DNA of 64,000 nt from Chitinophaga pinensis. GTDB taxonomy: Bacteria > Bacteroidota > Bacteroidia > M30B66. Of the stretch, positions 1 through 64,000 are shown piece by piece. The notes beneath the pieces were generated by a model that worked only from the letters and a program-made list of their open reading frames with translations, was not told the DNA's origin and made no database searches. Both the position numbers and the translations under genes were made by a program. Position 1 is the stretch's first letter. Each line of letters begins with the position of its first letter. The DNA lies in the NCBI GenBank assembly GCA_945883545.1, contig CAMCXT010000010.1, positions 1 through 64,000 on the forward strand. Reading direction: 5' to 3'.

Positions 1-347
1 CTGCTGTATTTAGAGGATCTGAAGCCTGATAATCCCCGATAATTCTCACGATTAAACAATCCTCTTGATCCAACCATGAGAAGAAATCGACGAATTTCTT
101 GCTGAAAAACGATGATCAAAGCAATGGCACCAACACCAATAAACTGACCTAGAATCGTAGCCAGAAGCTGCATGTTGAGTGTTTTTACAAACAGCCAGAT
201 CAGGTAGAACAATAAAATTCCGAAGAAAATATTGATGGCAGCAGTTCCTCGAACCAGGTTATACAGTTGATAAAGTAAAACCGCAACGATCAGAATATCG
301 ATTAGGTCGAGCCAGCCAACAGTAATAAATAGCGGAATTAATTGCAT
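1..347 (-). CDS. cdaA: Diadenylate cyclase CdaA, N-terminal part (cut by window edge)
   Basis: Only the first 115 residues are visible, from an ATG at the right end to the window edge. They contain three hydrophobic segments (about residues 13-31, 36-56 and 61-81) followed by QQEIRRFLLMVGSRG, the membrane anchor and linker seen in CdaA-type c-di-AMP synthases (TIGR00159). The catalytic DisA_N domain with its DGA and RHR motifs lies outside the window, so activity cannot be checked. The family makes c-di-AMP from two ATP at the inner membrane. In many Bacteroidota this gene directly follows folP; here folP is on the same strand but about 4.9 kb away, with an unrelated block between. The family call is firm from the N-terminal pattern, but rests on a fragment. 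Confidence 0.85.
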   Translation of the reverse strand, partial: MQLIPLFITVGWLDLIDILIVAVLLYQLYNLVRGTAAINIFFGILLFYLIWLFVKTLNMQLLATILGQFIGVGAIALIIVFQQEIRRFLLMVGSRGLFNRENYRGLSGFRSSKYS

Positions 348-422
348 CTCGACAAAGATAGTGTAGAATGATAGCGAAAGAATAAATGCTTAGTATCGTA
401 CATTTGGGAAGAAGAAAATTGA

Positions 423-929
423 ATGTTCAGGAGGATCAACTGGCTTTTTTTGTTTGTATTGCTGCTTTTGCAGATGGGCGGATTGTGGACATCATTGAAG
501 ATTCAACAAGGTTTACATCGGTGGGAGATGCTTGAGAGAATAGAATCCGATCCACTTCATTTGGTTACTATTAAAATGTCGGTACAGGAATATGAATCTT
601 GTTTAGTTGAACATGATGAAATACGATGGCATGGAGAAATGTATGACATTAAAGCAGAAACGCTAATTGGTGACACGATCGAATTGATAGCATTTCCAGA
701 TAAGGAAGAGGATCGGATTTTGGATCGACTCACGGTTTTGGAGGATAACCATCCATCGAGAAAAAATGGAGAAACATACCTCTTTGCCTTATCACGAATG
801 CTTTATTTACAGCCCACACTGGATTTTCAAATGTTAATTGTTGATTGCACAGTGAGTTCGGATTTTCAGTATTTACTCAATTGTGCGTCTCCTATTTTAT
901 TCCCCGAAGACTATCCACCTGAGATTTAG
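423..929 (+). CDS. Unknown small membrane-anchored or exported protein
   Basis: I do not recognise a named family. The 168-residue product starts with a basic MFRR and a hydrophobic stretch (about residues 7-24) that could be an uncleaved anchor or a signal peptide without an obvious cleavage site. The rest is soluble and acidic, with the phrase EIRWHGEMYDIKAET in the middle and two Cys in the C-terminal third. Similar small proteins with an E-I/F-x-x-x-G-x-M-Y-D phrase occur in Bacteroidota near TonB receptors and metal genes; this is from memory and only suggestive. It ends 45 bases before the TonB-dependent receptor on the same strand, so the two may be co-transcribed. The ATG at the start is the first in frame. 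Confidence 0.7.
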   Translation: MFRRINWLFLFVLLLLQMGGLWTSLKIQQGLHRWEMLERIESDPLHLVTIKMSVQEYESCLVEHDEIRWHGEMYDIKAETLIGDTIELIAFPDKEEDRILDRLTVLEDNHPSRKNGETYLFALSRMLYLQPTLDFQMLIVDCTVSSDFQYLLNCASPILFPEDYPPEI

Positions 930-974
930 TTGATTTTAAGTTTATCAATTTAAACAACTAATTGTTAAGCAACT

Positions 975-3203
975 ATGATTCAAAGATTTCTTTTTTGTTT
1001 CATGTGTATTGCATTGATTTGGACTAGAGCTTCGGCACAAACTACTCCCCAGCAGAATGCAAAAGATACCCTGAAAACAATCAATCTATTGAAAGTGGTG
1101 GTTTCGGTTAATAAAGATCCGGAAGTACTACGCACTGTAAATCAACAAGTTCAGATATTGAAAACGGAAGATTTGCAGCAATTACAAGCCCAATCAACTG
1201 CCGAAGTTTTGTCGAATATGGGCAATGTGTTTGTGCAGAAAAGTCAAATGGGAGGAGGAAGTCCTATACTCCGAGGTTTCGAGGCTAGTCGTATCTTACT
1301 TGTTGTTGACGGAGTTCGAATGAACAATTTGATCTACCGTTCGGGGCATTTACAAAATGCGATAACGATGGACAATAATTCACTTGAAAGAGTTGAAGTT
1401 TTGTTTGGTCCGAGCTCAACCGTTTATGGAAGTGATGCTTTGGGTGGAGTGGTTCATTTTTTCACCAAGTCGCCCATTTTTGCTGATTCCTTGGGACCGA
1501 AAGTGTTCAAGTCGAACGCATTTGCAAGGTATAGCGGAGTGAATGAAGAGCAGACATATCATGCTGATTTTCATTTAGGAAGCCAGAAATGGGCAAGTTT
1601 TACTTCTATCAACTTTTCGAATTTTGGCGATTTGATGGGTGGTAAAAACCAGAATCCGTTTTATCAAAAAGCCTATGGGGAGAGACCATTATATGTTTCA
1701 AGAATAGATGGAAAAGATTCTTTGGTTAAAAACGACAATCGATTTTTACAAGTTGGAAGTGCCTACACACAGTACGATATTGTTCAGAAAGTGGCCTTTC
1801 GACCAAATAAAAACATGAAACATTTGTTGAATATCCAGTATTCTAATACTAGCGATGTGCCTCGTTATGATCGACTAACAGATCCTAGTAGCAATGGTGG
1901 TTTGCGTTTTGCGGAATGGAATTATGGTCCTCAAGAAAGGCTCATGGCAGCTTATGATTTCGAGAAAAATGGTAATGGATTTTTCCAGTTTCTTCGTGCC
2001 GGAGCAAATTATCAGATGATTGAAGAAAGTAGGATTCAGCGAAATTTCGGCAATCCAATAAGAACTTCACGAATTGAAAATGTGGATGTTATTGGTGCGT
2101 TTTTGAACATGAAGCGAGTAAGCAAGGATCATGTATTACGCGTTGGTCTTGATGCTCAGTATAATATATTAACGTCTACTGCTTCTGTTTTGAATATTGA
2201 AACGAATGAAGAGTCGGCCGCTGATACTCGATATCCGGATGGGAACAATTCAATGTGGAATGTTTCAGCCTACTTGTCGCATACCTGGAAAATGAGTGAA
2301 ATCTTGACTTTGAACGATGGTTTTCGTGTAGGTTATAGTAGTTTGAATTCACAATTCGTGGATACTAGTTTTTTCAAACTCCCCTACTCGACTGTTGAGC
2401 AGAAAAATCCAGTATATTCTGGTAGTTTAGGAATAATCAGTACACCAACGGATGATTTGAAAATTTCATTGATGACATCCACAGGATTTCGTGTTCCGAA
2501 CGTGGATGATTTAAGCAAAGTGTTTGATTCAGCGCCTGGCGATTTGATTGTTCCCAATGCAAATATCCAACCGGAAAAAACAGTGAATTTCGAATTGGGG
2601 ATTACCAAAAGCTTTGGAAAAAAGGCGTATTGGGAGAATGTTGTCTATACTACTACATTCTTCGATGCTATTGTTACAGATGCATTTCAGTTCAATGGAC
2701 AAGATTCTATATTGTATGATGGAGTATTGAGTCGCGTTTTGGCTAACCAGAACAAAGGGGAAGCGCATTTATTTGGTTTTTCATCCAACTATATGGTTCA
2801 AGTTACAGATCATTTAAGTTGGCGTTCGAGTTTGAGTTACACATACGGACGAATTAAAACGGATACGACTGACTATCCCATGGATCATATTCCGCCATTG
2901 ATGGCAAGAACTCAATTGAGCTATAAGATTGGCAGAAGTTCGGCCGATTTCTTTGTGAATTACAATGGTTGGAAGCGCTTGAAGGATTACAACTTAAATG
3001 GCGAAGACAATGAACGTTATGCCATCTCCGAAGGGATGCCGGCTTGGTTTAACTTGAATTTACGTTTCACTTACAAATTGTTCGATGAGTTGGTTTTGCA
3101 GGCTGGTATAGATAATATCTTAGATACTCAATACCGTCATTTTGCTAGTGGAATCAATGCTCCTGGCAGAAATGTATTTGGGGCAATTCGATTGAATTTC
3201 TAA
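975..3203 (+). CDS. TonB-dependent outer membrane receptor (haem/siderophore type)
   Basis: The 742-residue protein has a signal peptide (about residues 1-22, ending ASAQ), a plug domain (about 45-170) and a 22-strand-type barrel ending in aromatic F, as expected for insertion by BAM. The plug carries GGGSPILRGFEASRILLVVD and later LERVEVLFGPSSTVYGSDA, strongly resembling haemin/haemoglobin and ferric-siderophore receptors of the HmuR/PhuR type. A NANIQPEKT segment corresponds to the NPDLKPE barrel motif. There is no carboxypeptidase-like N-terminal extension, unlike the receptor at 12270. It should move a substrate through the outer membrane using TonB-ExbBD, none of which is in the window. 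Substrate is not determinable here. A terminator-like hairpin follows at 3212-3259. Confidence 0.9.
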   Translation: MIQRFLFCFMCIALIWTRASAQTTPQQNAKDTLKTINLLKVVVSVNKDPEVLRTVNQQVQILKTEDLQQLQAQSTAEVLSNMGNVFVQKSQMGGGSPILRGFEASRILLVVDGVRMNNLIYRSGHLQNAITMDNNSLERVEVLFGPSSTVYGSDALGGVVHFFTKSPIFADSLGPKVFKSNAFARYSGVNEEQTYHADFHLGSQKWASFTSINFSNFGDLMGGKNQNPFYQKAYGERPLYVSRIDGKDSLVKNDNRFLQVGSAYTQYDIVQKVAFRPNKNMKHLLNIQYSNTSDVPRYDRLTDPSSNGGLRFAEWNYGPQERLMAAYDFEKNGNGFFQFLRAGANYQMIEESRIQRNFGNPIRTSRIENVDVIGAFLNMKRVSKDHVLRVGLDAQYNILTSTASVLNIETNEESAADTRYPDGNNSMWNVSAYLSHTWKMSEILTLNDGFRVGYSSLNSQFVDTSFFKLPYSTVEQKNPVYSGSLGIISTPTDDLKISLMTSTGFRVPNVDDLSKVFDSAPGDLIVPNANIQPEKTVNFELGITKSFGKKAYWENVVYTTTFFDAIVTDAFQFNGQDSILYDGVLSRVLANQNKGEAHLFGFSSNYMVQVTDHLSWRSSLSYTYGRIKTDTTDYPMDHIPPLMARTQLSYKIGRSSADFFVNYNGWKRLKDYNLNGEDNERYAISEGMPAWFNLNLRFTYKLFDELVLQAGIDNILDTQYRHFASGINAPGRNVFGAIRLNF

Positions 3204-3211
3204 ATTGACTT

Positions 3212-3259
3212 AGTCCGCAGGATTTAAAATGAGATTGTTTCTTCCTGCGGGCTATTTTT
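3212..3259 (+). terminator. Likely intrinsic terminator after the TonB receptor
   Basis: An 8 bp perfect stem, CCGCAGGA with TCCTGCGG, extended by AG/CT outside a mismatch, has a loop of about 20 bases and is followed by ATTTTTA. The loop is long, but position right after the stop codon and the T run support termination of the 423-3203 unit. Confidence 0.6.
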
Positions 3260-3317
3260 AATGACGAAATTGAGTTGCTATAAACGTGTTTGTAATATTT
3301 TCTAAATCGGAATATTG

Positions 3318-4259
3318 ATGAAAAGATTGACCTTGTTGTTTCTTGTTTTTCAGCTGTTTTCAAGTAGTTTAAGTGCCCAAGAGAAGTTCAAAATAAAAGA
3401 ACTCGAAAAGTCTTTAGAGTTAATACCTGCGGGAAGCTTTCACTATGGTCAAAGCGATTCGGACGTACCTTTTCCAAACATCACAAGATCGAGGGTGATA
3501 ACAGTTGATAGCTTTTACATTTTTAACCATGAAGTAACCAACGGAGAATATCAAGCGTTTATAAAAGATATACAATCCAAGGATACTACTTATTACAAGC
3601 AATTGCTTCCGGATACGCTTGTTTGGCGAGATAGATATTCTTACTCCGAGCCTATGGTAGACTACTATTTTCGACATCCAGCATATCGAAATTGTCCAGT
3701 TTTAGGAATAAGTTATGAGCAGGCTGAAAGTTATTGTAAGTGGCTAACTCAAAAATACTTGAGTGAAAACAAGCGAAAGTTTAAGCGAGTAGAATTTAAA
3801 TTGCCAACAATTGCAGAGTGGACTTATGCAGCTAAAGGTGGATTGGATCTTTCAAGATTTCCTTGGAAAGGAAATTCGATGCAGGATAAAGATGGAAAAT
3901 GGATGGCGAAGTTTAGGGTAATACCGCAAGATGGGATTGGATATGAGAACATCCCAGTGCAAAAATTAGATGGAAAAATAGAACATAGAAAAATACTCAC
4001 GGCCTCTGGCTGGTTTGGTGCAAACGATATGGATCATTGGATTGTATCTCCGGTTAAGTCTTACCCTGCAAATGGTTATGGCTTGTATGATATGGCTGGG
4101 AATGTTGAAGAATATGTTTTGGAAAAGGGTGTTACCAAAGGAGGTAGCTGGAAGGATACAGGTTATTATCTGAACATTCAAGTTGAAGAACTTTACGATT
4201 CGACCAGTTTAACTTCCTCTGAGCGCGGTTTTAGGTTTGTGACGAAATTGAATAGATAA
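3318..4259 (+). CDS. SUMF1/GldK-J-like exported protein, probably non-catalytic
   Basis: A signal peptide (residues 1-20, SLSAQ end) is followed by a formylglycine-generating-enzyme-like (FGE-sulfatase, SUMF1) fold: LIPAGSFHYGQSD near the start, FYIFNHEVTNGEYQAF, PVLGISYEQAESYCKWL, KLPTIAEWTYAAKGG, then GYGLYDMAGNVEEYV and GGSWKD, ending ERGFRFV. The two catalytic Cys of true FGE in the C-terminal part are absent (the last core segment reads GFRFV), so it is more like the structural T9SS/gliding proteins GldK and GldJ than an enzyme. It lacks a lipobox, unlike GldJ/GldK. Start: an in-frame TTG lies one codon upstream, but the ATG here is preferred. It stands alone after the receptor's terminator. 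Confidence 0.8.
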   Translation: MKRLTLLFLVFQLFSSSLSAQEKFKIKELEKSLELIPAGSFHYGQSDSDVPFPNITRSRVITVDSFYIFNHEVTNGEYQAFIKDIQSKDTTYYKQLLPDTLVWRDRYSYSEPMVDYYFRHPAYRNCPVLGISYEQAESYCKWLTQKYLSENKRKFKRVEFKLPTIAEWTYAAKGGLDLSRFPWKGNSMQDKDGKWMAKFRVIPQDGIGYENIPVQKLDGKIEHRKILTASGWFGANDMDHWIVSPVKSYPANGYGLYDMAGNVEEYVLEKGVTKGGSWKDTGYYLNIQVEELYDSTSLTSSERGFRFVTKLNR

Positions 4260-4468
4260 ATGTTGTCTGTTTTAAACAATAAATGATGAATTACTTATTA
4301 GTATGATTGCTTGTTGATGAAATTTCATTGATCCAAAATATAACACCAAGTCTTATCAGATTCTTAGTAAAATTAGGAGCTTCAGGATTCACGAAAAGCT
4401 GATCAACTCAAGCATCAAGTCCATAAGTTAAATCATGGGCCAAAATAGATTACTTGGAGTTGAGTAGT

Positions 4469-4553
4469 GTTCGAAACTTGATTTGGAAAATTCATGATTT
4501 TTTTTGTGGGAAATTCCCACACCTATCCCCTTCCCAGTGGCAATTTCGGAGGA
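4469..4553 (-). repeat. Dispersed hairpin repeat, copy 1
   Basis: On the minus strand it reads TCCGAAATTGCCACTGGGAA, then GGGG, then the 17-base palindrome TGTGGGAATTTCCCACA, an A run, and TTCCAAATCAAGTTTCGAAC. This is nearly identical to copy 2 and recognisably the same element as copies 3-6. Confidence 0.85.
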
Positions 4554-4765
4554 AAGGAAATGATGGACAAGTGGAAACTCGTGTTGCAGTGAAAAGTTAT
4601 CCGATTGCTTGTTGATGGAATTTCATCCATCCAAATAGTTCAATAGAACTTTACTGCAACTCCAGTAAAATCAAGTTCATCGAAAATTAAGTAATGATTA
4701 TCAACTGAACGCCGAGCTCGATGATAGAATCATTTTCCTAAATAGTATAATTGGCGAGGGGAATT

Positions 4766-4848
4766 GTTCGAAACTTGATTTGGAAAATTCATGATTTTTT
4801 TGTGGGAAATTCCCACACCTATCCCCTTCCCAGTGGTAATTTCGGAGG
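4766..4848 (-). repeat. Dispersed hairpin repeat, copy 2
   Basis: Minus-strand order of blocks: TCCGAAATTACCACTGGGAA, GGGGATAGG, palindrome TGTGGGAATTTCCCACA, A run, TTTTCCAAATCAAGTTTCG. It is the best reference for the family and lies one 297 base period from copy 1. Confidence 0.85.
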
Positions 4849-5062
4849 AATTGAAATAATGAACAAGGATAAAATTTGGGTGCATTGAAAAGTTATCCGA
4901 ACTGTTGTTGATGAAATTTCATCCATCCAATTAGTTCAACCGAATTTAACTGCTTCTGTAGTAAAATCAGGTTCTTCAGAAATTAAGAATCGATTCTTAC
5001 TCAGGAACCTAAGCTGGTTGATAGAATCATTTTCCTAAATAGCTTAATTGTTGAGGGTAACT

Positions 5063-5147
5063 GTTAGAAACTTAATTTGGAATAGTCATGCTTTTTTTGT
5101 GGGATAAATCCCAAGCTATTCCCCTTCCCAGTGGTAATTTCGGAGGA
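5063..5147 (-). repeat. Dispersed hairpin repeat, copy 3
   Basis: It has the same block order as copy 2, but the hairpin has become TGGGATTTATCCCA, preceded by GGGGAATAGCT. In this part it is closer to copy 6 (33.8 kb) than to its tandem neighbours, so the units are not simply recent duplicates of each other. Confidence 0.8.
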
Positions 5148-5251
5148 AAGGCTACAAGGAACAAGGACAAAATTGTGATCGGCTCAAAAGTTATCCGAAC
5201 AAATGTTGAATACGATGTAATTATATTGATATCAGCGAATTACAACATTGC

Positions 5252-6130
5252 CTATCCACAAGAGTTATATTTTTCGTAAACCTCAATAGCCTCAAACGCT
5301 TCTCTACAATCATGCACTCTCAGAATGTTTGCCCCCTTCTGTAAAGCAAGCATGTGTAAAGCAGTTGTTGCATTCAATGCTTCTGATGCATCAATATTTA
5401 AAAGTCTAGTGACCATACTTTTTCTTGAAACTCCAACAAGCAAGGGAACTCGAATATGTTTGAATTCATCAAGGTGATGAAGTAAAGTATAGTTGTGTTC
5501 AAGCGATTTCCCAAAACCAAAACCGGGATCTACAATCACATCAGAAACGCCAAGTTGAAACAACTGTTGGAGTTTGGTCACTAGTTCAGATATTACTTCC
5601 TGGGTTACGTTTTTGTAGTGAGGATTTTTCTGCATTTCGGCTGGTGTGCCTTGCATGTGCATCATCACATAAGGAACCTTCAAATCGGAAACTGTTCTAA
5701 ACATGTTTTTGTCGAGTGCTCCTGCAGAAATATCGTTGATCAAATCAGCTCCCTCTAAAACGGATTTGCGAGCTACCTCAGAATGATAGGTATCCACCGA
5801 AAGGTGAGTTTTTGGAAATCGTGATCTAATAGCTTTTAATACTGGTGATAACCGCTCCCATTCTTCAGTAGGGTCTGAAATGGAGGAGCCCGGTTTAGAG
5901 GTTGATGCGCCTAAATCCAAAAAGGAAGCACCACCTGTAACATGTTTTTCTGCTAAACTAATTGCGGCATCAATCGAACTTGCGCGACTGTCCTTGTGAA
6001 AAGAATCATTATTCACATTGACAATACCCATTATCTTGGCTTTTTCGAAGGAAACGATTTTTCCTTGAACACAAATTGATGGTATATTCGACAGGGATGT
6101 TAATTTCGCACCCAATTCATTTGGCTTCAT
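5252..6130 (-). CDS. folP: Dihydropteroate synthase
   Basis: This 292-residue enzyme joins 4-aminobenzoate to the dihydropterin pyrophosphate in folate synthesis. Visible family motifs, in order: IMGIVNVNNDSF (pterin loop 1), LDLGASTSKPGS (loop 2), HLSVDTYHSEVA, LINDISAG, YVMMHMQGTP, VDPGFGFGKS, GVSRKSM and ILRVHD. Loop 1 reads NVNNDSF instead of the usual NVTPDSF, and loop 2 has S-K before the conserved P, as is partly usual in Bacteroidota. The frame is open upstream, but the first ATG is at 6130; its start codon overlaps by two bases the start of the divergent DUF1599 gene. A TTG at codon 6 is an alternative start. A perfect TATCTTTG box at 6173-6180 (minus strand) gives a leader of about 40 bases. 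Confidence 0.95.
   Translation of the reverse strand: MKPNELGAKLTSLSNIPSICVQGKIVSFEKAKIMGIVNVNNDSFHKDSRASSIDAAISLAEKHVTGGASFLDLGASTSKPGSSISDPTEEWERLSPVLKAIRSRFPKTHLSVDTYHSEVARKSVLEGADLINDISAGALDKNMFRTVSDLKVPYVMMHMQGTPAEMQKNPHYKNVTQEVISELVTKLQQLFQLGVSDVIVDPGFGFGKSLEHNYTLLHHLDEFKHIRVPLLVGVSRKSMVTRLLNIDASEALNATTALHMLALQKGANILRVHDCREAFEAIEVYEKYNSCG
6101..6108 (+). promoter_or_regulatory. Possible -7 box for the DUF1599 gene
   Basis: TAATTTCG differs by one base from the Bacteroidota consensus TAnnTTTG and lies 20 bases before the ATG at 6129, inside the folP coding region on the other strand. No clear -33 element was identified. Confidence 0.35.
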
Positions 6131-6671
6131 GCAACAAACTTCGGAACAATTTGATCGCGTAATTGCGAGATGCAAAGATATTTTTCTCAAGAAGAACAAC
6201 GACTATGGTACGTCATGGCGAATATTGAGAAGCAGTTCGATTACTGATCAGATTTACATTAAAGCAACACGTATTCGAGGAATTGAAACTTCTGGTAATC
6301 ATAAAGTTGACGAAGGAATTGAGCCTGAATTCATTGGGATTGTGAATTATTCGATTCTGGGTTTGATTCAATTGAAATTGACCGACAATGATCCAATTGA
6401 GCTCGAAGCCGAAAGAACTGAAAAACTTTATGATTCTACTGTTGCCGAAGTGAAGGACCTAATGATGATGAAGAATCACGACTATGGTGAAGCTTGGAGA
6501 AATATGCGCGTGAGTTCGTTTACAGATATGGTTTTGATGAGATTGATGCGCATTCGACAAATTGAAGACAACCAAGGACAAACACTTGTATCTGAAGGAA
6601 TTGATGCCAATTACATGGACATGATGAACTATTCGGTTTTTGCGTTGATCAAACTTACAGAGGAGAATTAG
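6129..6671 (+). CDS. DUF1599 domain protein (two tandem copies)
   Basis: The 180-residue protein consists of two related halves. Residues about 7-90 contain CKDIFLKKNNDYGTSWRILR, RIRGIE, VDEGIEPEFIGIVNYSILGL; residues about 98-178 repeat this as VKDLMMMKNHDYGEAWRNMR, RIRQIE, VSEGIDANYMDMMNYSVFAL. The DYG-x-x-W-R and N-Y-S-(I/V) motifs identify DUF1599, which has no established function. Such proteins are typically found between folP and a DoxX-like gene in Bacteroidota, exactly as here. The start codon overlaps head to head with that of folP. The gene is followed after 8 bases by the DoxX-like gene, so they are likely one operon. Confidence 0.9.
   Translation: MQQTSEQFDRVIARCKDIFLKKNNDYGTSWRILRSSSITDQIYIKATRIRGIETSGNHKVDEGIEPEFIGIVNYSILGLIQLKLTDNDPIELEAERTEKLYDSTVAEVKDLMMMKNHDYGEAWRNMRVSSFTDMVLMRLMRIRQIEDNQGQTLVSEGIDANYMDMMNYSVFALIKLTEEN
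6173..6180 (-). promoter_or_regulatory. folP -7 promoter box inside the DUF1599 gene
   Basis: The minus strand reads TATCTTTG, a perfect match to TAnnTTTG, 43 bases before the folP ATG. It lies in codons 15-18 of the opposing DUF1599 gene, so folP transcription would begin antisense to that gene. Confidence 0.55.
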
Positions 6672-6679
6672 AACTGGTT

Positions 6680-7633
6680 ATGAAATACTTGGTATTGATA
6701 AGCAGACTGCTGGTTGGAAGTTATCTAATCATAACAGGGTTTTTCGATGCCAACGATGTTATTGGTTATGCATACAAGTTGGAAGTTTTTTCCACAAGCC
6801 TAGATTTAAAATCTCTAGTTTCCACATCGGTTTTGCAAGCTGGGTTTTTCAGTTTTGTTTCTACTGCACTTGGAGCAATGTTGCTGCTAGGTGAGAAAGT
6901 GAGGATGACACTGTTATTGGTTACATTGTTTGTGCTATTGAATTTAATATCAGTCATCTTCCTTTCCAATCATATTGAAGACAACTCATGGAATAATGTT
7001 ATTTTTCAATTCCTTCTATTGCTTCTTTGCATTTACATGATGATGAAAAGAAGCAAAATAAAACCTCTGTTTTCACCGATCAAACAAAAAGTAACATTAA
7101 CAACCTTTATTCTAGTTGCTGCAGTAATTCCGATCTATTCATACAGTTTCTTGCCTATAGTTGATTTTGGGAATTATCCGGTTGGTGTAGACATTCAAGT
7201 CGTTACAGATGAAGGAAATCGAACCTTTAACTGTTTCGAAATGGATGGTAGCAGTGCAACCAAGAAAATGTTGGAATACGAAGGTCATCAGTTTTTATTG
7301 ATCATCGAAGACATTAAATCGTGCCATTCTAATGCTTTCCCAAAGTGCAATCTATTAGCAACTGAAGTAGAAAAACAGGGCATCCCGATTTATGGAATAG
7401 CTTCAAATAATCCTTCGGAGATTGAAGATTTCAGACATGAGGTGCAGGCTGCTTATCCTTTCATGCAGGCCGAACAACAAGTTTTAAGATCCATGATTCG
7501 GTCTAACCCCGGACTGATTTTACTTGATGGTTCAACAATCGTCGCGAAATGGCATTTTAATTCAGTACCTTCTTTTGTTGATGTGGCATCAGAATTCAAA
7601 CTGAAGAAAGGTGGGCCACCACTAATTCAATAA
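6680..7633 (+). CDS. DoxX-like membrane protein with thioredoxin-like C-terminus (BT_3928 family)
   Basis: Four hydrophobic segments in the first about 160 residues (beginning LISRLLVGSYLIITGF) fit the DoxX fold; a further one near residue 160 leads into a soluble C-terminal domain. That part (about 195-317) has FLLIIEDIKSCHSNAF, IPIYGIASNN and a closing NPGLILLDGSTIVAKW, the layout of a thioredoxin-like domain, but with C-H-S-N in place of CxxC. This matches the BT_3928 family that follows DUF1599 genes in Bacteroidota. Its role is not established; redox or quinone-linked work at the inner membrane is inference. It ends 3 bases before mnmE and is probably co-transcribed with it. Confidence 0.82.
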   Translation: MKYLVLISRLLVGSYLIITGFFDANDVIGYAYKLEVFSTSLDLKSLVSTSVLQAGFFSFVSTALGAMLLLGEKVRMTLLLVTLFVLLNLISVIFLSNHIEDNSWNNVIFQFLLLLLCIYMMMKRSKIKPLFSPIKQKVTLTTFILVAAVIPIYSYSFLPIVDFGNYPVGVDIQVVTDEGNRTFNCFEMDGSSATKKMLEYEGHQFLLIIEDIKSCHSNAFPKCNLLATEVEKQGIPIYGIASNNPSEIEDFRHEVQAAYPFMQAEQQVLRSMIRSNPGLILLDGSTIVAKWHFNSVPSFVDVASEFKLKKGGPPLIQ

Positions 7634-7636
7634 ACA

Positions 7637-9010
7637 ATGAATCAGAATACAACCATTGCAGCTTTGGCTACAAATCCCGGGATGGCTGCAATTGCAGTGA
7701 TTCGAATTAGCGGACCAACAGCATTTGAAGTTTTAGGTAAAGTGTTTCAACCTTACGGTGGGAAAAAGCTTGAAACGGCTGAAGGGTACACAATTCTGTT
7801 CGGAAAAATGCTGGACAATGGTCGAAAAATCGATGAAGTTTTGGTGAGCATATTTCGAGGCCCTCACTCCTATACTGGTGAAGACACATTGGAAATTTCT
7901 TGTCATGGATCGGTTTACGTCCAGCAGGAATTGCTTCAATTGCTTTATCGGAATGGATCAGAACCAGCCAAAGCCGGCGAGTTTACCTTGCGGGCATTTA
8001 TGAATGGTAAATTAGATTTAAGTCAGGCGGAGGCTGTGGCAGACTTGATTTCTGCCGGAAACCAAACTGCTCATGCGCTTGCGATGCAACAGCTTCGTGG
8101 AGGATTTGGCGATGAAATCAGAAAACTGAGAACAGAACTGCTCAATTTCCTGGCCTTGATCGAATTAGAATTGGACTTTAGTACGGAGGATGTTGAGTTT
8201 GCAGACCGTGGTTTATTGGAAATTTTGGTGAAGCATATTCGCGGAGTTGTAAATCGTTTGAAAGACAGTTATGCGATGGGCAATGTGCTCAAAAACGGCA
8301 TTCCTGTTACGATTGCTGGTAAGCCCAATGCAGGGAAATCGACCTTGCTAAATGCCCTTCTCAATGAAGAGCGCGCCATAGTGAGCGATATTGCTGGAAC
8401 CACAAGAGATACAATTGAAGATGTTTTGGTGTTGGATGGAATGGCATTCAGATTTATCGATACAGCTGGATTGAGAAAAACCGATGATATAGTAGAGAAT
8501 ATTGGAATCGAAAGGAGTTTTAAGAGTATTCGTGAAGCTTCAATAGTCTTGTATCTTTTTGATTACGAAAGCTTTGAAAAGGGAGAAGTAAACCATCAGT
8601 TTAAGCAAATTCAGGACGAAGCGAACGCCCATACTTTGGTTATTCCGGTAATGAACAAAGCTGATAAACTGGATTCGATTCCAGAAAATCTACCAAAAAA
8701 CACATTGGTATTGAGTGCGTTAAACAAAACAGGACTGAACGATCTGACCAATCACTTGGTGCAATACGCTCACTATGGAAAGCCCGATGGGAAAGAAGTT
8801 GTTGTAACCAATGCGAGACATTATCACGCTCTGAACCAGTCGTCGCTCTGTCTTGATCAAGTGCTCAGGGGATTGGAATTGAGATTGCCCGGCGATTTGC
8901 TTTCAGCCGACATTCGAGATGCTTTGGATGCTTTGTCGGAAATCACAGGGGAAGTCACCAACGAAGAGGTTCTTGGAACTATCTTCGGGAAATTTTGTAT
9001 CGGAAAATAA
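7637..9010 (+). CDS. mnmE: tRNA uridine-5-carboxymethylaminomethyl GTPase MnmE
   Basis: With MnmG it modifies U34 of certain tRNAs. The 457-residue protein is full length: N-terminal folate-binding domain (IAALATNPGMAAIAVIRISG), helical region, inserted G domain with P-loop GKPNAGKST (about residues 228-236), switch II DTAGLR, and NKAD specificity motif, and the C-terminal FCIGK with the catalytic Cys. It belongs to the DUF1599/DoxX unit by spacing. The partner gene mnmG is not in the window. Confidence 0.97.
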   Translation: MNQNTTIAALATNPGMAAIAVIRISGPTAFEVLGKVFQPYGGKKLETAEGYTILFGKMLDNGRKIDEVLVSIFRGPHSYTGEDTLEISCHGSVYVQQELLQLLYRNGSEPAKAGEFTLRAFMNGKLDLSQAEAVADLISAGNQTAHALAMQQLRGGFGDEIRKLRTELLNFLALIELELDFSTEDVEFADRGLLEILVKHIRGVVNRLKDSYAMGNVLKNGIPVTIAGKPNAGKSTLLNALLNEERAIVSDIAGTTRDTIEDVLVLDGMAFRFIDTAGLRKTDDIVENIGIERSFKSIREASIVLYLFDYESFEKGEVNHQFKQIQDEANAHTLVIPVMNKADKLDSIPENLPKNTLVLSALNKTGLNDLTNHLVQYAHYGKPDGKEVVVTNARHYHALNQSSLCLDQVLRGLELRLPGDLLSADIRDALDALSEITGEVTNEEVLGTIFGKFCIGK

Positions 9011-9047
9011 TCACAACATTTCTTCATTTAGATTCTCAAATCTTATT

Positions 9048-10073
9048 ATGCGCCACTTAATCGTTTTATTCATTTCGTTGATTAGTCTCTCGTTATTCGG
9101 TCAGAACAATGATGTAACTAAGAGAATTGAGTATTCAGTTTATTCTTTAGAATTCCCCAAGGCGAAGGAGAAGTTGGATAATTTCATTCTCGCCAATCAA
9201 TTCGAGCAACTGTCATTCAAGGAAACGCGCGATCAAATCACCTATCTATTTAAAATAAAAGAAGTCGATATCTCGAAAATTGACTCTATGGTGAAAGTTC
9301 TAGGTTATGTAAACGCACGAAAAATCAATAATTCAAGCCAAACTTTAACGGCCGAAAATCTTGATATCGATTTAGAGCGATTGGAAAATAAACGTCAGTC
9401 GTACACAGATTTGTTGGCCAAATTAGATTCAAGTGTGTCTAAAGAGCAATACATCATTTATTGGGAGAAACGCCGAGAAACAGAAGATCAAATTAGCAAC
9501 TTCAAGAAAGAAATTCTCAAATTGAAAGCGTCTTTTAAAGTTATAACAGTTGAAATTGAAATTAGAAATGATCCCACAGGGCCAACCAATAGAAAAGTTT
9601 CGTGGGTTCATATGCCAGGTTTGCAATATAGTGTTGCATTTGTTGAACAGCCTCTGAATGGAGTTTCATATGCAGAATATGAAGGTTATGCCCTAAAATA
9701 TCTATTCACAAAAGGAAAGAACTACTTCGCCTTAGGTGCTTACAAGGCTAGAAATAGCAATCCTTTAGATTCAACTTCGATCGATGAAATTTTCAATTTT
9801 ACCTATGGTGAAGATTTTTACAGCCGCAAGTTTGGCAGAGGGAATCGACATTTTTTCAATCCGTATATAGGTTACCAATTGGGATTTAGCTTGGCTTACA
9901 ACAAAACTGAATCGAATGTTTTTCCATTCCTCTCTCCTGCATTTGGAATTGAATGGTGGAAAAACAAGTACTTTTTGTTAGACACTACTGCCGACTATTA
10001 TTTACCAGCCAATGCGATAAATCGTAATCTAAGGGCATGGAGAATTTCTGCATCCTTAAACTTTGTGTTTTAA
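9048..10073 (+). CDS. Exported DUF4349-like protein with C-terminal outer-membrane-like domain
   Basis: The 341-residue protein has a signal peptide (about residues 1-19, ending SLFGQ). Residues 25-165 look like DUF4349: an N-terminal alpha/beta part with TKRIEYSVYSLEFPKAKEKL, then a coiled-coil (about 100-160) with LDIDLERLENKRQSYTDLL. The C-terminal about 150 residues are rich in aromatic residues with alternating strands (GYQLGFSLAYN, SPAFGIEWW) and end in NFVF, as in small beta-barrels. The joining of the two is uncommon as far as I know. The open frame extends back into mnmE, but the ATG here starts a clear signal peptide. It lies 37 bases after mnmE and may share its transcript. Confidence 0.75.
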   Translation: MRHLIVLFISLISLSLFGQNNDVTKRIEYSVYSLEFPKAKEKLDNFILANQFEQLSFKETRDQITYLFKIKEVDISKIDSMVKVLGYVNARKINNSSQTLTAENLDIDLERLENKRQSYTDLLAKLDSSVSKEQYIIYWEKRRETEDQISNFKKEILKLKASFKVITVEIEIRNDPTGPTNRKVSWVHMPGLQYSVAFVEQPLNGVSYAEYEGYALKYLFTKGKNYFALGAYKARNSNPLDSTSIDEIFNFTYGEDFYSRKFGRGNRHFFNPYIGYQLGFSLAYNKTESNVFPFLSPAFGIEWWKNKYFLLDTTADYYLPANAINRNLRAWRISASLNFVF

Positions 10074-10152
10074 ACTTCGTAAGCTTTTATCAAATGGACT
10101 TTCGAGTTCTGTTTTTTTTAGCTTGTTTTACAGTTCGATGAGCCAACCCAGC

Positions 10153-10782
10153 ATGAAACTAATTTCAACTTTCATACTTTCCTTGTTATTCTCTTTGTTT
10201 TCAATCACTTCCGATGGTCAATCCTTCAGAAAGGAATACAAAAGCTGGAAGAAAAACTACAAGAAAACATTCCGAATCGACAATAGTTCGCCGCTTGGTC
10301 GGGTTGGAACCTGGCGATTAAAGTTCTTCAAACCCAGATCGGTGTTCAAAATCACAGCGAATTTGGAGAAGATCGATAATGGTCCTGTTATTTCATTCCC
10401 AACTACTACCGGAAAAACAATGGATTATCAGCCGTATGCAAAAGCATTTTTCAATGTTTATTCTCAACCTTGTACTTTGATCGTTTACCGAAGTGCGAAA
10501 GCGATTACTCAAAAGACCTACGAGAACTTCCTTTTCGTTCCATTTAGAGATTATACTTCTGGTGATGAAAGTTTTGGTGGTGGCAGATACATCGACTTAA
10601 AAGTTTCTGACATAACCGATAATAAGGTTGTGATTGATTTTAATAGGGCCTACAATCCTTACTGCGCTTACAATACAGCGTATTCTTGCCCTGTTCCACC
10701 AGCCGAAAATTCACTTCCACTCGAGATTCGTGCTGGTGAGAAAACATTCAAAAGAAGAGGCCGAGCTGCTAAGGTCCAATAG
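10153..10782 (+). CDS. DUF1684 domain protein, exported
   Basis: A 209-residue protein with a signal peptide (about 1-23, ending TSDGQ). The conserved part runs from SPLGRVGTWRLKFF to the end, with SQPCTLIVYR, ENFLFVPFRDYTSGDESFGGGRYIDL and NPYCAYNTAYSCPVPPAEN, all typical of DUF1684 (the C-terminal Cys/Pro/Asn block is diagnostic). Function is not known. The frame is open upstream into the preceding gene; an ATG at 10138 is an alternative start. It converges on the YdcF-like gene, with only 2 bases between the stops. Confidence 0.85.
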   Translation: MKLISTFILSLLFSLFSITSDGQSFRKEYKSWKKNYKKTFRIDNSSPLGRVGTWRLKFFKPRSVFKITANLEKIDNGPVISFPTTTGKTMDYQPYAKAFFNVYSQPCTLIVYRSAKAITQKTYENFLFVPFRDYTSGDESFGGGRYIDLKVSDITDNKVVIDFNRAYNPYCAYNTAYSCPVPPAENSLPLEIRAGEKTFKRRGRAAKVQ

Positions 10783-10784
10783 AA

Positions 10785-11414
10785 TCAATATTTGAGGTAA
10801 TAATAGAATAGCTTCACGTATTCGTTATTTACCATCAATAGGCCGCTTTCGTTTTCCCACCAACGGTTTTCAGAGTACGATAAAGCTGGAGCACCACGGA
10901 GCACCAATTCGATTCCTGCTTCTTCAAACTGATCTCTGAAGGCATAATCAATTCGATTGGTGTGAAATCGATCACTTACCACAATGATACGTTTCAATTG
11001 TTTGATTTTGCAGTAGGCTAATATGGCATCACTTTCTTCTCTGGTGCTTGTACCTATGTGGATTGTTTCTATTAATTTTTCAGGCACACCCTCATCCAAA
11101 AGTTTCTTTTTACTCAAATCTGCTTCATCGATTTTTATGTTGAAAGCAGCAAACAAATCTGGGATATTTTCCCCTGTGCAAACGAATCGTTTCGCATAGC
11201 CTGATCGATAAATACGATGAACTTCTTTGGCTCGAGCTTCAGGATTGCCGCTCAACATGAACACTGCTTCGCAGGTCACCAATCCATCTTCATTGATTAA
11301 TCTGTTGCCCACAAATCGCATGAGCGGATGTCTGAAAATCCAAGTCGAGATTAAAATGATCAATAATACCGCACCAATTCGAGCGATTTTTTTGAGTGTA
11401 GTTTTTCCTTTCAC
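10785..11414 (-). CDS. YdcF/SanA-family (DUF218) membrane-anchored protein
   Basis: A 209-residue protein with one N-terminal membrane segment (about residues 10-27) and a DUF218 domain: VTCEAVFMLSGNPEARAKEV, YRSGYAKRFVCTGEN, STREESDAILAYCK, RIIVVSDRFHTNRIDYAFR. These are the conserved acidic/His loops of ElyC/SanA/YdcF proteins, which act in envelope maintenance by an unknown mechanism. The start is GTG; there is no ATG before residue 30, which would remove the anchor. A perfect TACGTTTG box at 11445-11452 (minus strand) supports this start with a leader of about 30 bases. Confidence 0.85.
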   Translation of the reverse strand: MKGKTTLKKIARIGAVLLIILISTWIFRHPLMRFVGNRLINEDGLVTCEAVFMLSGNPEARAKEVHRIYRSGYAKRFVCTGENIPDLFAAFNIKIDEADLSKKKLLDEGVPEKLIETIHIGTSTREESDAILAYCKIKQLKRIIVVSDRFHTNRIDYAFRDQFEEAGIELVLRGAPALSYSENRWWENESGLLMVNNEYVKLFYYYLKY

Positions 11415-11444
11415 GCAACGAACGTAATAAAAGTTTTAACAAGC

Positions 11445-11452
11445 CAAACGTA
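11445..11452 (-). promoter_or_regulatory. -7 box for the YdcF-like gene
   Basis: The minus strand reads TACGTTTG, matching TAnnTTTG, 30 bases before the GTG start at 11414. No clear -33 element was identified. Confidence 0.5.
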
Positions 11453-11616
11453 AAATCAAGGCAGCGAAGGATGTCGAACAATAGATTTGAAAGGTTCCCG
11501 TTTGGGAAAGGTCTTTTTGACTTATTAAAGATGAACGAATTATCAACTTTATTCGGTGCATTTAATGGTTTATCTGCTTGTATTTGGATGTTGATTTTGG
11601 GTTAATTTGCAATCGA

Positions 11617-12252
11617 ATGAAAACAACACTTCTCGGTTTAATTATATTGTTGTTGGTGGGTACCACATCGGTTGGATATGCACAAAACAATGAACCTAAA
11701 ATCATCCAATTTTCTGGAGTTGTTGTTAGCAGCGACAGTTTGCAACCAGTACCATACGTTGCCATCACACAGAAAGGCTCATACCGCGGAACCCTCAGCG
11801 ATTATTATGGATTCTTCTCGTTTGTTGCCCAGGAAGGCGATACTATAGAATTTTCTGCACTGGGTTTCGTCAAAGCGCAATATGTGATTCCTAACAACCT
11901 GGATGATTCTAGATATTCTATCATCCAAGTTTTAAATCAAGACACATTCTTGCTTCCAACAACGGTTGTTTACCCTTGGCCTACCAAAGAACAGATTTAT
12001 GAATATTTCTTAAAAGCACCAGTTCCAGATGATGATCTTGAACGTGCCAGAAAAAATCTAGCCCAAGAAAAAATGGCAGATTTGGCTATGCGCACGCCGA
12101 TGGATGCTAGCATGAACTACCGTTATTCAATGAATCAATACAATACCAAGCTTTACAATGCTGGTCAAATACCGATGAATAATTTGTTGAACCCAATTGC
12201 ATGGGCAAAATTTGTAGATGCTTGGAAAAAGGGAGATTTCAAAAGGAAATAA
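11617..12252 (+). CDS. Exported carboxypeptidase-regulatory-like domain protein
   Basis: A 211-residue protein with signal peptide (about 1-22, ending VGYAQ) and a carboxypeptidase-D regulatory-like domain (about 28-110): FSGVVVSSDSLQPVPYVAI, SDYYGFFSFVAQEGDTIEFS, LGFVKAQYVIP. The C-terminal half (PWPTKEQIYEYFLKAPVPDD and on) is conserved with small Bacteroidota exported proteins of unknown role. It precedes the TonB receptor at 12270 by 17 bases, so the two are probably an operon; a periplasmic or surface helper role is inference. The frame runs further back, but the ATG here starts a clear signal peptide. Confidence 0.8.
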   Translation: MKTTLLGLIILLLVGTTSVGYAQNNEPKIIQFSGVVVSSDSLQPVPYVAITQKGSYRGTLSDYYGFFSFVAQEGDTIEFSALGFVKAQYVIPNNLDDSRYSIIQVLNQDTFLLPTTVVYPWPTKEQIYEYFLKAPVPDDDLERARKNLAQEKMADLAMRTPMDASMNYRYSMNQYNTKLYNAGQIPMNNLLNPIAWAKFVDAWKKGDFKRK

Positions 12253-12269
12253 GTTCGCAGCTGTTGTAG

Positions 12270-14795
12270 ATGAAAATGAAAATTAGATCCGCCAGTTGTT
12301 TGTTTAATCTTATCGCTTCTGTGATTGTGTTGGTTTGTTCAACGTTAAACCTCCATTCTCAAGGTGTTATCAATGGCAAAGTAACTGGTCAACAAGGCAA
12401 TATTTTATCTGGGGTGATTGTATATCAGCTCAATAAAATGGGCAACAACACCACTTCCGATGTGGATGGTGAATTCACCTTGAAAGTTGCTTCCGACACG
12501 AACATCAAAATCATTACACAACTATCTGGATTCATTCCCGACACCACTGCAATCCGCCTGAAGAAAGACGAAACCAAGAACATTCGTATCTATCTTGAAT
12601 TGAAGATACAGGAACTTGGAACTGCAATAATTACCGACAATCGGGCCTTAGAAACTGGAATGGTTCCAATCGACCGAAGGATTATCACAACGATCACTGG
12701 TCCTGGCGGAGGTATCGAAATGACAATTAAGACTTTACCAGGTGTTTATTCGAACAATGAATTAAGTTCGCAATATTCAGTTCGTGGTGGAAATTACGAT
12801 GAGAATCTCGTTTACGTGAACGACGTTGAGATCTATCGTCCATTTTTGGTTCGCGCTGGGCAACAAGAAGGTCTCAGTTTTCCCAATCCCGATATGGTGG
12901 AAAGCCTCAGATTTTCGGCTGGTGGATTTGAAGCAAAGTATGGTGATAAGATGTCGTCGGTTTTAGACATTCGTTACAAGCGTCCGAAAGACTTCGGTGG
13001 TGCAGTTTCGGCATCTGTGCTTGGTGGAAACATCCAATTAGAAGGTGCTACCAAAGATTATCGATTGGCCGGAATGATTGGAGCGAGATACCGAACAACG
13101 CAGTATTTGCTCAATAGTTTGGATGTGAATGGCCAATATCGTCCCGCTTTCACAGATATTCAAGGCTTCCTCACCTACTCTATTACCGACAAGTTTGAGG
13201 TTGAAATGCTCTCCAATTATGCTGTAAACAACTACCGTGTATTTCCTGAAGACCAGAAAACAGAATTTGGTACGATCAATCAAGCACTTCAATTAAGGGT
13301 GTTTTTTGATGGTAAGGAGCAAAGTCGATTTGCCACTGGAATGGGTGCACTAACATTTAAATACCACCCGAATAAGCGCACAACATTAAAGTTGATCAGT
13401 TCAGCATTCAATTCATCAGAATCTGAAAAATCGGATGTTGAAGGCTTTTATTACATCGATGAACTTGAACGTGACCTTGGAAGCGAAGATTTTGGAGATG
13501 TGGCGTTCAATCGAGGTGTTGGTTCATATTTAAACTTCATTCGAAATCAACTCAATTATCGAGTTGCCAATATTGAGCACAAAGGGTTTCATGAATCTGA
13601 AAAACACTTCCTCAGTTGGGGCGTTCGTGGGCAACAAGAATTAATTGAAGATCAGCTCAAAGAATGGCAAATGATTGATTCTGCAGGCTTTTCTCTTCCA
13701 CTTTTTCCAGATGACTCGATTTTCCTCAAATCATACATCAAGAGCTCCACATCTTTAGAATCGTATCGTTTTCACGCCTATGTTCAAGATGAATATCGTT
13801 GGAAGTCAGACAGCGTCAGCTACACCATCACAGGTGGTATTCGAGCGAACCATTGGACATTAAACGGTCAAACATTGGTGAGCCCGAGGGCTGTTTTCTC
13901 GATGCGGCCGATGAAATGGAAACGTGATATTACCTTCCGCCTTGCGGCTGGACATTATGCACAACCACCATTTTACAGAGAACTTCGCGGGTTTAACGGA
14001 ACGGTGAATAAAGACTTAAAGGCCCAAGAAAGTTGGCATTTTATTACTGGCGCTGAGTTTACATTTAAATCTTGGGGAAGAGATTTCAGTTTTTATTCGG
14101 AAGCTTATTACAAGATTTTGAAAAACTTGGTTCCTTATGAAATCGACAATGTTAGAGTTCGCTACTACGCCGATAATCTGAGCGATGGTTATGCGATGGG
14201 CCTTGATATGAAGGTAAATGGCGAATTCGTAAAAGGTGTTCAGAGTTGGGCAAGTATGAGCATCATGCAAACCAGAGAAGATATTCGAAATGATTTCTAT
14301 TACGATTACTTCAATGCAGCAGGCGAAAAGATCACGAAGGGTATTGATTTGGATCCGATAGCAGATTCAGTGCGCATGGAGCCTGGATTTATTCCTCGTC
14401 CAACTGACCAACGCTTTAACTTCAGTTTGTTTTTTCAAGATTATCTTCCAAGAAACGAAAGTTTAAGCATGCAGATTACTTTGATTTATGGATCAAAATT
14501 GCCTTTAGGTCCTCCCGATTTCAACCGTTACCGAGATACCTTGAGAATGCCGCCATATCGAAGAGTGGATATTGGATTTACCAAGCATTTTATCTCCAAA
14601 GATCGCCCATACAAGAAGCAAAACTGGCTGAAAAATCTAAATGCTTTGAGTTTGTCGTTGGAAGTGTTTAACCTTTTGGGCGTGAACAATACAGTATCCT
14701 ACAACTGGATTAAAGACGTCACCAACAGGCAGTATGCTGTTCCAAATTACTTAACCAACAGGTTGCTAAACCTAAGACTTCAAGCCACATTTTAG
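12270..14795 (+). CDS. TonB-dependent receptor with carboxypeptidase-regulatory-like N-terminus
   Basis: An 841-residue outer membrane transporter. Signal peptide about 1-31; carboxypeptidase-regulatory-like domain about 32-115 (GVINGKVTGQQGNILSGVIV, SDVDGEFTLKVASD); plug about 125-235 (GGIEMTIKTLPGVYSNNELS, QYSVRGGNYDENLVYVNDVE, MVESLRFSAGGFEAKYGDKM); barrel to the terminal F. The SVRGGNYDENLVYVNDVEIY signature and the N-terminal domain place it in the large Bacteroidota-specific receptor group; no SusD partner follows, so a polysaccharide locus is not supported. Substrate unknown. The stop codon overlaps by 3 bases that of the convergent MFS gene. Confidence 0.93.
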   Translation: MKMKIRSASCLFNLIASVIVLVCSTLNLHSQGVINGKVTGQQGNILSGVIVYQLNKMGNNTTSDVDGEFTLKVASDTNIKIITQLSGFIPDTTAIRLKKDETKNIRIYLELKIQELGTAIITDNRALETGMVPIDRRIITTITGPGGGIEMTIKTLPGVYSNNELSSQYSVRGGNYDENLVYVNDVEIYRPFLVRAGQQEGLSFPNPDMVESLRFSAGGFEAKYGDKMSSVLDIRYKRPKDFGGAVSASVLGGNIQLEGATKDYRLAGMIGARYRTTQYLLNSLDVNGQYRPAFTDIQGFLTYSITDKFEVEMLSNYAVNNYRVFPEDQKTEFGTINQALQLRVFFDGKEQSRFATGMGALTFKYHPNKRTTLKLISSAFNSSESEKSDVEGFYYIDELERDLGSEDFGDVAFNRGVGSYLNFIRNQLNYRVANIEHKGFHESEKHFLSWGVRGQQELIEDQLKEWQMIDSAGFSLPLFPDDSIFLKSYIKSSTSLESYRFHAYVQDEYRWKSDSVSYTITGGIRANHWTLNGQTLVSPRAVFSMRPMKWKRDITFRLAAGHYAQPPFYRELRGFNGTVNKDLKAQESWHFITGAEFTFKSWGRDFSFYSEAYYKILKNLVPYEIDNVRVRYYADNLSDGYAMGLDMKVNGEFVKGVQSWASMSIMQTREDIRNDFYYDYFNAAGEKITKGIDLDPIADSVRMEPGFIPRPTDQRFNFSLFFQDYLPRNESLSMQITLIYGSKLPLGPPDFNRYRDTLRMPPYRRVDIGFTKHFISKDRPYKKQNWLKNLNALSLSLEVFNLLGVNNTVSYNWIKDVTNRQYAVPNYLTNRLLNLRLQATF

Positions 14796-16117
14796 GCAAC
14801 TTTTTTTGCTGGCATCAATCGTTTTTCGGTTCTGATTTTCCAGAAGAAAACGATGGCGATGGCAAATACAATTCCGAGCATCACAACCGAAACTCGCATC
14901 GATCCAGTGATACTTTCGAGTAATCCGAAGATAAACGTCCCAGTTACAACCGCCAATTTTTCAGTTACATCGTAAAAACTGAAATAGGATGTGTTGTCTT
15001 GATTTGTAGGCAACAGTTTAGACCAAGAAGATCTTGCCAAGGCTTGCACTGCGCCCATTACGAGTCCAACCACGGCTGCAAGAACCATAAACTGACCAGC
15101 TGAATGCACGAACCAAGCGCCGAGGCAGATACCAATCCAAATCACAATATTGATTATCAGTGTATTGATATTTCCAATCCGTTCAGAAACACGGGCGAAA
15201 AATATGGCACCAATCACACCAACTAGCTGAATGATTAATATGGTTGGTATGAGTACTTCATCCTTTAATCCAAGTTCTTTTTTTCCAAAATTGGCTGCCA
15301 TATACATCACTGTTAACACAGCCATCATGGTGAAGAAAAAACCGCCCAAGTATAGCTTCATGGTTCTTTGTTGTTTAAAAAGATTCCAAGTTTTTTGGAG
15401 TTCTTGGTATCCGTTGATCAGTGGGTTTTTAACACTGGCTTTCTTGTTTAAGGTTGAAGGAAGTTTTCTGAAAGTGAAGTATGAGAAAAAAATCCACCAA
15501 GCACCAACTGTAAGAAAACTAATCCTTGCAGGCATCCCTTTTCCTTCGATACCAAAGAATTCGGGTTTTAATATCATCGCTAAATTGATCAGAAGCAATA
15601 CCACACCACCAATGTATCCCAAAGCAAAACCGCGGGCTGAAATTCTATCTTCCATTCCTTCTGGAGCGATATCTGGCAACCAGGCATTGTAAAAAACCAA
15701 TCCGCCTGAATATCCTATTCCTGCGAGTGTAAATGCTATAATGCCGAACTCGAGATTCCCTGGTGTGAAAAAATACAATGCTGCACAAGAAAGGGCTCCA
15801 AGAAAGGTGAAGAATTGCATGAATGCCTTACGTTTTCCTGTGAAATCGGCAATTGAACTAAGCAATGGAGAAAATAAGGCAACAATTAAAAATGAAGCTG
15901 AAACGGTCCAAGCATACAAGGATGTGTCGACCACTTGAAATCCGAAAAAAGAAACAATTCCGTTTGAATCGCCGCCAGCAACCGCTATGAAATAGGCAGG
16001 TAAAATTGCTGAGGTGATGCTGAGTTGGTAAACAGAATTGGCCCAATCATAAATGGTCCAAGCCCGAATTAACTCTTTGTTTCCCTTAAGTGGTGGAACT
16101 TGTAGATTATTTTTCAT
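14792..16117 (-). CDS. MFS transporter, UMF1/Atg22-like
   Basis: A 441-residue inner membrane protein with about 12 transmembrane helices. The N-terminus RAWTIYDWANSVYQLSITSA is the hallmark of UMF1 (unknown major facilitator 1, related to vacuolar Atg22 effluxers), and LLSSIADFTGKRKAFMQFF is the MFS loop 2-3 motif. A second-half copy of this loop is ARVSERIGNINTL. The conserved ALARSSWSKLLPTNQDNTSYF sequence before the last helices supports the family. Substrate unknown; amino acid export is suggested by the yeast relative only. It converges with the TonB receptor. Confidence 0.88.
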   Translation of the reverse strand: MKNNLQVPPLKGNKELIRAWTIYDWANSVYQLSITSAILPAYFIAVAGGDSNGIVSFFGFQVVDTSLYAWTVSASFLIVALFSPLLSSIADFTGKRKAFMQFFTFLGALSCAALYFFTPGNLEFGIIAFTLAGIGYSGGLVFYNAWLPDIAPEGMEDRISARGFALGYIGGVVLLLINLAMILKPEFFGIEGKGMPARISFLTVGAWWIFFSYFTFRKLPSTLNKKASVKNPLINGYQELQKTWNLFKQQRTMKLYLGGFFFTMMAVLTVMYMAANFGKKELGLKDEVLIPTILIIQLVGVIGAIFFARVSERIGNINTLIINIVIWIGICLGAWFVHSAGQFMVLAAVVGLVMGAVQALARSSWSKLLPTNQDNTSYFSFYDVTEKLAVVTGTFIFGLLESITGSMRVSVVMLGIVFAIAIVFFWKIRTEKRLMPAKKVA

Positions 16118-16176
16118 TCAGTAAATATTAAATTCTATAGAAAAGATTACTTTTCGCCAGAATAAAATCCAAACCT

Positions 16177-17049
16177 ATGAAAAGCCCGGAAGAAACCAAG
16201 GCCATTCTTGTTCCTATTGATTTTACTGAAATTACTCAGAATTCGATCAACCATGCGATTGAACTTGCAAAGCTATTTAAGAAGCCTATTCAATTGTTGC
16301 ATATTGTTTCAAAAGGAATTTTCGAAAGCGAATCGAAAGTTGAAATAGAGGAAGAAGAAGCGTTAGCGAAACTTTCGAATTTGGCTGAAGATATTTTCGA
16401 ACGATCTGGCATTGAAGCAACTTCGATGGTTCGTCGTGGAAATATTTTCGATGCCATTGGCGAAGTTGCTAAGGAACTTCCTGCAACCGTTGCGGTAATG
16501 GGAACGCATGGAGTTCACGGAATTCAAAGAATCGTAGGAAGCAATGCTATTCGTGTAATTTATTCGGCTGGCGATGTTCCATTTTTCGTGGTTCAACAAC
16601 GACCGGTTCCTGAAACTGGTTACAAAAAGGTGGTTTTACCTTTCTCATTTACTGTTGAGTCGCGTCAGAAATTGGCTTGGGCAATCCATTTGAACAAAAT
16701 TTTCAATTGTAAATTTCATTTGCTTATCGAGTCGGAAGAAGATGAATTCATCTCTCAGAAGATTAAAAACAATCAAGTTTTTGCTGAGAAATACCTCAAA
16801 GAGCACGACTGCAATTATGAGATTAGTTACGCTCCTGCAAAAACACCTTTTTACAAAGACATCATTCACCATTCAGTTTCGATAAATGCCGATCTCATTC
16901 TGTTAATGACGAAAGAGGAAAGCAATTGGACTGAATACTTCAGTGGCCCTGAAGAGCAAAATGTGATCGCCAATGAGGCACAAATTCCTGTGTTTTGTAT
17001 TAATCCGGTCGACAATATGCAGATTCTAGGTTCAGCGATGTTTCAGTAA
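16177..17049 (+). CDS. Universal stress protein, two UspA domains
   Basis: A 290-residue cytoplasmic protein. The first UspA domain (about 8-145) opens ILVPIDFTEITQNSINHAIEL and carries the ATP-binding G-2x-G-9x-G-S pattern in MGTHGVHGIQRIVGSNA. The second (about 150-285) is degenerate: KVVLPFSFTVESRQKLAWAI, then LILLMTKEE, without a clear nucleotide-binding glycine pattern. This half-active layout is common in Bacteroidota. It stands alone between the divergent MFS gene and udk. Confidence 0.9.
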   Translation: MKSPEETKAILVPIDFTEITQNSINHAIELAKLFKKPIQLLHIVSKGIFESESKVEIEEEEALAKLSNLAEDIFERSGIEATSMVRRGNIFDAIGEVAKELPATVAVMGTHGVHGIQRIVGSNAIRVIYSAGDVPFFVVQQRPVPETGYKKVVLPFSFTVESRQKLAWAIHLNKIFNCKFHLLIESEEDEFISQKIKNNQVFAEKYLKEHDCNYEISYAPAKTPFYKDIIHHSVSINADLILLMTKEESNWTEYFSGPEEQNVIANEAQIPVFCINPVDNMQILGSAMFQ

Positions 17050-17107
17050 AATTGCATTTAACTGATGTGTTATTGATTTTCCATAGGAAGGAATTAAAAC
17101 TCTTGGT

Positions 17108-17115
17108 TAATTTTG
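17108..17115 (+). promoter_or_regulatory. udk -7 box
   Basis: TAATTTTG matches TAnnTTTG and ends 7 bases before the udk ATG. With transcription starting about 4 bases after the box, the mRNA would have a leader of only about 4 bases. Confidence 0.55.
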
Positions 17116-17122
17116 CACCCTG

Positions 17123-17746
17123 ATGAGTGTGAAACCCTACATTGTCGGTATTTCCGGCGGAAGTGCATCAGGAAAAACATCGTTTCTCCGAAATTTAGTC
17201 GAACAACTACCTTCAGGGCAGCTTTGTATTGTTTCGCAAGACAATTATTATCGACCGAAGGAATTGCAGTTGAAAGATGAAAATGGTCAGATTAATTTTG
17301 ATCTGCCAACATCAATTGATCGTATTGCGTTTTTTAACGACATGCAGCGTCTTGCGCAAGGCGAAACAATCACTTTAATGGAATACACCTTTAATAACAC
17401 TGGAAGGGCAGCTAACGAGATTGTTGTGAAGCCTGCGCCTGTAATTGTGATGGAAGGTTTATTTGTATTCCACTACGAGGAAATCAGAGAGGCTTTGGAT
17501 TTAAAGGTTTACATCGATGCGCGTGAAGAAGTGAAGTTGGAACGCCGATTAAAACGCGATCGAGATGAAAGAGGATATGATCATGAAACCGTTATCTATC
17601 AATGGAATAATCATGTAATGCCTTCTTATCAAAAATACTTGAGGCCTTATAGAGATGAAGCCGATATTATCGTCACCAATAATCTGAACTACGATAAAGG
17701 ATTACAAGTGCTGTGTAATCATCTCAGGGCAGTTAGACTTGGTTAA
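17123..17746 (+). CDS. udk: Uridine kinase
   Basis: Phosphorylates uridine and cytidine in pyrimidine salvage. The 207-residue protein has the P-loop GISGGSASGKTS (residues 9-20), the QDNYYRP substrate segment, TFNNTGR, VIVMEGLFVFHYEEI and the lid RRLKRDRDERGYD. Length and motif order are normal for the family. It is followed by a bidirectional terminator shared with lysS. The promoter lies directly at the ATG, giving a near-leaderless mRNA. Confidence 0.95.
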   Translation: MSVKPYIVGISGGSASGKTSFLRNLVEQLPSGQLCIVSQDNYYRPKELQLKDENGQINFDLPTSIDRIAFFNDMQRLAQGETITLMEYTFNNTGRAANEIVVKPAPVIVMEGLFVFHYEEIREALDLKVYIDAREEVKLERRLKRDRDERGYDHETVIYQWNNHVMPSYQKYLRPYRDEADIIVTNNLNYDKGLQVLCNHLRAVRLG

Positions 17747-17756
17747 GATTCTTCTA

Positions 17757-17795
17757 TAAAAAAAGCCTTTCCCGTTGCTGAGAAAGGCTTTTTGA
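17757..17795. terminator. Bidirectional intrinsic terminator between udk and lysS
   Basis: AAAAAGCCTTT and AAAGGCTTTTT flank a loop of about 12 bases, with A and T runs on the outer sides, so it can stop transcription from both convergent genes. Confidence 0.85.
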
Positions 17796-17811
17796 TTTAG
17801 AGGAGTATTAA

Positions 17812-19329
17812 TTAATCCTCGGTTTTTTCTGGTCTCATTTGAGGGAAAAACAACACATCTTGAATTGAATTGGAGTTGGTCATTATCATCGAAAGACGGT
17901 CTATACCAATACCTAAACCTGCAGTTGGAGGCATTCCAAATTCGATAGCACGAATAAAATCTTCATCGAGCACCATCGCCTCTTCATCACCACGTTTTCC
18001 TAATTCGAGTTGTTCTTCGAATCGATTTCGTTGATCGATTGGGTCGTTCAATTCAGAGAATGCATTGCAAATTTCTTTTCCATTGCAAATGCCTTCAAAA
18101 CGTTCTACCAAACCTGGTTTGCTGCGGTGTTTTTTCGCAAGCGGCGACATTTCCACAGGGTAGTCGGTGATGAATGTTGGTTGAATCAAGTGTGGTTCGC
18201 AAGTTTCTCCAAAAATCTCATCGATAATTTTCCCACGTCCCATAGAACCGTCGATGTTGATGTTCATTTTCTTAGCTGCAGCAGCCATAGTAGCCTCATC
18301 CATTTCGCTGATATCTACACCAGTAAAGTGATGAATGGCTTCATACATCGTCATTCTCTTCCAAGGTCTCTTAAAGTTGATTAGGTTCTCACCCACTTGA
18401 ACTTCTGTAGTTCCATGAATATCAATAGCAACCTTTTCAACCATTTCTTCAACGAGATCCATCATCCAATTGTAATCCTTGTAGGCAACATAAAGTTCTA
18501 CTTGGGTAAATTCTGGATTGTGGAAACGGCTCATGCCTTCATTTCTGAAATCCTTAGCAAACTCATACACTCCATCAAATCCCCCAACAATGAGTCGCTT
18601 GAGGTACAATTCGTTTGCAATACGCATGTAAAGTGTCATGTCGAGCGTATTGTGGTGCGTTTTAAACGGACGTGCAGCAGCTCCGCCATACAAAGGCTGA
18701 AGAATTGGTGTTTCGACCTCTAAGTAGCCTCTTGTGTTAAGATATTCACGAATTGAATTTGTGAGTTTCGTGCGTTTGATAAATGTATCCTTGATTTGGT
18801 GATTTACAATCAGATCAACATAACGCTGGCGATAACGCAATTCAGGATCTCCGAAAGCATCGAAAATCTCTCCATCTTTTTCTTTCACAACTGGCAATGG
18901 GCGAAGCGATTTGCAAAGAACTTTCAATGAAGTTACGTGCAAAGTACTTTCGCCAGTTTGGGTGGTAAACATATACCCAGAAACACCAATAATATCGCCT
19001 AGATCAAGTAATTTCTTGAATACTGTATTGTAAAGAGTTTTGTCCTCTCCTGGACAAATATCATCACGACGGATGTAAATCTGTAATCTTTCGGTTGAAT
19101 CTTGGATAACAGCAAAAGTTGCATTCCCCATGATTCTGCGGGTCATGATTCGACCAGCGATGGTAACATCCTGAAAATTTTGCTTTTCCTTGTCGAACTT
19201 TTCGTTGATTTCTGCTGCAGTTGCATTCACTGGAAACAGATCTGCAGGATATGGATCAATGCCCAGATTCAGCAATTCTGTAAGACTCTCTCGGCGTTGA
19301 CGTTCAAGTTCAGACAAATTCTCGCTCAT
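17812..19329 (-). CDS. lysS: Lysyl-tRNA synthetase, class II
   Basis: Charges tRNA-Lys. The 505-residue protein has an N-terminal OB-fold anticodon domain (about 55-150: [20 protein letters not shown]) and the class II catalytic core: motif 1 [21 protein letters not shown], motif 2 [20 protein letters not shown] and motif 3 [14 protein letters not shown] near the C-terminus. The frame runs upstream for 32 codons, but the ATG at 19329 starts the conserved [25 protein letters not shown] box at 19350-19357 (minus strand) gives a leader of about 17 bases. The gene is divergent from rpsP. Confidence 0.97.
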
Positions 19330-19349
19330 GATTTTTATATTTGTGCTGG

Positions 19350-19357
19350 CAAAAATA
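19350..19357 (-). promoter_or_regulatory. lysS -7 box
   Basis: The minus strand reads TATTTTTG, matching TAnnTTTG, 21 bases before the ATG at 19329. It excludes the longer open frame as the translated start. Confidence 0.55.
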
Positions 19358-19409
19358 GCGCATTCATTGAGAGAAATCTCAGAAGAAGCATTTTGAATCA
19401 TAAAAAATG

Positions 19410-19417
19410 TATCTTTG
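19410..19417 (+). promoter_or_regulatory. rpsP -7 box
   Basis: TATCTTTG matches TAnnTTTG, 26 bases before the rpsP ATG. A TTTTG at 19391-19395 is a possible -33 element, though closer than usual. Confidence 0.55.
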
Positions 19418-19443
19418 CCGCCCAATTCAATTTACACAAGCAA

Positions 19444-20208
19444 ATGCCTGCAAAAATCAGATTACAGCGACATGGTAAGAAAGGAAAGGCTTTCTACCAT
19501 ATCGTGATTGCCGATGGTCGTGCACCTCGGGACGGGAAGTTTATTGAGAAAATAGGCACCTACAATCCGAACACGAATCCGGCAACGATCGAACTTCAGT
19601 TCGAAACTGCCCTACAGTGGCTTAAAAACGGAGCTCAACCGACAGAAACTGCTCGCGCGATCCTAAGTTACAAAGGTGTCCTCATGAAACTTCACCTAGA
19701 TAAAGGTGTAATTAAGGGCGCCCTAACGGAGGAACAAGCGGAAGCTAAACTCGTTAAATGGCTCGAAGAGAAGAATAGCAAAATCGAAAACAAGCGTACT
19801 TCGCTAACAACTTCAATGTCTGACCTTCAGAAGAAGCGTAAGGCTGATGAATTAGCTAAGAATGCTGCTCGTGCTGCTGCTATTGCTGCTAAAAATGCTC
19901 CTGAACCAGAGCCAGTTGCTGAAGTAGTTGAGGAAGAAGTTCCTGCTGCACCAGTTGAAGAAACTCCAGTTGTTGAAGCAGAAGCTCCAGCAGAAGAAGT
20001 TGCTGCACCAGTTGAAGAAACTCCAGTTGTTGAAGCGGAAGCTCCTGCAGAAGAAGTTGCTGCTCCAGCAGAAGAAACTCCAGTTGCTGAGGCAGAAGCT
20101 CCTGCAGAAGAAGTTGCTGCTCCAGTAGAAGAAACTCCAGTAGTTGAGGCTGAAGCTCCATCGGAAGAAGCTCCAGCTGCTGAAGACGAAACTAAGGCTG
20201 CAGAATAA
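19444..20208 (+). CDS. rpsP: Ribosomal protein S16 with repeat-containing acidic C-terminal extension
   Basis: Residues 1-80 are a standard bacterial S16 ([60 protein letters not shown]). S16 is usually about 80-90 residues; this one has 254. A Lys-rich linker (about 90-160) leads to an Ala/Glu/Pro/Val tail with a 19-residue unit, [19 protein letters not shown], repeated almost 4 times from residue 169. Extended S16 tails are common in Bacteroidota, but the exact repetition here is notable. The frame also runs upstream, but the ATG precedes the conserved MPAKIRL and a -7 box fits. rimM follows after 13 bases. Confidence 0.96.
19948..20175 (+). repeat. 57 bp tandem repeats inside rpsP (four units, last diverged)
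   Basis: Units start at 19948, 20005, 20062 and 20119 and encode the 19-residue unit of the S16 tail. Units 1 and 2 encode identical peptides; unit 3 has two V to A changes and unit 4 ends in PSEEAP. Such arrays can change copy number between strains. Confidence 0.85.
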
Positions 20209-20221
20209 TACTTTAGATACC

Positions 20222-20752
20222 ATGCTGCAAGAACAATGTTTTCAGCTTGGTGTGATTATTAGGAAGGTCGGAACTGACGGTCGTATATCTATACAACTAG
20301 ACACTGACAATCCGAAACATTATCAAAAAACGGAATCAGTATTTGTGGAAATCCACGGAAAACTGGTTCCGTTTTTTATTCAGTCGATTCGTTTAATGAC
20401 CGACGGAACTGCTCAAGTGAAATTTGAGGACATTGAAAGTGAAGAGCACAACAAAATGCTCATTGGTTGCAATGTTTACCTTCCGCTCGATAAACTGCCA
20501 AAACTCACTGGCAACAAGTTTTATTATCACGAGATTATTGGATTTACAGTATTTGATATCAATACAAATCAAATAGCTGGAACAATCGAAGATGTGCTAG
20601 AAAATAGCCCCAATGATCTTTTCCAATTAAAAAATGATGGGCATGAAGTGCTCATCCCAATAGCAGATGCTTGGTTAAAAAACGTAAATCGTGAAACCAA
20701 ATGCATCGAAATGGACTTGCCAGACGGATTGATTGAAGTAAATAAGAAATAG
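20222..20752 (+). CDS. rimM: Ribosome maturation factor RimM
   Basis: A 176-residue 30S assembly factor that binds S19 during maturation. N-terminal beta-barrel part: CFQLGVIIRKVGTDGRISIQ, then VFVEIHGKLVPFFIQSIRL; C-terminal PRC barrel: NKFYYHEIIGFTVFDINTNQ, VLIPIADAWLKNVNRETKCI, LPDGLIEV. The ATG at 20222 is chosen because it begins the conserved region; the longer open frame overlaps rpsP. The classical rpsP-rimM order is kept, but trmD, the usual next gene, is missing and a repeat region follows. Confidence 0.93.
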   Translation: MLQEQCFQLGVIIRKVGTDGRISIQLDTDNPKHYQKTESVFVEIHGKLVPFFIQSIRLMTDGTAQVKFEDIESEEHNKMLIGCNVYLPLDKLPKLTGNKFYYHEIIGFTVFDINTNQIAGTIEDVLENSPNDLFQLKNDGHEVLIPIADAWLKNVNRETKCIEMDLPDGLIEVNKK

Positions 20753-20818
20753 CAGGATGAATTCTTTGTTATTTATTAACTGCTAAATGAATAACTTTTG
20801 ATATCCGAGTAAATATCG

Positions 20819-21015
20819 GCTTGACGAGCATCCAGTAAATACCGAAATTACATCTGGGAAGGGGTTAGCATTGGGAAGTTTCCCCAACGAAAAAATCGGC
20901 AAAATCCCAAATCAAGTTCTGCACAGGCTTTTTCTGAAATCACATATTTTCAGTTTAATCCCTCTACCCTTTCAGCGAGTCGCTAAGAATCCGATGGTTC
21001 TGTTTTACTTTTGGG
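20819..21015 (+). repeat. 197 bp direct repeat, left copy (dispersed hairpin repeat, copy 4)
   Basis: It starts GCTTGACGAGCATCC and ends TTTTACTTTTGGG. By eye it differs from the right copy by one base (T versus C in the CAGTTYAATCC segment). Its part 20841-20924 (ACCGAAATTACATCTGGGAA, GGGG, hairpin TTGGGAAGTTTCCCCAA, A run, CCCAAATCAAGTTC) aligns block by block to the dispersed family near 4.5-5.1 kb. Confidence 0.9.
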
Positions 21016-21082
21016 CTATTGTATAGCGGTTATCCATTATCAATAGTCTTCTTGATAACTTCTAACTCTGGTTTTATTTCCT

Positions 21083-21279
21083 GCTTGACGAGCATCCAGT
21101 AAATACCGAAATTACATCTGGGAAGGGGTTAGCATTGGGAAGTTTCCCCAACGAAAAAATCGGCAAAATCCCAAATCAAGTTCTGCACAGGCTTTTTCTG
21201 AAATCACATATTTTCAGTTCAATCCCTCTACCCTTTCAGCGAGTCGCTAAGAATCCGATGGTTCTGTTTTACTTTTGGG
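21083..21279 (+). repeat. 197 bp direct repeat, right copy (dispersed hairpin repeat, copy 5)
   Basis: The same sequence as 20819-21015, offset by 264 bases. The near identity implies a recent duplication or ongoing homogenisation, in contrast to the diverged units near 4.3-5.2 kb. The family core is 21105-21188. Confidence 0.9.
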
Positions 21280-21410
21280 TTAGGTCAAAAATGACTTATG
21301 ATTTATTCCTACAATATTGAATTCCTGAAAACTTACGATTCAAATTAATTGCAACGATAGCATTCGTTTTCCTGCTTACTTCTATCCTCCTAAGTGGGAT
21401 TGGTTTCTGC

Positions 21411-21418
21411 TATCTTTG
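21411..21418 (+). promoter_or_regulatory. -7 box for the acyl-CoA carboxylase gene
   Basis: TATCTTTG matches TAnnTTTG, 28 bases before the ATG at 21439. A GGATTGG at 21398-21404 is too close to be a normal -33 element. Confidence 0.5.
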
Positions 21419-21438
21419 CCCATCGTTTCCCAAAACAA

Positions 21439-23085
21439 ATGCAAACCAATATGTCTGAGAATATAGAATTCAATCGCAATGAGGATAAAATGAAGTTGTT
21501 GATTTCAGCAATGAATCAAAAACTTGATAAGGTATTTCAAGGCGGTGGAAAGGCCAGAATCGAAAAGGAACATGCCAAAGGCAAATTAACTGCCCGTGAA
21601 AGAATAGCTTATCTATTGGATAAAGACAAACCTCAGTTGGAAATTGGCGCATTCGCTGGAGAAGGTATGTATGTCGATCATGGCGGCTGTCCTTCGGGCG
21701 GTGTTATTGTTGTGATAGGTTATATTAAGAATCGACAAGTAATTGTTGTTGCAAACGACGCAACTGTAAAAGCTGGAGCTTGGTTCCCGATTACAGCTAA
21801 GAAAAACCTTCGGGCTCAAGAGATTTCTATTGAAAACAAACTTCCTATCATTTATCTAGTAGATAGTGCAGGCGTTTATCTTCCAATGCAAGACGAAATT
21901 TTCCCAGATAAAGAGCACTTTGGAAGAATCTTCAGAAACAATGCAATCATGTCATCGCTCGGAATTCTTCAGATTTCAGCTGTTATGGGAAGCTGCGTTG
22001 CTGGTGGCGCATATCTCCCAATTATGAGCGATGAGGCCATGATCGTAAAAGAAACAGGAACGATATTCCTTGCTGGTTCTTATCTCGTTAAGGCAGCAAT
22101 TGGCGAAGATATCGACAATGAAACACTAGGAGGATCTACTACCCATTGCGAAATCAGTGGTGTTACCGATTACAAATGCGAAAACGACAAAGATTGCCTA
22201 GATAGAATCAGGAACATCATGGACAAAGTTGGCGATTTCGACAAAGCCGGTTTTGATCGAGCTTTACCCAGCCAACCTGCAAAAGACCCGAAAGAAATAT
22301 TAGGAATTCTGCCTGATAGCCGAGAAAAACCTTACAACATGATGGATATCATCGAACGTTTGGTGGATGATTCAGCTTTTGAACCTTACAAGGAAAAATA
22401 CGGACAAAGCATTATCTGCGGTTTGGCACGTATCGATGGATGGGCGGTTGGAATTGTTGCTAATCAACGTAAAGTGGTGAAAAGCAAAAAGGGAGAAATG
22501 CAATTTGGCGGTGTTATTTACAGCGATTCTGCTGATAAAGCAGCTCGTTTCATCATGAATTGCAACCAGAAGAAAATCCCGCTTTTATTCCTTCAGGATG
22601 TAACTGGTTTTATGGTTGGATCTAGGTCGGAACAAGGTGGAATTATTAAGGATGGAGCCAAAATGGTGAATGCAATGGCCAATTCGGTTGTTCCTAAATT
22701 TACTGTTGTTGTTGGTAATAGCTACGGTGCTGGAAATTACGCTATGTGCGGAAAGGCCTACGATCCTCGCCTGATGCTTGCATGGCCATCGGCTCAAATT
22801 GCAGTAATGGGTGGAGCACAAGCAGCAAAAGTATTGTTACAAATCGAAGTAAGTACGTTGAAAGCAAAAGGCAAGGAAATTACGCCTGAAGATGAAAAAG
22901 CGATGTACGACAAGATTTTTAACCACTATGAGCAAACAACTTCAATATACTACAGCGCAGCTCGTTTAGTGGTTGATGCGATTATTGATCCACTTGAAAC
23001 CCGAAAAGCAATTTCGATGGGGATTGAAGCCGCTAACCACGCTCCAATCGAAAAACGATACAATGTTGGCGTACTTCAAGTATAG
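21439..23085 (+). CDS. Acyl-CoA carboxylase, carboxyltransferase subunit (methylcrotonyl-type)
   Basis: A 548-residue cytoplasmic carboxyltransferase with two crotonase-fold halves. Acyl-CoA side: KLTARERIAYLLDKDKPQLE, LVDSAGVYLPMQDEIFP, SCVAGGAYLPIMSDEAMIV. Carboxybiotin side: DVTGFMVGSRSEQGGIIKDG, GNSYGAGNYAMCGKAYDPR, AWPSAQIAVMGGAQAAKVLL. The GAGNYAMCG and KDGAKMVNA phrases resemble methylcrotonyl-CoA carboxylase beta rather than PccB, which has GGAYDVM there. So leucine breakdown is the likely role, but geranyl- or broader acyl-CoA specificity is possible. The biotin-carboxylase partner is not in the window. A second ATG at 21451 is an alternative start. Confidence 0.9.
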   Translation: MQTNMSENIEFNRNEDKMKLLISAMNQKLDKVFQGGGKARIEKEHAKGKLTARERIAYLLDKDKPQLEIGAFAGEGMYVDHGGCPSGGVIVVIGYIKNRQVIVVANDATVKAGAWFPITAKKNLRAQEISIENKLPIIYLVDSAGVYLPMQDEIFPDKEHFGRIFRNNAIMSSLGILQISAVMGSCVAGGAYLPIMSDEAMIVKETGTIFLAGSYLVKAAIGEDIDNETLGGSTTHCEISGVTDYKCENDKDCLDRIRNIMDKVGDFDKAGFDRALPSQPAKDPKEILGILPDSREKPYNMMDIIERLVDDSAFEPYKEKYGQSIICGLARIDGWAVGIVANQRKVVKSKKGEMQFGGVIYSDSADKAARFIMNCNQKKIPLLFLQDVTGFMVGSRSEQGGIIKDGAKMVNAMANSVVPKFTVVVGNSYGAGNYAMCGKAYDPRLMLAWPSAQIAVMGGAQAAKVLLQIEVSTLKAKGKEITPEDEKAMYDKIFNHYEQTTSIYYSAARLVVDAIIDPLETRKAISMGIEAANHAPIEKRYNVGVLQV

Positions 23086-23152
23086 TCTTCGGTAACCTTC
23101 AATCAGTTATTTTAAGAATATAATTAACTTCACTTCCAAATAAACGAGAGTT

Positions 23153-23686
23153 ATGATGCTGAAATCATTCAAAATTCTTTGCGTTATATTTCTGGTAATT
23201 TTCAAAACCAGCAATTGTTTGGAAGCACAAATTCTCGATCCTGAGATTTATCCAAACAACGAAACCAAAGTGCGGAAAAATAGCATTTACGGAGAGTTGT
23301 TCGGGTCAGGATTTTTTTTGTCATTGAATTACGAAAGAGAATTGTATCGGGATGAAAAAGTGAAATTCAACTTTAGAATTGGAACAGGTACGGCAATTTT
23401 GGTTAATGCTGTTCCTTTAGCAGGTGTAAATCTACTCTTCGGTAAAAACAGCAATAATTTTGAACTAGGATTCAATGGTATTAGAACGTATGCCATTAGT
23501 ATAATGGGAGGCGACGGAAATTATGTTCTCGCCAATCCTGTTCTCGGGTATCGATATGTAAGCGATAAAGGTTTGATATTCAGAGCTTCATTCACGCCAT
23601 TCTTCCAATTGTACGACCCTGATGATTGGGTAACCGATGAGTTATTTGTGCCTTTCGCTGGAATTAGCCTTGGTTACAGTTTTTAA
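23153..23686 (+). CDS. Small outer-membrane-beta-barrel-like protein, unknown
   Basis: A 177-residue protein with a signal peptide (about 1-25, ending LEAQ) and alternating strands with glycine turns (NSIYGELFGSGFFLSLNYER, FNFRIGTGTAILVNAVPLAG, VLGYRYVSDKGLIFRASFTP), ending in FAGISLGYSF. This is the pattern of small Bacteroidota outer membrane barrels. No specific function. It converges on the 23683-24198 gene with a 4-base overlap of the stops. Confidence 0.75.
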   Translation: MMLKSFKILCVIFLVIFKTSNCLEAQILDPEIYPNNETKVRKNSIYGELFGSGFFLSLNYERELYRDEKVKFNFRIGTGTAILVNAVPLAGVNLLFGKNSNNFELGFNGIRTYAISIMGGDGNYVLANPVLGYRYVSDKGLIFRASFTPFFQLYDPDDWVTDELFVPFAGISLGYSF

Positions 23687-24198
23687 TCGTTCAACACTAA
23701 AATATTCCCTTTCATCCTTTTGCCATCAGGTGTTTCGAGAACATAAAAGTATACGGCCGATAACTCGACTTCACCCTGCCATTCATTTTTGTATTTTTTT
23801 GTTTCGAAAATCAGTCTACCCCATCGGTCGTAAATATACAGCCGACAATTCTGTGGCAATGCACCTATTTCAAATGTATCGTTCACTCCATCTTGGTTAG
23901 GCGTAAATACGTGTGGGATTACAATCGGACAATCTCGATAGATACTAATGATCTTAAATAAAGTGTCGCTTCCATCGGCATTCGAAACGATCATTGTAAC
24001 TGAATAGCTTCCATCGCCAGTGAAGCAAACTTGAGGGTTCGTTTCACTGGAATAGGATGGATTTCCTTCGGGAATTATCCACTGAATTTTATCTGGGAAA
24101 CTGGCATGAAAGGAAAGTGAAACACAGAATTCAGGATAATTCTTACCAGGAATTGACAATCTGCACCGACTGTATGTTGCATCGGTTTTTAAATACAA
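23683..24198 (-). pseudogene. T9SS type B sorting domain protein, probably 5'-truncated
   Basis: The C-terminal about 85 residues are a gliding-motility-associated (CHU_C, type B) sorting domain: PHVFTPNQDGVNDTFEIGAL, CRLYIYDRWGRLIFETKKY, NEWQGEVELSAVYFYVLET. Before it is part of a PKD-like region (GDGSYSVTMIVSNADGSDT). There is no in-frame ATG before the middle and no signal peptide; the open frame begins with an in-frame stop at 24220-24222, 22 bases before the TTG used here. Type B cargo proteins need Sec export first, so this is probably the remnant of a larger surface protein. A TTG-started real gene is possible but less likely. Confidence 0.6.
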
Positions 24199-24230
24199 AA
24201 CTATTTTCTTTGAACTCGGTTATTCAATAG

Positions 24231-25133
24231 ATGTATAAAATTGCCTGGGACCCATTGTATCATCATCCATTGCCGGACAATCACCGATTTCCGATGGAGA
24301 AATATTCACTTTTGCCCGAACAACTCATTTTTGAAGGAACAATTACTCAGGATCAATTTTTCATTCCTGAACCTGTTACCGAAAAGCAGATTTTGCTTTG
24401 TCACGACGAACAATATTGGGGAAGACTAGAGAAACTTGAGCTCAGTGCTGCAGAAATCCGAAGAACTGGCTTTCCACTTTCGAAACAATTGATTCAAAGA
24501 GAAATCATAATTGCTGGTGGAACGGTTCAGGCGGCACGCTTTGCTTTAGAAAATGGTGTCGCAATGAATATCGCCGGTGGCACTCATCATGCATTCACCA
24601 ACCGAGGCGAAGGGTTTTGTTTGCTCAATGATGTGGCTATTGCAGCATCGGTGTTGCTGGTTGAAAAGCTGATTGATTCAGCAATGGTGATCGATTTAGA
24701 TGTGCACCAAGGAAACGGCACTGCAGAAATCTTTCAATCGAATCCGAATGTTTTTACCTTCTCGATGCACGGAAAGAAAAATTATCCGCTGCATAAAGAA
24801 TGTTCCGATTTAGATGTGGAATTGGAGGATGGTATTTCGGATGATGAATACTTGAATCTACTCAACAAGCATCTCAATTACCTAAAAGAAAATGTTAAGT
24901 CCGATTTTATCTTTTATCAAGCGGGCGTGGATGTTCTGGCTACCGATAAGCTGGGTCGCTTAGGCTTAACCATTCAAGGATGTAGAGAAAGGGATCGTTT
25001 AGTATTTGACATGGCTTTTCAACTCAATTTGCCAATTGTAGTTACCATGGGAGGCGGTTATTCAGAAAGAATTGCCGATATCATTGAAGCACATGCAAAT
25101 ACATTTCGATTGGCGAAATCATATTGGGATTGA
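24231..25133 (+). CDS. Histone-deacetylase-superfamily hydrolase (AcuC-like)
   Basis: A 300-residue zinc amidohydrolase of the arginase/deacetylase fold. Visible site residues: GGTHHA (His pair), DLDVHQGNGT (zinc Asp and His), FYQAGVDVLATDKLG (second zinc Asp), and MGGGYS near the C-terminus. All catalytic and zinc ligand positions are present, so it should be active. Bacterial relatives remove acetyl groups from small amines or from acetyl-CoA synthetase; the substrate here is unknown. It stands alone, 3' ends facing the CpeT-like gene with 2 bases between stops. The start ATG precedes MYKIAWDPLY, typical for the family. Confidence 0.92.
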   Translation: MYKIAWDPLYHHPLPDNHRFPMEKYSLLPEQLIFEGTITQDQFFIPEPVTEKQILLCHDEQYWGRLEKLELSAAEIRRTGFPLSKQLIQREIIIAGGTVQAARFALENGVAMNIAGGTHHAFTNRGEGFCLLNDVAIAASVLLVEKLIDSAMVIDLDVHQGNGTAEIFQSNPNVFTFSMHGKKNYPLHKECSDLDVELEDGISDDEYLNLLNKHLNYLKENVKSDFIFYQAGVDVLATDKLGRLGLTIQGCRERDRLVFDMAFQLNLPIVVTMGGGYSERIADIIEAHANTFRLAKSYWD

Positions 25134-25135
25134 GC

Positions 25136-25750
25136 TTATTTTTTGCGCTTTTTGATGAAACGATATCCGCCTTTTTGTGCGCCCCAAACTTGACTTCCAT
25201 TTTTGTCGAAGCCACGGTCCCAACTCACCATCATTTTCGGAGTGATGAACACTTCAGAACTTGCATATGAAGCGTTTTTCAAGTCAGAAGGACATTTACT
25301 TCCTTCGGTGCCACCGTTGAACTTTTTCTTTGCAGACTTCTTCAGAATCACCGAACAGCCATCTTTCAATGTCAAGGAATCAGGACTTAATTTCTCTACC
25401 AATTCAGGTTTTCCAGCAAATCTCAATGGCGATTTAAGGATAAAAACGGCACTTTCAAAGGTTCCTGTTCCAGTTTCTGTGAGCTTATAAACGCGCTGGC
25501 GATAAGGCTTATCCTGCATTTTAGCAACAGCCTGTTCAACATACATCCAAATGCCATCGGTTCTGTTTTGCCAAATTGGAACGATGTGCAACCGGATATC
25601 AAAGTATGTTGAATCATTCTTACTTTGCAGTTCGCTGCTGAAAGATCCTTGCATCATAGTCGCCAATTTTTTAAGGTCTGGCGAAAATTGTGCGTGGCTA
25701 AAGTTGATTAGAAAACAAAAAAGAACGAGAAGTTTTGGGCTTTTTTCCAT
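25136..25750 (-). CDS. CpeT/CpcT-family (DUF1001) exported protein
   Basis: A 204-residue protein with signal peptide (about 1-20, ending NFSHAQ). The DUF1001 domain spans the rest: LATMMQGSFSSELQSKNDST, IVPIWQNRTDGIWMYVEQA, QRVYKL, DGCSVILKKSAKKKFNGGTE, SKCPSDLKNASYASSEVFIT, and QVWGAQKGGYRFI. In cyanobacteria CpeT attaches bilins; Bacteroidota homologues have no known bilin and an unknown task, so no function is assigned. Its -7 box (25755-25762) lies at the start codon and implies a leaderless mRNA. Confidence 0.88.
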   Translation of the reverse strand: MEKSPKLLVLFCFLINFSHAQFSPDLKKLATMMQGSFSSELQSKNDSTYFDIRLHIVPIWQNRTDGIWMYVEQAVAKMQDKPYRQRVYKLTETGTGTFESAVFILKSPLRFAGKPELVEKLSPDSLTLKDGCSVILKKSAKKKFNGGTEGSKCPSDLKNASYASSEVFITPKMMVSWDRGFDKNGSQVWGAQKGGYRFIKKRKK

Positions 25751-25754
25751 ATTT

Positions 25755-25762
25755 CAAAACTA
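25755..25762 (-). promoter_or_regulatory. -7 box for the CpeT-like gene
   Basis: The minus strand reads TAGTTTTG, matching TAnnTTTG. It ends 5 bases before the ATG at 25750, leaving room for a leader of at most about 1-2 bases. Confidence 0.5.
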
Positions 25763-25789
25763 CACAATTGAACTGCTTATTTTTAATAG

Positions 25790-26659
25790 ATGAATTTAAT
25801 TAAGGAACCATTTTTCCAAGATAAAACCTGCGTTTTGATTACGATGCATGGAAAAGAAAAAGCTATTTTACCTTTATTTCAAGGTTTTGAGGGATTAAAT
25901 TTCATCGTTGCCCCTACCCTCAATACAGATATTCTTGGAACTTTTTCTGGTGAGGTAATTAGAGTTCAAAACCCGTTGGAAACCGCTCTGCTAAAAGCGA
26001 AATTGGCAATTAACCATGTGGATGCTGATTATGCGATTGCGAACGAAGGTTCTTTCGGACCGCATCCATCCATCTATTTTATTCCTGCCGACCATGAATG
26101 GATAGTGCTTTTAGAGCTAAAAACAGGTCGATTTTGGCATACTCAACACATCAGTACAAACACCAATTTTTCGAGCATCGTTCCCAAAAACTGGATCGAA
26201 GTGATAGAATTTCTCCGCAGTATCGATTTTCCAAATCATGGTATTATCATCAAATTAGAAAGTGAAATAAACGATAACAACAATCAGATATTCAAAGATT
26301 TAGACTCAAAACTTGAGATTGAAGAGATATTTAATAAATACGAGAATATCGAAGGGTATAGATTGAGTTTTGAAACCGACATGCGCGCCCACCGAAACCC
26401 AACCAGGATGCAAGTAATTGCAGAAACTGCCGAAAAATTAAAGAGAAAACTACAGGCAACTTGTCCAACGTGCAACTATCCTGGGTTTGATATCGTTGAA
26501 GTTGAAAAGGGTCTTCCTTGTAGCATCTGCGAATCCCCTACTCGATTAATTCATAAGGTTTTGTATGCTTGTATGAATTGTCATCATCAAGAATGGTCGG
26601 GAAATCCCGAAGGTTTAATTGTATCTGATCCAGGATTCTGCGAATACTGCAATCCATAA
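25790..26659 (+). CDS. DUF6671 family protein
   Basis: A 289-residue cytoplasmic protein of the DUF6671 type. Visible features: ITMHGKEKAILPLF near the start, RVQNPLETALLKAKLAI, ANEGSFGPHPSIYFIPADHE, LSFETDMRAHRNPTRMQVI and a C-terminal part with CxxC pairs (CPTCNYPGFD, LPCSICESPT, CMNC, CEYCNP), likely a zinc ribbon. The EGSFGPHP and ETDMRAHxNPTRM motifs are diagnostic for the family. Function is unknown; the conserved EGSFGPHP and ETDMRAH loops suggest a catalytic or ligand site. It lies divergent from the CpeT-like gene with 39 bases between starts. Confidence 0.85.
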   Translation: MNLIKEPFFQDKTCVLITMHGKEKAILPLFQGFEGLNFIVAPTLNTDILGTFSGEVIRVQNPLETALLKAKLAINHVDADYAIANEGSFGPHPSIYFIPADHEWIVLLELKTGRFWHTQHISTNTNFSSIVPKNWIEVIEFLRSIDFPNHGIIIKLESEINDNNNQIFKDLDSKLEIEEIFNKYENIEGYRLSFETDMRAHRNPTRMQVIAETAEKLKRKLQATCPTCNYPGFDIVEVEKGLPCSICESPTRLIHKVLYACMNCHHQEWSGNPEGLIVSDPGFCEYCNP

Positions 26660-26800
26660 ATCAGATTGATTAAACCCTTTTATCCACAATCGATCTTTGA
26701 ATATCCTTATTTTTAAGGGCATTCAGCACTTTCGATCATAGTGAATGAATTCTCCAATACGTGCGATTCCTCCTTCTCAACTAACCATATATTTAACGTA

Positions 26801-27850
26801 ATGAAGAATCTGATGAAGCATCTAAAAGATTGGTCCAAGGCATTCCTTTGGGCTTTCTTGGTTGCATGGACCATTAGAACCTTCTTCATTCAAGGCGCAT
26901 TTATTCCTACACAAAGCATGGAAAAATCGCTTTTGCCTGGTGATTTCATTTTTATCTCTAAGGTTAGTTACGGTCCCCGATTGCCTATCACGCCATTGGC
27001 GGTACCTTTCATGCACCAAAACTTGCCATTCACCGATAATACACCAGCATATCTTGATTGGCTCGAACTGCCTTATTGGAGAATCGGATCGATAGATGTA
27101 GAACGCAATGATGTGGTCGTTTTTAATTATCCGATGGAACTAGATCGACCAATCGACAAACGCACTTTGTACGTGAAGCGCTGTGTTGCCTTACCTGGTG
27201 ATGAACTAAAGATTTGGTCGAAACGTGTATTTATTAATGGAAAGCCGATGCCTGTTTCTGCTGAAATGCAGTTTACAAGACATATCAAATCTTCAGAACC
27301 CTTTCCGCAGCGCTTACTTGATTCTTTAAGAATTACCGAAGGTGGATTGGTATCGAACATCCATGACTATGAATTTCCGTTGAACGACAGTATTGCAAAT
27401 TTCCTCGGAACCCTTTCAACAGTGAGCAATGTAACGATGCGTATGGAAAGTGAAGGCGATTATCAGGCCCATATTTTTCCACACAATCGCTTTTTTGCAT
27501 TTAACAATGATTTTTGGGGTCCCGTTTTAGTGCCTCAAAAAGGATCCACCGTGCAGTTAAATGATTCCAACATCGTACTGTATGAGCGTATTATTAGAGA
27601 ATACGAAGGACACACACTAGAAATGGCTGGTGGGAAAATTTACATCGATAAAAAGGAATCAAAATCGTACACATTCGAAATGAACTATTATTTCATGATG
27701 GGTGATAACCGCGATAATTCTGCCGATTCAAGGGCTTGGGGCTTCGTTCCTGAAAACCATATCAGTGGAAAAGCATGGATGGTTTTCTTTTCTCATGATC
27801 CCAATACGAGTGAAATTCGTTGGAAAAGAATGTTCAGTTTTATTCGATGA
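26801..27850 (+). CDS. lepB: Signal peptidase I
   Basis: Cleaves signal peptides at the outer face of the inner membrane. The 349-residue protein has one N-terminal membrane segment (about 14-35), the catalytic Ser in PTQSMEKSLLPGD (Ser39), the general-base Lys in LYVKRCVALPGD (Lys126), and the C-terminal MMGDNRDNSADSRAWGFVP box. A long insertion (about 150-285) between the second and third boxes is usual for Bacteroidota. A GTG-started longer frame begins at 26741; the ATG at 26801 fits the family better. The stop overlaps the next start as ATGA. Confidence 0.96.
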   Translation: MKNLMKHLKDWSKAFLWAFLVAWTIRTFFIQGAFIPTQSMEKSLLPGDFIFISKVSYGPRLPITPLAVPFMHQNLPFTDNTPAYLDWLELPYWRIGSIDVERNDVVVFNYPMELDRPIDKRTLYVKRCVALPGDELKIWSKRVFINGKPMPVSAEMQFTRHIKSSEPFPQRLLDSLRITEGGLVSNIHDYEFPLNDSIANFLGTLSTVSNVTMRMESEGDYQAHIFPHNRFFAFNNDFWGPVLVPQKGSTVQLNDSNIVLYERIIREYEGHTLEMAGGKIYIDKKESKSYTFEMNYYFMMGDNRDNSADSRAWGFVPENHISGKAWMVFFSHDPNTSEIRWKRMFSFIR

Positions 27851-28476
27851 AAAGTCCTGCAATCTTTTCACTTGGCGCATTTCCTGACATCAAGACGATG
27901 GCATTGTTGTCGCAGCAACCAGATACACTTATTGAAGTTCACGACAATTACCTAAAACAAACCTATCGGAATCGTTACCGGATCGCAGGATCCACTGGAG
28001 CTATTGAATTGAGTATTCCAGTAAATTTTTCACAATCCAACAGAACATACAATCAAGTCACTATCGATTATCGAAATCACTGGAATCGCACCCATTGGCG
28101 CACCTTAACGGCAACTTATAACAACTCGCCTTACTTCAATTATTACTGCGATGCCTATGAGGATTTATTCAAAACGCCAGTGGCCACATTGATGGAGTTC
28201 AACCTAAAAGCGTTAGGACTGCTTTGTAAAGATTTCGGATTGAAGATGCCCTCTACAACCTATCAATGGGCTAATCCAGCAGATTTTAATGGAGAAGATT
28301 TACGCGATTGGATCCATCCAAAGTTGTTTGGTCATATTGAAACACCCGAGTATTTTCAAGTGTTTTCGGATCGTTTCGGATTTATCAATGGCTGTTCTGC
28401 CTTGGATTTGCTCTTCTGTATGGGCCCTGATGCCAAGTTTTATCTGATGGATTTTCAACTGCCGAGTAATAGGTGA
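27847..28476 (+). CDS. WbqC-like family protein
   Basis: A 209-residue cytoplasmic protein. FSLGAFPDIKTMALLSQQPD near the start, VHDNYLKQTYRNRYRIAGST, then LSIPV, ITIDYRNHWNRTHWRTLTAT-like (here VTIDYRNHWNRTHWRTL), YNNSPYFNYY and NGCSALDLLFCMGP are WbqC-family phrases. Family members are linked to surface polysaccharide synthesis but the activity is not established. The adjacency to lepB is common in Bacteroidota. The ATG at 27847 overlaps the lepB stop as ATGA; a longer frame is open upstream. Confidence 0.87.
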   Translation: MKSPAIFSLGAFPDIKTMALLSQQPDTLIEVHDNYLKQTYRNRYRIAGSTGAIELSIPVNFSQSNRTYNQVTIDYRNHWNRTHWRTLTATYNNSPYFNYYCDAYEDLFKTPVATLMEFNLKALGLLCKDFGLKMPSTTYQWANPADFNGEDLRDWIHPKLFGHIETPEYFQVFSDRFGFINGCSALDLLFCMGPDAKFYLMDFQLPSNR

Positions 28477-28720
28477 TTTCAAAACATCCGTAGCAGTTTG
28501 ATTAATCTGAATTCGTAAAATTACTTTCGATGTTAACACCTATAAATGTTGGTAAATTTGGATGATACTCTAGTAAAATCAGCATTAATGGAGTTATTGA
28601 ATTGATTTAACTCGTCCTTTCTTACACTTGTAAGAGCATCATAACCTTCAACGGGCATCTAACTTCTATTCGGATAAAATTTGAATACCTCAAAAAATCG
28701 AACAGAGAGGATAAAAAACT

Positions 28721-31700
28721 GTGGCAACAAACGATTTAACGTTTCCATTTCAAGCCTATCAGCAAAAACTCGGCATAGCCCGATTTAGCTTCAATGCACG
28801 CTATATTCAGCTCAACGAAAATGCTTGGATTCTATCCCTTTCGGGCATCATGAACTCTGCATCATTGGATTGGCTTAATCAACTCAAGCACAAGGTGAAT
28901 ACATACCCATCAGCACAAAATGCCACATGTAAGATTATCGTAGACCTCAGTGGCATCAAGTTTTTACCCCATCGGTTTTTACGCAGTTCTATGTCACTTC
29001 TAAGTTCAATTCTTTCAGATTCTGTTTTCTCGGAAAGATGGGTTGTTTACGGAAATGCGGTTCAGCAAAAATTCCTTCGCTATTTCTACAATTTTAATCC
29101 TGGATCAAATACACGTATTTTCGGGAAGCTTCCCACTGCAATTGAAAATTTGAAACAATTGTTTTCAGGTCAGAAGCCTGAACCTGAGGAAGAACCAGAA
29201 AATAAATCAGATCAAGAACCCGAAAATCATTCAGAAGAAAAAGAAAGGCAGAATTCTTCAGACCAAGAACTCAAGAAAAAAATTCAAGCGCTTAACCATT
29301 TCCTAAAACATGATGGAGATTCTTCGATAGAAAATGATTCAGTGTTGTCGAATATAGAGCCTGAAGATCTTTTGTATCCATTGTTGAATGACATTGTTCG
29401 ATTGAAATCGGATACCGAAAAAGCACTCGAACATATCCGCCAAATGAATGCGTATTTGGAAAAAAACATCCAAAAGCGAACCGAAGAGAGTAAAATCAAG
29501 GAATCGAATCTTCGTGCGATTTTAGACTCTACCGATGACGATATCTATTTGATCAATCACCAATACGAAATCATCGATTACAACTCAAATTTTGAGGACA
29601 ATTTCTACGCGCGTTTTGGAGTGCAACTTGAAAAAGGCAGGAACATTTTTGAAATGATGCCGCCCGAATATGAAGACTTAAAGCGAATTTCAAAAAAACG
29701 GATCGATAAAGCCTTACAAGGCTATCAAAGAACTTATTACGATCGATTAAACATCAGCTTTTACGAATCGATTACAGAAGTGAAGCTTTATCCGATAAGG
29801 TCTAATGCTAAAAAGGTTGTTGGTGTTACAATTTTCTCGAAAGATATCACCGAACAAAAAAGATCTGAAGAACTCATACAACAAAATCAACAGCTACTTT
29901 CTTCGATCAATAGAAACATCAAAGAAGGTCTTTACCGAAGTACGCCTGAAAAAGGAATGGTTTACGTGAATCAAGCCTTTGTAGAAATGTTCGGTTTCGC
30001 ATCCGAAGAAGAAGCCATTCAATCTCCATCAGGTAGTTTGTATGTGGATGTGAATCGAAGGAAAGAACTCGTTGAATTCATCGAAAAATCTGGATCCTTC
30101 AACAATGAGGAAGTTAAATTTCGTAAAAAAGACGGTTCAACTTTTTGGGGTTTGCTCTCATCCATGCGAACTGTAGATTCCGATGGAAACGTCATGTACG
30201 ATGGTGCTATCCGCGACATTACTAGGATCAAGGAATTCGAGGAGGAAATCATCCTTTCGAAAGAAATAGCAGAAAATGCAACAAGGGCAAAATCGGATTT
30301 TCTTGCCACAATGAGCCATGAAATTAGAACTCCTATGAATGGAGTTATAGGAATGACAAGTCTTTTGGCCGACACTTCATTGTCGTCGGAACAACGCGAT
30401 TATGTGGATACGATCAAATTAAGTGGTGAACATCTTCTAAATATCATCAACGATATCCTCGATTTCAGTAAGATCGAAGCGGGTCATTTGGAACTCGAAC
30501 AAACATCTTTCGATCTCAATACAATCATCGAAGAGGTGATGAATCTCTTCTCCAGTCGTGCTTATGAGAAGAATTTAGAGCTGCTTTACAGTGTAGAAAA
30601 CAACGAAGTATTTCAATTGATTGGCGATGTAACCCGTTTGCGCCAAGTGATTGTGAATCTGATTGGGAACGCTATCAAATTCACCGAACAAGGAGAAGTT
30701 TTGGTACATGTTAAAAACTTGGGCCAGCTCGGACAAAAAGTACATCTACAAATTTTGGTTACAGATACTGGAATTGGTATTCCTGAAGAGAAGCTAGATA
30801 AGCTGTTTAAGCCATTTTCACAGGTCGACAATTCTACAACAAGGAAATATGGAGGAACAGGCTTAGGATTGGCGATCAGTATGCGCTTGGTTGATTTGAT
30901 GGGAGGTAAGTTGCAAGCAGAAAGTAAAGAAAATGAAGGAACAACGTTCACATTTGATGTTTTCATGGAGCGAACCTTTTTGGATGAAAATCGATTTCGG
31001 AGCGCCGAATTATTAAAAGGAAAGCGCATTCTTATTGTGGATGATAACATGACCAATCGAAAAATATTGGAGCAATTATTCAGGAATAATGGGATGTTGG
31101 TGGAGTCTTACAACAATCCAATGATTGCACTTTCTATCATTCGGGAAGGAAAGAAATTTGATTTAGGATTGATCGACATGAAAATGCCTGAGATGGATGG
31201 CATTACGTTCGGAAAGGAAATGGACAAGCTGGTAAACGGTGTTCCGCTAATTCTTTATTCTTCTGTGGGGCATATGCTTTCGCGCACCGATATAAATCGA
31301 TACTTCAAAGCACATGTGAATAAACCAATCAGACACGATTTGCTTCTTCAAAAAATGGCTAGTATCTTTCAAGTAGATCAGCCTGTAAATATCGAACCTG
31401 AATTTATTGCATCAATTCCTGAAGCTTCAGTTGGTACAAAATATCCAATTCGAATCCTTCTCGCTGAAGACAATATGATCAACCAAAAATTGGCTGAAAG
31501 AATCCTTGAAATATTTGGTTATCAGATCGATATCGCCGATAATGGTAAAATAGCATTCGAAATGATGCAAGAAAATCTTTACGACATGATTCTGATGGAC
31601 GTGATGATGCCTGAAATGGATGGTTTAGAAGCAACCAGAACAATCCGATCTACCATTGATTCAATGGATCAACCAATCATCATTGCTGTTACTGCAAATG

Positions 31701-31831
31701 CCCTTAAAGGAGACCGAGAGCTATGTCTAGAAGCAGGAATGAATGATTACATCAGTAAGCCAATCAACACCTTAGAATTGAAGGCATTGCTCGTAAAATA
31801 CGGAGAGGTAATTCTTCGCAAAAAGGCTTAA
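28721..31831 (+). CDS. Hybrid sensor histidine kinase with two receiver domains
   Basis: A 1036-residue cytoplasmic protein without membrane segments. In order: a STAS-like N-terminal domain (about 20-145, with KIIVDLSGIKFLPHRFL and SMSLLSSILSD), an acidic linker (150-190), a coiled-coil (about 225-260), PAS 1 (about 262-375), PAS 2 (about 385-500), HisKA with MSHEIRTPMNGVIGM (His533), HATPase with NLIGNAIKFT and DTGIGIPEEKLDKLF, receiver 1 (Asp819, LIDMKMPEMDG), receiver 2 (Asp960, LMDVMMPEMDG). Both receivers keep the phospho-acceptor Asp and the K-P motif. There is no output domain or Hpt. The start is GTG with an AGAGAGG upstream; no ATG is near. The signal is unknown. Confidence 0.92.
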   Translation: MATNDLTFPFQAYQQKLGIARFSFNARYIQLNENAWILSLSGIMNSASLDWLNQLKHKVNTYPSAQNATCKIIVDLSGIKFLPHRFLRSSMSLLSSILSDSVFSERWVVYGNAVQQKFLRYFYNFNPGSNTRIFGKLPTAIENLKQLFSGQKPEPEEEPENKSDQEPENHSEEKERQNSSDQELKKKIQALNHFLKHDGDSSIENDSVLSNIEPEDLLYPLLNDIVRLKSDTEKALEHIRQMNAYLEKNIQKRTEESKIKESNLRAILDSTDDDIYLINHQYEIIDYNSNFEDNFYARFGVQLEKGRNIFEMMPPEYEDLKRISKKRIDKALQGYQRTYYDRLNISFYESITEVKLYPIRSNAKKVVGVTIFSKDITEQKRSEELIQQNQQLLSSINRNIKEGLYRSTPEKGMVYVNQAFVEMFGFASEEEAIQSPSGSLYVDVNRRKELVEFIEKSGSFNNEEVKFRKKDGSTFWGLLSSMRTVDSDGNVMYDGAIRDITRIKEFEEEIILSKEIAENATRAKSDFLATMSHEIRTPMNGVIGMTSLLADTSLSSEQRDYVDTIKLSGEHLLNIINDILDFSKIEAGHLELEQTSFDLNTIIEEVMNLFSSRAYEKNLELLYSVENNEVFQLIGDVTRLRQVIVNLIGNAIKFTEQGEVLVHVKNLGQLGQKVHLQILVTDTGIGIPEEKLDKLFKPFSQVDNSTTRKYGGTGLGLAISMRLVDLMGGKLQAESKENEGTTFTFDVFMERTFLDENRFRSAELLKGKRILIVDDNMTNRKILEQLFRNNGMLVESYNNPMIALSIIREGKKFDLGLIDMKMPEMDGITFGKEMDKLVNGVPLILYSSVGHMLSRTDINRYFKAHVNKPIRHDLLLQKMASIFQVDQPVNIEPEFIASIPEASVGTKYPIRILLAEDNMINQKLAERILEIFGYQIDIADNGKIAFEMMQENLYDMILMDVMMPEMDGLEATRTIRSTIDSMDQPIIIAVTANALKGDRELCLEAGMNDYISKPINTLELKALLVKYGEVILRKKA

Positions 31832-31837
31832 GCTGAT

Positions 31838-33037
31838 TTAATCGACGTAATCGCTTAAGTATTTAAATCGCGGCATTAGTTCGCCTTGATCTGCAATTGA
31901 AGCGCGTTTTATCATTCCATTGGTATCGGATATAAACAAGTTCCCGATCACATGTTTGATCAGCTGCTCACCAAAAGCGAAAGACGCATCGAAAGGCAGT
32001 TCACACGGTAAATTGCTTACAGCCATGATATCGATTGTGTTGGGAAGGTATGGTTCTTCGATGGTTTCCGACAAAGGATGATAACCAAAAACAGGATCTT
32101 CGATGGTTGTATCCTTTAATGTTGCGGGGATTGAACCGTTAACGTCGCAACTGATGTCGGCGATCACCTTGATTTTGAAATCGCGCGACTTCATATCTTC
32201 CAAACTGAAGAACCTAGGAATTCGTTCATTCCAAAAGATTGCGTTCAACATTAAATCGCAGTGTTTACTATATTGCTTAAAGGTTGAAACGTAATTTTCA
32301 GGATTGTGGTAGAAATCCGATTTGTCCCACAGTTCGCCATCTTTTTGCGCGTAAAAATCTTCGGTCACCAAATGAACATACACCGGATAATCGTAAACCT
32401 CTTCAATAAATTCTCGCGGTGTTACTTCACGAATTCCCAGTTTATCAAGCAATTCCAAGCAGCCATGCGCAACCCGTCCATCGCCTGTTAATGCGATTTT
32501 AATCGGTGGCATTTGGATGTTGCTATACTGATCGAACATCTCTTTATAGTCGCGGCACAAATAAGCTGGCTTCAGGTTAAACAGCCCCATCTTTTTTCCC
32601 CAGGTCATAAAACCATTGTGCGTTCCCACAATTCCAGCAAACCTACCAAAGCCGAGCACTCTGCTGCCATTTTCCCAAACGAGTGTTTCGTAATCTATCA
32701 GGCAAATATTGCTTTGAAGCACTTTACGCAGAAGTTTGCGGTTGTGTGGCTGCTTTTTGATTGTATGGGAGAAAAACAGGTATTTTTTATTGGGAATCAA
32801 CTCTTCTACAGGTACTTCTTTGATCCCAAAAAGAATATCACATGTGGATAAATCTTCGTTCAGAGTAAGTCCTGCTTCAAGGTACGCGCTATCTGGAATA
32901 CACCTATGCGGCGATGGTTGAACGGTAATCTGAACATTGTTGAAGCTTGAAAGGATTTCGAGGCATTGCTCTGGCGTGAATGCAACACGTTTGTCTTCAG
33001 GCTTTTTTCCTTCACGAATGATTCCTATGTGGATCAT
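31838..33037 (-). CDS. Alanine dehydrogenase/saccharopine dehydrogenase-like oxidoreductase
   Basis: A 399-residue cytoplasmic NAD(P)-dependent enzyme of the AlaDh/PNT superfamily. N-terminal substrate domain: IGIIREGKKPEDKRVAFTPE, VQPSPHRCIPDSAYLEAG, DILFGIKEVPVEEL, YLFFSHTIKKQ. Nucleotide domain: PPIKIALTGDGRVAHGCLEL, with G-D-G-R-V in place of the usual GxGxxG. The IREGKxPxDxRV and HxxKxQ layout is closer to lysine-forming saccharopine dehydrogenase (Lys1 type) than to alanine dehydrogenase, but many Bacteroidota members are of unproven function. A CATCTTTG box (33061-33068, minus strand) one base off consensus lies 24 bases before the ATG. It converges with the kinase gene. Confidence 0.82.
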   Translation of the reverse strand: MIHIGIIREGKKPEDKRVAFTPEQCLEILSSFNNVQITVQPSPHRCIPDSAYLEAGLTLNEDLSTCDILFGIKEVPVEELIPNKKYLFFSHTIKKQPHNRKLLRKVLQSNICLIDYETLVWENGSRVLGFGRFAGIVGTHNGFMTWGKKMGLFNLKPAYLCRDYKEMFDQYSNIQMPPIKIALTGDGRVAHGCLELLDKLGIREVTPREFIEEVYDYPVYVHLVTEDFYAQKDGELWDKSDFYHNPENYVSTFKQYSKHCDLMLNAIFWNERIPRFFSLEDMKSRDFKIKVIADISCDVNGSIPATLKDTTIEDPVFGYHPLSETIEEPYLPNTIDIMAVSNLPCELPFDASFAFGEQLIKHVIGNLFISDTNGMIKRASIADQGELMPRFKYLSDYVD

Positions 33038-33151
33038 AAATTCAAATGATTTTGGGACCGCAAAGATGTTGCATTCAGCTGTAATACCCTAAATGATTGA
33101 ATTAATTTTCTGGTTTGTTGTGCTATTGTGAATCAAAGTAAAATTTAAACG

Positions 33152-33159
33152 TATTTTTG
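33152..33159 (+). promoter_or_regulatory. ssrA -7 box
   Basis: TATTTTTG matches TAnnTTTG and ends 15 bases before the mature tmRNA 5' end, which leaves room for a short leader to be removed by RNase P. Confidence 0.55.
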
Positions 33160-33174
33160 CATGTTCATTCCAAT

Positions 33175-33563
33175 GGGGCCGTCATGGTTTTGACAGCGAG
33201 CGCATTGATATGTAAGCATGCCGGGTGTTGCGAGGTTAACCCGAAAATACAATCCGCGAGCCATCAACTGGCGAAAACAACTACGCACTAGCTGCCTAAT
33301 CCTAGAAGGGTTACGCCGCTTACCGGAATGGTAAGCACTAGTTGTCTATCGGGGAAGTTTTCTCAAGTCGTTCCCGACAAGGCATCGTAAAGTTTGAGAT
33401 AGATAGTTCAGGGTCCTGATGAATTATCGAAAACTATCGGGACTAAGAAGAGGGCTGGTTTGTTCCGTTCCTTCCCCCTTCCGACAATTGATTCGGAAAT
33501 AAGCATGTAGAAAGCCTATGAATTCCTTGTTTGGACGCGGGTTCGACTCCCGCCGGCTCCACA
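33175..33563 (+). ncRNA. ssrA: Transfer-messenger RNA (tmRNA)
   Basis: It rescues stalled ribosomes and tags the unfinished protein. The 5' end GGGGCCG pairs with CGGCTCC at the 3' end (one G-U pair), forming the acceptor stem, with GGTTCGACTCCC as the T-arm. The tag frame runs 33270-33299 from the GGC resume codon: GENNYALAA and TAA. This tag is typical of Bacteroidota. The CCA end is not fully encoded (the sequence reads ACA), so it must be added. The alternation of paired arms between tag and T-arm agrees with pseudoknots, which I did not fold exactly. A hairpin follows at 33579-33615. Confidence 0.95.
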
Positions 33564-33578
33564 ATTAATTCAAGTTCC

Positions 33579-33615
33579 CTGCCTGTCTGTGTTCATTCAT
33601 TATGCAGACAGGCAG
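33579..33615 (+). terminator. Hairpin downstream of ssrA
   Basis: CTGCCTGTCTG and CAGACAGGCAG form a perfect 11 bp stem with a 15-base loop. It is not followed by a clear T run (AGACTTTCCC), so it may be a terminator or a processing/protection hairpin. Confidence 0.5.
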
Positions 33616-34020
33616 AGACTTTCCCGGCTCAATAAAATCATCATCGAGTTTTTCGAACAGCCCTCAAATGGCATATTTGGTTACTTTGAACGCTGAGAAT
33701 AATCGTTTCGGTATTTTCTTATTCACCCAATGTTTACTCTTTATTCACACTGCGGTTTAAAAGTAATTTATCAATTTTCAGAATTCCCTTTTCGCCTATT
33801 CCCAAATCTCCGAACTTTCCACTTGGGTAGGGGAATAGCTTGGGTTTTATCCCACAAAAATAGAATCACAATTCCAAATTTAATTTCAAACAGAATGCTG
33901 AGTTGTAGGCAAATTGTTTTGATAAAATTGAAAATTATTATTCTTTCTGTTCAACTTGTTTGCAAAATCATCACATCGAAATGGTATTCAATAATCTTAT
34001 ATTTTTAGTCTAATAGAAAT
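33616..34020. other. Intergenic region between ssrA and the TatD-like gene
   Basis: AT-rich sequence with no credible gene. It carries copy 6 of the dispersed hairpin repeat at 33809-33891. The frame open at 33730-34008 runs through that repeat and has no family resemblance. Confidence 0.75.
33809..33891 (+). repeat. Dispersed hairpin repeat, copy 6
   Basis: It reads TCCGAACTTTCCACTTGGGT, AGGGGAATAGCT, hairpin TGGGTTTTATCCCA, A run, AATTCCAAATTTAATTTCAA. The block order equals copy 2 and copy 3 (reverse complement), and the GGGGAATAGCTTGGG stretch is identical to copy 3, 29 kb away. Confidence 0.8.
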
Positions 34021-34683
34021 ATGATCTCTCCCCATCTATTCATCAACCTTCACTCCCACCGGAAACCACAACTAGAAAATGAATTGGTGGTGCGGAATGC
34101 CTTTGTTACTGCTCAGGAAAAGTTAGTCCATATCTCCTACCCTATTAGCTGCGGCATTCACCCGTGGCTTATCAAAAATAACTTCACAGAACAACTCAAC
34201 CAACTCAATGAGCTCCTCGTCCATGTTCCTAATATTTGCGCTGTTGGCGAGTGTGGGCTCGACAAATTGAAAGGACCTTCCATCGAATTGCAACTAGAGA
34301 TCTTCCATGCGCATATCGAATTAGCCAATCAATTCAATAAACCCCTCATTTTACATTTGGTTAAGACTTACTCCGATATCCTGCACATTTCTAAGACAAT
34401 CAAAGTGCCTTTCATCGTGCATGGCTTTAAAGGAAACTCCATCGAAGCGAAGCAATTAATTCAAAAAGGTGCCTGCTTGTCGTTCGGGCCGCGATTGTTA
34501 AACGATGTCCAGCTGCAAGAAACTTTCACTCAACTTCCCATTGAGCAGATCTATCTTGAAACCGATACAAAACCTATTTCAATTTCTGATGTTTATCAAA
34601 AAGCAGCTACTCTAAAGAATTTGTCGATCGATGCGCTTCGAACTGCCATTTGCAATAATTTCGCGCGCGATTTCAATAAATAA
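34021..34683 (+). CDS. TatD-family metal-dependent hydrolase
   Basis: A 220-residue cytoplasmic protein of the TatD type (DNase/deoxyribonucleolytic hydrolase fold). Metal ligand positions: HSH near residue 11, GECGLD with the bridging Glu, ILHLVK (His), FIVHGFKG (His) and LETDTKP (Asp). The protein is shorter than E. coli TatD (about 260), mainly in the N-terminal part, as often in Bacteroidota. The gene name refers to a historical location; a DNase activity is inferred. It precedes tcdA by 2 bases and is likely in one unit with it. Confidence 0.9.
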   Translation: MISPHLFINLHSHRKPQLENELVVRNAFVTAQEKLVHISYPISCGIHPWLIKNNFTEQLNQLNELLVHVPNICAVGECGLDKLKGPSIELQLEIFHAHIELANQFNKPLILHLVKTYSDILHISKTIKVPFIVHGFKGNSIEAKQLIQKGACLSFGPRLLNDVQLQETFTQLPIEQIYLETDTKPISISDVYQKAATLKNLSIDALRTAICNNFARDFNK

Positions 34684-34685
34684 GC

Positions 34686-35477
34686 ATGGATAATCAGATC
34701 CCTCAATGGATGGGCAGAACACAATTACTGCTCGGCGATGAACCAATTTTAAGACTCTTGAACGCGCATGTGCTTGTAGCCGGACTTGGAGGCGTTGGAG
34801 GAATTGCCGCAGAAATGCTCGTTAGGGCTGGCATATCCGAAATTTCTATCGCCGATGCCGATACTGTTGAAGCCAGCAACAAAAACCGTCAAATACCTGC
34901 GCTCACCAGCACCGAGAATCAGTTAAAGACGGAAGTAATGGCGCAGCGACTTCTCGACATCAACCCAGACTTAAAATTACATGTAATCGATCGTTATCTG
35001 AAGGAACAGTTCATTCCAGAAGTGCTCGAAAGATTCAAATATGATTATGTGCTTGATTGTATCGATACCTTAACGCCGAAGGTGAACCTTATCTACCATT
35101 GTAAACGACTCGGACTTCCTGTGGTGAGTTCGATGGGCGCTGGTGGAAAGGTAGATCCAACAGGATTGATGGTTACCGACATTTCAGAAACCAAACACTG
35201 TAACCTTGCCAAATATGTACGGAAACGTTTGGTAAGAATGGGAATTAAATCAGGTGTCGATGTGGTTTTCAGCAAAGAATACGCTGATCCTCATCGAATC
35301 GTGGAAGCTCCAGAAGGAAATCCTAAGAAAAGTTTAATCGGCACGATGTCGTACATGCCTGCCATTTTTGGATGTACGGTTGCCAGCGTAGCAATACGAA
35401 ACATCGCCCAAGTAAAATCTTACGAGCCAGGTGCCCGCAAAAAAGAAAGAGATCCTTTTAAGATTTCTCGGAAATAG
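34686..35477 (+). CDS. tcdA: tRNA threonylcarbamoyladenosine dehydratase
   Basis: Forms the cyclic t6A hydantoin at A37 of tRNAs, using ATP. The 263-residue E1-like (ThiF) fold shows [18 protein letters not shown] (nucleotide binding), [13 protein letters not shown] (ATP-binding Arg/Asn), [51 protein letters not shown] and a C-terminal [10 protein letters not shown]. The order and length match TcdA/YgdL. It overlaps the convergent TatA-like gene at its 3' end by 20 bases. Confidence 0.94.
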
Positions 35478-35655
35478 ACTCAGGTGTAGATTTCGTATCA
35501 ACCTTACCGCCTTTTGCATCTTTAAATTCTTTGATGCCTTGGCCAATACCTTTCATTAAGGATGGAATCTTTTTGCCACCAAACATAATCACCACCACAG
35601 CAGCAATTAATATAAACTCCGTTGGGCCAAATGCCCCTAAAATGATTGCTGTCAT
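35458..35655 (-). CDS. tatA: TatA-type twin-arginine translocase protein (small)
   Basis: A 65-residue membrane protein with the TatA/E layout: N-terminal membrane segment (about 10-24: [15 protein letters not shown]), hinge KKIPSL, amphipathic helix [15 protein letters not shown] and a short charged tail. Its ATG overlaps by 4 bases the stop of the upstream TatA-like gene (ATGA), so the two are co-translated. The 3' end overlaps tcdA by 20 bases on the other strand. TatC is not in the window. Confidence 0.88.
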
Positions 35656-35915
35656 TGATCTAAAGTTTTGTTGATATCGGTTTTGATGTCCTGAATTTCT
35701 TTTGAAACTCCGGTTTCATCCTTGATTTTTTCTGCCTCCCTTACGATTTCCTGCTTGATACTGTTCGATGCATCTTTGATTTCGCGGAGACCTTTTCCCA
35801 ATCCTCGGGCTATTTGTGGAATATTCTTCGAACCGAAAAACATCAACACAACAACCATTATTAGGAGAATCTCTCCCCCACCAACTTCAAAAAACAATAA
35901 CACCGGTGAAGTCAT
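35652..35915 (-). CDS. TatA/TatB-type twin-arginine translocase protein
   Basis: An 87-residue protein with membrane segment about 10-27 ([19 protein letters not shown]), [20 protein letters not shown] amphipathic helix and a charged, helical tail ([15 protein letters not shown]). It is longer than the small TatA downstream and may do the TatB task, but in this family that is not decidable by sight. The ATG at 35915 is preferred; the longer frame runs through the secDF terminator. Its start follows directly on that terminator's T run, so its own promoter must lie within or before the hairpin. Confidence 0.82.
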
Positions 35916-35950
35916 AAAAAAACAGCAGGCCCCGTTTGGAACCTGCTGCA
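35916..35950 (-). terminator. secDF intrinsic terminator
   Basis: On the minus strand, CAGCAGG and CCTGCTG pair around a 12-base loop and are followed by TTTTTTT, 37 bases after the secDF stop. The T run touches the ATG of the next gene. Confidence 0.85.
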
Positions 35951-35986
35951 AAATTATTCATTTCAACTGAATAAATCAGTTATTCA

Positions 35987-38900
35987 TTATTTATTCTCTG
36001 AAGCCTCTTTTTCTGCATTCAAACGGTTGGTTCTACGGAACAAATCCACAACCACCGGCGATGCAACAAAGAGTGATGTGTAAGTACCAACAATTACTCC
36101 TAACAACATAGCGAAAGAGAATCCACGAATAACTTCACCTCCAAAGAAGAAGAGGATAATCAACACACCCATCGTTGTTAAACCTGTAACTACTGTTCTA
36201 CTTAACGTGCTATTCAAGGCATTGTTGATCACTGTTGCCATGTCTTCTTTCTTGCTACCATGCTGACCTAAGTACTCACGAATCCTGTCGAAGATTACAA
36301 CAGTATCGTTGATCGAATAACCTACAACAGTTAATATCGCTGCGATAAATGCTTGATCAATATCCAAAGAGAAAGGCAGTATTCCGTTAAAGATTGAGAA
36401 CACAGCAAGAATGAAGGTGACTACATAAGCCAAAGCTGCAATAGCGCCAACACCATACTGCCATCTCCGGAAACGAATCTGCAAATAAGCAAACAAGATC
36501 AACAAGGAGAACACAATGGAAAGTATCGCAGAATCCTTAATGTCTTTCGCTACAGTTGCTTCAACTTTGTCAGACGATACTATTTCAGGAGCTTTTCCTG
36601 TTAACTTAGTTAGTTCAGTAACAACTTTATTTTCTACAATAGAATCTGCACCTAACGACTTATCATCAACCATGAAATCGGTTGTAACTTGAAGCTGGTT
36701 CGATGATCCATAAACTTTCACATCTGGAGTTTGCTTCAATGCAGCATAAAGGTTAGCCTTAGCTGTTTCAGATGAAACAGTTTTGTCGAACTTTAATACA
36801 TATGAACGACCACCTTCGAAATCTACACCATAACCAAAACCTTTGAAAATCATCGAACCTAAACCAACAACAATTACAATTGCCGATACAACATAGAAAC
36901 GACGACGCTGATTAATGAAGTCGAAATTCGAATCCTTCAAAATATTAGCAGTCATTGGAATCGAGAACTTCAATTGCTTATTTCTGCCATTGAAGAATTC
37001 AAAAATCAAACGGGTGATGAAGATCGCTGAGAACAACGAGGTCAAAATACCAATGATCAATGTGGTCGCGAAACCTTGTATTGGACCAGATCCAAACACA
37101 TACAATACAATACCAGTAAGCAATGTTGTAACGTTCGAATCAATAATCGCAGAATAAGCATTCTTGTAACCGTCAGCAATCGCAAGCTTGTAGCCTTTAC
37201 CTTCAGCCAACTCTTCCCTGATCCTTTCATAGATCAGTACGTTCGCATCCACCGACATACCAATTGTTAATACGATACCTGCGATACCTGGAAGGGTTAA
37301 TACTGCACCTAGAGATGCCATAACGCCCATCAAGAAAAACAAGTTGGCAATCAAAGCCACATCGGCTACAACTCCACCACCACTGTAATAGAAGCCCATA
37401 AATAGGAATACCAATAGGATACCTACCAATGAAGAAAGTAAACCAGCATTGATCGCTGCCTGACCAAGTGATGGTCCTACAATCGCTTCTTGAACGATAC
37501 GTGCAGGAGCATCCATCTTACCTGAATTCAGGATGTTCGACAAATCTTCCGCCTCTTCAATGGTGAAGTCTCCAGTAATTTGAGAAACACCACCTGCAAT
37601 TTCTTGCTGAACATTTGGCGCTGAATACACAAAATCATCCAATGAAATGGCGATCGCTTTTTTCACATTCTCGCCAGTTAAGCGCTTCCAAATACGAGCA
37701 CCTTCACCGTCCATTGTCATTTGAACTTCTGGACGGTTATTCAACTGACCATAAGCCAAACGTGCATCAACAATATGATCTCCAGTTAATTTTGGATTGT
37801 TGTCGCGTGGAACTTTGATAGCAAAAAGCTCAAGTACAGGCGATTTGTCTTTCTTCGACTTCACTCCCCACAACAAGCGAAGATCTGAAGGCATTACAGA
37901 AATAACCTCTGGTTTTTTGAAGATCGCATTCACTTTCGCTGTATCCTTCGGAAGCGCGATTGCTACTGCAGCACCTGGCTTGTACAAGTATGGACCTTCT
38001 GGAGTTTCTTGATAAACGTTCTGGTTTAGAACTGCATACAAAGGATTCTCCTTGATAAATTTCTCACGGTCAGCTTTTTGTGCTGATGTAGAATCGGTTG
38101 CTCCAGTATCTTTTTTAGCTGCCAACTTTTCAGTAAGCGACTTTGCAGAATCAGCAGCTACTTTTGCAGAATCGGCCGCAGCTTTAGCAGCAATTCCAGC
38201 AGCAGTAGTATCTAAAACTGCTGTAGTAGTATCTACCACAGCAACACCATTCAATTCGCGAAGTTTAACATTCACCTTTTCAAGTGATGCCCAGATTTCA
38301 TTGCCGTTTTCGAAGGTTTCCCAGAACTCAAGCTTTGCAGCTCCTTGAAGAAGTTTACGAACACGATTAGGTTCCTTAACACCCGGAAGTTCAACCAAAA
38401 TACGATCAGAACCTTCTAAACGCTGAATATTTGGCTGTGTAACCCCGAACTTGTCGATACGATTACGCAATACCAAATAAGCATTGTCGATAGATGATTT
38501 TGCTTGTTCACGAACAACTTTAATGACTTCGTCGTTCGTCATTTTTGAATTCACCTTTGCCTGCATGTCTTTGTTACCAAAGAAACCAGGAGAAGAGAAC
38601 TTCACATTAGGATCAATTTGCTTAGCAGCATTTACAAACAACGTAACAAAGTCGCCTCCGTTTTTGCGTTGTTCAGCTTGCGCTTGATCAATGGCTTTAG
38701 TGAATGTTGGGTCTTGGCTATTGTTTGCCATGGTACGGACTACATCCGCCACAGAAACTTCAAGCATTACGTTCATCCCGCCCTTAAGGTCAAGTCCAAG
38801 ATTGATCTCTTTTTCTTTTACTTCTGAGTAGGTTTTACCTAAGTAAACTACCTCATTCGCAATGGAATCGAGATAAGTTTTCGCCTTGGCTGAATCTCCC

Positions 38901-39019
38901 CCTGCGTATGCCCAAGCATCCTTTTCCACTTTGCCTGAAACATAAGTGAAGGATAACTCATAAAGACATACAAGGCTGAGTAGAATCGCGAAAAAGCTAA
39001 TGGCACCTTTGTTTTGCAT
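35987..39019 (-). CDS. secDF: Protein translocase SecDF fusion
   Basis: A 1010-residue inner membrane protein that pulls exported proteins using the proton gradient. The SecD half shows VSGKVE, GLDLKGGMNVMLEVSV, LTGDHIVDARL, IAGIVLTIGMSVDANVLIYE; the SecF half shows GVDFEGGRSYVLKFD, SINDTVVIFDRIREYL, SRTVVTGLTTMGVL. Each half has six membrane segments. A low-complexity Ala/Ser/Asp/Thr-rich segment (about residues 240-300, with AADSAKVAADSAK) sits inside the periplasmic domain P1. SecDF fusion is typical for Bacteroidota. A TATATTTG box at 39052-39059 (minus strand) precedes the start by 33 bases. Confidence 0.96.
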   Translation of the reverse strand: MQNKGAISFFAILLSLVCLYELSFTYVSGKVEKDAWAYAGGDSAKAKTYLDSIANEVVYLGKTYSEVKEKEINLGLDLKGGMNVMLEVSVADVVRTMANNSQDPTFTKAIDQAQAEQRKNGGDFVTLFVNAAKQIDPNVKFSSPGFFGNKDMQAKVNSKMTNDEVIKVVREQAKSSIDNAYLVLRNRIDKFGVTQPNIQRLEGSDRILVELPGVKEPNRVRKLLQGAAKLEFWETFENGNEIWASLEKVNVKLRELNGVAVVDTTTAVLDTTAAGIAAKAAADSAKVAADSAKSLTEKLAAKKDTGATDSTSAQKADREKFIKENPLYAVLNQNVYQETPEGPYLYKPGAAVAIALPKDTAKVNAIFKKPEVISVMPSDLRLLWGVKSKKDKSPVLELFAIKVPRDNNPKLTGDHIVDARLAYGQLNNRPEVQMTMDGEGARIWKRLTGENVKKAIAISLDDFVYSAPNVQQEIAGGVSQITGDFTIEEAEDLSNILNSGKMDAPARIVQEAIVGPSLGQAAINAGLLSSLVGILLVFLFMGFYYSGGGVVADVALIANLFFLMGVMASLGAVLTLPGIAGIVLTIGMSVDANVLIYERIREELAEGKGYKLAIADGYKNAYSAIIDSNVTTLLTGIVLYVFGSGPIQGFATTLIIGILTSLFSAIFITRLIFEFFNGRNKQLKFSIPMTANILKDSNFDFINQRRRFYVVSAIVIVVGLGSMIFKGFGYGVDFEGGRSYVLKFDKTVSSETAKANLYAALKQTPDVKVYGSSNQLQVTTDFMVDDKSLGADSIVENKVVTELTKLTGKAPEIVSSDKVEATVAKDIKDSAILSIVFSLLILFAYLQIRFRRWQYGVGAIAALAYVVTFILAVFSIFNGILPFSLDIDQAFIAAILTVVGYSINDTVVIFDRIREYLGQHGSKKEDMATVINNALNSTLSRTVVTGLTTMGVLIILFFFGGEVIRGFSFAMLLGVIVGTYTSLFVASPVVVDLFRRTNRLNAEKEASENK

Positions 39020-39051
39020 CTGAATTCGTTAAATTTTCTTAAAATCGACGG

Positions 39052-39059
39052 CAAATATA
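39052..39059 (-). promoter_or_regulatory. secDF -7 box
   Basis: The minus strand reads TATATTTG, a perfect match to TAnnTTTG, giving a leader of about 30 bases before the ATG at 39019. Confidence 0.55.
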
Positions 39060-39130
39060 GAACATCGAACGAAAATTCACCCTTAGGAAATGAATAAAAA
39101 ATGGCATTTTTGCACATACTCCTTTTGGGA

Positions 39131-41317
39131 ATGAAAAAAATCCTTCTACTTGCTGCTCTGATAATTACATGTTTTAACAGCTTCCTTTATTCACAACAAA
39201 CGGTGCTAGCCTTACAACGTAGCGCAGAAATCCGTGTTTGGAACGAAGACAGTACACTGTTAAATTATCCATGGACTGGTGGCTTTAATTTTTGCCAAGT
39301 CGGAACTTGTGATGTGAACAACGACAACCAAAAGGACCTCGTTTTCTTCGAAAGATCCGGAGACCGTGTTACCTTATTAGAATTTACAGGTACGCCTGGA
39401 AATCCATCTTGGAAACAAAACATCGAAGCAGAACCGAATTTTCCAGATGCACAGCATTTTATGCTGATGAAGGATTTCAATTGCGATGGATTGGAAGACA
39501 TCTTCACGTTCTTCAACAGTGGAATCAGGGTTTTCAAAAATGAAGGGTTTAACGGCAGTGGCCCTCAGTTTAGCCTTTACATCGATCAACTAAAAACGGA
39601 AGTCAACAACAATCAGATCGATATCTTTTGCATTCCGGTGGATGTGCCTGCACTCGAAGATTTAGACTCCGACGGAGATCTTGATCTACTCGTTTTTAAT
39701 ATTTTAGGCTCTTGTGTGGAGTATCATCGCAACTTGGCGCAAGAAAACTTCAACCGCTGCGATACCTTAGTACTTCAACTAGAAACCGAAAACTGGGGTC
39801 GATTCACTGAAAATTTTTCTACCAATGAAGTCTCGTTAAATGATACATGTGAGAGCTTTGGTGGCGGTCGATTTGGACTTGAAAGGCACGCAGGATCAGC
39901 AATTACAGCATTTGATAGTGATGGCGACAACGATTACGATCTTCTACTTGGTGATATTGCTTACCGAACCTTAACCAAACTAATCAATGGCGGAACTTCT
40001 AACGATGCACTAATTACTAGTCAAACGCCCAACTATCCCGACAACACTACTTTTGTTAACCTTTCAATCTTCCCGGCAGCATTCTATATCGATATCGATC
40101 AGGATGGCAAACGCGATTTGATCGTAGCGCCAAATTCTGAAACTGGCTCCGAAAACTACCGCTGCTTTCTGTATTACTTGAACAACGGACAAGACAATGC
40201 ACCAATCTTTCAATATCAGGGAAACACCCAATTTACAAGTGAAACAATGGATTTTGGTGAAGGTGCAATTCCTTATTTCTTCGATTACAATGTGGATGGA
40301 AAGAAGGATTTGCTGGTTGGAAATTATGGGTACTTTTTACCCACCGGCGACTACAAACCTCAGATAGCGTTGCTTGAAAATCAATCCGATGCAACTGAAA
40401 TTCGGTTCAAACTAAAAAACCGGAATTATGCATCCGCAGGAAACCTTGCCGGAATCTCTGTGAACTTCCACCCTACTTCAGGCGACCTTGATAACGATGG
40501 TGATCAAGATTTGCTGCTCGGTGCCTCCGATGGCAGAATGTATCATTTCGAAAACACTGCTTTGCCTGGAAATCCCGCTAACATGACGTTTATCACACCT
40601 GCGTTTGAAGATATCGATGTCGGAACCTATGCTTCTCCCTGTTTGTTTGATGTTGACCAAAACGGAAGAGTCGATTTGATCGTTGGAAACCGTGATGGTA
40701 AAATATCCTATTATAGGAATACAAGTACCGGAAATTCTCCTGTTCTAGAACTCCAAACCGATCAATTTGGCGGCGTGAACACTGCATTGCCCGGAGAACC
40801 CAATGGCTTCAGTACACCATTTCTTTTCAGAAAAAGCGGTATTACATATTTAATTTCTGGAAGTCAAAATGGATACTTTGAACTTTATGGAAACATCGAC
40901 AACAACCTCGAAGGTCAGTTCGAACTACTCGATAGCACCTTTTTAGGCAACCGTTTTGGCGAAAGAACTTCCATCACACTCGCCGATTTAAACGACGATG
41001 GAAACCCTGAAGCTGTAATTGGAAATTATGCTGGTGGAATTACATTTTTCAACGGCATCTTCCCAACCCTAATCAACAATCCAGAAAATGCAGCTTTCAA
41101 GTTATTCCCCAATCCTGGCGAAAACGAAATCTATATTTCAGCTCCTCAATCCACCAAAGCAAGCATTTCGGTGTTAGATATCGGAGGCAGAATCCTTTCA
41201 ACTGAAATTACTTCCCTTCCGGGGAAACTGAGCTTTGTGCCCAAAGTGAAAGGTTTGTACCTGATCCAAATCACAAGTCCTGAAATCAATCAAACCTTGA
41301 AGTGGATACACAAATGA
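39131..41317 (+). CDS. FG-GAP/VCBS repeat protein with T9SS type A sorting domain
   Basis: A 728-residue surface or secreted protein. Signal peptide about 1-21 (ending LYSQQ). Several FG-GAP/VCBS-like repeats with calcium-binding-like D-x-D-x-D-G-x-x-D loops: DVNNDNQKDL, DFNCDGLEDI, DLDSDGDLDL, DSDGDNDYDL, DIDQDGKRDL, DYNVDGKKDL, DLDNDGDQDL, DVDQNGRVDL, DLNDDGNPEA. It ends with a type A sorting domain from about 650 (FKLFPNPGENEIYISAPQS, VLDIGGRILST, GLYLIQI). It should be exported by Sec and the T9SS, likely as a beta-propeller. The open frame starts 30 bases earlier; the ATG here starts the signal peptide. The next gene overlaps as ATGA. Confidence 0.92.
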   Translation: MKKILLLAALIITCFNSFLYSQQTVLALQRSAEIRVWNEDSTLLNYPWTGGFNFCQVGTCDVNNDNQKDLVFFERSGDRVTLLEFTGTPGNPSWKQNIEAEPNFPDAQHFMLMKDFNCDGLEDIFTFFNSGIRVFKNEGFNGSGPQFSLYIDQLKTEVNNNQIDIFCIPVDVPALEDLDSDGDLDLLVFNILGSCVEYHRNLAQENFNRCDTLVLQLETENWGRFTENFSTNEVSLNDTCESFGGGRFGLERHAGSAITAFDSDGDNDYDLLLGDIAYRTLTKLINGGTSNDALITSQTPNYPDNTTFVNLSIFPAAFYIDIDQDGKRDLIVAPNSETGSENYRCFLYYLNNGQDNAPIFQYQGNTQFTSETMDFGEGAIPYFFDYNVDGKKDLLVGNYGYFLPTGDYKPQIALLENQSDATEIRFKLKNRNYASAGNLAGISVNFHPTSGDLDNDGDQDLLLGASDGRMYHFENTALPGNPANMTFITPAFEDIDVGTYASPCLFDVDQNGRVDLIVGNRDGKISYYRNTSTGNSPVLELQTDQFGGVNTALPGEPNGFSTPFLFRKSGITYLISGSQNGYFELYGNIDNNLEGQFELLDSTFLGNRFGERTSITLADLNDDGNPEAVIGNYAGGITFFNGIFPTLINNPENAAFKLFPNPGENEIYISAPQSTKASISVLDIGGRILSTEITSLPGKLSFVPKVKGLYLIQITSPEINQTLKWIHK

Positions 41318-41814
41318 TGCATTCTGCAAAACATTGGATAGAAAATCTTCGAATGACAGCACATCCAGAAGGTGGATGGTACACCGAAACATTTCGAGAT
41401 CCAAGAACGGTAACAGCCGAAAATCTGAAAGGTGAATTGAAAACCTATTCGGCATCCACAGCCATCTATTTTTTGTTGGACGACCAAGCATTTTCTGCAT
41501 TTCACCGCATCGGTGCTGCCGAAGTTTGGCATTTTTATGCAGGAACTGGAATCACCATTTATTCTATCGACCAAAATGGAAATCTGCAAACTGTTGATTT
41601 GGGTTCCGATACCGATACCGGACAAGTACTAACAACCACGATCCCTGCTGGAGTTTGGTTTGCCTCGAAAGTGAACCAAGAAGGAGGCTATGCACTATGT
41701 GGATGCACGGTTGCCCCTGGCTTCGAATTTTCTGAATTTGAACTGGCAGTAAAAAACGATCTCCTCACGGTTTATCCGCAACATGAAAAGGTGATTGTCG
41801 ATTTAACACTTTGA
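41314..41814 (+). CDS. Cupin protein, DUF985
   Basis: A 166-residue cytoplasmic protein with the DUF985 cupin: NLRMTAHPEGGWYTETFRD near the start, TAIYFLLDDQAFSAFHRIGA, EVWHFYAGTGITIYSI, GVWFASKV and CGCTVAPGFEFSEFEL. The metal-binding cupin His pattern (FHRIGAAEVWHFY) is kept. Function unproven. It overlaps the previous stop (ATGA), although the preceding gene encodes a secreted protein, so the pairing is probably by chance of compact packing. Confidence 0.87.
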   Translation: MMHSAKHWIENLRMTAHPEGGWYTETFRDPRTVTAENLKGELKTYSASTAIYFLLDDQAFSAFHRIGAAEVWHFYAGTGITIYSIDQNGNLQTVDLGSDTDTGQVLTTTIPAGVWFASKVNQEGGYALCGCTVAPGFEFSEFELAVKNDLLTVYPQHEKVIVDLTL

Positions 41815-41865
41815 TAATTTACATTTTTTTAGTCACAGGCTGCTGAACCAAGGCTTTCTATCTAC

Positions 41866-41873
41866 TACCTTTG
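41866..41873 (+). promoter_or_regulatory. -7 box for the acyl-CoA dehydrogenase
   Basis: TACCTTTG matches TAnnTTTG, 22 bases before the ATG at 41896. Confidence 0.5.
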
Positions 41874-41895
41874 CGACGTTTTCTGAAATAACACT

Positions 41896-43035
41896 ATGGA
41901 ATTTAGCGAGAATGAAAATCAGCGGATGATCCGCGAAATGATAAGAGATTTTGGAGATAAGCATATCCGTCCGAAAATGATGGAATGGGACGAAAGTCAA
42001 TATTTCCCTAGAGAAGTTTTCACCAAATTGGGAGAACTAGGATTAATGGGTGTTTTGGTTCCCGAAGAATATGGTGGATCAGGATTCGGATATTTCGAAT
42101 ATGTAACAGCCATTACCGAATTAGGTAAGGTTTGTGGATCAATCGCTCTTTCGATGGCTGCGCACAATTCACTTTGCACTGGGCATATTCTTGCCTTTGC
42201 AAATGAAGAGCAGAAAAGAAAATATCTTCCAAAATTGGCAACTGGTGAATGGATTGGTGCTTGGGGCTTAACCGAAGCCAATACTGGTTCCGATGCCATG
42301 CGTATGAAATGTGTTGCCCAAGAAGATGGCGATTACTATGTATTAAACGGAACCAAAAACTGGATCACACACGGTATCAGTGGTGATGTTGCAGTTGTTT
42401 TAGCAAGAACAGGCGAATTGCTCGATTCTCGTGGAATCACTGCTTTCGTTATCGAACGAGGAACTCCAGGTTTTTCTGCCGGAAAGAAAGAAAACAAACT
42501 TGGCATGCGTGCCTCTGAAACTGCAGAATTGATTTTCGACAATTGCCGCATCCACAAAGATCAAGTCTTAGGTAAAGTTGGCGACGGGTTCATTCAAGCG
42601 ATGAAAGTGCTCGATGGTGGTAGAATTTCTATTGCTGCACTTTCTTTGGGAATTGGAAAAGGTGCTTTAGAAGCTTCTATTCGTTATTCTAAAGAACGTC
42701 AGCAGTTCGGTCAGCCAATCGCAAACTTCCAAGGCATTAGCTTCAAGATTGCCGACATGAGTACGAAATATGAAGCTGCTGAATTGCTTACCATGCGCGC
42801 TGCTGATTTGAAAAACCGTGGCGAAAAGGTAACCACCGAATCGGCCATGGCGAAACTTTATGCTTCAGAAATGTGTGTGCACGTTTCAACAGAAGCAGTT
42901 CAAATTCACGGAGGTTATGGTTACACGAAAGATTTCCCAGTAGAGAAGTTCTATAGAGATTCAAAACTCTGCACAATTGGCGAAGGCACTTCTGAGATTC
43001 AAAAACTAGTGATCGCAAAAAATATTCTGAACTGA
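41896..43035 (+). CDS. Acyl-CoA dehydrogenase
   Basis: A 379-residue FAD flavoprotein that oxidises acyl-CoA to enoyl-CoA. Motifs: MGVLVPEEYGGSGFGYFEYV, GAWGLTEANTGSDAMRMKC (FAD site), YSKERQQFGQPIANFQGISF, VQIHGGYGYTKDFPVEKFYR and the C-terminal IGEGTSEIQKLVIAK, in which the Glu is the likely catalytic base. The catalytic position places it with short-chain or butyryl-type enzymes rather than long-chain or isovaleryl types. The chain-length specificity is not certain. It is a single gene with its own promoter and terminator. Confidence 0.95.
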   Translation: MEFSENENQRMIREMIRDFGDKHIRPKMMEWDESQYFPREVFTKLGELGLMGVLVPEEYGGSGFGYFEYVTAITELGKVCGSIALSMAAHNSLCTGHILAFANEEQKRKYLPKLATGEWIGAWGLTEANTGSDAMRMKCVAQEDGDYYVLNGTKNWITHGISGDVAVVLARTGELLDSRGITAFVIERGTPGFSAGKKENKLGMRASETAELIFDNCRIHKDQVLGKVGDGFIQAMKVLDGGRISIAALSLGIGKGALEASIRYSKERQQFGQPIANFQGISFKIADMSTKYEAAELLTMRAADLKNRGEKVTTESAMAKLYASEMCVHVSTEAVQIHGGYGYTKDFPVEKFYRDSKLCTIGEGTSEIQKLVIAKNILN

Positions 43036-43058
43036 TTTTCAAATTTCGTTTCAGTTTC

Positions 43059-43095
43059 ATCGCAGGTTGTTTTCAATAGCCTGCGATTTTTTTTT
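43059..43095 (+). terminator. Intrinsic terminator after acyl-CoA dehydrogenase
   Basis: ATCGCAGG and CCTGCGAT pair around a 13-base loop and are followed by nine Ts. Confidence 0.9.
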
Positions 43096-43368
43096 GCACC
43101 AAACTCAACGCCCATTTTTGCGCCTCTTGCATTTTAATGTAACCCTAGGAGGTTACAACAATTTTAGATTTTACACAGTTGTATTAATTCAAATCAATTG
43201 ATTATTTAAATCAATACAATCACTTATTAATCAGTGTTTTAACAATCCTCGGACAAGAATCTTGCAAAACTAGCCATTCTTTCCTTACATCGCTGAGTTC
43301 CTTGATATTGTTGGAGAAATAAAAAAAATAGACCGAAGTAGGTTTGCTGAGCATCATCATGTACTCTT
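43096..43368. other. Intergenic region before the PKD gene
   Basis: It has no gene. A short hairpin GTAACC-CTAGGA-GGTTAC lies at 43139-43156 and a palindrome AATCAATTGATT at 43192-43203; either could be an operator, but nothing here links them to a regulator. No perfect TAnnTTTG box was seen before the ATG at 43369. Confidence 0.5.
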
Positions 43369-44088
43369 ATGAAAGCAACTATACATCCTCTATTTACAGC
43401 GCTTTTTGTTGTGCTGTCACTTTCTCAAGCTGCAAAAGCGCAAACAGAAACCCAAGCCGGAGAACCTATCGCATATGGTCAAACCGTTCCTGGTTATGAT
43501 CTGCTCAGTGAACTCTCCGAAGACTATAAAACGTCAAGTTTTGTAAAAACCAAGAAAAGCGCCGACCTTGAAATCAAGGCTTCGCGAATTCACGTAGACC
43601 TTAACAACGAACAGGAAGTTGAATTTTCTGCGCGCACCGGTTGGGCGAAAGACTTCTTTTGGAAGTTTGGTGATGGAAAATCCTTGAGTGGTTTCCAACA
43701 TGTAAAGCACAAATTCGATAAAGCTGGAACGTATCAAGTTACACTGCATGCCAGCAATGAAGAGGAAACCGTCAAGAAAACTGTAGAAATCGTTGTGGTA
43801 GATTCCAGAAAACCTCTCGAATTAGAGGAAATGGAACATTACATCGTTTTTCCTCACGACAACAAACTTGAAGCCGACATCCAATTGCGCCTTCCAAGAC
43901 GTGAAAAGAAACTCGTATTTCAAGTACAAGATGTGGAAGGGAATCAAGTTTTCGAATACTCTCTCGGCAGAGTGCGCAAAAATGAACAAGTGCGGGTCGA
44001 TTTGAAAAACCTTCCAGATGGTAAGTACTACGCGGTACTAAAAGGAAGAAAATACAGCTTGGTTTCGAGACTATCCGTTATGAGGTAG
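43369..44088 (+). CDS. Exported PKD domain protein with T9SS-like C-terminus
   Basis: A 239-residue protein with signal peptide (about 1-24, ending AKAQT). A PKD domain lies about residues 70-145 (EFSARTGWAKDFFWKFGDGK, HKFDKAGTYQVTLHASNEEE). The C-terminal about 80 residues (HYIVFPHDNKLEADIQLRLP, VFQVQDVEGNQVFEYSLGRV, LPDGKYYAVLKG) resemble a divergent type A sorting domain, with FPHDN in place of the usual YPNP. So it is probably T9SS cargo. Unknown role. It converges with the TIGR02757 gene with no gap. Confidence 0.8.
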   Translation: MKATIHPLFTALFVVLSLSQAAKAQTETQAGEPIAYGQTVPGYDLLSELSEDYKTSSFVKTKKSADLEIKASRIHVDLNNEQEVEFSARTGWAKDFFWKFGDGKSLSGFQHVKHKFDKAGTYQVTLHASNEEETVKKTVEIVVVDSRKPLELEEMEHYIVFPHDNKLEADIQLRLPRREKKLVFQVQDVEGNQVFEYSLGRVRKNEQVRVDLKNLPDGKYYAVLKGRKYSLVSRLSVMR

Positions 44089-44862
44089 TTAGCGGCTGAG
44101 CTTTTCGTTTACCCCCATTCCAAAGAGGGCATAATCGAATTTCACTGGATCAACTGGGTCGAGTTTTCTGAGGAATTCAGTGAGCTCTTCTACGGCGCGC
44201 CAATCATCCTGCTTTCTAATCAGGATGCCCAATTTACGTGCAACTCCGCCTGAATGAACATCCAATGGAATCATCAGTTGAGCCGATGATATCGAATTCC
44301 AAATGCCAAAGTCAATTTTCCTTTGGTCTTTTCTCACCATCCAACGAAGAAACATGTTGATTCTTTTGGCTGCTGATCCAGTCGAAGGATCTGCCAAATG
44401 CTTTGAACTTCCAACTGGAACATCTGCATCCAACATGATCTTTCTGAAATTTACGATCGAATGATAAACAGTTCCTTCAGCTGAACTAAACATCGATTCT
44501 AAACTCTGCTGCTGACGATAAATTTCACCCAATCTTCCAATAAAAAACTTGCAATCGTTTCTATTAAAGGTTCGATGCACGAAATCATTAAAGCGTGTAA
44601 GTTCTTTTTCTGAGTGATCAAGGATAAAATCGTGCGGCGCATCGTCCATTCTTTTCACCATTTCACGGGCATTTCGAATCAATGTTTTCCGCTGGCCCCA
44701 AGAAATAATGGCGGTTAGAAGTCCTGAAATTTCAATATCCTCTTTCTTTACAAATAGATGCGGTATGCTGATCGGATCATCTTCGATAAAGGTGAGCCTA
44801 TTGTATAAGTCAGCTTTCTCTTCGAGGATTTCTCCGATTTCGTGAAAACGATCATTCTTCAT
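44089..44862 (-). CDS. TIGR02757 family protein (DUF2400)
   Basis: A 257-residue cytoplasmic protein. FIEDDPISIPHLFVKKEDIE, EISGLLTAIISWGQRKTLI, NDFVHRTFNRNDCKFFIGRL, KRINMFLRWMVRKDQRKIDF, GIWNSISSAQLMIPLDVHSG and KFDYALFGMGV are the characteristic phrases of TIGR02757. The family is a helix-hairpin-helix DNA-glycosylase-like fold by homology, without a proven reaction. It overlaps by one base the stop of the preceding unknown gene (TAATG), so both are probably in one unit. Confidence 0.9.
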   Translation of the reverse strand: MKNDRFHEIGEILEEKADLYNRLTFIEDDPISIPHLFVKKEDIEISGLLTAIISWGQRKTLIRNAREMVKRMDDAPHDFILDHSEKELTRFNDFVHRTFNRNDCKFFIGRLGEIYRQQQSLESMFSSAEGTVYHSIVNFRKIMLDADVPVGSSKHLADPSTGSAAKRINMFLRWMVRKDQRKIDFGIWNSISSAQLMIPLDVHSGGVARKLGILIRKQDDWRAVEELTEFLRKLDPVDPVKFDYALFGMGVNEKLSR

Positions 44863-45464
44863 TATTCTTCCGAAAAATCAATACCACCCAAAACATCCCA
44901 AGCCGATGGATCTGGTGCATTCGGAAGCTGATTGATGGCATCTATTAAATTGTTGATCAGCTCATCGAAAACCAAAGCCATCATTTCTTCTTGCTCATCG
45001 ATTGATCTAAAGAAAACACGATCAATGGTTTCCTCCCAAACAGTAAGAATAACTTCTCCTGAAATTGAATCGGATTCTTGTTCATTCAACCGATCGATGA
45101 TGACTTTTTGAAGCCATTCATCTTCAGGTTCTGCAACCCATAAAATGGTGTATGATTCACCAAAAACTGTTGTGTCGTTTGCTTCATTCAACAAAGCGGA
45201 TGGCATTGTATCGAAATGAAATTCTCCAGCATTAAGTTCCTCTGGTGAAAACCTATATCCAGCATATTCCTTGGCTTCGCGCGTGTTTTGCAAAACTGGT
45301 TTCGGAATTTTCACCACCAATTCATCCATATTTGTGGCCCAATTCGCTTCTTCAAAACTCGTCATTTGGTATCCCTTCCCAGGAACAAACTGTGTAACTG
45401 CATTTTTAACAAGAGCATACCCTGGAAGTTGCTTATCAGCAAGGTATTGAAGAAATGGCGTCAT
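44862..45464 (-). CDS. Unknown acidic cytoplasmic protein
   Basis: A 200-residue protein without signal peptide or membrane segment. It begins MTPFLQYLADKQLPGYALVK; the rest is strongly acidic (for example LWVAEPEDEWLQKVIIDRLN, DEQEEMMALVFDEL), ending WDVLGGIDFSEE. I recognise no family. It precedes the TIGR02757 gene with an overlapping stop/start (TAATG), which suggests joint expression. No perfect -7 box was seen at the start. Confidence 0.65.
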   Translation of the reverse strand: MTPFLQYLADKQLPGYALVKNAVTQFVPGKGYQMTSFEEANWATNMDELVVKIPKPVLQNTREAKEYAGYRFSPEELNAGEFHFDTMPSALLNEANDTTVFGESYTILWVAEPEDEWLQKVIIDRLNEQESDSISGEVILTVWEETIDRVFFRSIDEQEEMMALVFDELINNLIDAINQLPNAPDPSAWDVLGGIDFSEE

Positions 45465-45674
45465 GAATCTATTTTTTCGGCAAGATATAAAAGGTTGATG
45501 TCGGATTAATAGAGAAACAAGCAGTTTCGAAATTTCTCGACTATCATAACATGCCCATCAGCTTGTCACTATGCATTGATTACATATTTTAAAAATTGAC
45601 GCTTTCATTAAATAAACAACAATGGATTGTCGAAAACGTTATTCATTCTATTTTCTATCGTCTGAAAATGGTCT

Positions 45675-45682
45675 GATCTTTG
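45675..45682 (+). promoter_or_regulatory. Possible -7 box for the 45708 T9SS cargo gene
   Basis: GATCTTTG differs from TAnnTTTG at its first base and lies 26 bases before the ATG. Confidence 0.35.
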
Positions 45683-45707
45683 TAAAACTCACGTAAATCA
45701 TAATCGC

Positions 45708-46526
45708 ATGAAACGATTGATACGAATTTCCTTACTAACCCTGATTTTATTGCCTCTACACACTGTTGTAGCGCAAAATTCTATTTGGAGCGATAACTTT
45801 GAAAGTTATACTGGAACAGGCAGCATACCAACCAATTTTGGCGGAGGAATGCGGGTTTATTCTAACCATGGAACTTCAGCTTCCAAAGCTTTAACCATAC
45901 AATTTTCACCCTTCAAAACTTCCGATTCTACAATCACCACTGTAATTGGTCCGATTTTTCAAGGAACAAATTTCACCTTTGATTACCGTTTTGTATCATA
46001 CATTGCTGGAGCAGCTTTCAACGGATACACTATTAATACCGACAAAGTTGAGGTTTTCGCTGCAATCGATGGAAGTAACAATTTCGGCGCTCCACTGCTA
46101 ACCATCAATTCGTCAAATCACATCTCTGCACTCGAATACGCAAGCAAATCGGTTGATCTGAGTGCCTTTGAAGGCCAAAATATCCAGATTAAAATTAGAG
46201 GTATTCGCGGAAATTCATCTGATTACTGGTTAGATCTCGACAATTTCAATGTTCAAACAGGATCTAACAGTATTGGTCAAAACACAATTCCTGAATTTAG
46301 TATCTACCCTAACCCATCTTCAGAAAAAATAGTAAGCCTACAATTGTCAGAACCCATGCATGGTGGAAAATTAGAACTTCACAATATGTTGGGATCCGTA
46401 GTATTGAAAAAGACAATCAACCAAACCAAAATCGATTTAGATGTGGAGCATCTTCCACGCGGAGTGTATTACGTTAAACTTGATAACGGTAAAAAACAAG
46501 TACTCAAAAAATTGGTACTTCGATAA
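45708..46526 (+). CDS. T9SS type A sorting domain protein
   Basis: A 272-residue secreted protein. Signal peptide about 1-22 (ending VVAQN); a jelly-roll type 'choice-of-anchor' domain about 25-185 (SIWSDNFESYTGTGSIPTNF, VDLSAFEGQNIQIKIRGIRG, DYWLDLDNFNVQ); and a type A sorting domain about 195-272 (FSIYPNPSSEKIVSLQL, LELHNMLGSVVLKKT, LPRGVYYVKLDNG, KKLVLR at the end). The C-terminal domain would be removed at export through the T9SS and the protein attached or released. The ligand is unknown. Confidence 0.9.
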   Translation: MKRLIRISLLTLILLPLHTVVAQNSIWSDNFESYTGTGSIPTNFGGGMRVYSNHGTSASKALTIQFSPFKTSDSTITTVIGPIFQGTNFTFDYRFVSYIAGAAFNGYTINTDKVEVFAAIDGSNNFGAPLLTINSSNHISALEYASKSVDLSAFEGQNIQIKIRGIRGNSSDYWLDLDNFNVQTGSNSIGQNTIPEFSIYPNPSSEKIVSLQLSEPMHGGKLELHNMLGSVVLKKTINQTKIDLDVEHLPRGVYYVKLDNGKKQVLKKLVLR

Positions 46527-46543
46527 CTCAAATACTTAAACGC

Positions 46544-46587
46544 AAAAGCGGCCTGATCATACCCCCTGATCAGGCCGCTTCGTTTTT
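46544..46587 (+). terminator. Strong intrinsic terminator after the T9SS cargo gene
   Basis: AAGCGGCCTGATCA and TGATCAGGCCGCTT form a perfect 14 bp stem with a 7-base loop TACCCCC, followed by CGTTTTT. Confidence 0.92.
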
Positions 46588-46923
46588 AGCACTTTAATTC
46601 GGCACTTCGAAAAATTAGAAAAACAATCTAACGTATCGAAGCGTGAAAATGAGCCGTTTTCCCATCGAACTCAAATTCGTTACAAACGATTTCATTGCTT
46701 TTTTTTATATGTCGTGCAGCAAATTTGCTCACACAAGCTAAACGAGCCCAAAGAAGCATTGTTGCACCATTTATGAATTATTTATTACACAAAAGTTAAG
46801 CCATTAAATCCACTGACTTTCAATCAACTAATCTACATTGTCAACACATTTATTCACTTCAACAACACATTATTTTTATCATCAAAAAGGGCTGCAAATC
46901 CCCTGAAGCGCTCAAAATTGGTC
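46588..46923. other. AT-rich intergenic region before gatB
   Basis: No gene or known element was seen in these 336 bases. A palindrome GCAAATTTGC occurs near 46720. The gatB promoter box lies at the right end. Confidence 0.6.
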
Positions 46924-46931
46924 TATATTTG
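46924..46931 (+). promoter_or_regulatory. gatB -7 box
   Basis: TATATTTG is a perfect match to TAnnTTTG, 27 bases before the ATG at 46959, and rules out the longer open frame as translated. Confidence 0.55.
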
Positions 46932-46958
46932 AAGCCGGAGACAATTCCAATTTATCAC

Positions 46959-48407
46959 ATGCATTCAAATCAGTACGAATCCGTTATCGGACTTGAAGTC
47001 CATATTCAGCTGTTAACGAAAAGTAAAGCATACGCATCCGATCCTGCAACTTTCGGTTCGCATCCAAACTCCAATATCAGTGTAATTACGCTCGGTCACC
47101 CAGGTACTTTACCAAAGGTGAACAAACGTTCGATCGAGTTTGCAGTGAAACTCGGGCTTGCCTGTGGCTGTAATATCACACGTGAAAATCAGTTTGCTCG
47201 TAAGAATTATTTCTACGCCGATTTGCCGAAGGGTTATCAAATCACACAAGACAAAACACCGATTTGTACTGGTGGAACGATCCATATCAAAACCAATTCT
47301 GTCGACAAAGACATCAACATTACACGAATCCACCTGGAAGAAGATGCTGGAAAAAGCATGCACGACCAAGATCCTTACGATTCTTTGATCGACTTAAATC
47401 GCGCTGGCGTGCCTTTGTTGGAGATGGTTTCTGAACCTGAAATGACATCTGCAGAAGAAGCTGGTGCCTATCTTACTGAAGTGCGCAAACTGGTTCGTTA
47501 TCTTGATATCTGCGATGGAAACCTCGAAGAAGGAAGTATGCGCTGCGATGCCAATATTTCGGTAAGATTGAAAGGCGATCCAAATTTGGGAACCAAGGTT
47601 GAAGTGAAAAACATGAATTCCATTCGAAATGTACAACGTGCTATCGATTTCGAAATTCAACGTCAAATCCAAATGTGCGAAACGGGCCAAAGAATCGATC
47701 AAGAAACCCGAAGTTTCGATGCAGTTAACGGAAGCACGTTCACCCTCAGAAGCAAGGAAAAGGCAAACGATTATCGCTATTTCCCTGAACCTGACATTTG
47801 TCCGGTGATTGTTGAACAATCCTACATCGAGAAAATTCGAAGTGAAATGCCAGCACTTCCAAACGAGCTGCACAAGCGCTTCACGGTCGATTTCCAACTT
47901 TCAGAATATGATGCAGGCATTCTCACCGAAAATAAGCAGATCGCACTGTTCTTCAATGCGTTAAGCAATCTAACTTCCAACTACAAAGCAGCTGCGAATT
48001 GGATCAATGGTCCTGTGAAATCGTGGTTGAATGAAAACGGTTTAGAAATCGATAGCTTCCCGCTGAAGCCTGCTGCCATCGCTGAATTGATCAGCCTCAT
48101 CGACGCAGGTCAGTTGAACTTTTCAATAGCGAGTCAGCGTGTTTTCCCTGAAATGCTTAAAACGCCAGAAGTTTCGGCCATTGATATCGCAACCGCAAAC
48201 AATTGGATCCAGGCAAATGACTCAAATGAATTGCAAGGTTGGATCGAAGAAGCCATCGCGAAATATCCAGGAAAAGTTGACGAATACAAAGCTGGTAAAA
48301 CCGGACTCATCGGACTTTTCATGGGAGAAGTCATGAAGATTTCGAAAGGAAAAGCAGATCCAAAAACATCTAGTCAATTACTTAAAGAAGCACTCGATAA
48401 AGCATGA
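46959..48407 (+). CDS. gatB: Asp-tRNA(Asn)/Glu-tRNA(Gln) amidotransferase subunit B
   Basis: With GatA and GatC it turns misacylated Glu-tRNA(Gln) or Asp-tRNA(Asn) into the correct forms. The 482-residue protein has SVIGLEVHIQLLTKSKAY, GHPGTLPKVNKRSIEFAVKL, ARKNYFYADLPKGYQITQ, INRAGVPL-type segment (LNRAGVPLLEMVSEPEM), EEGSMRCDANISVR, KNMNSIRNVQRAIDFEIQRQ and the C-terminal YqeY-like tail (about 330-482) that binds tRNA, ending SQLLKEALDK. gatA and gatC are not in the window. The stop overlaps the next start as ATGA. Confidence 0.97.
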   Translation: MHSNQYESVIGLEVHIQLLTKSKAYASDPATFGSHPNSNISVITLGHPGTLPKVNKRSIEFAVKLGLACGCNITRENQFARKNYFYADLPKGYQITQDKTPICTGGTIHIKTNSVDKDINITRIHLEEDAGKSMHDQDPYDSLIDLNRAGVPLLEMVSEPEMTSAEEAGAYLTEVRKLVRYLDICDGNLEEGSMRCDANISVRLKGDPNLGTKVEVKNMNSIRNVQRAIDFEIQRQIQMCETGQRIDQETRSFDAVNGSTFTLRSKEKANDYRYFPEPDICPVIVEQSYIEKIRSEMPALPNELHKRFTVDFQLSEYDAGILTENKQIALFFNALSNLTSNYKAAANWINGPVKSWLNENGLEIDSFPLKPAAIAELISLIDAGQLNFSIASQRVFPEMLKTPEVSAIDIATANNWIQANDSNELQGWIEEAIAKYPGKVDEYKAGKTGLIGLFMGEVMKISKGKADPKTSSQLLKEALDKA

Positions 48408-49531
48408 AAACCATCCAATCTCTCAAATCAATTTCCTTGTTGATGTTCGTGTTTGCTGCAGTTTTAACCGCCTGCGGATCGGATACAGCGAAGAATCCAC
48501 AGCTTTCTGGAACAGTTCAGAAACATGCAAAAGCCTGGTTGTATCTTGAGCAAATCATTGGAAACGATATTGCGACCATCGATTCTACGCAAACCGACGA
48601 CAAAGGGAATTTCACCTTCGATAAAAAGGTTAAAGTGAAAGACTTTTACCGTTTGAAAGTGAGCGCCAACAACACTGTTTTCGTGGTTCTCGATCCAACC
48701 GAATCGGTGAAATACGTGAACAATGGCATCTTGCTTCAACAAGAATACACTTTAGAAGGAAGCATCGAAGGCAAATTAACCCTCGACATTAAATCGATCC
48801 GATTGGGCATCAACAACCACCGCGATTCGTTGATGCGCGCCATCAATGATGCACCAGCCGAAGAACGTGGGAAATTGCAAATTTCAATGGAGCAAGGATT
48901 CAATGAATTTGTAGCTGCTCAATTAGAAAAGGCTAGAAAAATCATCCGCGACAATCCTGATAAAATCGCCACAATTACCGCTGCCGATTTGCTTGATCCA
49001 GACCAAGATTTTGCATCATATGATAGTTTAGCCAACAGCCTCAAAAAGAATTATCCAGCTTCAGGATTTGCTCAAAGTTTCATCAACCGTGTTGAGCAAA
49101 TGAAAGCTACAGCCGTTGGTGCTCTAGCGCCGGAAATAAACATGCCGAATCCAGATGGAAGCAACATTCCATTGTCTTCGCTCCGCGGAAAGGTAGTCTT
49201 GATCGATTTCTGGGCATCTTGGTGCGGTCCGTGCAGAGCCGAAAATCCGAACGTAGTGAAGTTGTATCAAGCCCAAAAAGCACAAGGTTTTGAAGTGTAT
49301 TCGGTATCGTTAGATAAAGACAAAAGCGCTTGGATCAAAGCCATCGAAAAAGACGGATTGGTTTGGCCTTCACATGTAAGCGACTTGGCCTATTGGAGTT
49401 CTTCAGTGGTAAAGCAATATGGTTTTCAAGGCATTCCGTTTACTGTGCTTATCGACCGCGAAGGAAAAATCGTGGCAAAAGGGCTTCGCGGACCACAATT
49501 GGAAGAAGCTGTTACCAAGCTTTTGAAATAA
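48404..49531 (+). CDS. TlpA-like thioredoxin lipoprotein with DUF4369 N-terminus
   Basis: A 375-residue periplasm-facing lipoprotein. The signal peptide ends at the lipobox LTAC (Cys24). Residues about 35-130 are a DUF4369-like domain (GTVQKHAKAWLYLEQIIGND, KVKDFYRLKVSANNTVFVVL). After a helical linker the C-terminal thioredoxin domain (from about 240) has GKVVLIDFWASWCGPCRAEN with Cys274 and Cys277 and later YGFQGIPFTVLIDREGKI with the cis-Pro. It should reduce or exchange disulphides of exported proteins. The coupling to gatB (ATGA) is by position only. Confidence 0.92.
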   Translation: MKTIQSLKSISLLMFVFAAVLTACGSDTAKNPQLSGTVQKHAKAWLYLEQIIGNDIATIDSTQTDDKGNFTFDKKVKVKDFYRLKVSANNTVFVVLDPTESVKYVNNGILLQQEYTLEGSIEGKLTLDIKSIRLGINNHRDSLMRAINDAPAEERGKLQISMEQGFNEFVAAQLEKARKIIRDNPDKIATITAADLLDPDQDFASYDSLANSLKKNYPASGFAQSFINRVEQMKATAVGALAPEINMPNPDGSNIPLSSLRGKVVLIDFWASWCGPCRAENPNVVKLYQAQKAQGFEVYSVSLDKDKSAWIKAIEKDGLVWPSHVSDLAYWSSSVVKQYGFQGIPFTVLIDREGKIVAKGLRGPQLEEAVTKLLK

Positions 49532-49572
49532 CATTCGGTGCATTGTAACATTCTTACCGCGCAAATTATCTC

Positions 49573-52500
49573 ATGCGCAAAAATGGAACTATGAAAAAAT
49601 TATACTTCTATCTTTCACTTGCAGGATTGCTTTTGAGCATCCAAACGATTACAGCTCAGGCATATTTTCAGCAAAAAGTGGATTATTCGATCCGTGTTCA
49701 AATGGATGATGTTCGCCACATGCTCATGGCTGAAGAAGCAGTGAAATACACCAACAACTCAACTGTTTCATTGAGTGAAATTTGGTTCCATTTATGGCCA
49801 AACGCTTACAAGAACAATGAAACTGCATTTGCTAAAGCTGAGTTGCTTTCAGGGAGTACGAAGTTTCAATATGCAAAAGATGAAGCAAGGGGTTATATCG
49901 ATAGCCTCGATTTCAAAGTAGATGGACAATCGGTGAAAATGGAATACCATCCTGAACACCAAGACATCTGTAAAATCACATTGAACAAAGCCTTAAATCC
50001 GGGCGAAACGATTACGATCACCACGCCATTTCGGGTAAAAATCCCATCATCGGCATTTTCAAGATTGGGGCATTATCAGCAGCAATATCAATTGTGCCAA
50101 TGGTACCCGAAACCAGCGGTATTCGACAGCAAAGGTTGGCATCCAATGCCGTATCTAAACCAGGGAGAGTTTTACTCAGAATTTGGAAATTACGAAGTGA
50201 GCATCACATTGCCTGAAAATTATGTAGTTGCTTCAAGCGGTGAAATGGTTTCGAATCCCGAAGAACTTGCTAGAATCGAAGCCAACATTGAGCAAACCGA
50301 AAGTTGGATGAAAGCAGGAATGGTAGTTTCGAAAGATACGCTTCGTTCAGCTTCCAAAATGAAAACCGTTGTTTACAAGCTCGACAACGTGCACGATTTC
50401 GCATGGTTCACCGACAAAGAATACAAGATCAAACGAGGCAGCGTAAAGCTGGAAAGATCAGGAAGAACCGTTGACACGTGGATTTATTTCACTCCGAAAA
50501 ATGCCAAAGCTTGGACAAACGGAGTTTCCTACGTGAATGATGCTGTGAAGTATTACTCGCGTTGGGTGGGCGATTATCCTTACAACGTTTGCAAAGCTTT
50601 GGATGGTGCATTAAGTGCTGGTGGAGGAATGGAATATCCAACAATCACCATCATCTCCCCTACTTCCGATACAACACAGTTGGATGAAGTGATTGCCCAT
50701 GAAGTTGGTCACAATTGGTTTTACGGGATCTTGGCATCCAACGAGCGCGACCATCCATGGATGGATGAAGGCACAAATTCATACTACGAAAACCGCTATA
50801 TGCGGGAGAAATATCCTGACCACAGCTTGATTTCGACAATGCTTCCGGATGGATATATCAAGACACTCGGACTGGACAAATTCGATAAATACTATATACA
50901 AACTGTTCCTTACCTGTTGTGTGCGAGAAATGCAATCGATCAACCGCTTAACTTGCATTCACACGATTATACTTCCATAAACTATGGAACGATGATCTAC
51001 ATGAAGACCGCTGTGGCTTACAACTATTTGGCAGCCTATCTCGGTCAGGAAAAGTTTGATGCGATGATGCTTGCCTATTTCGAAAAGTGGAAGTTCAAAC
51101 ATCCGTATCCAGAAGATTTCAGGAACCATGCAGAAACCTTCACTGGCGAAAAGTTAGATTGGTTTTTCGATGGCCTCATTGAATCCAGAAAGCGCGTGGA
51201 TTATGCCATTGGAGCAGCGAAAAAAACTGACAATGGCTACAAGGTTACCGTGAGAAATCACGGAGAAATTGCCGGACCAGTTTCAATTTCGATTAAGCAG
51301 GATGATTCTCAATTAAAAACATATTGGTTCAAGGGAAGCAGTAAAAAGCAGAAGCTTGAAATTCCTGCCGATTTAACCAAGAAAACTGACTTCATTTCGG
51401 TAAATGGAACAGGTCAAGTTTTGGATATAAATCCGAAAAACGACCTAAGAAAAATGCACGGAATCTTCAGAAAAGGTGCACCCAAAATTGGATTGATCAC
51501 CGGATTGGAGCGACCAGGAAAAAAGAACATCTATCTACTTCCTGCCACTGGATATAATGCTTACAATGGTTTAATGATTGGATTGGGCGTTTCGAATTTT
51601 GGAATCTTCCGTCGCAGGCTTGAATACTTTGCAGTTCCAATGTACGGTGTAAAAAACAAGGAATTGGCAGGATCTGCAATGATCAATTATCAATTCCGAC
51701 CAGTAAAAGGATCCATTCAAACCATTACCATCGGAACTTCTGCTGATAGATATGCGCTATTGTATGCTCCGAACTTTACAAAGTTAACGGGCAGTGTAAA
51801 AATCAGGTTCAAGGATAAAAATCATGCGCGCAAAACATTGGTTAAAGACCTGAATTACAGATATATTAGAATTGAAAGAGCTAATTCCATTTTGGGCAAT
51901 TTATTTACCAATTACAATGTTATAAACTTCTTACTCACCAACAACCATGTGCTCAAACCATGGTCGATGAATACTGAAATTCAACAAGCCAAAACATTCG
52001 TTAAGAGTTCAATTACCTACGAACGTTTCATTTCCTATCAGAAGAAAAAGAAGGGCCTCGATTTAAGAGTATTTGGCGGTGCATTCTTATACAGAAGCAA
52101 CGATTACAACCAAGGCGTTGATGCCCGTTTTCGCTTGAGCGGCCAGAATGGAGACCAAGACTATTTGTACGATAATATCTTCCTTGGGCGACAAGAAAAT
52201 ACCGGTGTGCTGTCGAGACAAATGTCGAATACCGATGGTGCTTTTGCCTTACCAACTTTCCTCGGACAGTCGGATCGATTCATGTTGGCAGCAAACTTCA
52301 AAACATCGTTGCCTTCTAAAATACCTTTTAAGGTGTATGCCAACCTAGCATATTTCGGATATACCACTCAAACAATTACTCCTTTGGCGATCATTTCAAG
52401 CAATGCAACGGATTTTGCAGGGGAAGCAGGATTGAGTTTACCAATCTTTGGAAAGAATTTCGAAATTTTCTTCCCGTTGGTTTACACAAAGAATTTAGGT

Positions 52501-52608
52501 GATGCTTTCAAATTTACAAGCAGCAACCTTTTCGAACAAAGAATCAGATTTGTGCTAAACATCAAACTTTTCAATCCGCTAGGTGCTATTCGCAACCTCG
52601 GTGCTTAA
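49573..52608 (+). CDS. M1 family metallopeptidase with C-terminal outer-membrane-like barrel
   Basis: A 1011-residue exported protein with signal peptide. The N-terminal half is an M1 aminopeptidase: beta-domain (EIWFHLWPNAYKNNETAF, DSLDFKVDGQSVKMEYHPEH, PFRVKIPSSAFSRLGHYQQQ), GAMEN-like GGGMEYPTITII, zinc site HEVGHNWF (His376, His380) and the third ligand Glu in DEGTNSYYE. After about residue 620 the second half is strand-rich with aromatic girdles (NKNIYLLPATGYNAYNGLMI-like, YFAVPMYGVKNKELAGSAMI, FVLNIKLFN) like an outer membrane barrel. Such a peptidase-barrel layout is found in some Bacteroidota but is not well studied. A second ATG at 49591 begins the signal peptide MKKLYFYLSLAG. Confidence 0.88.
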   Translation: MRKNGTMKKLYFYLSLAGLLLSIQTITAQAYFQQKVDYSIRVQMDDVRHMLMAEEAVKYTNNSTVSLSEIWFHLWPNAYKNNETAFAKAELLSGSTKFQYAKDEARGYIDSLDFKVDGQSVKMEYHPEHQDICKITLNKALNPGETITITTPFRVKIPSSAFSRLGHYQQQYQLCQWYPKPAVFDSKGWHPMPYLNQGEFYSEFGNYEVSITLPENYVVASSGEMVSNPEELARIEANIEQTESWMKAGMVVSKDTLRSASKMKTVVYKLDNVHDFAWFTDKEYKIKRGSVKLERSGRTVDTWIYFTPKNAKAWTNGVSYVNDAVKYYSRWVGDYPYNVCKALDGALSAGGGMEYPTITIISPTSDTTQLDEVIAHEVGHNWFYGILASNERDHPWMDEGTNSYYENRYMREKYPDHSLISTMLPDGYIKTLGLDKFDKYYIQTVPYLLCARNAIDQPLNLHSHDYTSINYGTMIYMKTAVAYNYLAAYLGQEKFDAMMLAYFEKWKFKHPYPEDFRNHAETFTGEKLDWFFDGLIESRKRVDYAIGAAKKTDNGYKVTVRNHGEIAGPVSISIKQDDSQLKTYWFKGSSKKQKLEIPADLTKKTDFISVNGTGQVLDINPKNDLRKMHGIFRKGAPKIGLITGLERPGKKNIYLLPATGYNAYNGLMIGLGVSNFGIFRRRLEYFAVPMYGVKNKELAGSAMINYQFRPVKGSIQTITIGTSADRYALLYAPNFTKLTGSVKIRFKDKNHARKTLVKDLNYRYIRIERANSILGNLFTNYNVINFLLTNNHVLKPWSMNTEIQQAKTFVKSSITYERFISYQKKKKGLDLRVFGGAFLYRSNDYNQGVDARFRLSGQNGDQDYLYDNIFLGRQENTGVLSRQMSNTDGAFALPTFLGQSDRFMLAANFKTSLPSKIPFKVYANLAYFGYTTQTITPLAIISSNATDFAGEAGLSLPIFGKNFEIFFPLVYTKNLGDAFKFTSSNLFEQRIRFVLNIKLFNPLGAIRNLGA

Positions 52609-53352
52609 ATGATGAAAAAGGTCTATTTCGCCAGCGATTTCCACTTAGGAACGCCCGATGAAGCATCGAGCCTCGTTCGGGAAAAGAAAATCGTGGAATG
52701 GTTGAATGCAGCTGCAATCGACGCAGAGTGCATTTACCTTGTTGGCGATCTATTCGATTTTTGGTTCGAATACAAACATGCTGTTCCGAGAGGCTACACA
52801 AGACTTCTCGGAACTTTATCACACCTTCGCGATCGAGGCATTCGGATCGAAATCTTCACCGGCAACCACGATATGTGGATGTTCGATTATCTCGAAAATG
52901 AATGTGGCCTCATCATCCACCGAAAGCCCATTCTTATTGAGTTCCAAGGCAAGAAAATCTTGCTCGGTCATGGCGATGGTTTAGGTCCGGGCGATCATGG
53001 ATACAAGTTCCTCAAGAAGGTTTTTGCCAATCCGTTTTGTCAGTGGTTATTTGCCCGATTGCATCCCAATTTAGGGATCGGAATGGCGAATTTTTGGTCG
53101 AGAAAAAGTCGGGAAACAGCTGCCGAAAAAGACCGATTTAAAGGTGAAGAACACGAATGGCTGCTGATCTATTCTAAAGAACAGTTGTTATTGCAACCAG
53201 ATATTGATTATTTCATTTTTGGCCACCGCCATCTTCCACTCGATCTGCAGGTTTCTGATTCCGTTCGGTATATAAACCTTGGCGATTGGTTTTCGAAGTG
53301 TACTTATGCCGTTTTGGAAAATGGCAAGCTGGAATTAAAATCCTACTGTTGA
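52609..53352 (+). CDS. lpxH: UDP-2,3-diacylglucosamine diphosphatase
   Basis: Makes lipid X in lipid A synthesis. The 247-residue metallophosphoesterase shows YFASDFHLGTPD, YLVGDLFDFWFEY, IEIFTGNHDMWMFDYL, LLGHGDGLGPGDHGYKF and FIFGHRHLPLDL, giving the full set of metal ligands (Asp, His, Asp, Asn, His, His, His). A second ATG follows directly. It begins right after the peptidase stop. Confidence 0.92.
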   Translation: MMKKVYFASDFHLGTPDEASSLVREKKIVEWLNAAAIDAECIYLVGDLFDFWFEYKHAVPRGYTRLLGTLSHLRDRGIRIEIFTGNHDMWMFDYLENECGLIIHRKPILIEFQGKKILLGHGDGLGPGDHGYKFLKKVFANPFCQWLFARLHPNLGIGMANFWSRKSRETAAEKDRFKGEEHEWLLIYSKEQLLLQPDIDYFIFGHRHLPLDLQVSDSVRYINLGDWFSKCTYAVLENGKLELKSYC

Positions 53353-53413
53353 TCTGTTCTATTTCAGGTCTTTACAATTTTTTAACAATCTGCTCAGCCG
53401 CATTTAATCGAGG

Positions 53414-53421
53414 TATATTTG
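53414..53421 (+). promoter_or_regulatory. dnaB -7 box
   Basis: TATATTTG is a perfect match to TAnnTTTG and ends 8 bases before the dnaB ATG; transcription about 4 bases after it would leave a leader of about 4 bases. Confidence 0.55.
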
Positions 53422-53428
53422 TTTTCTT

Positions 53429-55018
53429 ATGGCAGAATCAGATAACAGAACGGTTACAACACGCAAACGACAAGTGATTCCCGGCATTGGACAAGTTCCG
53501 GAATACGTTCCCGGCAAACTTCCTCCTCAAGCTTTAGATGTTGAAGAGGCTGTTTTGGGCGCACTTATGCTCGACAAAGATGCATTGTCGAACGTAATCG
53601 ATTCTTTAAAACCTGATACCTTCTATAAACAAGAACATCAGAAGATTTTCGAAGTGGTGCATTACCTCTTCAACAATTCTAAACCAGTTGATATCCTCAC
53701 AGTAGTTCAAGAACTTCGCCGACGCGGAGAACTCGATATTGCTGGTGGTGCTGGATATATTACTTTCCTTACCAACCGAGTTGCATCCACAGCTAACATT
53801 GAATACCACACCCGAATTCTCAATCAAAAGCAGATTCAACGCGAACTCATCAAGGTTTCTTCAAACATCATTTCAAAAGCATATGAAGAAAGTACAGATG
53901 CATTGTTGTTGCTCGATGAAGCAGAGAAAGAGCTTTTCGCTGTAGGACAAGGAAACATCAAAAAGAATTTCGCCCAAATGAGCGACCTCGTTACTGAGGC
54001 GAAAAAACAGATCGAATTGGCTGGTTTACAAACCGATGGATTGAGTGGTGTTCCATCAGGATTTACAGAATTGGATCGGATGACGGCTGGCTGGCAACGA
54101 TCAGATCTTGTGATCCTCGCTGCTCGTCCTGGTATGGGTAAAACCGCATTGGTATTGGCACTGGCAAGAAATGCAGCAGTCGATTTCAAACGACCTGTCG
54201 CGATGTTCTCACTGGAAATGTCGAGCATCCAGTTGGTGATGCGTTTGATTTCTGGAGAAGCTGAACTCAGCAATGAAAAGTTAAAGCGCGGAAAACTAGA
54301 GAACCACGAATGGCATCAACTTGACACAAAAATCCGTGAACTCACCGAAGCTCCGATTTTTATCGATGATACACCTGCCCTATCCATCTTTGAATTGCGC
54401 GCAAAAGCTCGTCGTTTGAAAGCAAATCATGGCATTTCTATGATCATTATCGATTACCTTCAGTTGATGACTGCCGGATCGGATGGAAAAAGCGGAGGAA
54501 ACCGTGAGCAGGAAATTTCGATGATCTCCAGATCCTTGAAAGGAATCGCGAAAGAACTCGATATCCCAGTGATTGCACTTTCACAGTTGAGCAGAAATGT
54601 TGAACAACGTGGAGGCTCTAAAATTCCTCAACTCTCCGACTTGCGTGAATCGGGAGCGATTGAGCAAGATGCCGACATGGTAATGTTTATCTATCGCCCT
54701 GAATACTATCAAATTACAGAAACTGATGATGGTCGTCCAACGGCAGGTTTAGCCGAGGTGCACATCGCGAAGCACAGAAATGGATCCTTGGGAGCTGTTC
54801 CGCTGCACTATGTTTCTCATCTCGCGAAATTCGTGAACCAAGGATATTCAGGATCGAGCAGTCCGTCGCCATTGGCAAATATTGAAGGCACTGGAACCAT
54901 GAATCCATCTGCAGGCATGCAACCAAATCAAGCCTTCGATGAAAATCCGGCAACCATCACACGAGGATCAAAGATGAACGCTCAAGATCCATGGGATTCG
55001 GATGAGGTACCTTTCTAA
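53429..55018 (+). CDS. dnaB: Replicative DNA helicase
   Basis: Unwinds DNA at the replication fork. The 529-residue protein has a disordered N-terminus, DnaB N-terminal domain (about 30-135: PPQALDVEEAVLGALMLDKD), linker, and RecA-like C-terminal domain with LVILAARPGMGKTALVLALA (Walker A), MFSLEMSSIQLVMRLI, MIIIDYLQLM (Walker B), IALSQLSRNVEQR, SDLRESGAIEQDADMVMFIY and HRNGSLGAV. No intein is inserted. The C-terminus (about 480-529) is extended and Gly/Pro-rich. Its promoter is nearly at the ATG. Confidence 0.97.
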   Translation: MAESDNRTVTTRKRQVIPGIGQVPEYVPGKLPPQALDVEEAVLGALMLDKDALSNVIDSLKPDTFYKQEHQKIFEVVHYLFNNSKPVDILTVVQELRRRGELDIAGGAGYITFLTNRVASTANIEYHTRILNQKQIQRELIKVSSNIISKAYEESTDALLLLDEAEKELFAVGQGNIKKNFAQMSDLVTEAKKQIELAGLQTDGLSGVPSGFTELDRMTAGWQRSDLVILAARPGMGKTALVLALARNAAVDFKRPVAMFSLEMSSIQLVMRLISGEAELSNEKLKRGKLENHEWHQLDTKIRELTEAPIFIDDTPALSIFELRAKARRLKANHGISMIIIDYLQLMTAGSDGKSGGNREQEISMISRSLKGIAKELDIPVIALSQLSRNVEQRGGSKIPQLSDLRESGAIEQDADMVMFIYRPEYYQITETDDGRPTAGLAEVHIAKHRNGSLGAVPLHYVSHLAKFVNQGYSGSSSPSPLANIEGTGTMNPSAGMQPNQAFDENPATITRGSKMNAQDPWDSDEVPF

Positions 55019-55080
55019 AAAATATTTCCATTGTATAACCGAATGTCGTTTCTGACGTTTAGGTATTTTTGAATACGTCT

Positions 55081-56343
55081 ATGAAAAAACTGCTCATCCT
55101 TTTTTCCCTTGTTCTTTGCCTTTCGGGGATGAAAGTCCGTGCGGCTTCGATGCTGATTCAAATGGACCAAACCCAGCAGAATCATATCAAAGCATACGGA
55201 ATTGCGTTCTGGATACTTGAACAAGAAGTTGAAATGCATTGGCTGCTCAACTACCGCGGAGGTAGCTTTTTGGTCAAGCAAATCAAGCAAATCGAAAACG
55301 AATGCTTAATTCGTGGTGTGAGTTATACCATAATCGCTGATGTTCAAGCCAATGCCATCTTGGAAGAAATCGCCCAACCAGAAACCAACATGGATGCGGT
55401 TAAATTGGAAAAGGCACCTAAAGTGGCTGTTTATTCTCCAAAAGACAAAGCTCCTTGGGACGATGCAGTAACCTTGGTACTTACCTATGCTGAAATTCCC
55501 TACGATGTTATTTACGATGAAGAAATTATGGGCGACAAGCTTCCAACCTACGATTGGTTGCACCTTCACCATGAGGATTTCACAGGGCAATACGGTCGTT
55601 TCTGGTACGCTTACCGCGCGCAAAAATGGTATCAAGACCAACAAGCATCGGCCGAAGCAACTGCTCGAAGATTAGGATTTAACAAGGTTTCCGAACTTAA
55701 ACTTTCGGTGGCAAAGAAAATTCGAGACTTCACCGTTGGAGGTGGATTTTTGTTTGCTATGTGTTCAGCTACAGACAGCTACGACATTTCCTTGGCTGCC
55801 GATGGTGTGGATATTTGCGAAACAATGTTCGATGGCGATCCTTCCGACAAAGCCATGCAGGGCAAAATGAATTTCGATAATTGTTTCGCTTTCACTGATT
55901 TCATCTTGAGTCAAAACCCTGCTGAATACGAATTCTCAAGCATCGATGCTACGCAAGGCCGACGAATTCCTGAGAAGGAAGATTACTTCGGATTGTTCGA
56001 ATTTTCGGCAAAATGGGATCCCGTTCCAACGATGCTTTGTCAGAACCACGAAAAAATCATCAAAGGATTTATGGGGCAAACCACAGCATTCGTGAAGAAA
56101 AACATTAAAACGAATGTGCTGATCATGGGCGAAAACAAAGCTGCAGGTGAAGCCCGATACATCCATGGAGAATACGGGAAAGGCACTTGGACATTTTATG
56201 GCGGACACGATCCGGAAGACTATGAGCACAAAGTTGGAGATCCTCCAACCGATCTAGCATTGCATCCCAATTCGCCGGGATATCGACTTATCTTGAACAA
56301 CATCCTCTTTCCAGCAGCGAAGAAGAAAAAGCAGAAAACATGA
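55081..56343 (+). CDS. Asparagine synthetase B-like exported protein
   Basis: A 420-residue protein with signal peptide (about 1-21, ending RAASM). It is a Bacteroidota type often called 'asparagine synthetase B' in databases: LIQMDQTQQNHIKAYGIAFW, NYRGGSFLVKQIKQIENEC, WLHLHHEDFTGQYGRFW, GGGFLFAMCSATDSYDISLA, YIHGEYGKGTWTFYGGHDPE. The GGGFLFAMC phrase suggests a class I glutamine-amidotransferase-like fold with a Cys elbow, but no ATP-pyrophosphatase synthetase domain is present and the protein is exported, so that name is doubtful. The stop overlaps the next gene as ATGA. Confidence 0.78.
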   Translation: MKKLLILFSLVLCLSGMKVRAASMLIQMDQTQQNHIKAYGIAFWILEQEVEMHWLLNYRGGSFLVKQIKQIENECLIRGVSYTIIADVQANAILEEIAQPETNMDAVKLEKAPKVAVYSPKDKAPWDDAVTLVLTYAEIPYDVIYDEEIMGDKLPTYDWLHLHHEDFTGQYGRFWYAYRAQKWYQDQQASAEATARRLGFNKVSELKLSVAKKIRDFTVGGGFLFAMCSATDSYDISLAADGVDICETMFDGDPSDKAMQGKMNFDNCFAFTDFILSQNPAEYEFSSIDATQGRRIPEKEDYFGLFEFSAKWDPVPTMLCQNHEKIIKGFMGQTTAFVKKNIKTNVLIMGENKAAGEARYIHGEYGKGTWTFYGGHDPEDYEHKVGDPPTDLALHPNSPGYRLILNNILFPAAKKKKQKT

Positions 56344-56966
56344 TACGTTCGGTTTGCTTAGGGCTGCTGTTTATTACTCTACTTCCGAATGTTTATGGAC
56401 AGTTAGATCTGCTATCCTTAGGCGGAAAGCGCGATAGTTTAGCATTGCAGATGGATTTCATGCGAAACAAAACCGAGAAAAAGGCGATGACTATCCTTGG
56501 CTCTTGGTCGGTACTTAATATCACGACCAGTTTGGCTTTTCGAGAAAAAACAACTGGCATCGACAAACAATTCCACACCATGAATGGCCTCTGGAATCTT
56601 GTGAACGGTGGTTTGGCATTGAGTGGATACTTGAATAGCAAAAAGGAAAGACTATCGTCGGATGCGATCGAATCGATGAACAAATTCCATACTTTGGAGC
56701 GCACGCTGATCTTTAATTCTGGATTAGACATCGCTTACATTGCAACAGGATTGTACCTTAGAGAAAGAGGCAAAAATGAATTGAACCTCACTAGGTCGGA
56801 ACAATTTCAAGGGTTTGGCAAAAGTTTGATGCTTCAAGGCGGGTTTCTTTTGGTGTTTGATGCCTTGTTTTACTCTTCATTGCGCTACCAATCTTCGTAT
56901 TTCAAAAATCTGATGCAGATTGTTTGGCTGAGAAACGGCAGTTTCGGAATGAACATTCAATTTTGA
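56340..56966 (+). CDS. DUF6992-like membrane protein
   Basis: A 208-residue protein with signal peptide (about 1-20) and several hydrophobic segments (TILGSWSVLNITTSLAF, GLWNLVNGGLALSGYL, FNSGLDIAYIATGLYL, LMLQGGFLLVFDALFY). The FHTMNGLWNLVNGGLAL phrase fits the DUF6992 group; function unknown. It is translationally coupled (ATGA) to the preceding gene, which often pairs with it in Bacteroidota. Confidence 0.72.
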   Translation: MIRSVCLGLLFITLLPNVYGQLDLLSLGGKRDSLALQMDFMRNKTEKKAMTILGSWSVLNITTSLAFREKTTGIDKQFHTMNGLWNLVNGGLALSGYLNSKKERLSSDAIESMNKFHTLERTLIFNSGLDIAYIATGLYLRERGKNELNLTRSEQFQGFGKSLMLQGGFLLVFDALFYSSLRYQSSYFKNLMQIVWLRNGSFGMNIQF

Positions 56967-57022
56967 TAAGTATCAATTGGTTCATTAGATTAATTCCTGC
57001 GGCTTGATTAGCTTGCAGGCCG

Positions 57023-59332
57023 ATGAACCTAAAAGCTATTCCTTTTCGATTTGGTTGGCATGTGATTTTTCACGGGCTCCTGTTTGCCTTGCTTTTCATA
57101 CCTGAAATGCATCCGAAATTGGAATTTACCGATTACAATCAGATTGGTGAAGCAACCCTAAAACGTATTGATATTCCTGCAAGAGTTAGTGCATTTTATC
57201 TCTTTGTGTTTGGTTCGGCATTCCTGATGGCAATTTCGAGCGTGCTTTCTGGATTGAACTTTTTTCGACTTCCCGAAAAACTCGAAAGTTGGAACAAAAG
57301 CCTCTCTGCTTCTGGAATTTTGTTCGCCTTGTGCACCTTTTGGGACGAAACCTTTCAGTTTTCTGCTTACCTCATGTTGTGCTGGCAAGGGTGTATCTGG
57401 ATTTTTAAGAACTCCGTTTCAAAGCAATCGTTTCCGACGATCTCCCTGCTCAATTCGGGTTTAATCAGCTTGTTGATTTGGTTAAACTTCAATTGGATTT
57501 TTCCAGATAAAGCTGAAATGACATTGCAACTTTTGCTGCTGAGTCTTGGCTTCGGAGCATTGCTTTATCTTCAGAAATCATACAGCAGTTCGCAAGGTAA
57601 GAAGCTGATTGCTTTGGTTCTACCATTGTTTTGCACTGCGATTTTTCCATTCATCATCACCGAGTTGAGGTATTTTCTTCAGTTGAGGATGAACATCGGT
57701 GCATCGCCCGATTTGCTTTATTTGGTGCTGTTTTCATTACTACTCGGATATCTATATTGGAAACGAAACAAGGAAGTTTCATGGCGAAAAAGCACCCAAC
57801 TGAGCGCAGTTTTGCTCGTTTGTGGTTTTGTAATCCAGCAGTTTTATTTGCCTTATAGTGAAGCGCCTCAGGAAATGTACGAAATGGCAAATCGTGTGCT
57901 TCCATTGATGGAATACCATTATTTTCAGGTTGTTCCGTTACTCGAAAAAGCCTCATCGCACTTTGTCTCGGATTATGGATTTGGGTTGATTTATCAAGCA
58001 CTCTATGGTTATCAGGGATTGGATTTCTTGATTTTCGATATCCTCGAAATGGTTGTTTGGATCGTTTTGGTTTTCGTTCTGGTGCAGAAGCTTACCCGAT
58101 CGCTTGTTTTCGCAGTCTTTATCTCGATTTTCTTCCCGTTCACCTTTGCAACATTTTCGAACTATTACTTGATGGCGTTGGTGCCCATGTTCGCTTTTTT
58201 GTTGTTGATGAAACAAGACACGAAAGTCAATCGGTGGTTGTTTGCATTGAGCCTAATCATGCTAATTCCTTGGCGGGCTGATCTTTCGGTTGCTTATTTG
58301 GTGGCCTTGGTCGCCATGATCGGAGTTGTTTACCTCACAGGAAAGTTCAAATCATTCCATTGGATCGTTTCAACTTCGATTGTTGGTGGAGGTTTAGCAG
58401 CAATCTTTTGGATCGTTTGTACGGTGAACGGAATCGATTGGATGAAAAATCTAAAGGCCATTTTAGATTACCTGTCGAGTTCACAATCTTATGGATTAGA
58501 TTACATGGGCGATGAAAAGACCACAGCTTGGAAGTTTCACCATCTGTTACTGCCATTGATGATCGTGGTTGCATTGTTTTACAGTTTGTACAACATCTTT
58601 AAAAGTAAAAGTCGCACGGCTGCTGAACCTTGGCTCATCACGTTTTTCATCAGTGTATTTGTTTTGGTGAACTTTCCCCGGGGTTTGGTGCGCCATGGAT
58701 TTGCTGAATCGACAGATAACTTCCTTTTGTCGCTCGGGTTTGTAGTGCTTCCATATGTAATTGTCCGCGGAGCGAAACTGAAAAAGCTCAATGCCAACGT
58801 ACTTTTAATGGCGAGTTGGGCGGTATTGTCGATTTGGGTGCGCTTTCCTGAAAGGCTGCCTGAGCTGTCGGCTTTTCAAGCTGTTCATGCTAAACCATTA
58901 AAATCTTTGGAAGTTGGAAGGCATCATGAAGTTCGCCGATGGACTGAAAATGAGACCTTTAAGAAAGATAAAATCAACAGTATCGTTCAATATCTTCGAT
59001 CAGAATTGAAGGATGGAGAAACCTTTTACGACTTTTCGAATACGCCGATGCTGTATTATTACGCTGAAAAGGAAGTGCCGTCGTTTTTCTTCCAGAATCC
59101 TCAGAATGTGCACAGTATGACCTTGCAGCAAGATTGGACATCGAGGATGCAAGGTTGGAAAGTTCCATTGGTTTTGTTCCGACATGATCCACCAGATTGG
59201 TGGGATGCTACAGATGGTGTTCAAAATGAGATGCGCCATTGCATTATTGCACTGTATATCAGGAAGAACTATCGTTTTGAAACGAAAGTTGGAGGCTATG
59301 AAATCTGGAAACGAAAATTTGTAATACGATGA
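57023..59332 (+). CDS. Large multi-pass membrane protein, possible GT-C type transferase
   Basis: A 769-residue inner membrane protein with about 14-16 hydrophobic segments over the first about 620 residues and a soluble C-terminal part (about 640-769: TFYDFSNTPMLYYYAEKEVP). Membrane segments with loops plus a soluble C-terminus fit GT-C lipid-linked glycosyltransferases, but I see no reliable DD or ExD motif, so this is inference from layout and from the GT9 gene that overlaps it (ATGA). It may build or transfer part of a surface glycan. Confidence 0.7.
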   Translation: MNLKAIPFRFGWHVIFHGLLFALLFIPEMHPKLEFTDYNQIGEATLKRIDIPARVSAFYLFVFGSAFLMAISSVLSGLNFFRLPEKLESWNKSLSASGILFALCTFWDETFQFSAYLMLCWQGCIWIFKNSVSKQSFPTISLLNSGLISLLIWLNFNWIFPDKAEMTLQLLLLSLGFGALLYLQKSYSSSQGKKLIALVLPLFCTAIFPFIITELRYFLQLRMNIGASPDLLYLVLFSLLLGYLYWKRNKEVSWRKSTQLSAVLLVCGFVIQQFYLPYSEAPQEMYEMANRVLPLMEYHYFQVVPLLEKASSHFVSDYGFGLIYQALYGYQGLDFLIFDILEMVVWIVLVFVLVQKLTRSLVFAVFISIFFPFTFATFSNYYLMALVPMFAFLLLMKQDTKVNRWLFALSLIMLIPWRADLSVAYLVALVAMIGVVYLTGKFKSFHWIVSTSIVGGGLAAIFWIVCTVNGIDWMKNLKAILDYLSSSQSYGLDYMGDEKTTAWKFHHLLLPLMIVVALFYSLYNIFKSKSRTAAEPWLITFFISVFVLVNFPRGLVRHGFAESTDNFLLSLGFVVLPYVIVRGAKLKKLNANVLLMASWAVLSIWVRFPERLPELSAFQAVHAKPLKSLEVGRHHEVRRWTENETFKKDKINSIVQYLRSELKDGETFYDFSNTPMLYYYAEKEVPSFFFQNPQNVHSMTLQQDWTSRMQGWKVPLVLFRHDPPDWWDATDGVQNEMRHCIIALYIRKNYRFETKVGGYEIWKRKFVIR

Positions 59333-60564
59333 AGACCAGTTTTCAGGTAAAAACCGATCGGTATTTGGGCTGGTTCCTTTGTATCGTTCTTCGATTCTTT
59401 GTGAGGATTCTAGGTTTTGTGCTGGGCATCAACCACAAGCTGGACAGGGATTTCAAACGCATTGTGGTGTGTAAATTCAAGGGGATGGGATCTGTAATCC
59501 AAGCCTCTGCCCTGCTCGATTCGCTTCGAAAATCTTATCCTGACGCTGAAATCGTGTTTGTGAGCAGCAATGCCAATGCGGGCATCCTGAATGCTTATAG
59601 TGAACTGATTGATAGAAAGTTGCTCATTGATGACAAAGGAATCATTAGCTTGATTCGGTCGAGTTTAACCTTGGTTTTGCAGCTTTGGAAATTTAGGCCT
59701 CAAGTGTATATCGACTTGGAAGTGTATTCGAACTTTTCAAGCTTGATTTGCACGCTCAGCGCTGCCACCAACCGGTTGGGTTATTACAAGAGCGACAAAG
59801 ATTACAGAAGCGGTTTGTACACACATTTGATGTACTACAACATCAAGGCGCCATTGATGGAAATTTACCTTCAAATGGGCAGGATACTTCCTGGCACAAA
59901 AACATCACCCAATTTGGTGCACCCAAATTATGCAGATTCTGACCGAGAATCGATGAAAGTAAAACTTTCACTTAATGATCATAAATATTTGGTTATCAAT
60001 CCAAATGCATCTGACTTAAGATTGGAAAGACGTTGGGGAAAACCGCAATTTTTTTCGTTGATTGCTGAGTTGATACGTGTTTATCCTGATTACCAATTTG
60101 TGCTTACCGGAAGTAAATCGGAAGCCACGTATGTGGATGAAATAAAACAAGCATTTCACCATGAAACGCGCGTTGTTCAATCGGCGGGAGTATTAAGCTT
60201 GAACGAATTGTTTGCACTCATTGATGGTGCAAATGCTATCGTTACCAATGATACCGGTCCACTGCATATTGCTTTGGCATTTCGAAGCCCTGTTTGTGGG
60301 TTGTTTGGACCATGTTCTCCTTCACAATATGGACAAATGGAATCCTGCGTGCCCATTTACAAGAACGTGTATTGCAGTCCTTGCGTGCATGAATTTGTTG
60401 TGCCGCCTTGCCTCGGAAACAATCAATGTATGCAGCAAATTGAGGTTCGTGAAGTAGTCGACGGTATTTCCAAAACGCTGACATTTAAACAAGTACACAA
60501 ATCAGAAGATATTTTATTTGAAGCCCAAGAATCAACTTTGGGCTATTTTAAGAACCGACCATGA
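59329..60564 (+). CDS. Glycosyltransferase family 9 (heptosyltransferase-like)
   Basis: A 411-residue protein of the ADP-heptose:LPS heptosyltransferase family. It has VVCKFKGMGSVIQASALLDS, LVINPNASDLRLERRWGKPQ, YQFVLTGSKSE, LNELFALIDGANAIVTNDTG and GPLHIALAFRSPVCGLFGPC, the usual NDTGPxH active-site loop. Donor and acceptor unknown; in Bacteroidota it may add heptose or other sugars to LPS core. It starts overlapping the preceding gene and overlaps the next one (both ATGA). Confidence 0.92.
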   Translation: MKTSFQVKTDRYLGWFLCIVLRFFVRILGFVLGINHKLDRDFKRIVVCKFKGMGSVIQASALLDSLRKSYPDAEIVFVSSNANAGILNAYSELIDRKLLIDDKGIISLIRSSLTLVLQLWKFRPQVYIDLEVYSNFSSLICTLSAATNRLGYYKSDKDYRSGLYTHLMYYNIKAPLMEIYLQMGRILPGTKTSPNLVHPNYADSDRESMKVKLSLNDHKYLVINPNASDLRLERRWGKPQFFSLIAELIRVYPDYQFVLTGSKSEATYVDEIKQAFHHETRVVQSAGVLSLNELFALIDGANAIVTNDTGPLHIALAFRSPVCGLFGPCSPSQYGQMESCVPIYKNVYCSPCVHEFVVPPCLGNNQCMQQIEVREVVDGISKTLTFKQVHKSEDILFEAQESTLGYFKNRP

Positions 60565-61613
60565 ACAAGAAATTTTTCGCCTCCGACAATTGCTCAGGTA
60601 TCCATCCAAAAATTATGGAAGCCTTGATTGAAGCCAATTCTGGACATGTTAAAGGATATGGATACGATCATTATACAGAAACTGCAGAGCAAGATTTCAA
60701 GCGGCTGTTTGGCGATGACATTGAAGTGTTTTTTGTTTACAGTGGAACTGGAGCCAATGTTTTAGGACTTCAAGCCTGTTTGCATCCTTTTGAAGCGGTA
60801 ATATGCAGCGATATGGCGCATATTCATACCGACGAAACCGGCGCACCAGAAAGGAATTTGATGTCGAAGTTAATTCCGATTGCAAGCAAAAATGGTAAAT
60901 TTTCTGTTGATCAAGTTCCTGAATTGTTGGTAGGAAGAGGCGTTGAACACCATGTGCAACCAAAGGTTATTTCAATCACACAGAGCACAGAATACGGAAC
61001 CCTCTATCAACCTGAAGAGATCAAAGCATTTGGGGATTTCTGTAAAAAAGAAAATCTGTATTTGCATGTTGATGGAGCAAGAATTTCGAATGCTACTGTA
61101 GCCTTGGGAATTTCGCCGCGTGAATTTATTCGCGAAGCAGGTGTAGATGTGATGAGCTTTGGAGGAACAAAAAACGGCATGATGATGGGCGAAGCAGTGG
61201 TATTTTTCAAGCCCGAATTGGCTAAATACATGAAGTACCAGCGGAAGCAAAGCATGCAGCTGTTTTCTAAAATGCGGTTTATTTCGGCTCAGTTTAGTGC
61301 ATTTTTCAAAGATGATTTGTGGCTACAATTGGCAACACATTCAAATCGATTGGCTCAAGAACTATCGAAAGCTTTGCATACAATCGAAGGCGTTCGGATC
61401 ACGAAACCAGTTGAAGCCAATGCGATTTTCGCCATTTTCCCAGAGGGTGTTTCGGAGCAACTTGCTGAAGAGTTCCCATTCTATGTTTGGAACGAAGCCT
61501 TAAATGAGGTGCGGTTGATGTGCAGCTGGGACACCGAGAAATCTGAAATTGATTTATTCATCGAAAGAGCTAAAAGCTTGTGTGAAGCAGCAGAAAAGTT
61601 CCGACAGGGTTAA
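60561..61613 (+). CDS. Low-specificity threonine aldolase (beta-eliminating lyase family)
   Basis: A 350-residue PLP enzyme that splits threonine or related beta-hydroxy amino acids. Motifs: FASDNCSGIHPKIMEALIEA, VFFVYSGTGANVLGLQACL, DMAHIHTDETGAPE, YLHVDGARISNATVALG, FGGTKNGMMMGEAVVF with Lys204 as the likely Schiff base, and VRLMCSWDT at the end. The position in a run with two sugar-transfer genes by ATGA overlap is unexplained by function. Confidence 0.93.
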   Translation: MNKKFFASDNCSGIHPKIMEALIEANSGHVKGYGYDHYTETAEQDFKRLFGDDIEVFFVYSGTGANVLGLQACLHPFEAVICSDMAHIHTDETGAPERNLMSKLIPIASKNGKFSVDQVPELLVGRGVEHHVQPKVISITQSTEYGTLYQPEEIKAFGDFCKKENLYLHVDGARISNATVALGISPREFIREAGVDVMSFGGTKNGMMMGEAVVFFKPELAKYMKYQRKQSMQLFSKMRFISAQFSAFFKDDLWLQLATHSNRLAQELSKALHTIEGVRITKPVEANAIFAIFPEGVSEQLAEEFPFYVWNEALNEVRLMCSWDTEKSEIDLFIERAKSLCEAAEKFRQG

Positions 61614-61671
61614 TACCTATATAGGATAATTTGTTTAGTTTCGAAATCCCTAAACATGCTAAATAACACTT

Positions 61672-62688
61672 ATGAAAACACTTAAAAAGATTGGATTGGG
61701 CTTATTGGCCATCCTTGCGCTGTTTATTATAATTGGCTTCTTCCTACCTGGCAAGAGCTTGGTAACACGATCAATCGTGATCAATGCTTCACCTGAAACT
61801 GTATTTCCATTGGTGAACAACCTAAAAAATTGGGAACAATGGTCACCTTGGCAAGCGATGGATCCTACTGTAAAGCTTACTTATGGTGAAATTGTTGAAG
61901 GCGTTGGAGCCACTTATACTTGGGATGGCCCAGAAACGGGAAAAGGAAAGGTAACCATTACAGCTAGCGAACCCAATAAACAAATGCTCAATGATGTTGA
62001 ATTTGATGGAATGGGCGTTTCTAAAGCTGCCTATTTACTTGAAAATGAGAATGGAGCAACCAAGTTAAGTTGGACGTTTGAATCAGAAAACGGAATGAAT
62101 CCATTTACACGATGGATAAGTGTTTTGATCAAAGGAATGTTGGAAGATCAGTTTGACCAAGGCCTGAATAAAATCAAGGAATTGGCAGAAAAAGCACCTA
62201 AGGCTGCTGAGCAAAATTGGAAAGGGAGAGTTGAAGAGGCGAAGGTTGAACAACTTACTGAGAAGTTTTATTTGGCATACCACGACACAGCAAGCGTTTC
62301 GACGGTCAGCGAAAAGTTAGGGATGGCTTATGGCGAAATTGGTAAAGCCATTGGAGCTCAAAAACTTGAAGAGATTGGAGCTCCTTTCGCGATTTATTAT
62401 TCAGAGTCGAACACCATGTTTGAGTTTGATGCAGCTTTGCCTGTGTCGAAAGCTGGTAAAGATGCTGGAAAGGTGAAAGCTGGAAAAATCGCTGCTGGAA
62501 ATGCAGTTGTGGTTTCGTTTTATGGCGATTATTCACAAACACCTTTGGCACATGAAACTGCCGATAATTTTATCGTGAAGGAGAAAAAGCAGATCATTGG
62601 TGCGCCTTGGGAAGAATATGTAACCGATCCGCAGGCTGAAAAAGATACAGCAAAGTGGCTCACCAAAGTGTACTATCCGATCAAGTAG
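61672..62688 (+). CDS. SRPBCC protein with C-terminal GyrI-like domain
   Basis: A 338-residue protein with an N-terminal membrane anchor (about 7-26). Residues about 28-175 are a polyketide-cyclase/SRPBCC fold (RSIVINASPETVFPLVNNLK, NWEQWSPWQAMDP, WDGPETGKGKVTI) and residues about 185-338 a GyrI/AraC-effector-like small-molecule-binding domain (YHDTASVSTVSEKLGMAYGE, AIYYSESNTMFEFDAALPVS, WEEYVTDPQAEKDTAKWLT). It is common in Bacteroidota; ligand unknown. It ends before a stem at 62707-62755. Confidence 0.87.
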   Translation: MKTLKKIGLGLLAILALFIIIGFFLPGKSLVTRSIVINASPETVFPLVNNLKNWEQWSPWQAMDPTVKLTYGEIVEGVGATYTWDGPETGKGKVTITASEPNKQMLNDVEFDGMGVSKAAYLLENENGATKLSWTFESENGMNPFTRWISVLIKGMLEDQFDQGLNKIKELAEKAPKAAEQNWKGRVEEAKVEQLTEKFYLAYHDTASVSTVSEKLGMAYGEIGKAIGAQKLEEIGAPFAIYYSESNTMFEFDAALPVSKAGKDAGKVKAGKIAAGNAVVVSFYGDYSQTPLAHETADNFIVKEKKQIIGAPWEEYVTDPQAEKDTAKWLTKVYYPIK

Positions 62689-62706
62689 TAAACAATACAA
62701 CTATCT

Positions 62707-62762
62707 AAAGAATTCGACACTAAGTTTCAGTTATGCAGCTTGGGTCGAATTCTTTATTTTTG
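62707..62762 (+). terminator. Terminator hairpin whose T run is part of the ttcA promoter
   Basis: AAAGAATTCGAC and GTCGAATTCTTT form a perfect 12 bp stem around a 25-base loop, followed by ATTTTTG. The last T of the stem, the A and the T run also spell TATTTTTG (62755-62762), the -7 box of ttcA. One stretch thus serves the end of one gene and the start of the next. Confidence 0.7.
62755..62762 (+). promoter_or_regulatory. ttcA -7 box
   Basis: TATTTTTG is a perfect match to TAnnTTTG, ending 5 bases before the GTG at 62767; the predicted leader is about 1 base. Confidence 0.55.
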
Positions 62763-62766
62763 CCCC

Positions 62767-63564
62767 GTGGAAACTACGCGCACATTCACCCATGAACAGA
62801 TCACCAAAAGGCTAAGGAAGTCGTATTGGGATGCCCAAGAGAAATTCCAATTGGTAGAGCCAGGCGATAAGATTATGGTGTGCCTATCGGGAGGAAAAGA
62901 CAGCTATACCATGCTCGATCTATTGCTGCACCAGCAAGTGGTGATGGGCAATGCGTTTGAAATATTGGCAGTAAACCTCGACCAGAAACAACCCGATTTT
63001 CCGGAACATATTCTACCTGAATACCTCACAAAATTGAACGTTCCTTTTAGAATATTGGAGCGTGATACGTATTCGGTGGTGACTGAAAAAACGCCCGCAG
63101 GAAAAACCATGTGCAGCTTATGTTCTCGTTTGCGACGTGGAATTTTATATGATGCAGCCGAAGAAATGGGCTGTAATAAAATCGCGCTTGGGCATCATCG
63201 TGAAGATACCTTAGAAACGTTTTTCTTGAATTTGTTTTTTGCAGGAAAACTTGAGGCTATGCCTGCGAAGTTTAGAACCGATGATGGTCGTCATGTTGTG
63301 ATTAGGCCAATGATCTTTTGCAAGGAAGATGAGATTGCCCAATATGCGGTGGAGCGCCAATTTCCAATTATACCATGCAATTTGTGTGGATCGCAGGAAA
63401 ATATGCAGCGACAGGTGGTGAAATCGATGATGATTGAATGGGAGAAGAAATACCCGAACCGCAAGGAAATCATGATGACGGCGATGTCGAATATACATGC
63501 CTCTCACCTATTCGATCCGACGATGTTCGACTTCGAAGGATTAGAGGAATTAGTGAAGAAATAA
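62767..63564 (+). CDS. ttcA: tRNA 2-thiocytidine biosynthesis protein TtcA
   Basis: Thiolates C32 of certain tRNAs. The 265-residue PP-loop ATPase shows MVCLSGGKDSYTMLDLL (PP-loop), MCSLCSRLRRGILYDAAEEM (CxxC, iron-sulphur), NKIALGHHREDTLETFFLNL, and a second CNLCGSQ motif with a third Cys. The 4Fe-4S ligand set is thus visible. The GTG at 62767 is chosen because a -7 box directly precedes it and the upstream open frame lies inside the promoter and terminator. Confidence 0.94.
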   Translation: METTRTFTHEQITKRLRKSYWDAQEKFQLVEPGDKIMVCLSGGKDSYTMLDLLLHQQVVMGNAFEILAVNLDQKQPDFPEHILPEYLTKLNVPFRILERDTYSVVTEKTPAGKTMCSLCSRLRRGILYDAAEEMGCNKIALGHHREDTLETFFLNLFFAGKLEAMPAKFRTDDGRHVVIRPMIFCKEDEIAQYAVERQFPIIPCNLCGSQENMQRQVVKSMMIEWEKKYPNRKEIMMTAMSNIHASHLFDPTMFDFEGLEELVKK

Positions 63565-63616
63565 TCACCTGAATCAATTAGGCTTACTGTTTTAGAAAAG
63601 TGCATTGGTTCGTGAT

Positions 63617-63661
63617 CGGGCCAGGGATCGCAGCAAGGCACCGTGTGCCGCGGAGAGCCCG
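63617..63661 (+). ncRNA. Structured GC-rich intergenic element (GGGAT-GCAGC ... GCGGAGAGCCCG type)
   Basis: CGGGC (63617-63621) pairs with GCCCG (63657-63661), and GGCAC (63637-63641) with GTGCC (63645-63649). Between the stems lie GGGATCGCAGCAA and GCGGAGA. I recall the phrase GGGATnGCAGC...GCGGAnAGCCCGG from many Bacteroidota intergenic regions; it may correspond to the published Flavo-1 RNA motif, which would need a covariance search. The AT-poor element stands out in an AT-rich gap between ttcA and dnaE. Confidence 0.55.
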
Positions 63662-63805
63662 GTTTATGGCCTGCCGAAAAATGTTTTTCAGACCTTCTTG
63701 TGGATATGTTTTGTAAAGTCTGAATATCAATAAATTCACAAGTTTTCAGATGCGACATTCACTTCACTGTTGATAATCATTCGGAAAAAAGAGGTGCCCA
63801 TTATC

Positions 63806-63813
63806 GATCTTTG
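63806..63813 (+). promoter_or_regulatory. Possible dnaE -7 box
   Basis: GATCTTTG differs from TAnnTTTG only in the first base and ends 5 bases before the dnaE ATG. Confidence 0.4.
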
Positions 63814-63817
63814 TTGA

Positions 63818-64000
63818 ATGCCTTCTTTCTCTCATCTTCACGTACACACGCAGTTTTCGTTGCTCGACGGCGCTGCAGATATCAGTAAACTTTACAAAAA
63901 AGCCGTTGCAGATGGGATGCCTGCCATGGCGATTACCGATCATGGAAATATGTTCGGCGTTTTTGCTTTTGTGGCAGAGGCTTATAAAAACAAGGGCGAC
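63818..64000 (+). CDS. dnaE: DNA polymerase III subunit alpha, N-terminal part (cut by window edge)
   Basis: The replicative polymerase subunit; only 61 residues are visible. They begin MPSFSHLHVHTQFSLLDGAA and continue with MAITDHGNMFGVFAFVAEAY, the start of the N-terminal PHP domain with HLHVHT and TDHGN ligand motifs. The rest lies outside the window. The promoter is apparently at the ATG. Confidence 0.93.
   Translation, partial: MPSFSHLHVHTQFSLLDGAADISKLYKKAVADGMPAMAITDHGNMFGVFAFVAEAYKNKGD

Follow-up and report, generated by a model that had tools for sequence, protein, structure and literature searches.

The six hairpin-bearing repeats in the window (the whole stretch of 64,000 nucleotides that was analysed) belong to a real, lineage-restricted family of tandem intergenic repeats that is apparently undescribed, and we give roughly even chances to the interpretation that its members are small non-coding transcription units, tandemly amplified within this lineage. 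All six copies lie at the positions reported in the initial annotation, whose hairpin sequences are exact, and an independent repeat search of the window recovers every one of them; aligned over about 100 nt, they share 46 invariant columns. No credible gene is overlapped by any copy, the sole overlapping open reading frame being one of 92 aa at 33730-34008. The earlier count of six copies at three loci is right as to the copies but too low as a description, since these form tandem arrays and are part of a larger family. Array A (4.4-5.1 kb) consists of three minus-strand copies in tandem with a period of 296-298 bp, and array B (20.8-21.1 kb) is a pair with a period of 264 bp, in which the spacer differs between units despite 99% identity across 200 nt (Table 1). 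At the locus of the single copy, the counterpart in a congener (G002) holds two copies. With +1 set at the first G of GGGNAGGGG, unit 1 of array A comprises a TTG (-35), the GAAATTGC box, GGGAAGGGG, GGG/CCC arms, an A-run and CCAAATCAAGTTTCGAACA. A coding minisatellite with a 57-nt period also occurs in the window, at 19878-20219, in the tail of an S16-containing open reading frame.

Table 1. Repeat units in the window and the genes flanking array A; "first G" is that of GGGNAGGGG.
Feature	Position	Strand	First G	Remarks
Array A, unit 1	4460..4572	-	4535	
Array A, unit 2	4756..4868	-	4831	
Array A, unit 3	5054..5166	-	5129	
FGE-sulfatase-like gene	3315-4259	+		neighbour of array A, convergent
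Pterin-binding gene	5252-6199	-		neighbour of array A, convergent
Array B, unit 1	20819..20931	+	20856	subfamily D; downstream of rimM
Array B, unit 2	21083..21195	+	21120	
Single copy	33788..33900	+	33825	GGGTAGGGG variant; between tmRNA and TatD-family gene

Copy numbers rest on searches with a profile built from 19 copies (BLAST was also used). The window's own genome (G000, a 3.15 Mb draft) yields at least 37 copies that match clearly, with E no higher than 1.3e-6, a result far beyond chance and in agreement with the earlier suggestion of many copies genome-wide; weaker relatives were confirmed by eye, for example a three-unit array at C8:9074-9600. A profile survey of 60 genomes yielded 52 matches in G002, 4-12 in each of the other congeners, 8 in the genus of G006 and 1-2 in the genus of G007 and G009, while convincing copies were absent from 50 genomes of other families in the class, the weak matches inspected there being due to chance or to different repeats. 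Likewise, when 84,980 genomes were scanned with a pattern, the only family members recovered came from freshwater "Bacteroidetes bacterium" MAGs, and the leftover matches look like chance. Arrays hold 2-5 or more units at periods of 135-360 bp, and many contigs end inside or close to an array: true copy numbers are therefore higher than counted, and repeat arrays would explain many contig breaks in these assemblies. The description of a dispersed intergenic family is borne out by 119 of 122 units; each of the three others overlaps a frame (127-480 aa) that lies on a short contig or where a contig starts. As the initial annotation had supposed, the family carries no name: Rfam, including Flavo-1, is negative both at gathering thresholds and at E up to 5, matching only tmRNA apart from chance microRNA matches far below their gathering scores. 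A phage, plasmid or viral origin was rejected because those collections hold no match to the family, the viral pattern matches being unrelated sequence. The repeats appear to be an undescribed, genome-wide non-coding family of an uncultured freshwater Bacteroidota lineage.

Comparison among genomes indicates how the arrays have changed. Most loci in G000 have a syntenic counterpart in G002, and, in a tree of the units, orthologous arrays cluster together and the nearest relatives of copies are other copies in their own array, showing concerted evolution within arrays. At least one locus, that on contig C20 (L085), is missing from the orthologous intergenic site in both G002 and G004; the difference there extends over all 1.3 kb of the intergenic stretch and takes in a gene, and no target duplication is seen. 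The orthology of loci, the similarity within arrays and the absence of this one locus together argue for slow turnover and array homogenisation, not current dispersal: units would multiply locally through tandem duplication and be homogenised inside arrays, with the loci themselves inherited, in all probability, mostly vertically. Between orthologous loci, conservation falls into blocks at -80..-40 and -10..+30, with 96% identity at 0-10 as against some 60% outside, and a third, weaker block lies at +40..+65.

These patterns bear on an explanation that we regard as unlikely yet worth keeping in view, in which the units are non-autonomous repeats of the REP/MITE type, selfish or domesticated, that spread at a low rate and amplify in tandem, their promoter-like bases being there by chance. 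Numerous copies, strictly intergenic position and the lack of an orientation preference would all suit such repeats, as would the presence/absence turnover at L085 and the two Y1_Tnp transposases in the window's genome. However, no terminal inverted repeats were found (inverted score 22.9 versus 21.9 in the null) and the majority of loci have an orthologue in a second species, two findings that count against the MITE option raised initially, and constraint is confined mainly to two short blocks. Nor does either Y1_Tnp locus carry the family, the repeat that flanks the RAYT-like gene on C7 being another one, AGGCCTAAAGGCCC, and membership of a REP/RAYT system was rejected on this ground. Although the family resembles REP/BIME elements with RAYT (TnpA-REP) in being short, palindrome-containing, intergenic and present in many copies, it differs from them in that units recur every 135-360 bp, copies lack inverted pairing and no transposase lies nearby, and in that a REP-like family distinct from it accompanies the genome's own RAYT-like gene. 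That gene (L023, G000:C7:19298-22507) is apparently frameshifted or rearranged and sits among many AGGCCTAAAGGCCC repeats.

The reading of the units as small transcription units draws on signals at set positions upstream of GGGNAGGGG. Among 44 loci from G000 and G002, a TTG occurs at -36/-34 in 24 and [TG]AnnTT at -13/-12 in 38, and the two occur jointly in 24, compared with at most 3 in shifted registers. The box is kept in 17 of 19 loci from G003 and G004, in only 2 of which the TTG is present, and the TTG is found in none of 10 loci from the remaining genomes. The local promoter grammar is given by the rrn operon of G000, with four upstream promoters of the form TTG-N19-TAnnTTTG, and TAnnTTTG occurs upstream of G000 genes 64 times where 14.4 are expected; exact TAnnTTTG is absent from the -7 box position of the units, i.e., their box is non-canonical. 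(The stretch upstream of the 16S rRNA gene, locus L230 on contig C1, positions 1012-1350, is itself a tandem rRNA promoter array: four near-repeats of about 105 bp, each with TTG-N19-TAnnTTTGC.) Start sites have been mapped in Flavobacterium psychrophilum, where the -7 box occupies -12 to -5 relative to them and its TAnnTTGY variant marks a distinct promoter class (PMC9723704). Similar to these SM5 promoters, 15 of 75 loci have TAnnTTGY at -12 or -13; there, however, the box precedes protein genes, whereas here it precedes G-rich repeats and is looser in most copies. Because the G-run is positioned relative to the box as F. psychrophilum starts are, we infer that transcription would begin at the first G of GGGNAGGGG. 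A candidate promoter TAnnnTTTG at about -70 was dropped in favour of the -33/-7 register, as this motif is not enriched upstream of G000 genes. At the other end, the intrinsic terminator signature was not found downstream of units. In 9 of 44 loci, against 0.66 expected per bin, the complementary strand of a motif around +45..+65, CCAAATTTAGTT, reads TAAATTTG (TAnnTTTG), a possible convergent promoter; strict boxes are too few for the motif to be read as a DnaA box.

Under the transcription-unit interpretation, a promoter of the -33/-7 type (TTG-N20-[TG]AnnTT) would set the start on the first G of GGGNAGGGG or directly beside it, the RNA would begin with the almost invariant GGGNAGGGG and its first bases would pair with a downstream UN'(U)CCC to form a 5' stem-loop. 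Transcription, start site and a non-coding RNA function are here predicted from motif and position. A small RNA was among the options initially listed, and it is the one we favour, on the basis of the promoter-like signals and not of the hairpin. The hairpin had been taken to have its pairing kept by selection on structure, but its GGG/CCC arms are invariant, and a tree-aware covariation test of 108 distinct units returned no significant base pairs. Pairing outward from the GGG/CCC hairpin is hardly above that of shuffles, fold energies of the units are ordinary, and several subfamilies carry GGGTTCCC or GGGTTCC, whose 2-nt loop is unable to hold a hairpin. With invariant arms, no covariation and such loops, conservation of the hairpin is not evidence of structural selection. 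The alternative stem, in which GGGNA, at what would be the 5' end of the RNA, pairs with UN'(U)CCC, may fit better, which is suggestive only: N takes all four bases across the family, and 54 of 70 units are paired at N/N' versus 43.7 +/- 2.5 in shuffles, in a post hoc test with only three phylogenetically independent contrasts. The possible co-variation between N and one position of the CCC arm, equally only suggestive, is seen in the TA that precedes CCC in 7 of 13 distinct units with N=T versus 2 of 53 with N=A.

The nearest functional analogue is FopS of Bacteroides, like the present family a multi-copy, largely intergenic sRNA family in Bacteroidota in which each copy has its own promoter; in B. 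thetaiotaomicron it numbers 14 members, and FopS carries a Rho-independent terminator and has the RRM protein RbpB as its partner (PMC11697453). The units share the feature of several paralogous copies with promoters of their own, the promoters being recognised here by position and motif only. In contrast, our arrays are tandem, a word absent from the text of the FopS paper (PMC11697453), and neither a terminator nor an RRM partner was found (RRM_1 has zero matches in the window's own genome, which is 93% complete, with a positive Bacteroides control), so we do not file the family there. A CsrB-type sponge RNA was rejected, since CsrA was not found in the genome. The Flavo-1 RNA motif, widespread in Flavobacteriaceae and of unclear function, is likewise placed in either sense (PMC9723704), but no Rfam model matches the units, even with E allowed to reach 5. 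If transcribed, the units would add a family of sRNAs in tandem arrays to a phylum from which few have been characterised.

Just upstream of -33, CG dinucleotides in 10-bp phase, as AAACGTTTATAAACGTTT or GAAACGGTTATAATCGATTATATCCGG (also written CGnTTATAAnCGnTTATA), are found in one large subfamily and in the G006, G007, G009 and G001 copies. A search for this pattern gave matches genome-wide and none in the control, and about a dozen further places have the CG block without the GGGNAGGGG core, some of them before other G-rich hairpins. The block looks like a putative regulator site common to several small units, and in the large subfamily and the other genera of the family it would act as an activator or operator site for the transcription units; if these are transcribed, the sRNA family would be linked to a phased operator also found at other G-rich hairpins. 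Loci at which a TAnnTTTG-like box and the phased CG block precede other G-rich hairpins are L209, L215 (G000:C65:4668, C3:55946), L211, L212 and L214, and the hairpins behind the block include GGAGGGAGGCTAGCGGCCGGCCCCTG (two identical copies), GGGGTCAGCGGGAACTGGCCCCGGGC and relatives. At L208 (G000:C22:1868), the block lies upstream of an open reading frame whose product starts MNNLRNSVRLIGNLGGNPEIKEITGG and, by eye, presumably resembles a single-strand-binding protein.

The block occurring without the core also suits a quite improbable alternative, in which GGGNAGGGG and the phased CG sites are binding sites within protein-binding DNA arrays that serve the nucleoid, segregation or a dedicated regulator. 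Similarly, GGGNAGGG is the E. coli KOPS consensus, with an N that takes all four bases. But GC skew does not predict how the units are oriented (agreement at 10 of 24 and at 13 of 24 loci), the window itself contains a reversal of orientation within 16 kb, and this alternative leaves the fixed spacing of the upstream promoter unexplained. With orientation independent of skew, GGGNAGGG is not a polar KOPS signal, and a polarity of the FtsK type along replichores was rejected, local GC skew serving as proxy: apart from the consensus, the units differ from FtsK orienting sites in their lack of polarity, their tandem arrays and their hairpin and promoter context.

G-rich stretches in ColE1 RNA II and in mitochondrial CSBII have been proposed to favour a persistent RNA:DNA hybrid. 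By a reading that we consider very improbable, a regulated promoter fires into GGGNAGGGG, whose G-rich non-template strand would favour such a hybrid, and function would reside in the hybrid and not in an RNA that diffuses away, the hybrid marking sites of recombination, replication priming or chromosome organisation; this would account for the tandem amplification.

Transcription units that stand alone should be indifferent to the sense of their neighbours, and the orientation of units is indeed random with respect to genes, as for stand-alone units: flanking genes are convergent in 16 cases, divergent in 15, in tandem with the unit in the same sense in 14 and in tandem in the opposite sense in 12. 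That the units are instead cis-acting leader or attenuator RNAs of adjacent genes, as their intergenic position and promoter-like signals might suggest, is highly improbable and largely refuted by this orientation test, same and opposite sense being equally frequent, distances to genes ranging from about 60 to more than 1000 bp and the functions of neighbouring genes being unrelated.

What the first reader, a model, noticed from the sequence alone, without database searches (positions are those of the whole stretch)
63617..63661. Structured GC-rich element upstream of dnaE
Two stems with a conserved-looking GGGATCGCAGC and GCGGAGAGCCCG around them form a compact structure in an AT-rich gap. 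The phrase recurs in Bacteroidota intergenic regions to my memory and may belong to a described but functionally unexplained RNA motif. It lies about 160 bases before dnaE and 50 after ttcA; the orientation supports a transcript of the ttcA strand.
Basis: partly seen in the sequence, partly recalled or inferred. Interest (0 to 1): 0.5.

Follow-up and report, generated by a model that had tools for sequence, protein, structure and literature searches.

The report
Repeated folded DNA element after ttcA
The short GC-rich stretch between two genes is one copy of a small folded repeat scattered through many Bacteroidota genomes, a shorter cousin of the unexplained Flavo-1 motif that looks more like a DNA element than a regulatory RNA.

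Summary
Window 63618-63671 (+) is one copy of a dispersed, conserved hairpin element. This sequence alone does not show it: no Rfam hit, ordinary folding energy. A covariance model from 10 copies in four same-genus genomes (own included) matches in 37 of 198 genomes of the class, 10 times in the own genome. All 12 pairs hold in those 10 copies, 6 with two-sided changes. The core is an A-TY-GNA / GRA-RA-G internal loop between GC stems under a short cap hairpin. Rfam Flavo-1 carries the same loop twice in mirror image, so this is a single-module relative that the Flavo-1 model misses.

Copies face neighbouring genes either way, rarely use G-U pairs (2 of 678; tRNA control 25 of 297), and reach the conserved fold more often with DNA than RNA parameters (102 against 27 of 172). 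At eight loci aligned on both sides the core is 93% identical, flanks 60-62%. I favour a REP-like DNA hairpin with an unknown binding protein over a cis-acting RNA. A link to Y1/RAYT transposases was tested and not supported for this element.

The parts
63618..63671 (+). whole element in this copy (single-module, Flavo-1-like extragenic hairpin)
   Evidence: R1 match 63618-63662, 72.5 bits, E 2.9e-15, the only one in the window at E<=1 with filters off (this copy is one of the 10 the model was built from); 3' closing arm to 63671 from the DNA fold; 12 of 12 pairs conserved in 10 copies
63619..63623 (+). outer stem P1, 5' arm (GGCCA)
   Evidence: family-wide, the reverse complement of the 5-nt outer arm is found within 95 nt downstream in 71 of 110 copies, shuffled mean 13.5, maximum 29
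63667..63671 (+). outer stem P1, 3' arm (TGGCC)
63624..63626 (+). inner stem, 5' arm (GGG; pairs 63658-63660)
   Evidence: two of its three pairs change on both sides in other copies
63627..63632 (+). internal loop, 5' side (ATCGCA: A, TY pairs, GNA)
   Evidence: A10, T11, G13, A15 invariant in 10 copies; Y12-R38 covaries C-G/T-A
63633..63634 (+). GC step, 5' arm (pairs 63650-63651)
63637..63649 (+). cap hairpin GGCAC-CGT-GTGCC
   Evidence: arms GGCAC/GTGCC, GGTAC/GTACC, GCTGC/GCAGC, GCTAC/GTAGC, GTTAC/GTAAC in different copies; cells of this helix paired: 50 of 50, 99.5%; one mismatch in 113 cores
63650..63651 (+). GC step, 3' arm
63652..63657 (+). internal loop, 3' side (GGAGAG: GRA, RA pairs, G)
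   Evidence: G35, A37, A39, G40 invariant in 10 copies
63658..63660 (+). inner stem, 3' arm (CCC)
62740..63564 (+). ttcA, upstream neighbour
   Evidence: NCBIfam NF007972, 416 bits, cut-off 272
63818..64000 (+). dnaE start, downstream neighbour (runs off the window)
   Evidence: PHP domain; extension in L372 scores 449 bits to TIGR00594

Best explanation
It is one copy of an interspersed extragenic hairpin element of Bacteroidota, the single-module branch of a superfamily whose double-module branch Rfam calls Flavo-1. Shown by comparison: the fold (outer stem; a 6x6 internal loop with two paired steps; a GC step; a variable but nearly always complementary cap hairpin), its presence in several to many copies per genome, and the conservation of the core in place. 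Inferred: the loop is A.G, T-A, Y-R and a G.A / N.R / A.G zipper (recalled structural knowledge); the working form is a DNA hairpin on one strand, extruded or formed while the DNA is single-stranded, and bound there by a protein common in Bacteroidota. The element spreads like a REP sequence or miniature mobile element acted on in trans, and some copies are kept because they serve the cell, for example as protein-binding sites of the chromosome. Which protein binds and what the bound hairpin does are not shown. I give about 0.9 that it is a single-module Flavo-1 relative and about 0.55 that it acts as DNA rather than RNA.
For: Fold: 10 copies, 120 of 120 cells paired, 6 of 12 pairs with two-sided changes, and RNAalifold finds the same fold unaided. 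In 95 matches (80 distinct rows), 99.7% of 949 cells are paired, with 135 two-sided against 25.9 shuffled (that alignment is fitted to the model). Acts as DNA: no orientation rule toward genes; G-U 2 of 678 in the six pairs left open by the search pattern (one of them limited to Y-R) and 9 of 949 in the model-found set, against 25 of 297 in 14 tRNAs of the fetched DNA; the conserved fold is the MFE (>=11 of 12 pairs) in 102 of 172 cores with DNA parameters and 27 with RNA; on the other strand 25 (DNA) and 41 (RNA). In the window copy the DNA MFE is the conserved fold and the RNA MFE is not. Conserved in place: at 8 same-genus loci whose flanks align on both sides, core 389/418, upstream 290/480, downstream 296/480 identical (summed); at 11 loci with 45-nt cores, of 132 pairs 5 changed on both sides, 2 on one side, 0 broke (without L033/L035). 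Literature passages: in F. psychrophilum, Flavo-1 hits lie indistinctly sense or antisense of transcripts and many lie outside them (PMC9723704).
Against: No binding protein or mobilising enzyme was found. G.A pairs and a strand-specific loop are also typical RNA features. The DNA/RNA comparison is only suggestive: the median gap between conserved fold and MFE is no smaller with DNA parameters (1.70 against 1.40 kcal/mol), and with RNA parameters the other strand reaches the fold more often (41) than this one (27). Orientation was judged with home-made gene calls. In G003/G004, 9 of 16 copies are closer to a paralogue than to their orthologue, so part of the conservation there may be concerted evolution rather than selection on each copy (in G000/G002 it is 0 of 6). 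At the window's own locus the downstream flank is also well kept (49/60) and only the upstream side is not (30/60, core 40/45). This copy faces the same way as both neighbours and follows ttcA in two genera, which a 3' UTR role would also explain.
Confidence: 0.55

Rival explanations
1. It is an RNA element: a protein-binding or processing motif working in transcripts (Flavo-1 is filed by Rfam as an sRNA gene). Here it would sit in the ttcA-dnaE transcript.
For: Compensatory changes; purine-rich loop conserved on one strand; same strand as ttcA and dnaE here, and after ttcA in G000, G002 and G007, with a different gene downstream in G007.
Against: Copies face genes either way; few G-U pairs; RNA MFE seldom the conserved fold, 27 of 172; upstream flanks not conserved, so no shared promoter seen; F. 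psychrophilum transcript data show no sense rule for Flavo-1 (passages).
Confidence: 0.25
2. It is the REP sequence of a Y1 (RAYT/TnpA-REP or IS200-like) transposase and is mobilised by it.
For: Intergenic, multi-copy, imperfect hairpin; PMC6006769 says subclass 2.6 genes of Bacteroidetes are flanked by atypical structures with copies elsewhere (passages); Flavo-1, the double-module kin, lies 75-370 nt from the Y1 ORF in 5 of 55 Y1 loci scanned (two genes were scanned twice), about 1 expected for the 44 loci with a known density, rough Poisson P 0.003.
Against: The single-module element is near none of 69 and 20 loci fetched for Y1 genes (best 16.3 and 15.1 bits). G003, G004, G017, G023, G094 and G159 have R1 matches but no PF01797 match (estimated completeness 86-100%). 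The G110 RAYT in L386 is flanked by its own array of GTAG palindromes of another sequence, with Flavo-1 outside it. No GT[AG]G foot.
Confidence: 0.1
3. A selfish miniature element with no role for the cell; conservation is recent spread plus concerted evolution.
For: Nearly identical copies in G098; 9 of 16 G003/G004 copies closer to a paralogue than to the orthologue; copies in phage DNA.
Against: In G000/G002, the window's lineage, 0 of 6 copies are closer to a paralogue, and at its 6 shared loci the core is 303/328 identical against 212/360 upstream and 233/360 downstream (summed).
Confidence: 0.2
4. Signal recognition particle RNA or a degenerate copy of it (the letters CAGG..GCAGCAAGG resemble its tip).
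For: Resemblance by eye only.
Against: The genome has an ordinary SRP RNA elsewhere (G000:C4:65372-65470, 56.4 bits); no RF00169 match at E<=10 here.
Confidence: 0.01

Closest known systems
Flavo-1 RNA motif (Rfam RF01705; Weinberg et al. 2010, PMC2864571, passages with the Table 1 row seen)
   Same: Same internal-loop module (GAYYGNAGC / GCGGARAGC), similar outer ends (TAGCCCC...GGGAA..GCTCCTA in Flavobacterium copies...CGCCCAAA in this clade), Bacteroidota, intergenic, unknown function; 10 of 10 genomes chosen from those with the single-module element have Flavo-1 matches at E<=0.001, 8 over the cut-off.
   Different: One module instead of two mirror-image ones; the second is replaced by a short GCTAC-CGT-GTAGC-type cap. 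The Rfam model does not find it. A closing stem and, in many copies, a second variable hairpin are not paired in the Rfam model (structure line).
REP sequences and their RAYT (TnpA-REP) transposases
   Same: Intergenic, multi-copy, imperfect hairpins, either orientation.
   Different: No GT[AG]G foot, no linkage of this element to the Y1 loci scanned, 1-23 R1 matches per genome that has any, conserved purine internal loop.
IS200/IS605-end hairpins and MITE-like elements (recalled)
   Same: Small hairpin units with a sharp right boundary, AT-rich surroundings.
   Different: Not tested for other transposases: neighbour genes were not annotated systematically, and no empty site or target duplication was examined.

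Membership tests
Flavo-1 (RF01705) | reaches Rfam gathering score of 42 bits | tested here: not met
   no RF01705 match at E<=10 in 63500-63860; own genome has 5 sub-threshold Flavo-1 sites elsewhere, best 38.9 bits
Flavo-1 (RF01705) | internal loop GAYYGNAGC / GCGGARAGC with U-A and Y-R pairs | tested here: met
   same positions paired in the Rfam structure line and in A3
Flavo-1 (RF01705) | two such loops in mirror image, long central hairpin | tested here: not met
   one loop only, cap hairpin of 5 pairs
Flavo-1 (RF01705) | expressed as an RNA | not testable with these tools
REP / RAYT system | flanks a RAYT gene of the genome | tested here: not met
   no R1 match at E<=0.01 in 69 + 20 fetched Y1 loci (flanks up to 2 kb, shorter at contig ends)
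REP / RAYT system | GT[AG]G foot at the hairpin base | tested here: not met
   no shared GT[AG]G at the foot of the copies listed (by eye); subclass 2.6 is said to lack it too
REP / RAYT system | dispersed intergenic hairpin in many copies | tested here: met
   10 matches in own genome, 23 in G004; 1 of 95 and 3 of 117 inside called genes
Bacterial small SRP RNA (RF00169) | covariance-model match | tested here: not met
Intrinsic terminator | GC stem followed by a T run | tested here: not met
   0 found in 63400-63900; many copies are followed by CCCAAA

The most novel reading that the evidence does not exclude
Flavo-1 and this single-module branch are not RNAs at all but one superfamily of strand-specific single-stranded-DNA hairpins, recognised through a G.A-zipper loop by a still unknown Bacteroidota protein. 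They spread in trans, and in some lineages are rewritten in concert at fixed loci (three G003/G004 loci show the same two-sided G-C/A-T difference).
Probability: 0.3. Interest if true: 0.7.

Novelty: new variant of a known kind. Interest (0 to 1): 0.5.

Why it matters
Flavo-1 is listed in a review's section on the most abundant bacterial small RNAs (PMC9029176, passages) yet has no function. The single-module branch is compact (45-nt core, the same length in most copies found) and turns the open question into simple tests: is it RNA or DNA, and which protein binds the loop? If it is DNA, an Rfam family and the genome annotations built on it are misfiled.

Tried and rejected
SRP RNA: rejected. 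Intrinsic terminator: none. Y1/RAYT cognate repeat: pursued longest; Flavo-1 does lie near 5 of 55 Y1 loci, more than chance would give, but the G110 RAYT has its own GTAG palindromes and the single-module element is close to none of the loci scanned. The 5-versus-1 figure counts 5 hits from all 55 loci against an expectation for 44 of them (two genes appear twice), and rests on densities I copied by hand, so it is rough. attC-like site: considered from recalled consensus, does not seem to fit, not tested by tool. Larger mobile unit ending in the element: paralogous copies in G003 share 400-600 nt upstream and stop about 56-67 nt after the core start. Elsewhere the shared left part is short or absent, so I treat the upstream part as lineage-specific composite repeats. 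L150/L176 (98.9% alike upstream) looked like a transposon but is a syntenic gene region. Replication-strand bias, by oriented GC skew of 101 loci: none seen. Plasmids: no match to one 45-nt copy at E<=1e-3. Papers: searches for sequence strings, Flavo-1, RF01705, RAYT/REP and Flavobacterium repeats showed no description of the single-module element in what I saw: listings of those searches, and passages of six papers (PMC2864571, PMC9723704, PMC9029176, PMC6006769, PMC3733652, PMC12306157).

Rows dropped. Two of the 12 first copies (L039, L040, an orthologous pair with a different 3' part) were left out of the 10-row alignment and model. Gene calls are from a simple codon-usage script; 14 of 95 and 24 of 117 copies lacked a neighbour on one side and were dropped (4 viral copies of 121 were set aside). 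The two sets overlap (both hold G003, G004, G045 and G098 copies), and orthologous copies were not collapsed. From then on, L130 (a duplicate of L207) and two weak matches (L171:1834, L186:996) were dropped. One search compared 15 loci: core 688/733, upstream 518/900, downstream 554/900. On re-checking the flanks, L033/L035 is not a clean orthologue pair and I removed it (14 loci: 645/688, 484/840, 509/840), and only 8 of the rest align at length on both sides; those 8 give the figures used above. L150/L176 is among the 8 although its upstream flank is 98% identical. Some downstream stretches are coding. Searches are quoted without L033/L035.

Full report
What was checked. The stretch at 63617-63661 lies between ttcA (ends 63564) and dnaE (starts 63818), both on the + strand and both confirmed by profile. 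On its own it gives little sign of being special: the only Rfam match in the window at gathering score is tmRNA at 33175-33564, there is no Flavo-1 match even at E<=10, folding energies of the gap equal shuffles (the bare 55 nt reach z -1.86 as DNA), and the phrase is no more frequent in the window than chance.

Copies. blastn with the gap finds one more copy in the own genome and several in three same-genus genomes. Of 12 such copies, 10 align without gaps over 45 nt and were used; L039/L040 differ in the 3' part and were left out. The structure I wrote by hand and the one RNAalifold computes are identical. All 120 pair cells form standard pairs, 20 cells differ on both sides from the commonest pair and none on one side only. 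The model built from them (R1) finds the window copy as the only one in 64 kb, 10 matches in the own genome, and matches in 37 of 198 genomes of the class, with 23 in G004, 21 in G098 and 20 in G110. That search used strict filters and listed only part of the matches. Of the 80 titles shown, 79 name Bacteroidota or taxa within it and one a Nitrotoga MAG, probably a misbinned contig. Four viral contigs carry it; in two (L343, L344) the neighbours are clear phage genes.

Anatomy. From the 95 matches and 121 pattern copies: an outer stem that varies in letters but tends to stay paired (71 of 110 copies have the exact reverse complement within 95 nt, 13.5 expected); an inner 3-bp stem; a 6x6 internal loop A-TY-GNA / GRA-RA-G, in which TY/RA pair and covary and the rest are probably sheared G.A pairs around a stacked base (inference from recalled structural knowledge); a GC step; a two-base bulge; a five-pair cap hairpin, loop usually CNT (longer in a few copies); in many copies a second, variable hairpin; and an end such as CCCAAA or, in Flavobacterium, GCTCCTA. 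The Rfam Flavo-1 structure line shows the same loop twice, mirror-imaged, so I take single- and double-module elements as one superfamily. Ten of ten genomes picked from those with the single-module element have Flavo-1 matches.

DNA or RNA. Four results point to DNA. First, orientation to neighbouring genes is free: 27 sense, 18 antisense, 19 convergent, 17 divergent of 81, and 30, 35, 16, 12 of 93 (overlapping set). Since the purine loop exists on one strand only, a cis-acting RNA should show a rule. Second, in 113 distinct cores, the six pairs left open by the search pattern (one limited to Y-R) show 672 Watson-Crick, 2 G-U, 0 A-C and 4 other; the model-found set has 9 G-U in 949; 14 tRNAs from the fetched DNA have 25 G-U in 297 pairs. 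Third, with DNA parameters the conserved fold is the minimum-energy fold in 102 of 172 cores, with RNA parameters in 27; on the other strand 25 and 41. The window copy behaves the same. The median gap between conserved fold and MFE is not smaller with DNA parameters (1.70 against 1.40 kcal/mol), so this third point is only suggestive. Fourth, upstream flanks are not conserved, so no shared promoter is seen. The published F. psychrophilum transcriptome reports no sense rule for Flavo-1 (PMC9723704, passages).

Selection or spread. At 8 loci of same-genus genomes whose flanks align on both sides the core is 389/418 identical, the 60 nt upstream 290/480, a 60-nt stretch downstream 296/480 (summed). 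At 11 loci with 45-nt cores, 5 of 132 pairs changed on both sides, 2 on one side, none broke, and 23 of 231 unpaired positions changed (without L033/L035). In G003/G004, however, 9 of 16 copies are closer to a paralogue than to their orthologue (6 ties), while in G000/G002, the window's own lineage, 0 of 6 are (without L033/L035). So conservation in the own lineage looks like selection on each copy, and in the sister lineage partly like concerted evolution. At the window's own locus the downstream flank is also well kept (49/60), so the contrast with the core (40/45) is with the upstream side (30/60). In G098, 16 fetched copies include many near-identical ones whose likeness ends at the same right boundary.

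History of this locus. Seven of 15 genomes searched (own included) have a ttcA homologue at E<=1e-20. The element follows it directly in G000, G002 and, in another genus with a different downstream gene, G007; no element is found within 1.5 kb of ttcA in G001, G003, G004 or G009. It is thus tied to the ttcA end rather than to dnaE.

Mobiliser. I tested the obvious candidate, Y1 transposases. They are common (43 of 60 relatives; 21 of 27 chosen genomes), but the element is near none of the 69 and 20 Y1 loci scanned, and six genomes with R1 matches have no Y1 match. Flavo-1 is near 5 of 55, about 1 expected for the 44 with known density, rough P 0.003: a result in favour of a link. But in G110, where the gene in L386 is a subclass-2.6-type RAYT (YIHQNP), the gene is flanked by its own GTAG palindromes, and Flavo-1 lies outside them. 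I read this as a shared landing zone rather than a cognate pair.

Verdict. Real, conserved, repeated; a new single-module variant of the Flavo-1 kind; most likely a DNA hairpin element with an unknown protein partner. Steps shown: fold, copies, conservation, free orientation. Steps inferred: DNA as the working form, a binding protein, movement in trans.

Noticed in passing
window 33175-33564 (+): tmRNA gene, 134 bits to RF00023.
   Followed up: no
L386 (G110:C117) 750-1060: Array of GTAG palindromes (GAGCGTAGTTCGGAAACTACGCTC and kin) beside a subclass-2.6-type RAYT gene: apparently that enzyme's own REPs, where PMC6006769 (passages) speaks of atypical structures.
   Followed up: partly
upstream 80 nt of copies in G098 and G004 (e.g. 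L208-L221, L164, L170): Degenerate 7-nt tandem tracts directly before the element: lag-7 match 0.403 in G098 (shuffled maximum 0.315) and 0.323 in G004 (0.291). Upstream of the copies of the other eight groups it stays within shuffles; in G045 it is raised downstream instead (0.373, maximum 0.329).
   Followed up: partly
L155, L156, L157, L159 (G003): Element forms the right end of a 400-600 nt repeat with an AT-rich middle and CCCCGGAGGGG hairpins; no gene recognised.
   Followed up: partly
L033 (G000:C113) 687-2176 (-): The element's last bases plus about 50 nt of the neighbouring gene's end occur twice, on either side of a 394-aa predicted ATPase ORF (703-1887), as if that gene had been added behind the element.
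   Followed up: partly
L101 (G002:C24) 1851-2435: Y1-like ORF that seems to have lost the catalytic tyrosine motif, with a Flavo-1 match 75 nt upstream of its called start.
   Followed up: no
L354 1894-1938: Acido-Lenti-1-like hairpin (33.8 bits, gathering 37) in a Y1 locus; weaker ones in L072, L100, L107.
   Followed up: no
Y1 loci L069-L114: Most Y1 ORFs printed carry the Y...Q..HH motif that PMC6006769 (passages) gives for its subclass 1.2.
   Followed up: no
L343 7543-7575 (-): Element copy between a tail-sheath and a major-head gene of a phage contig.
   Followed up: partly
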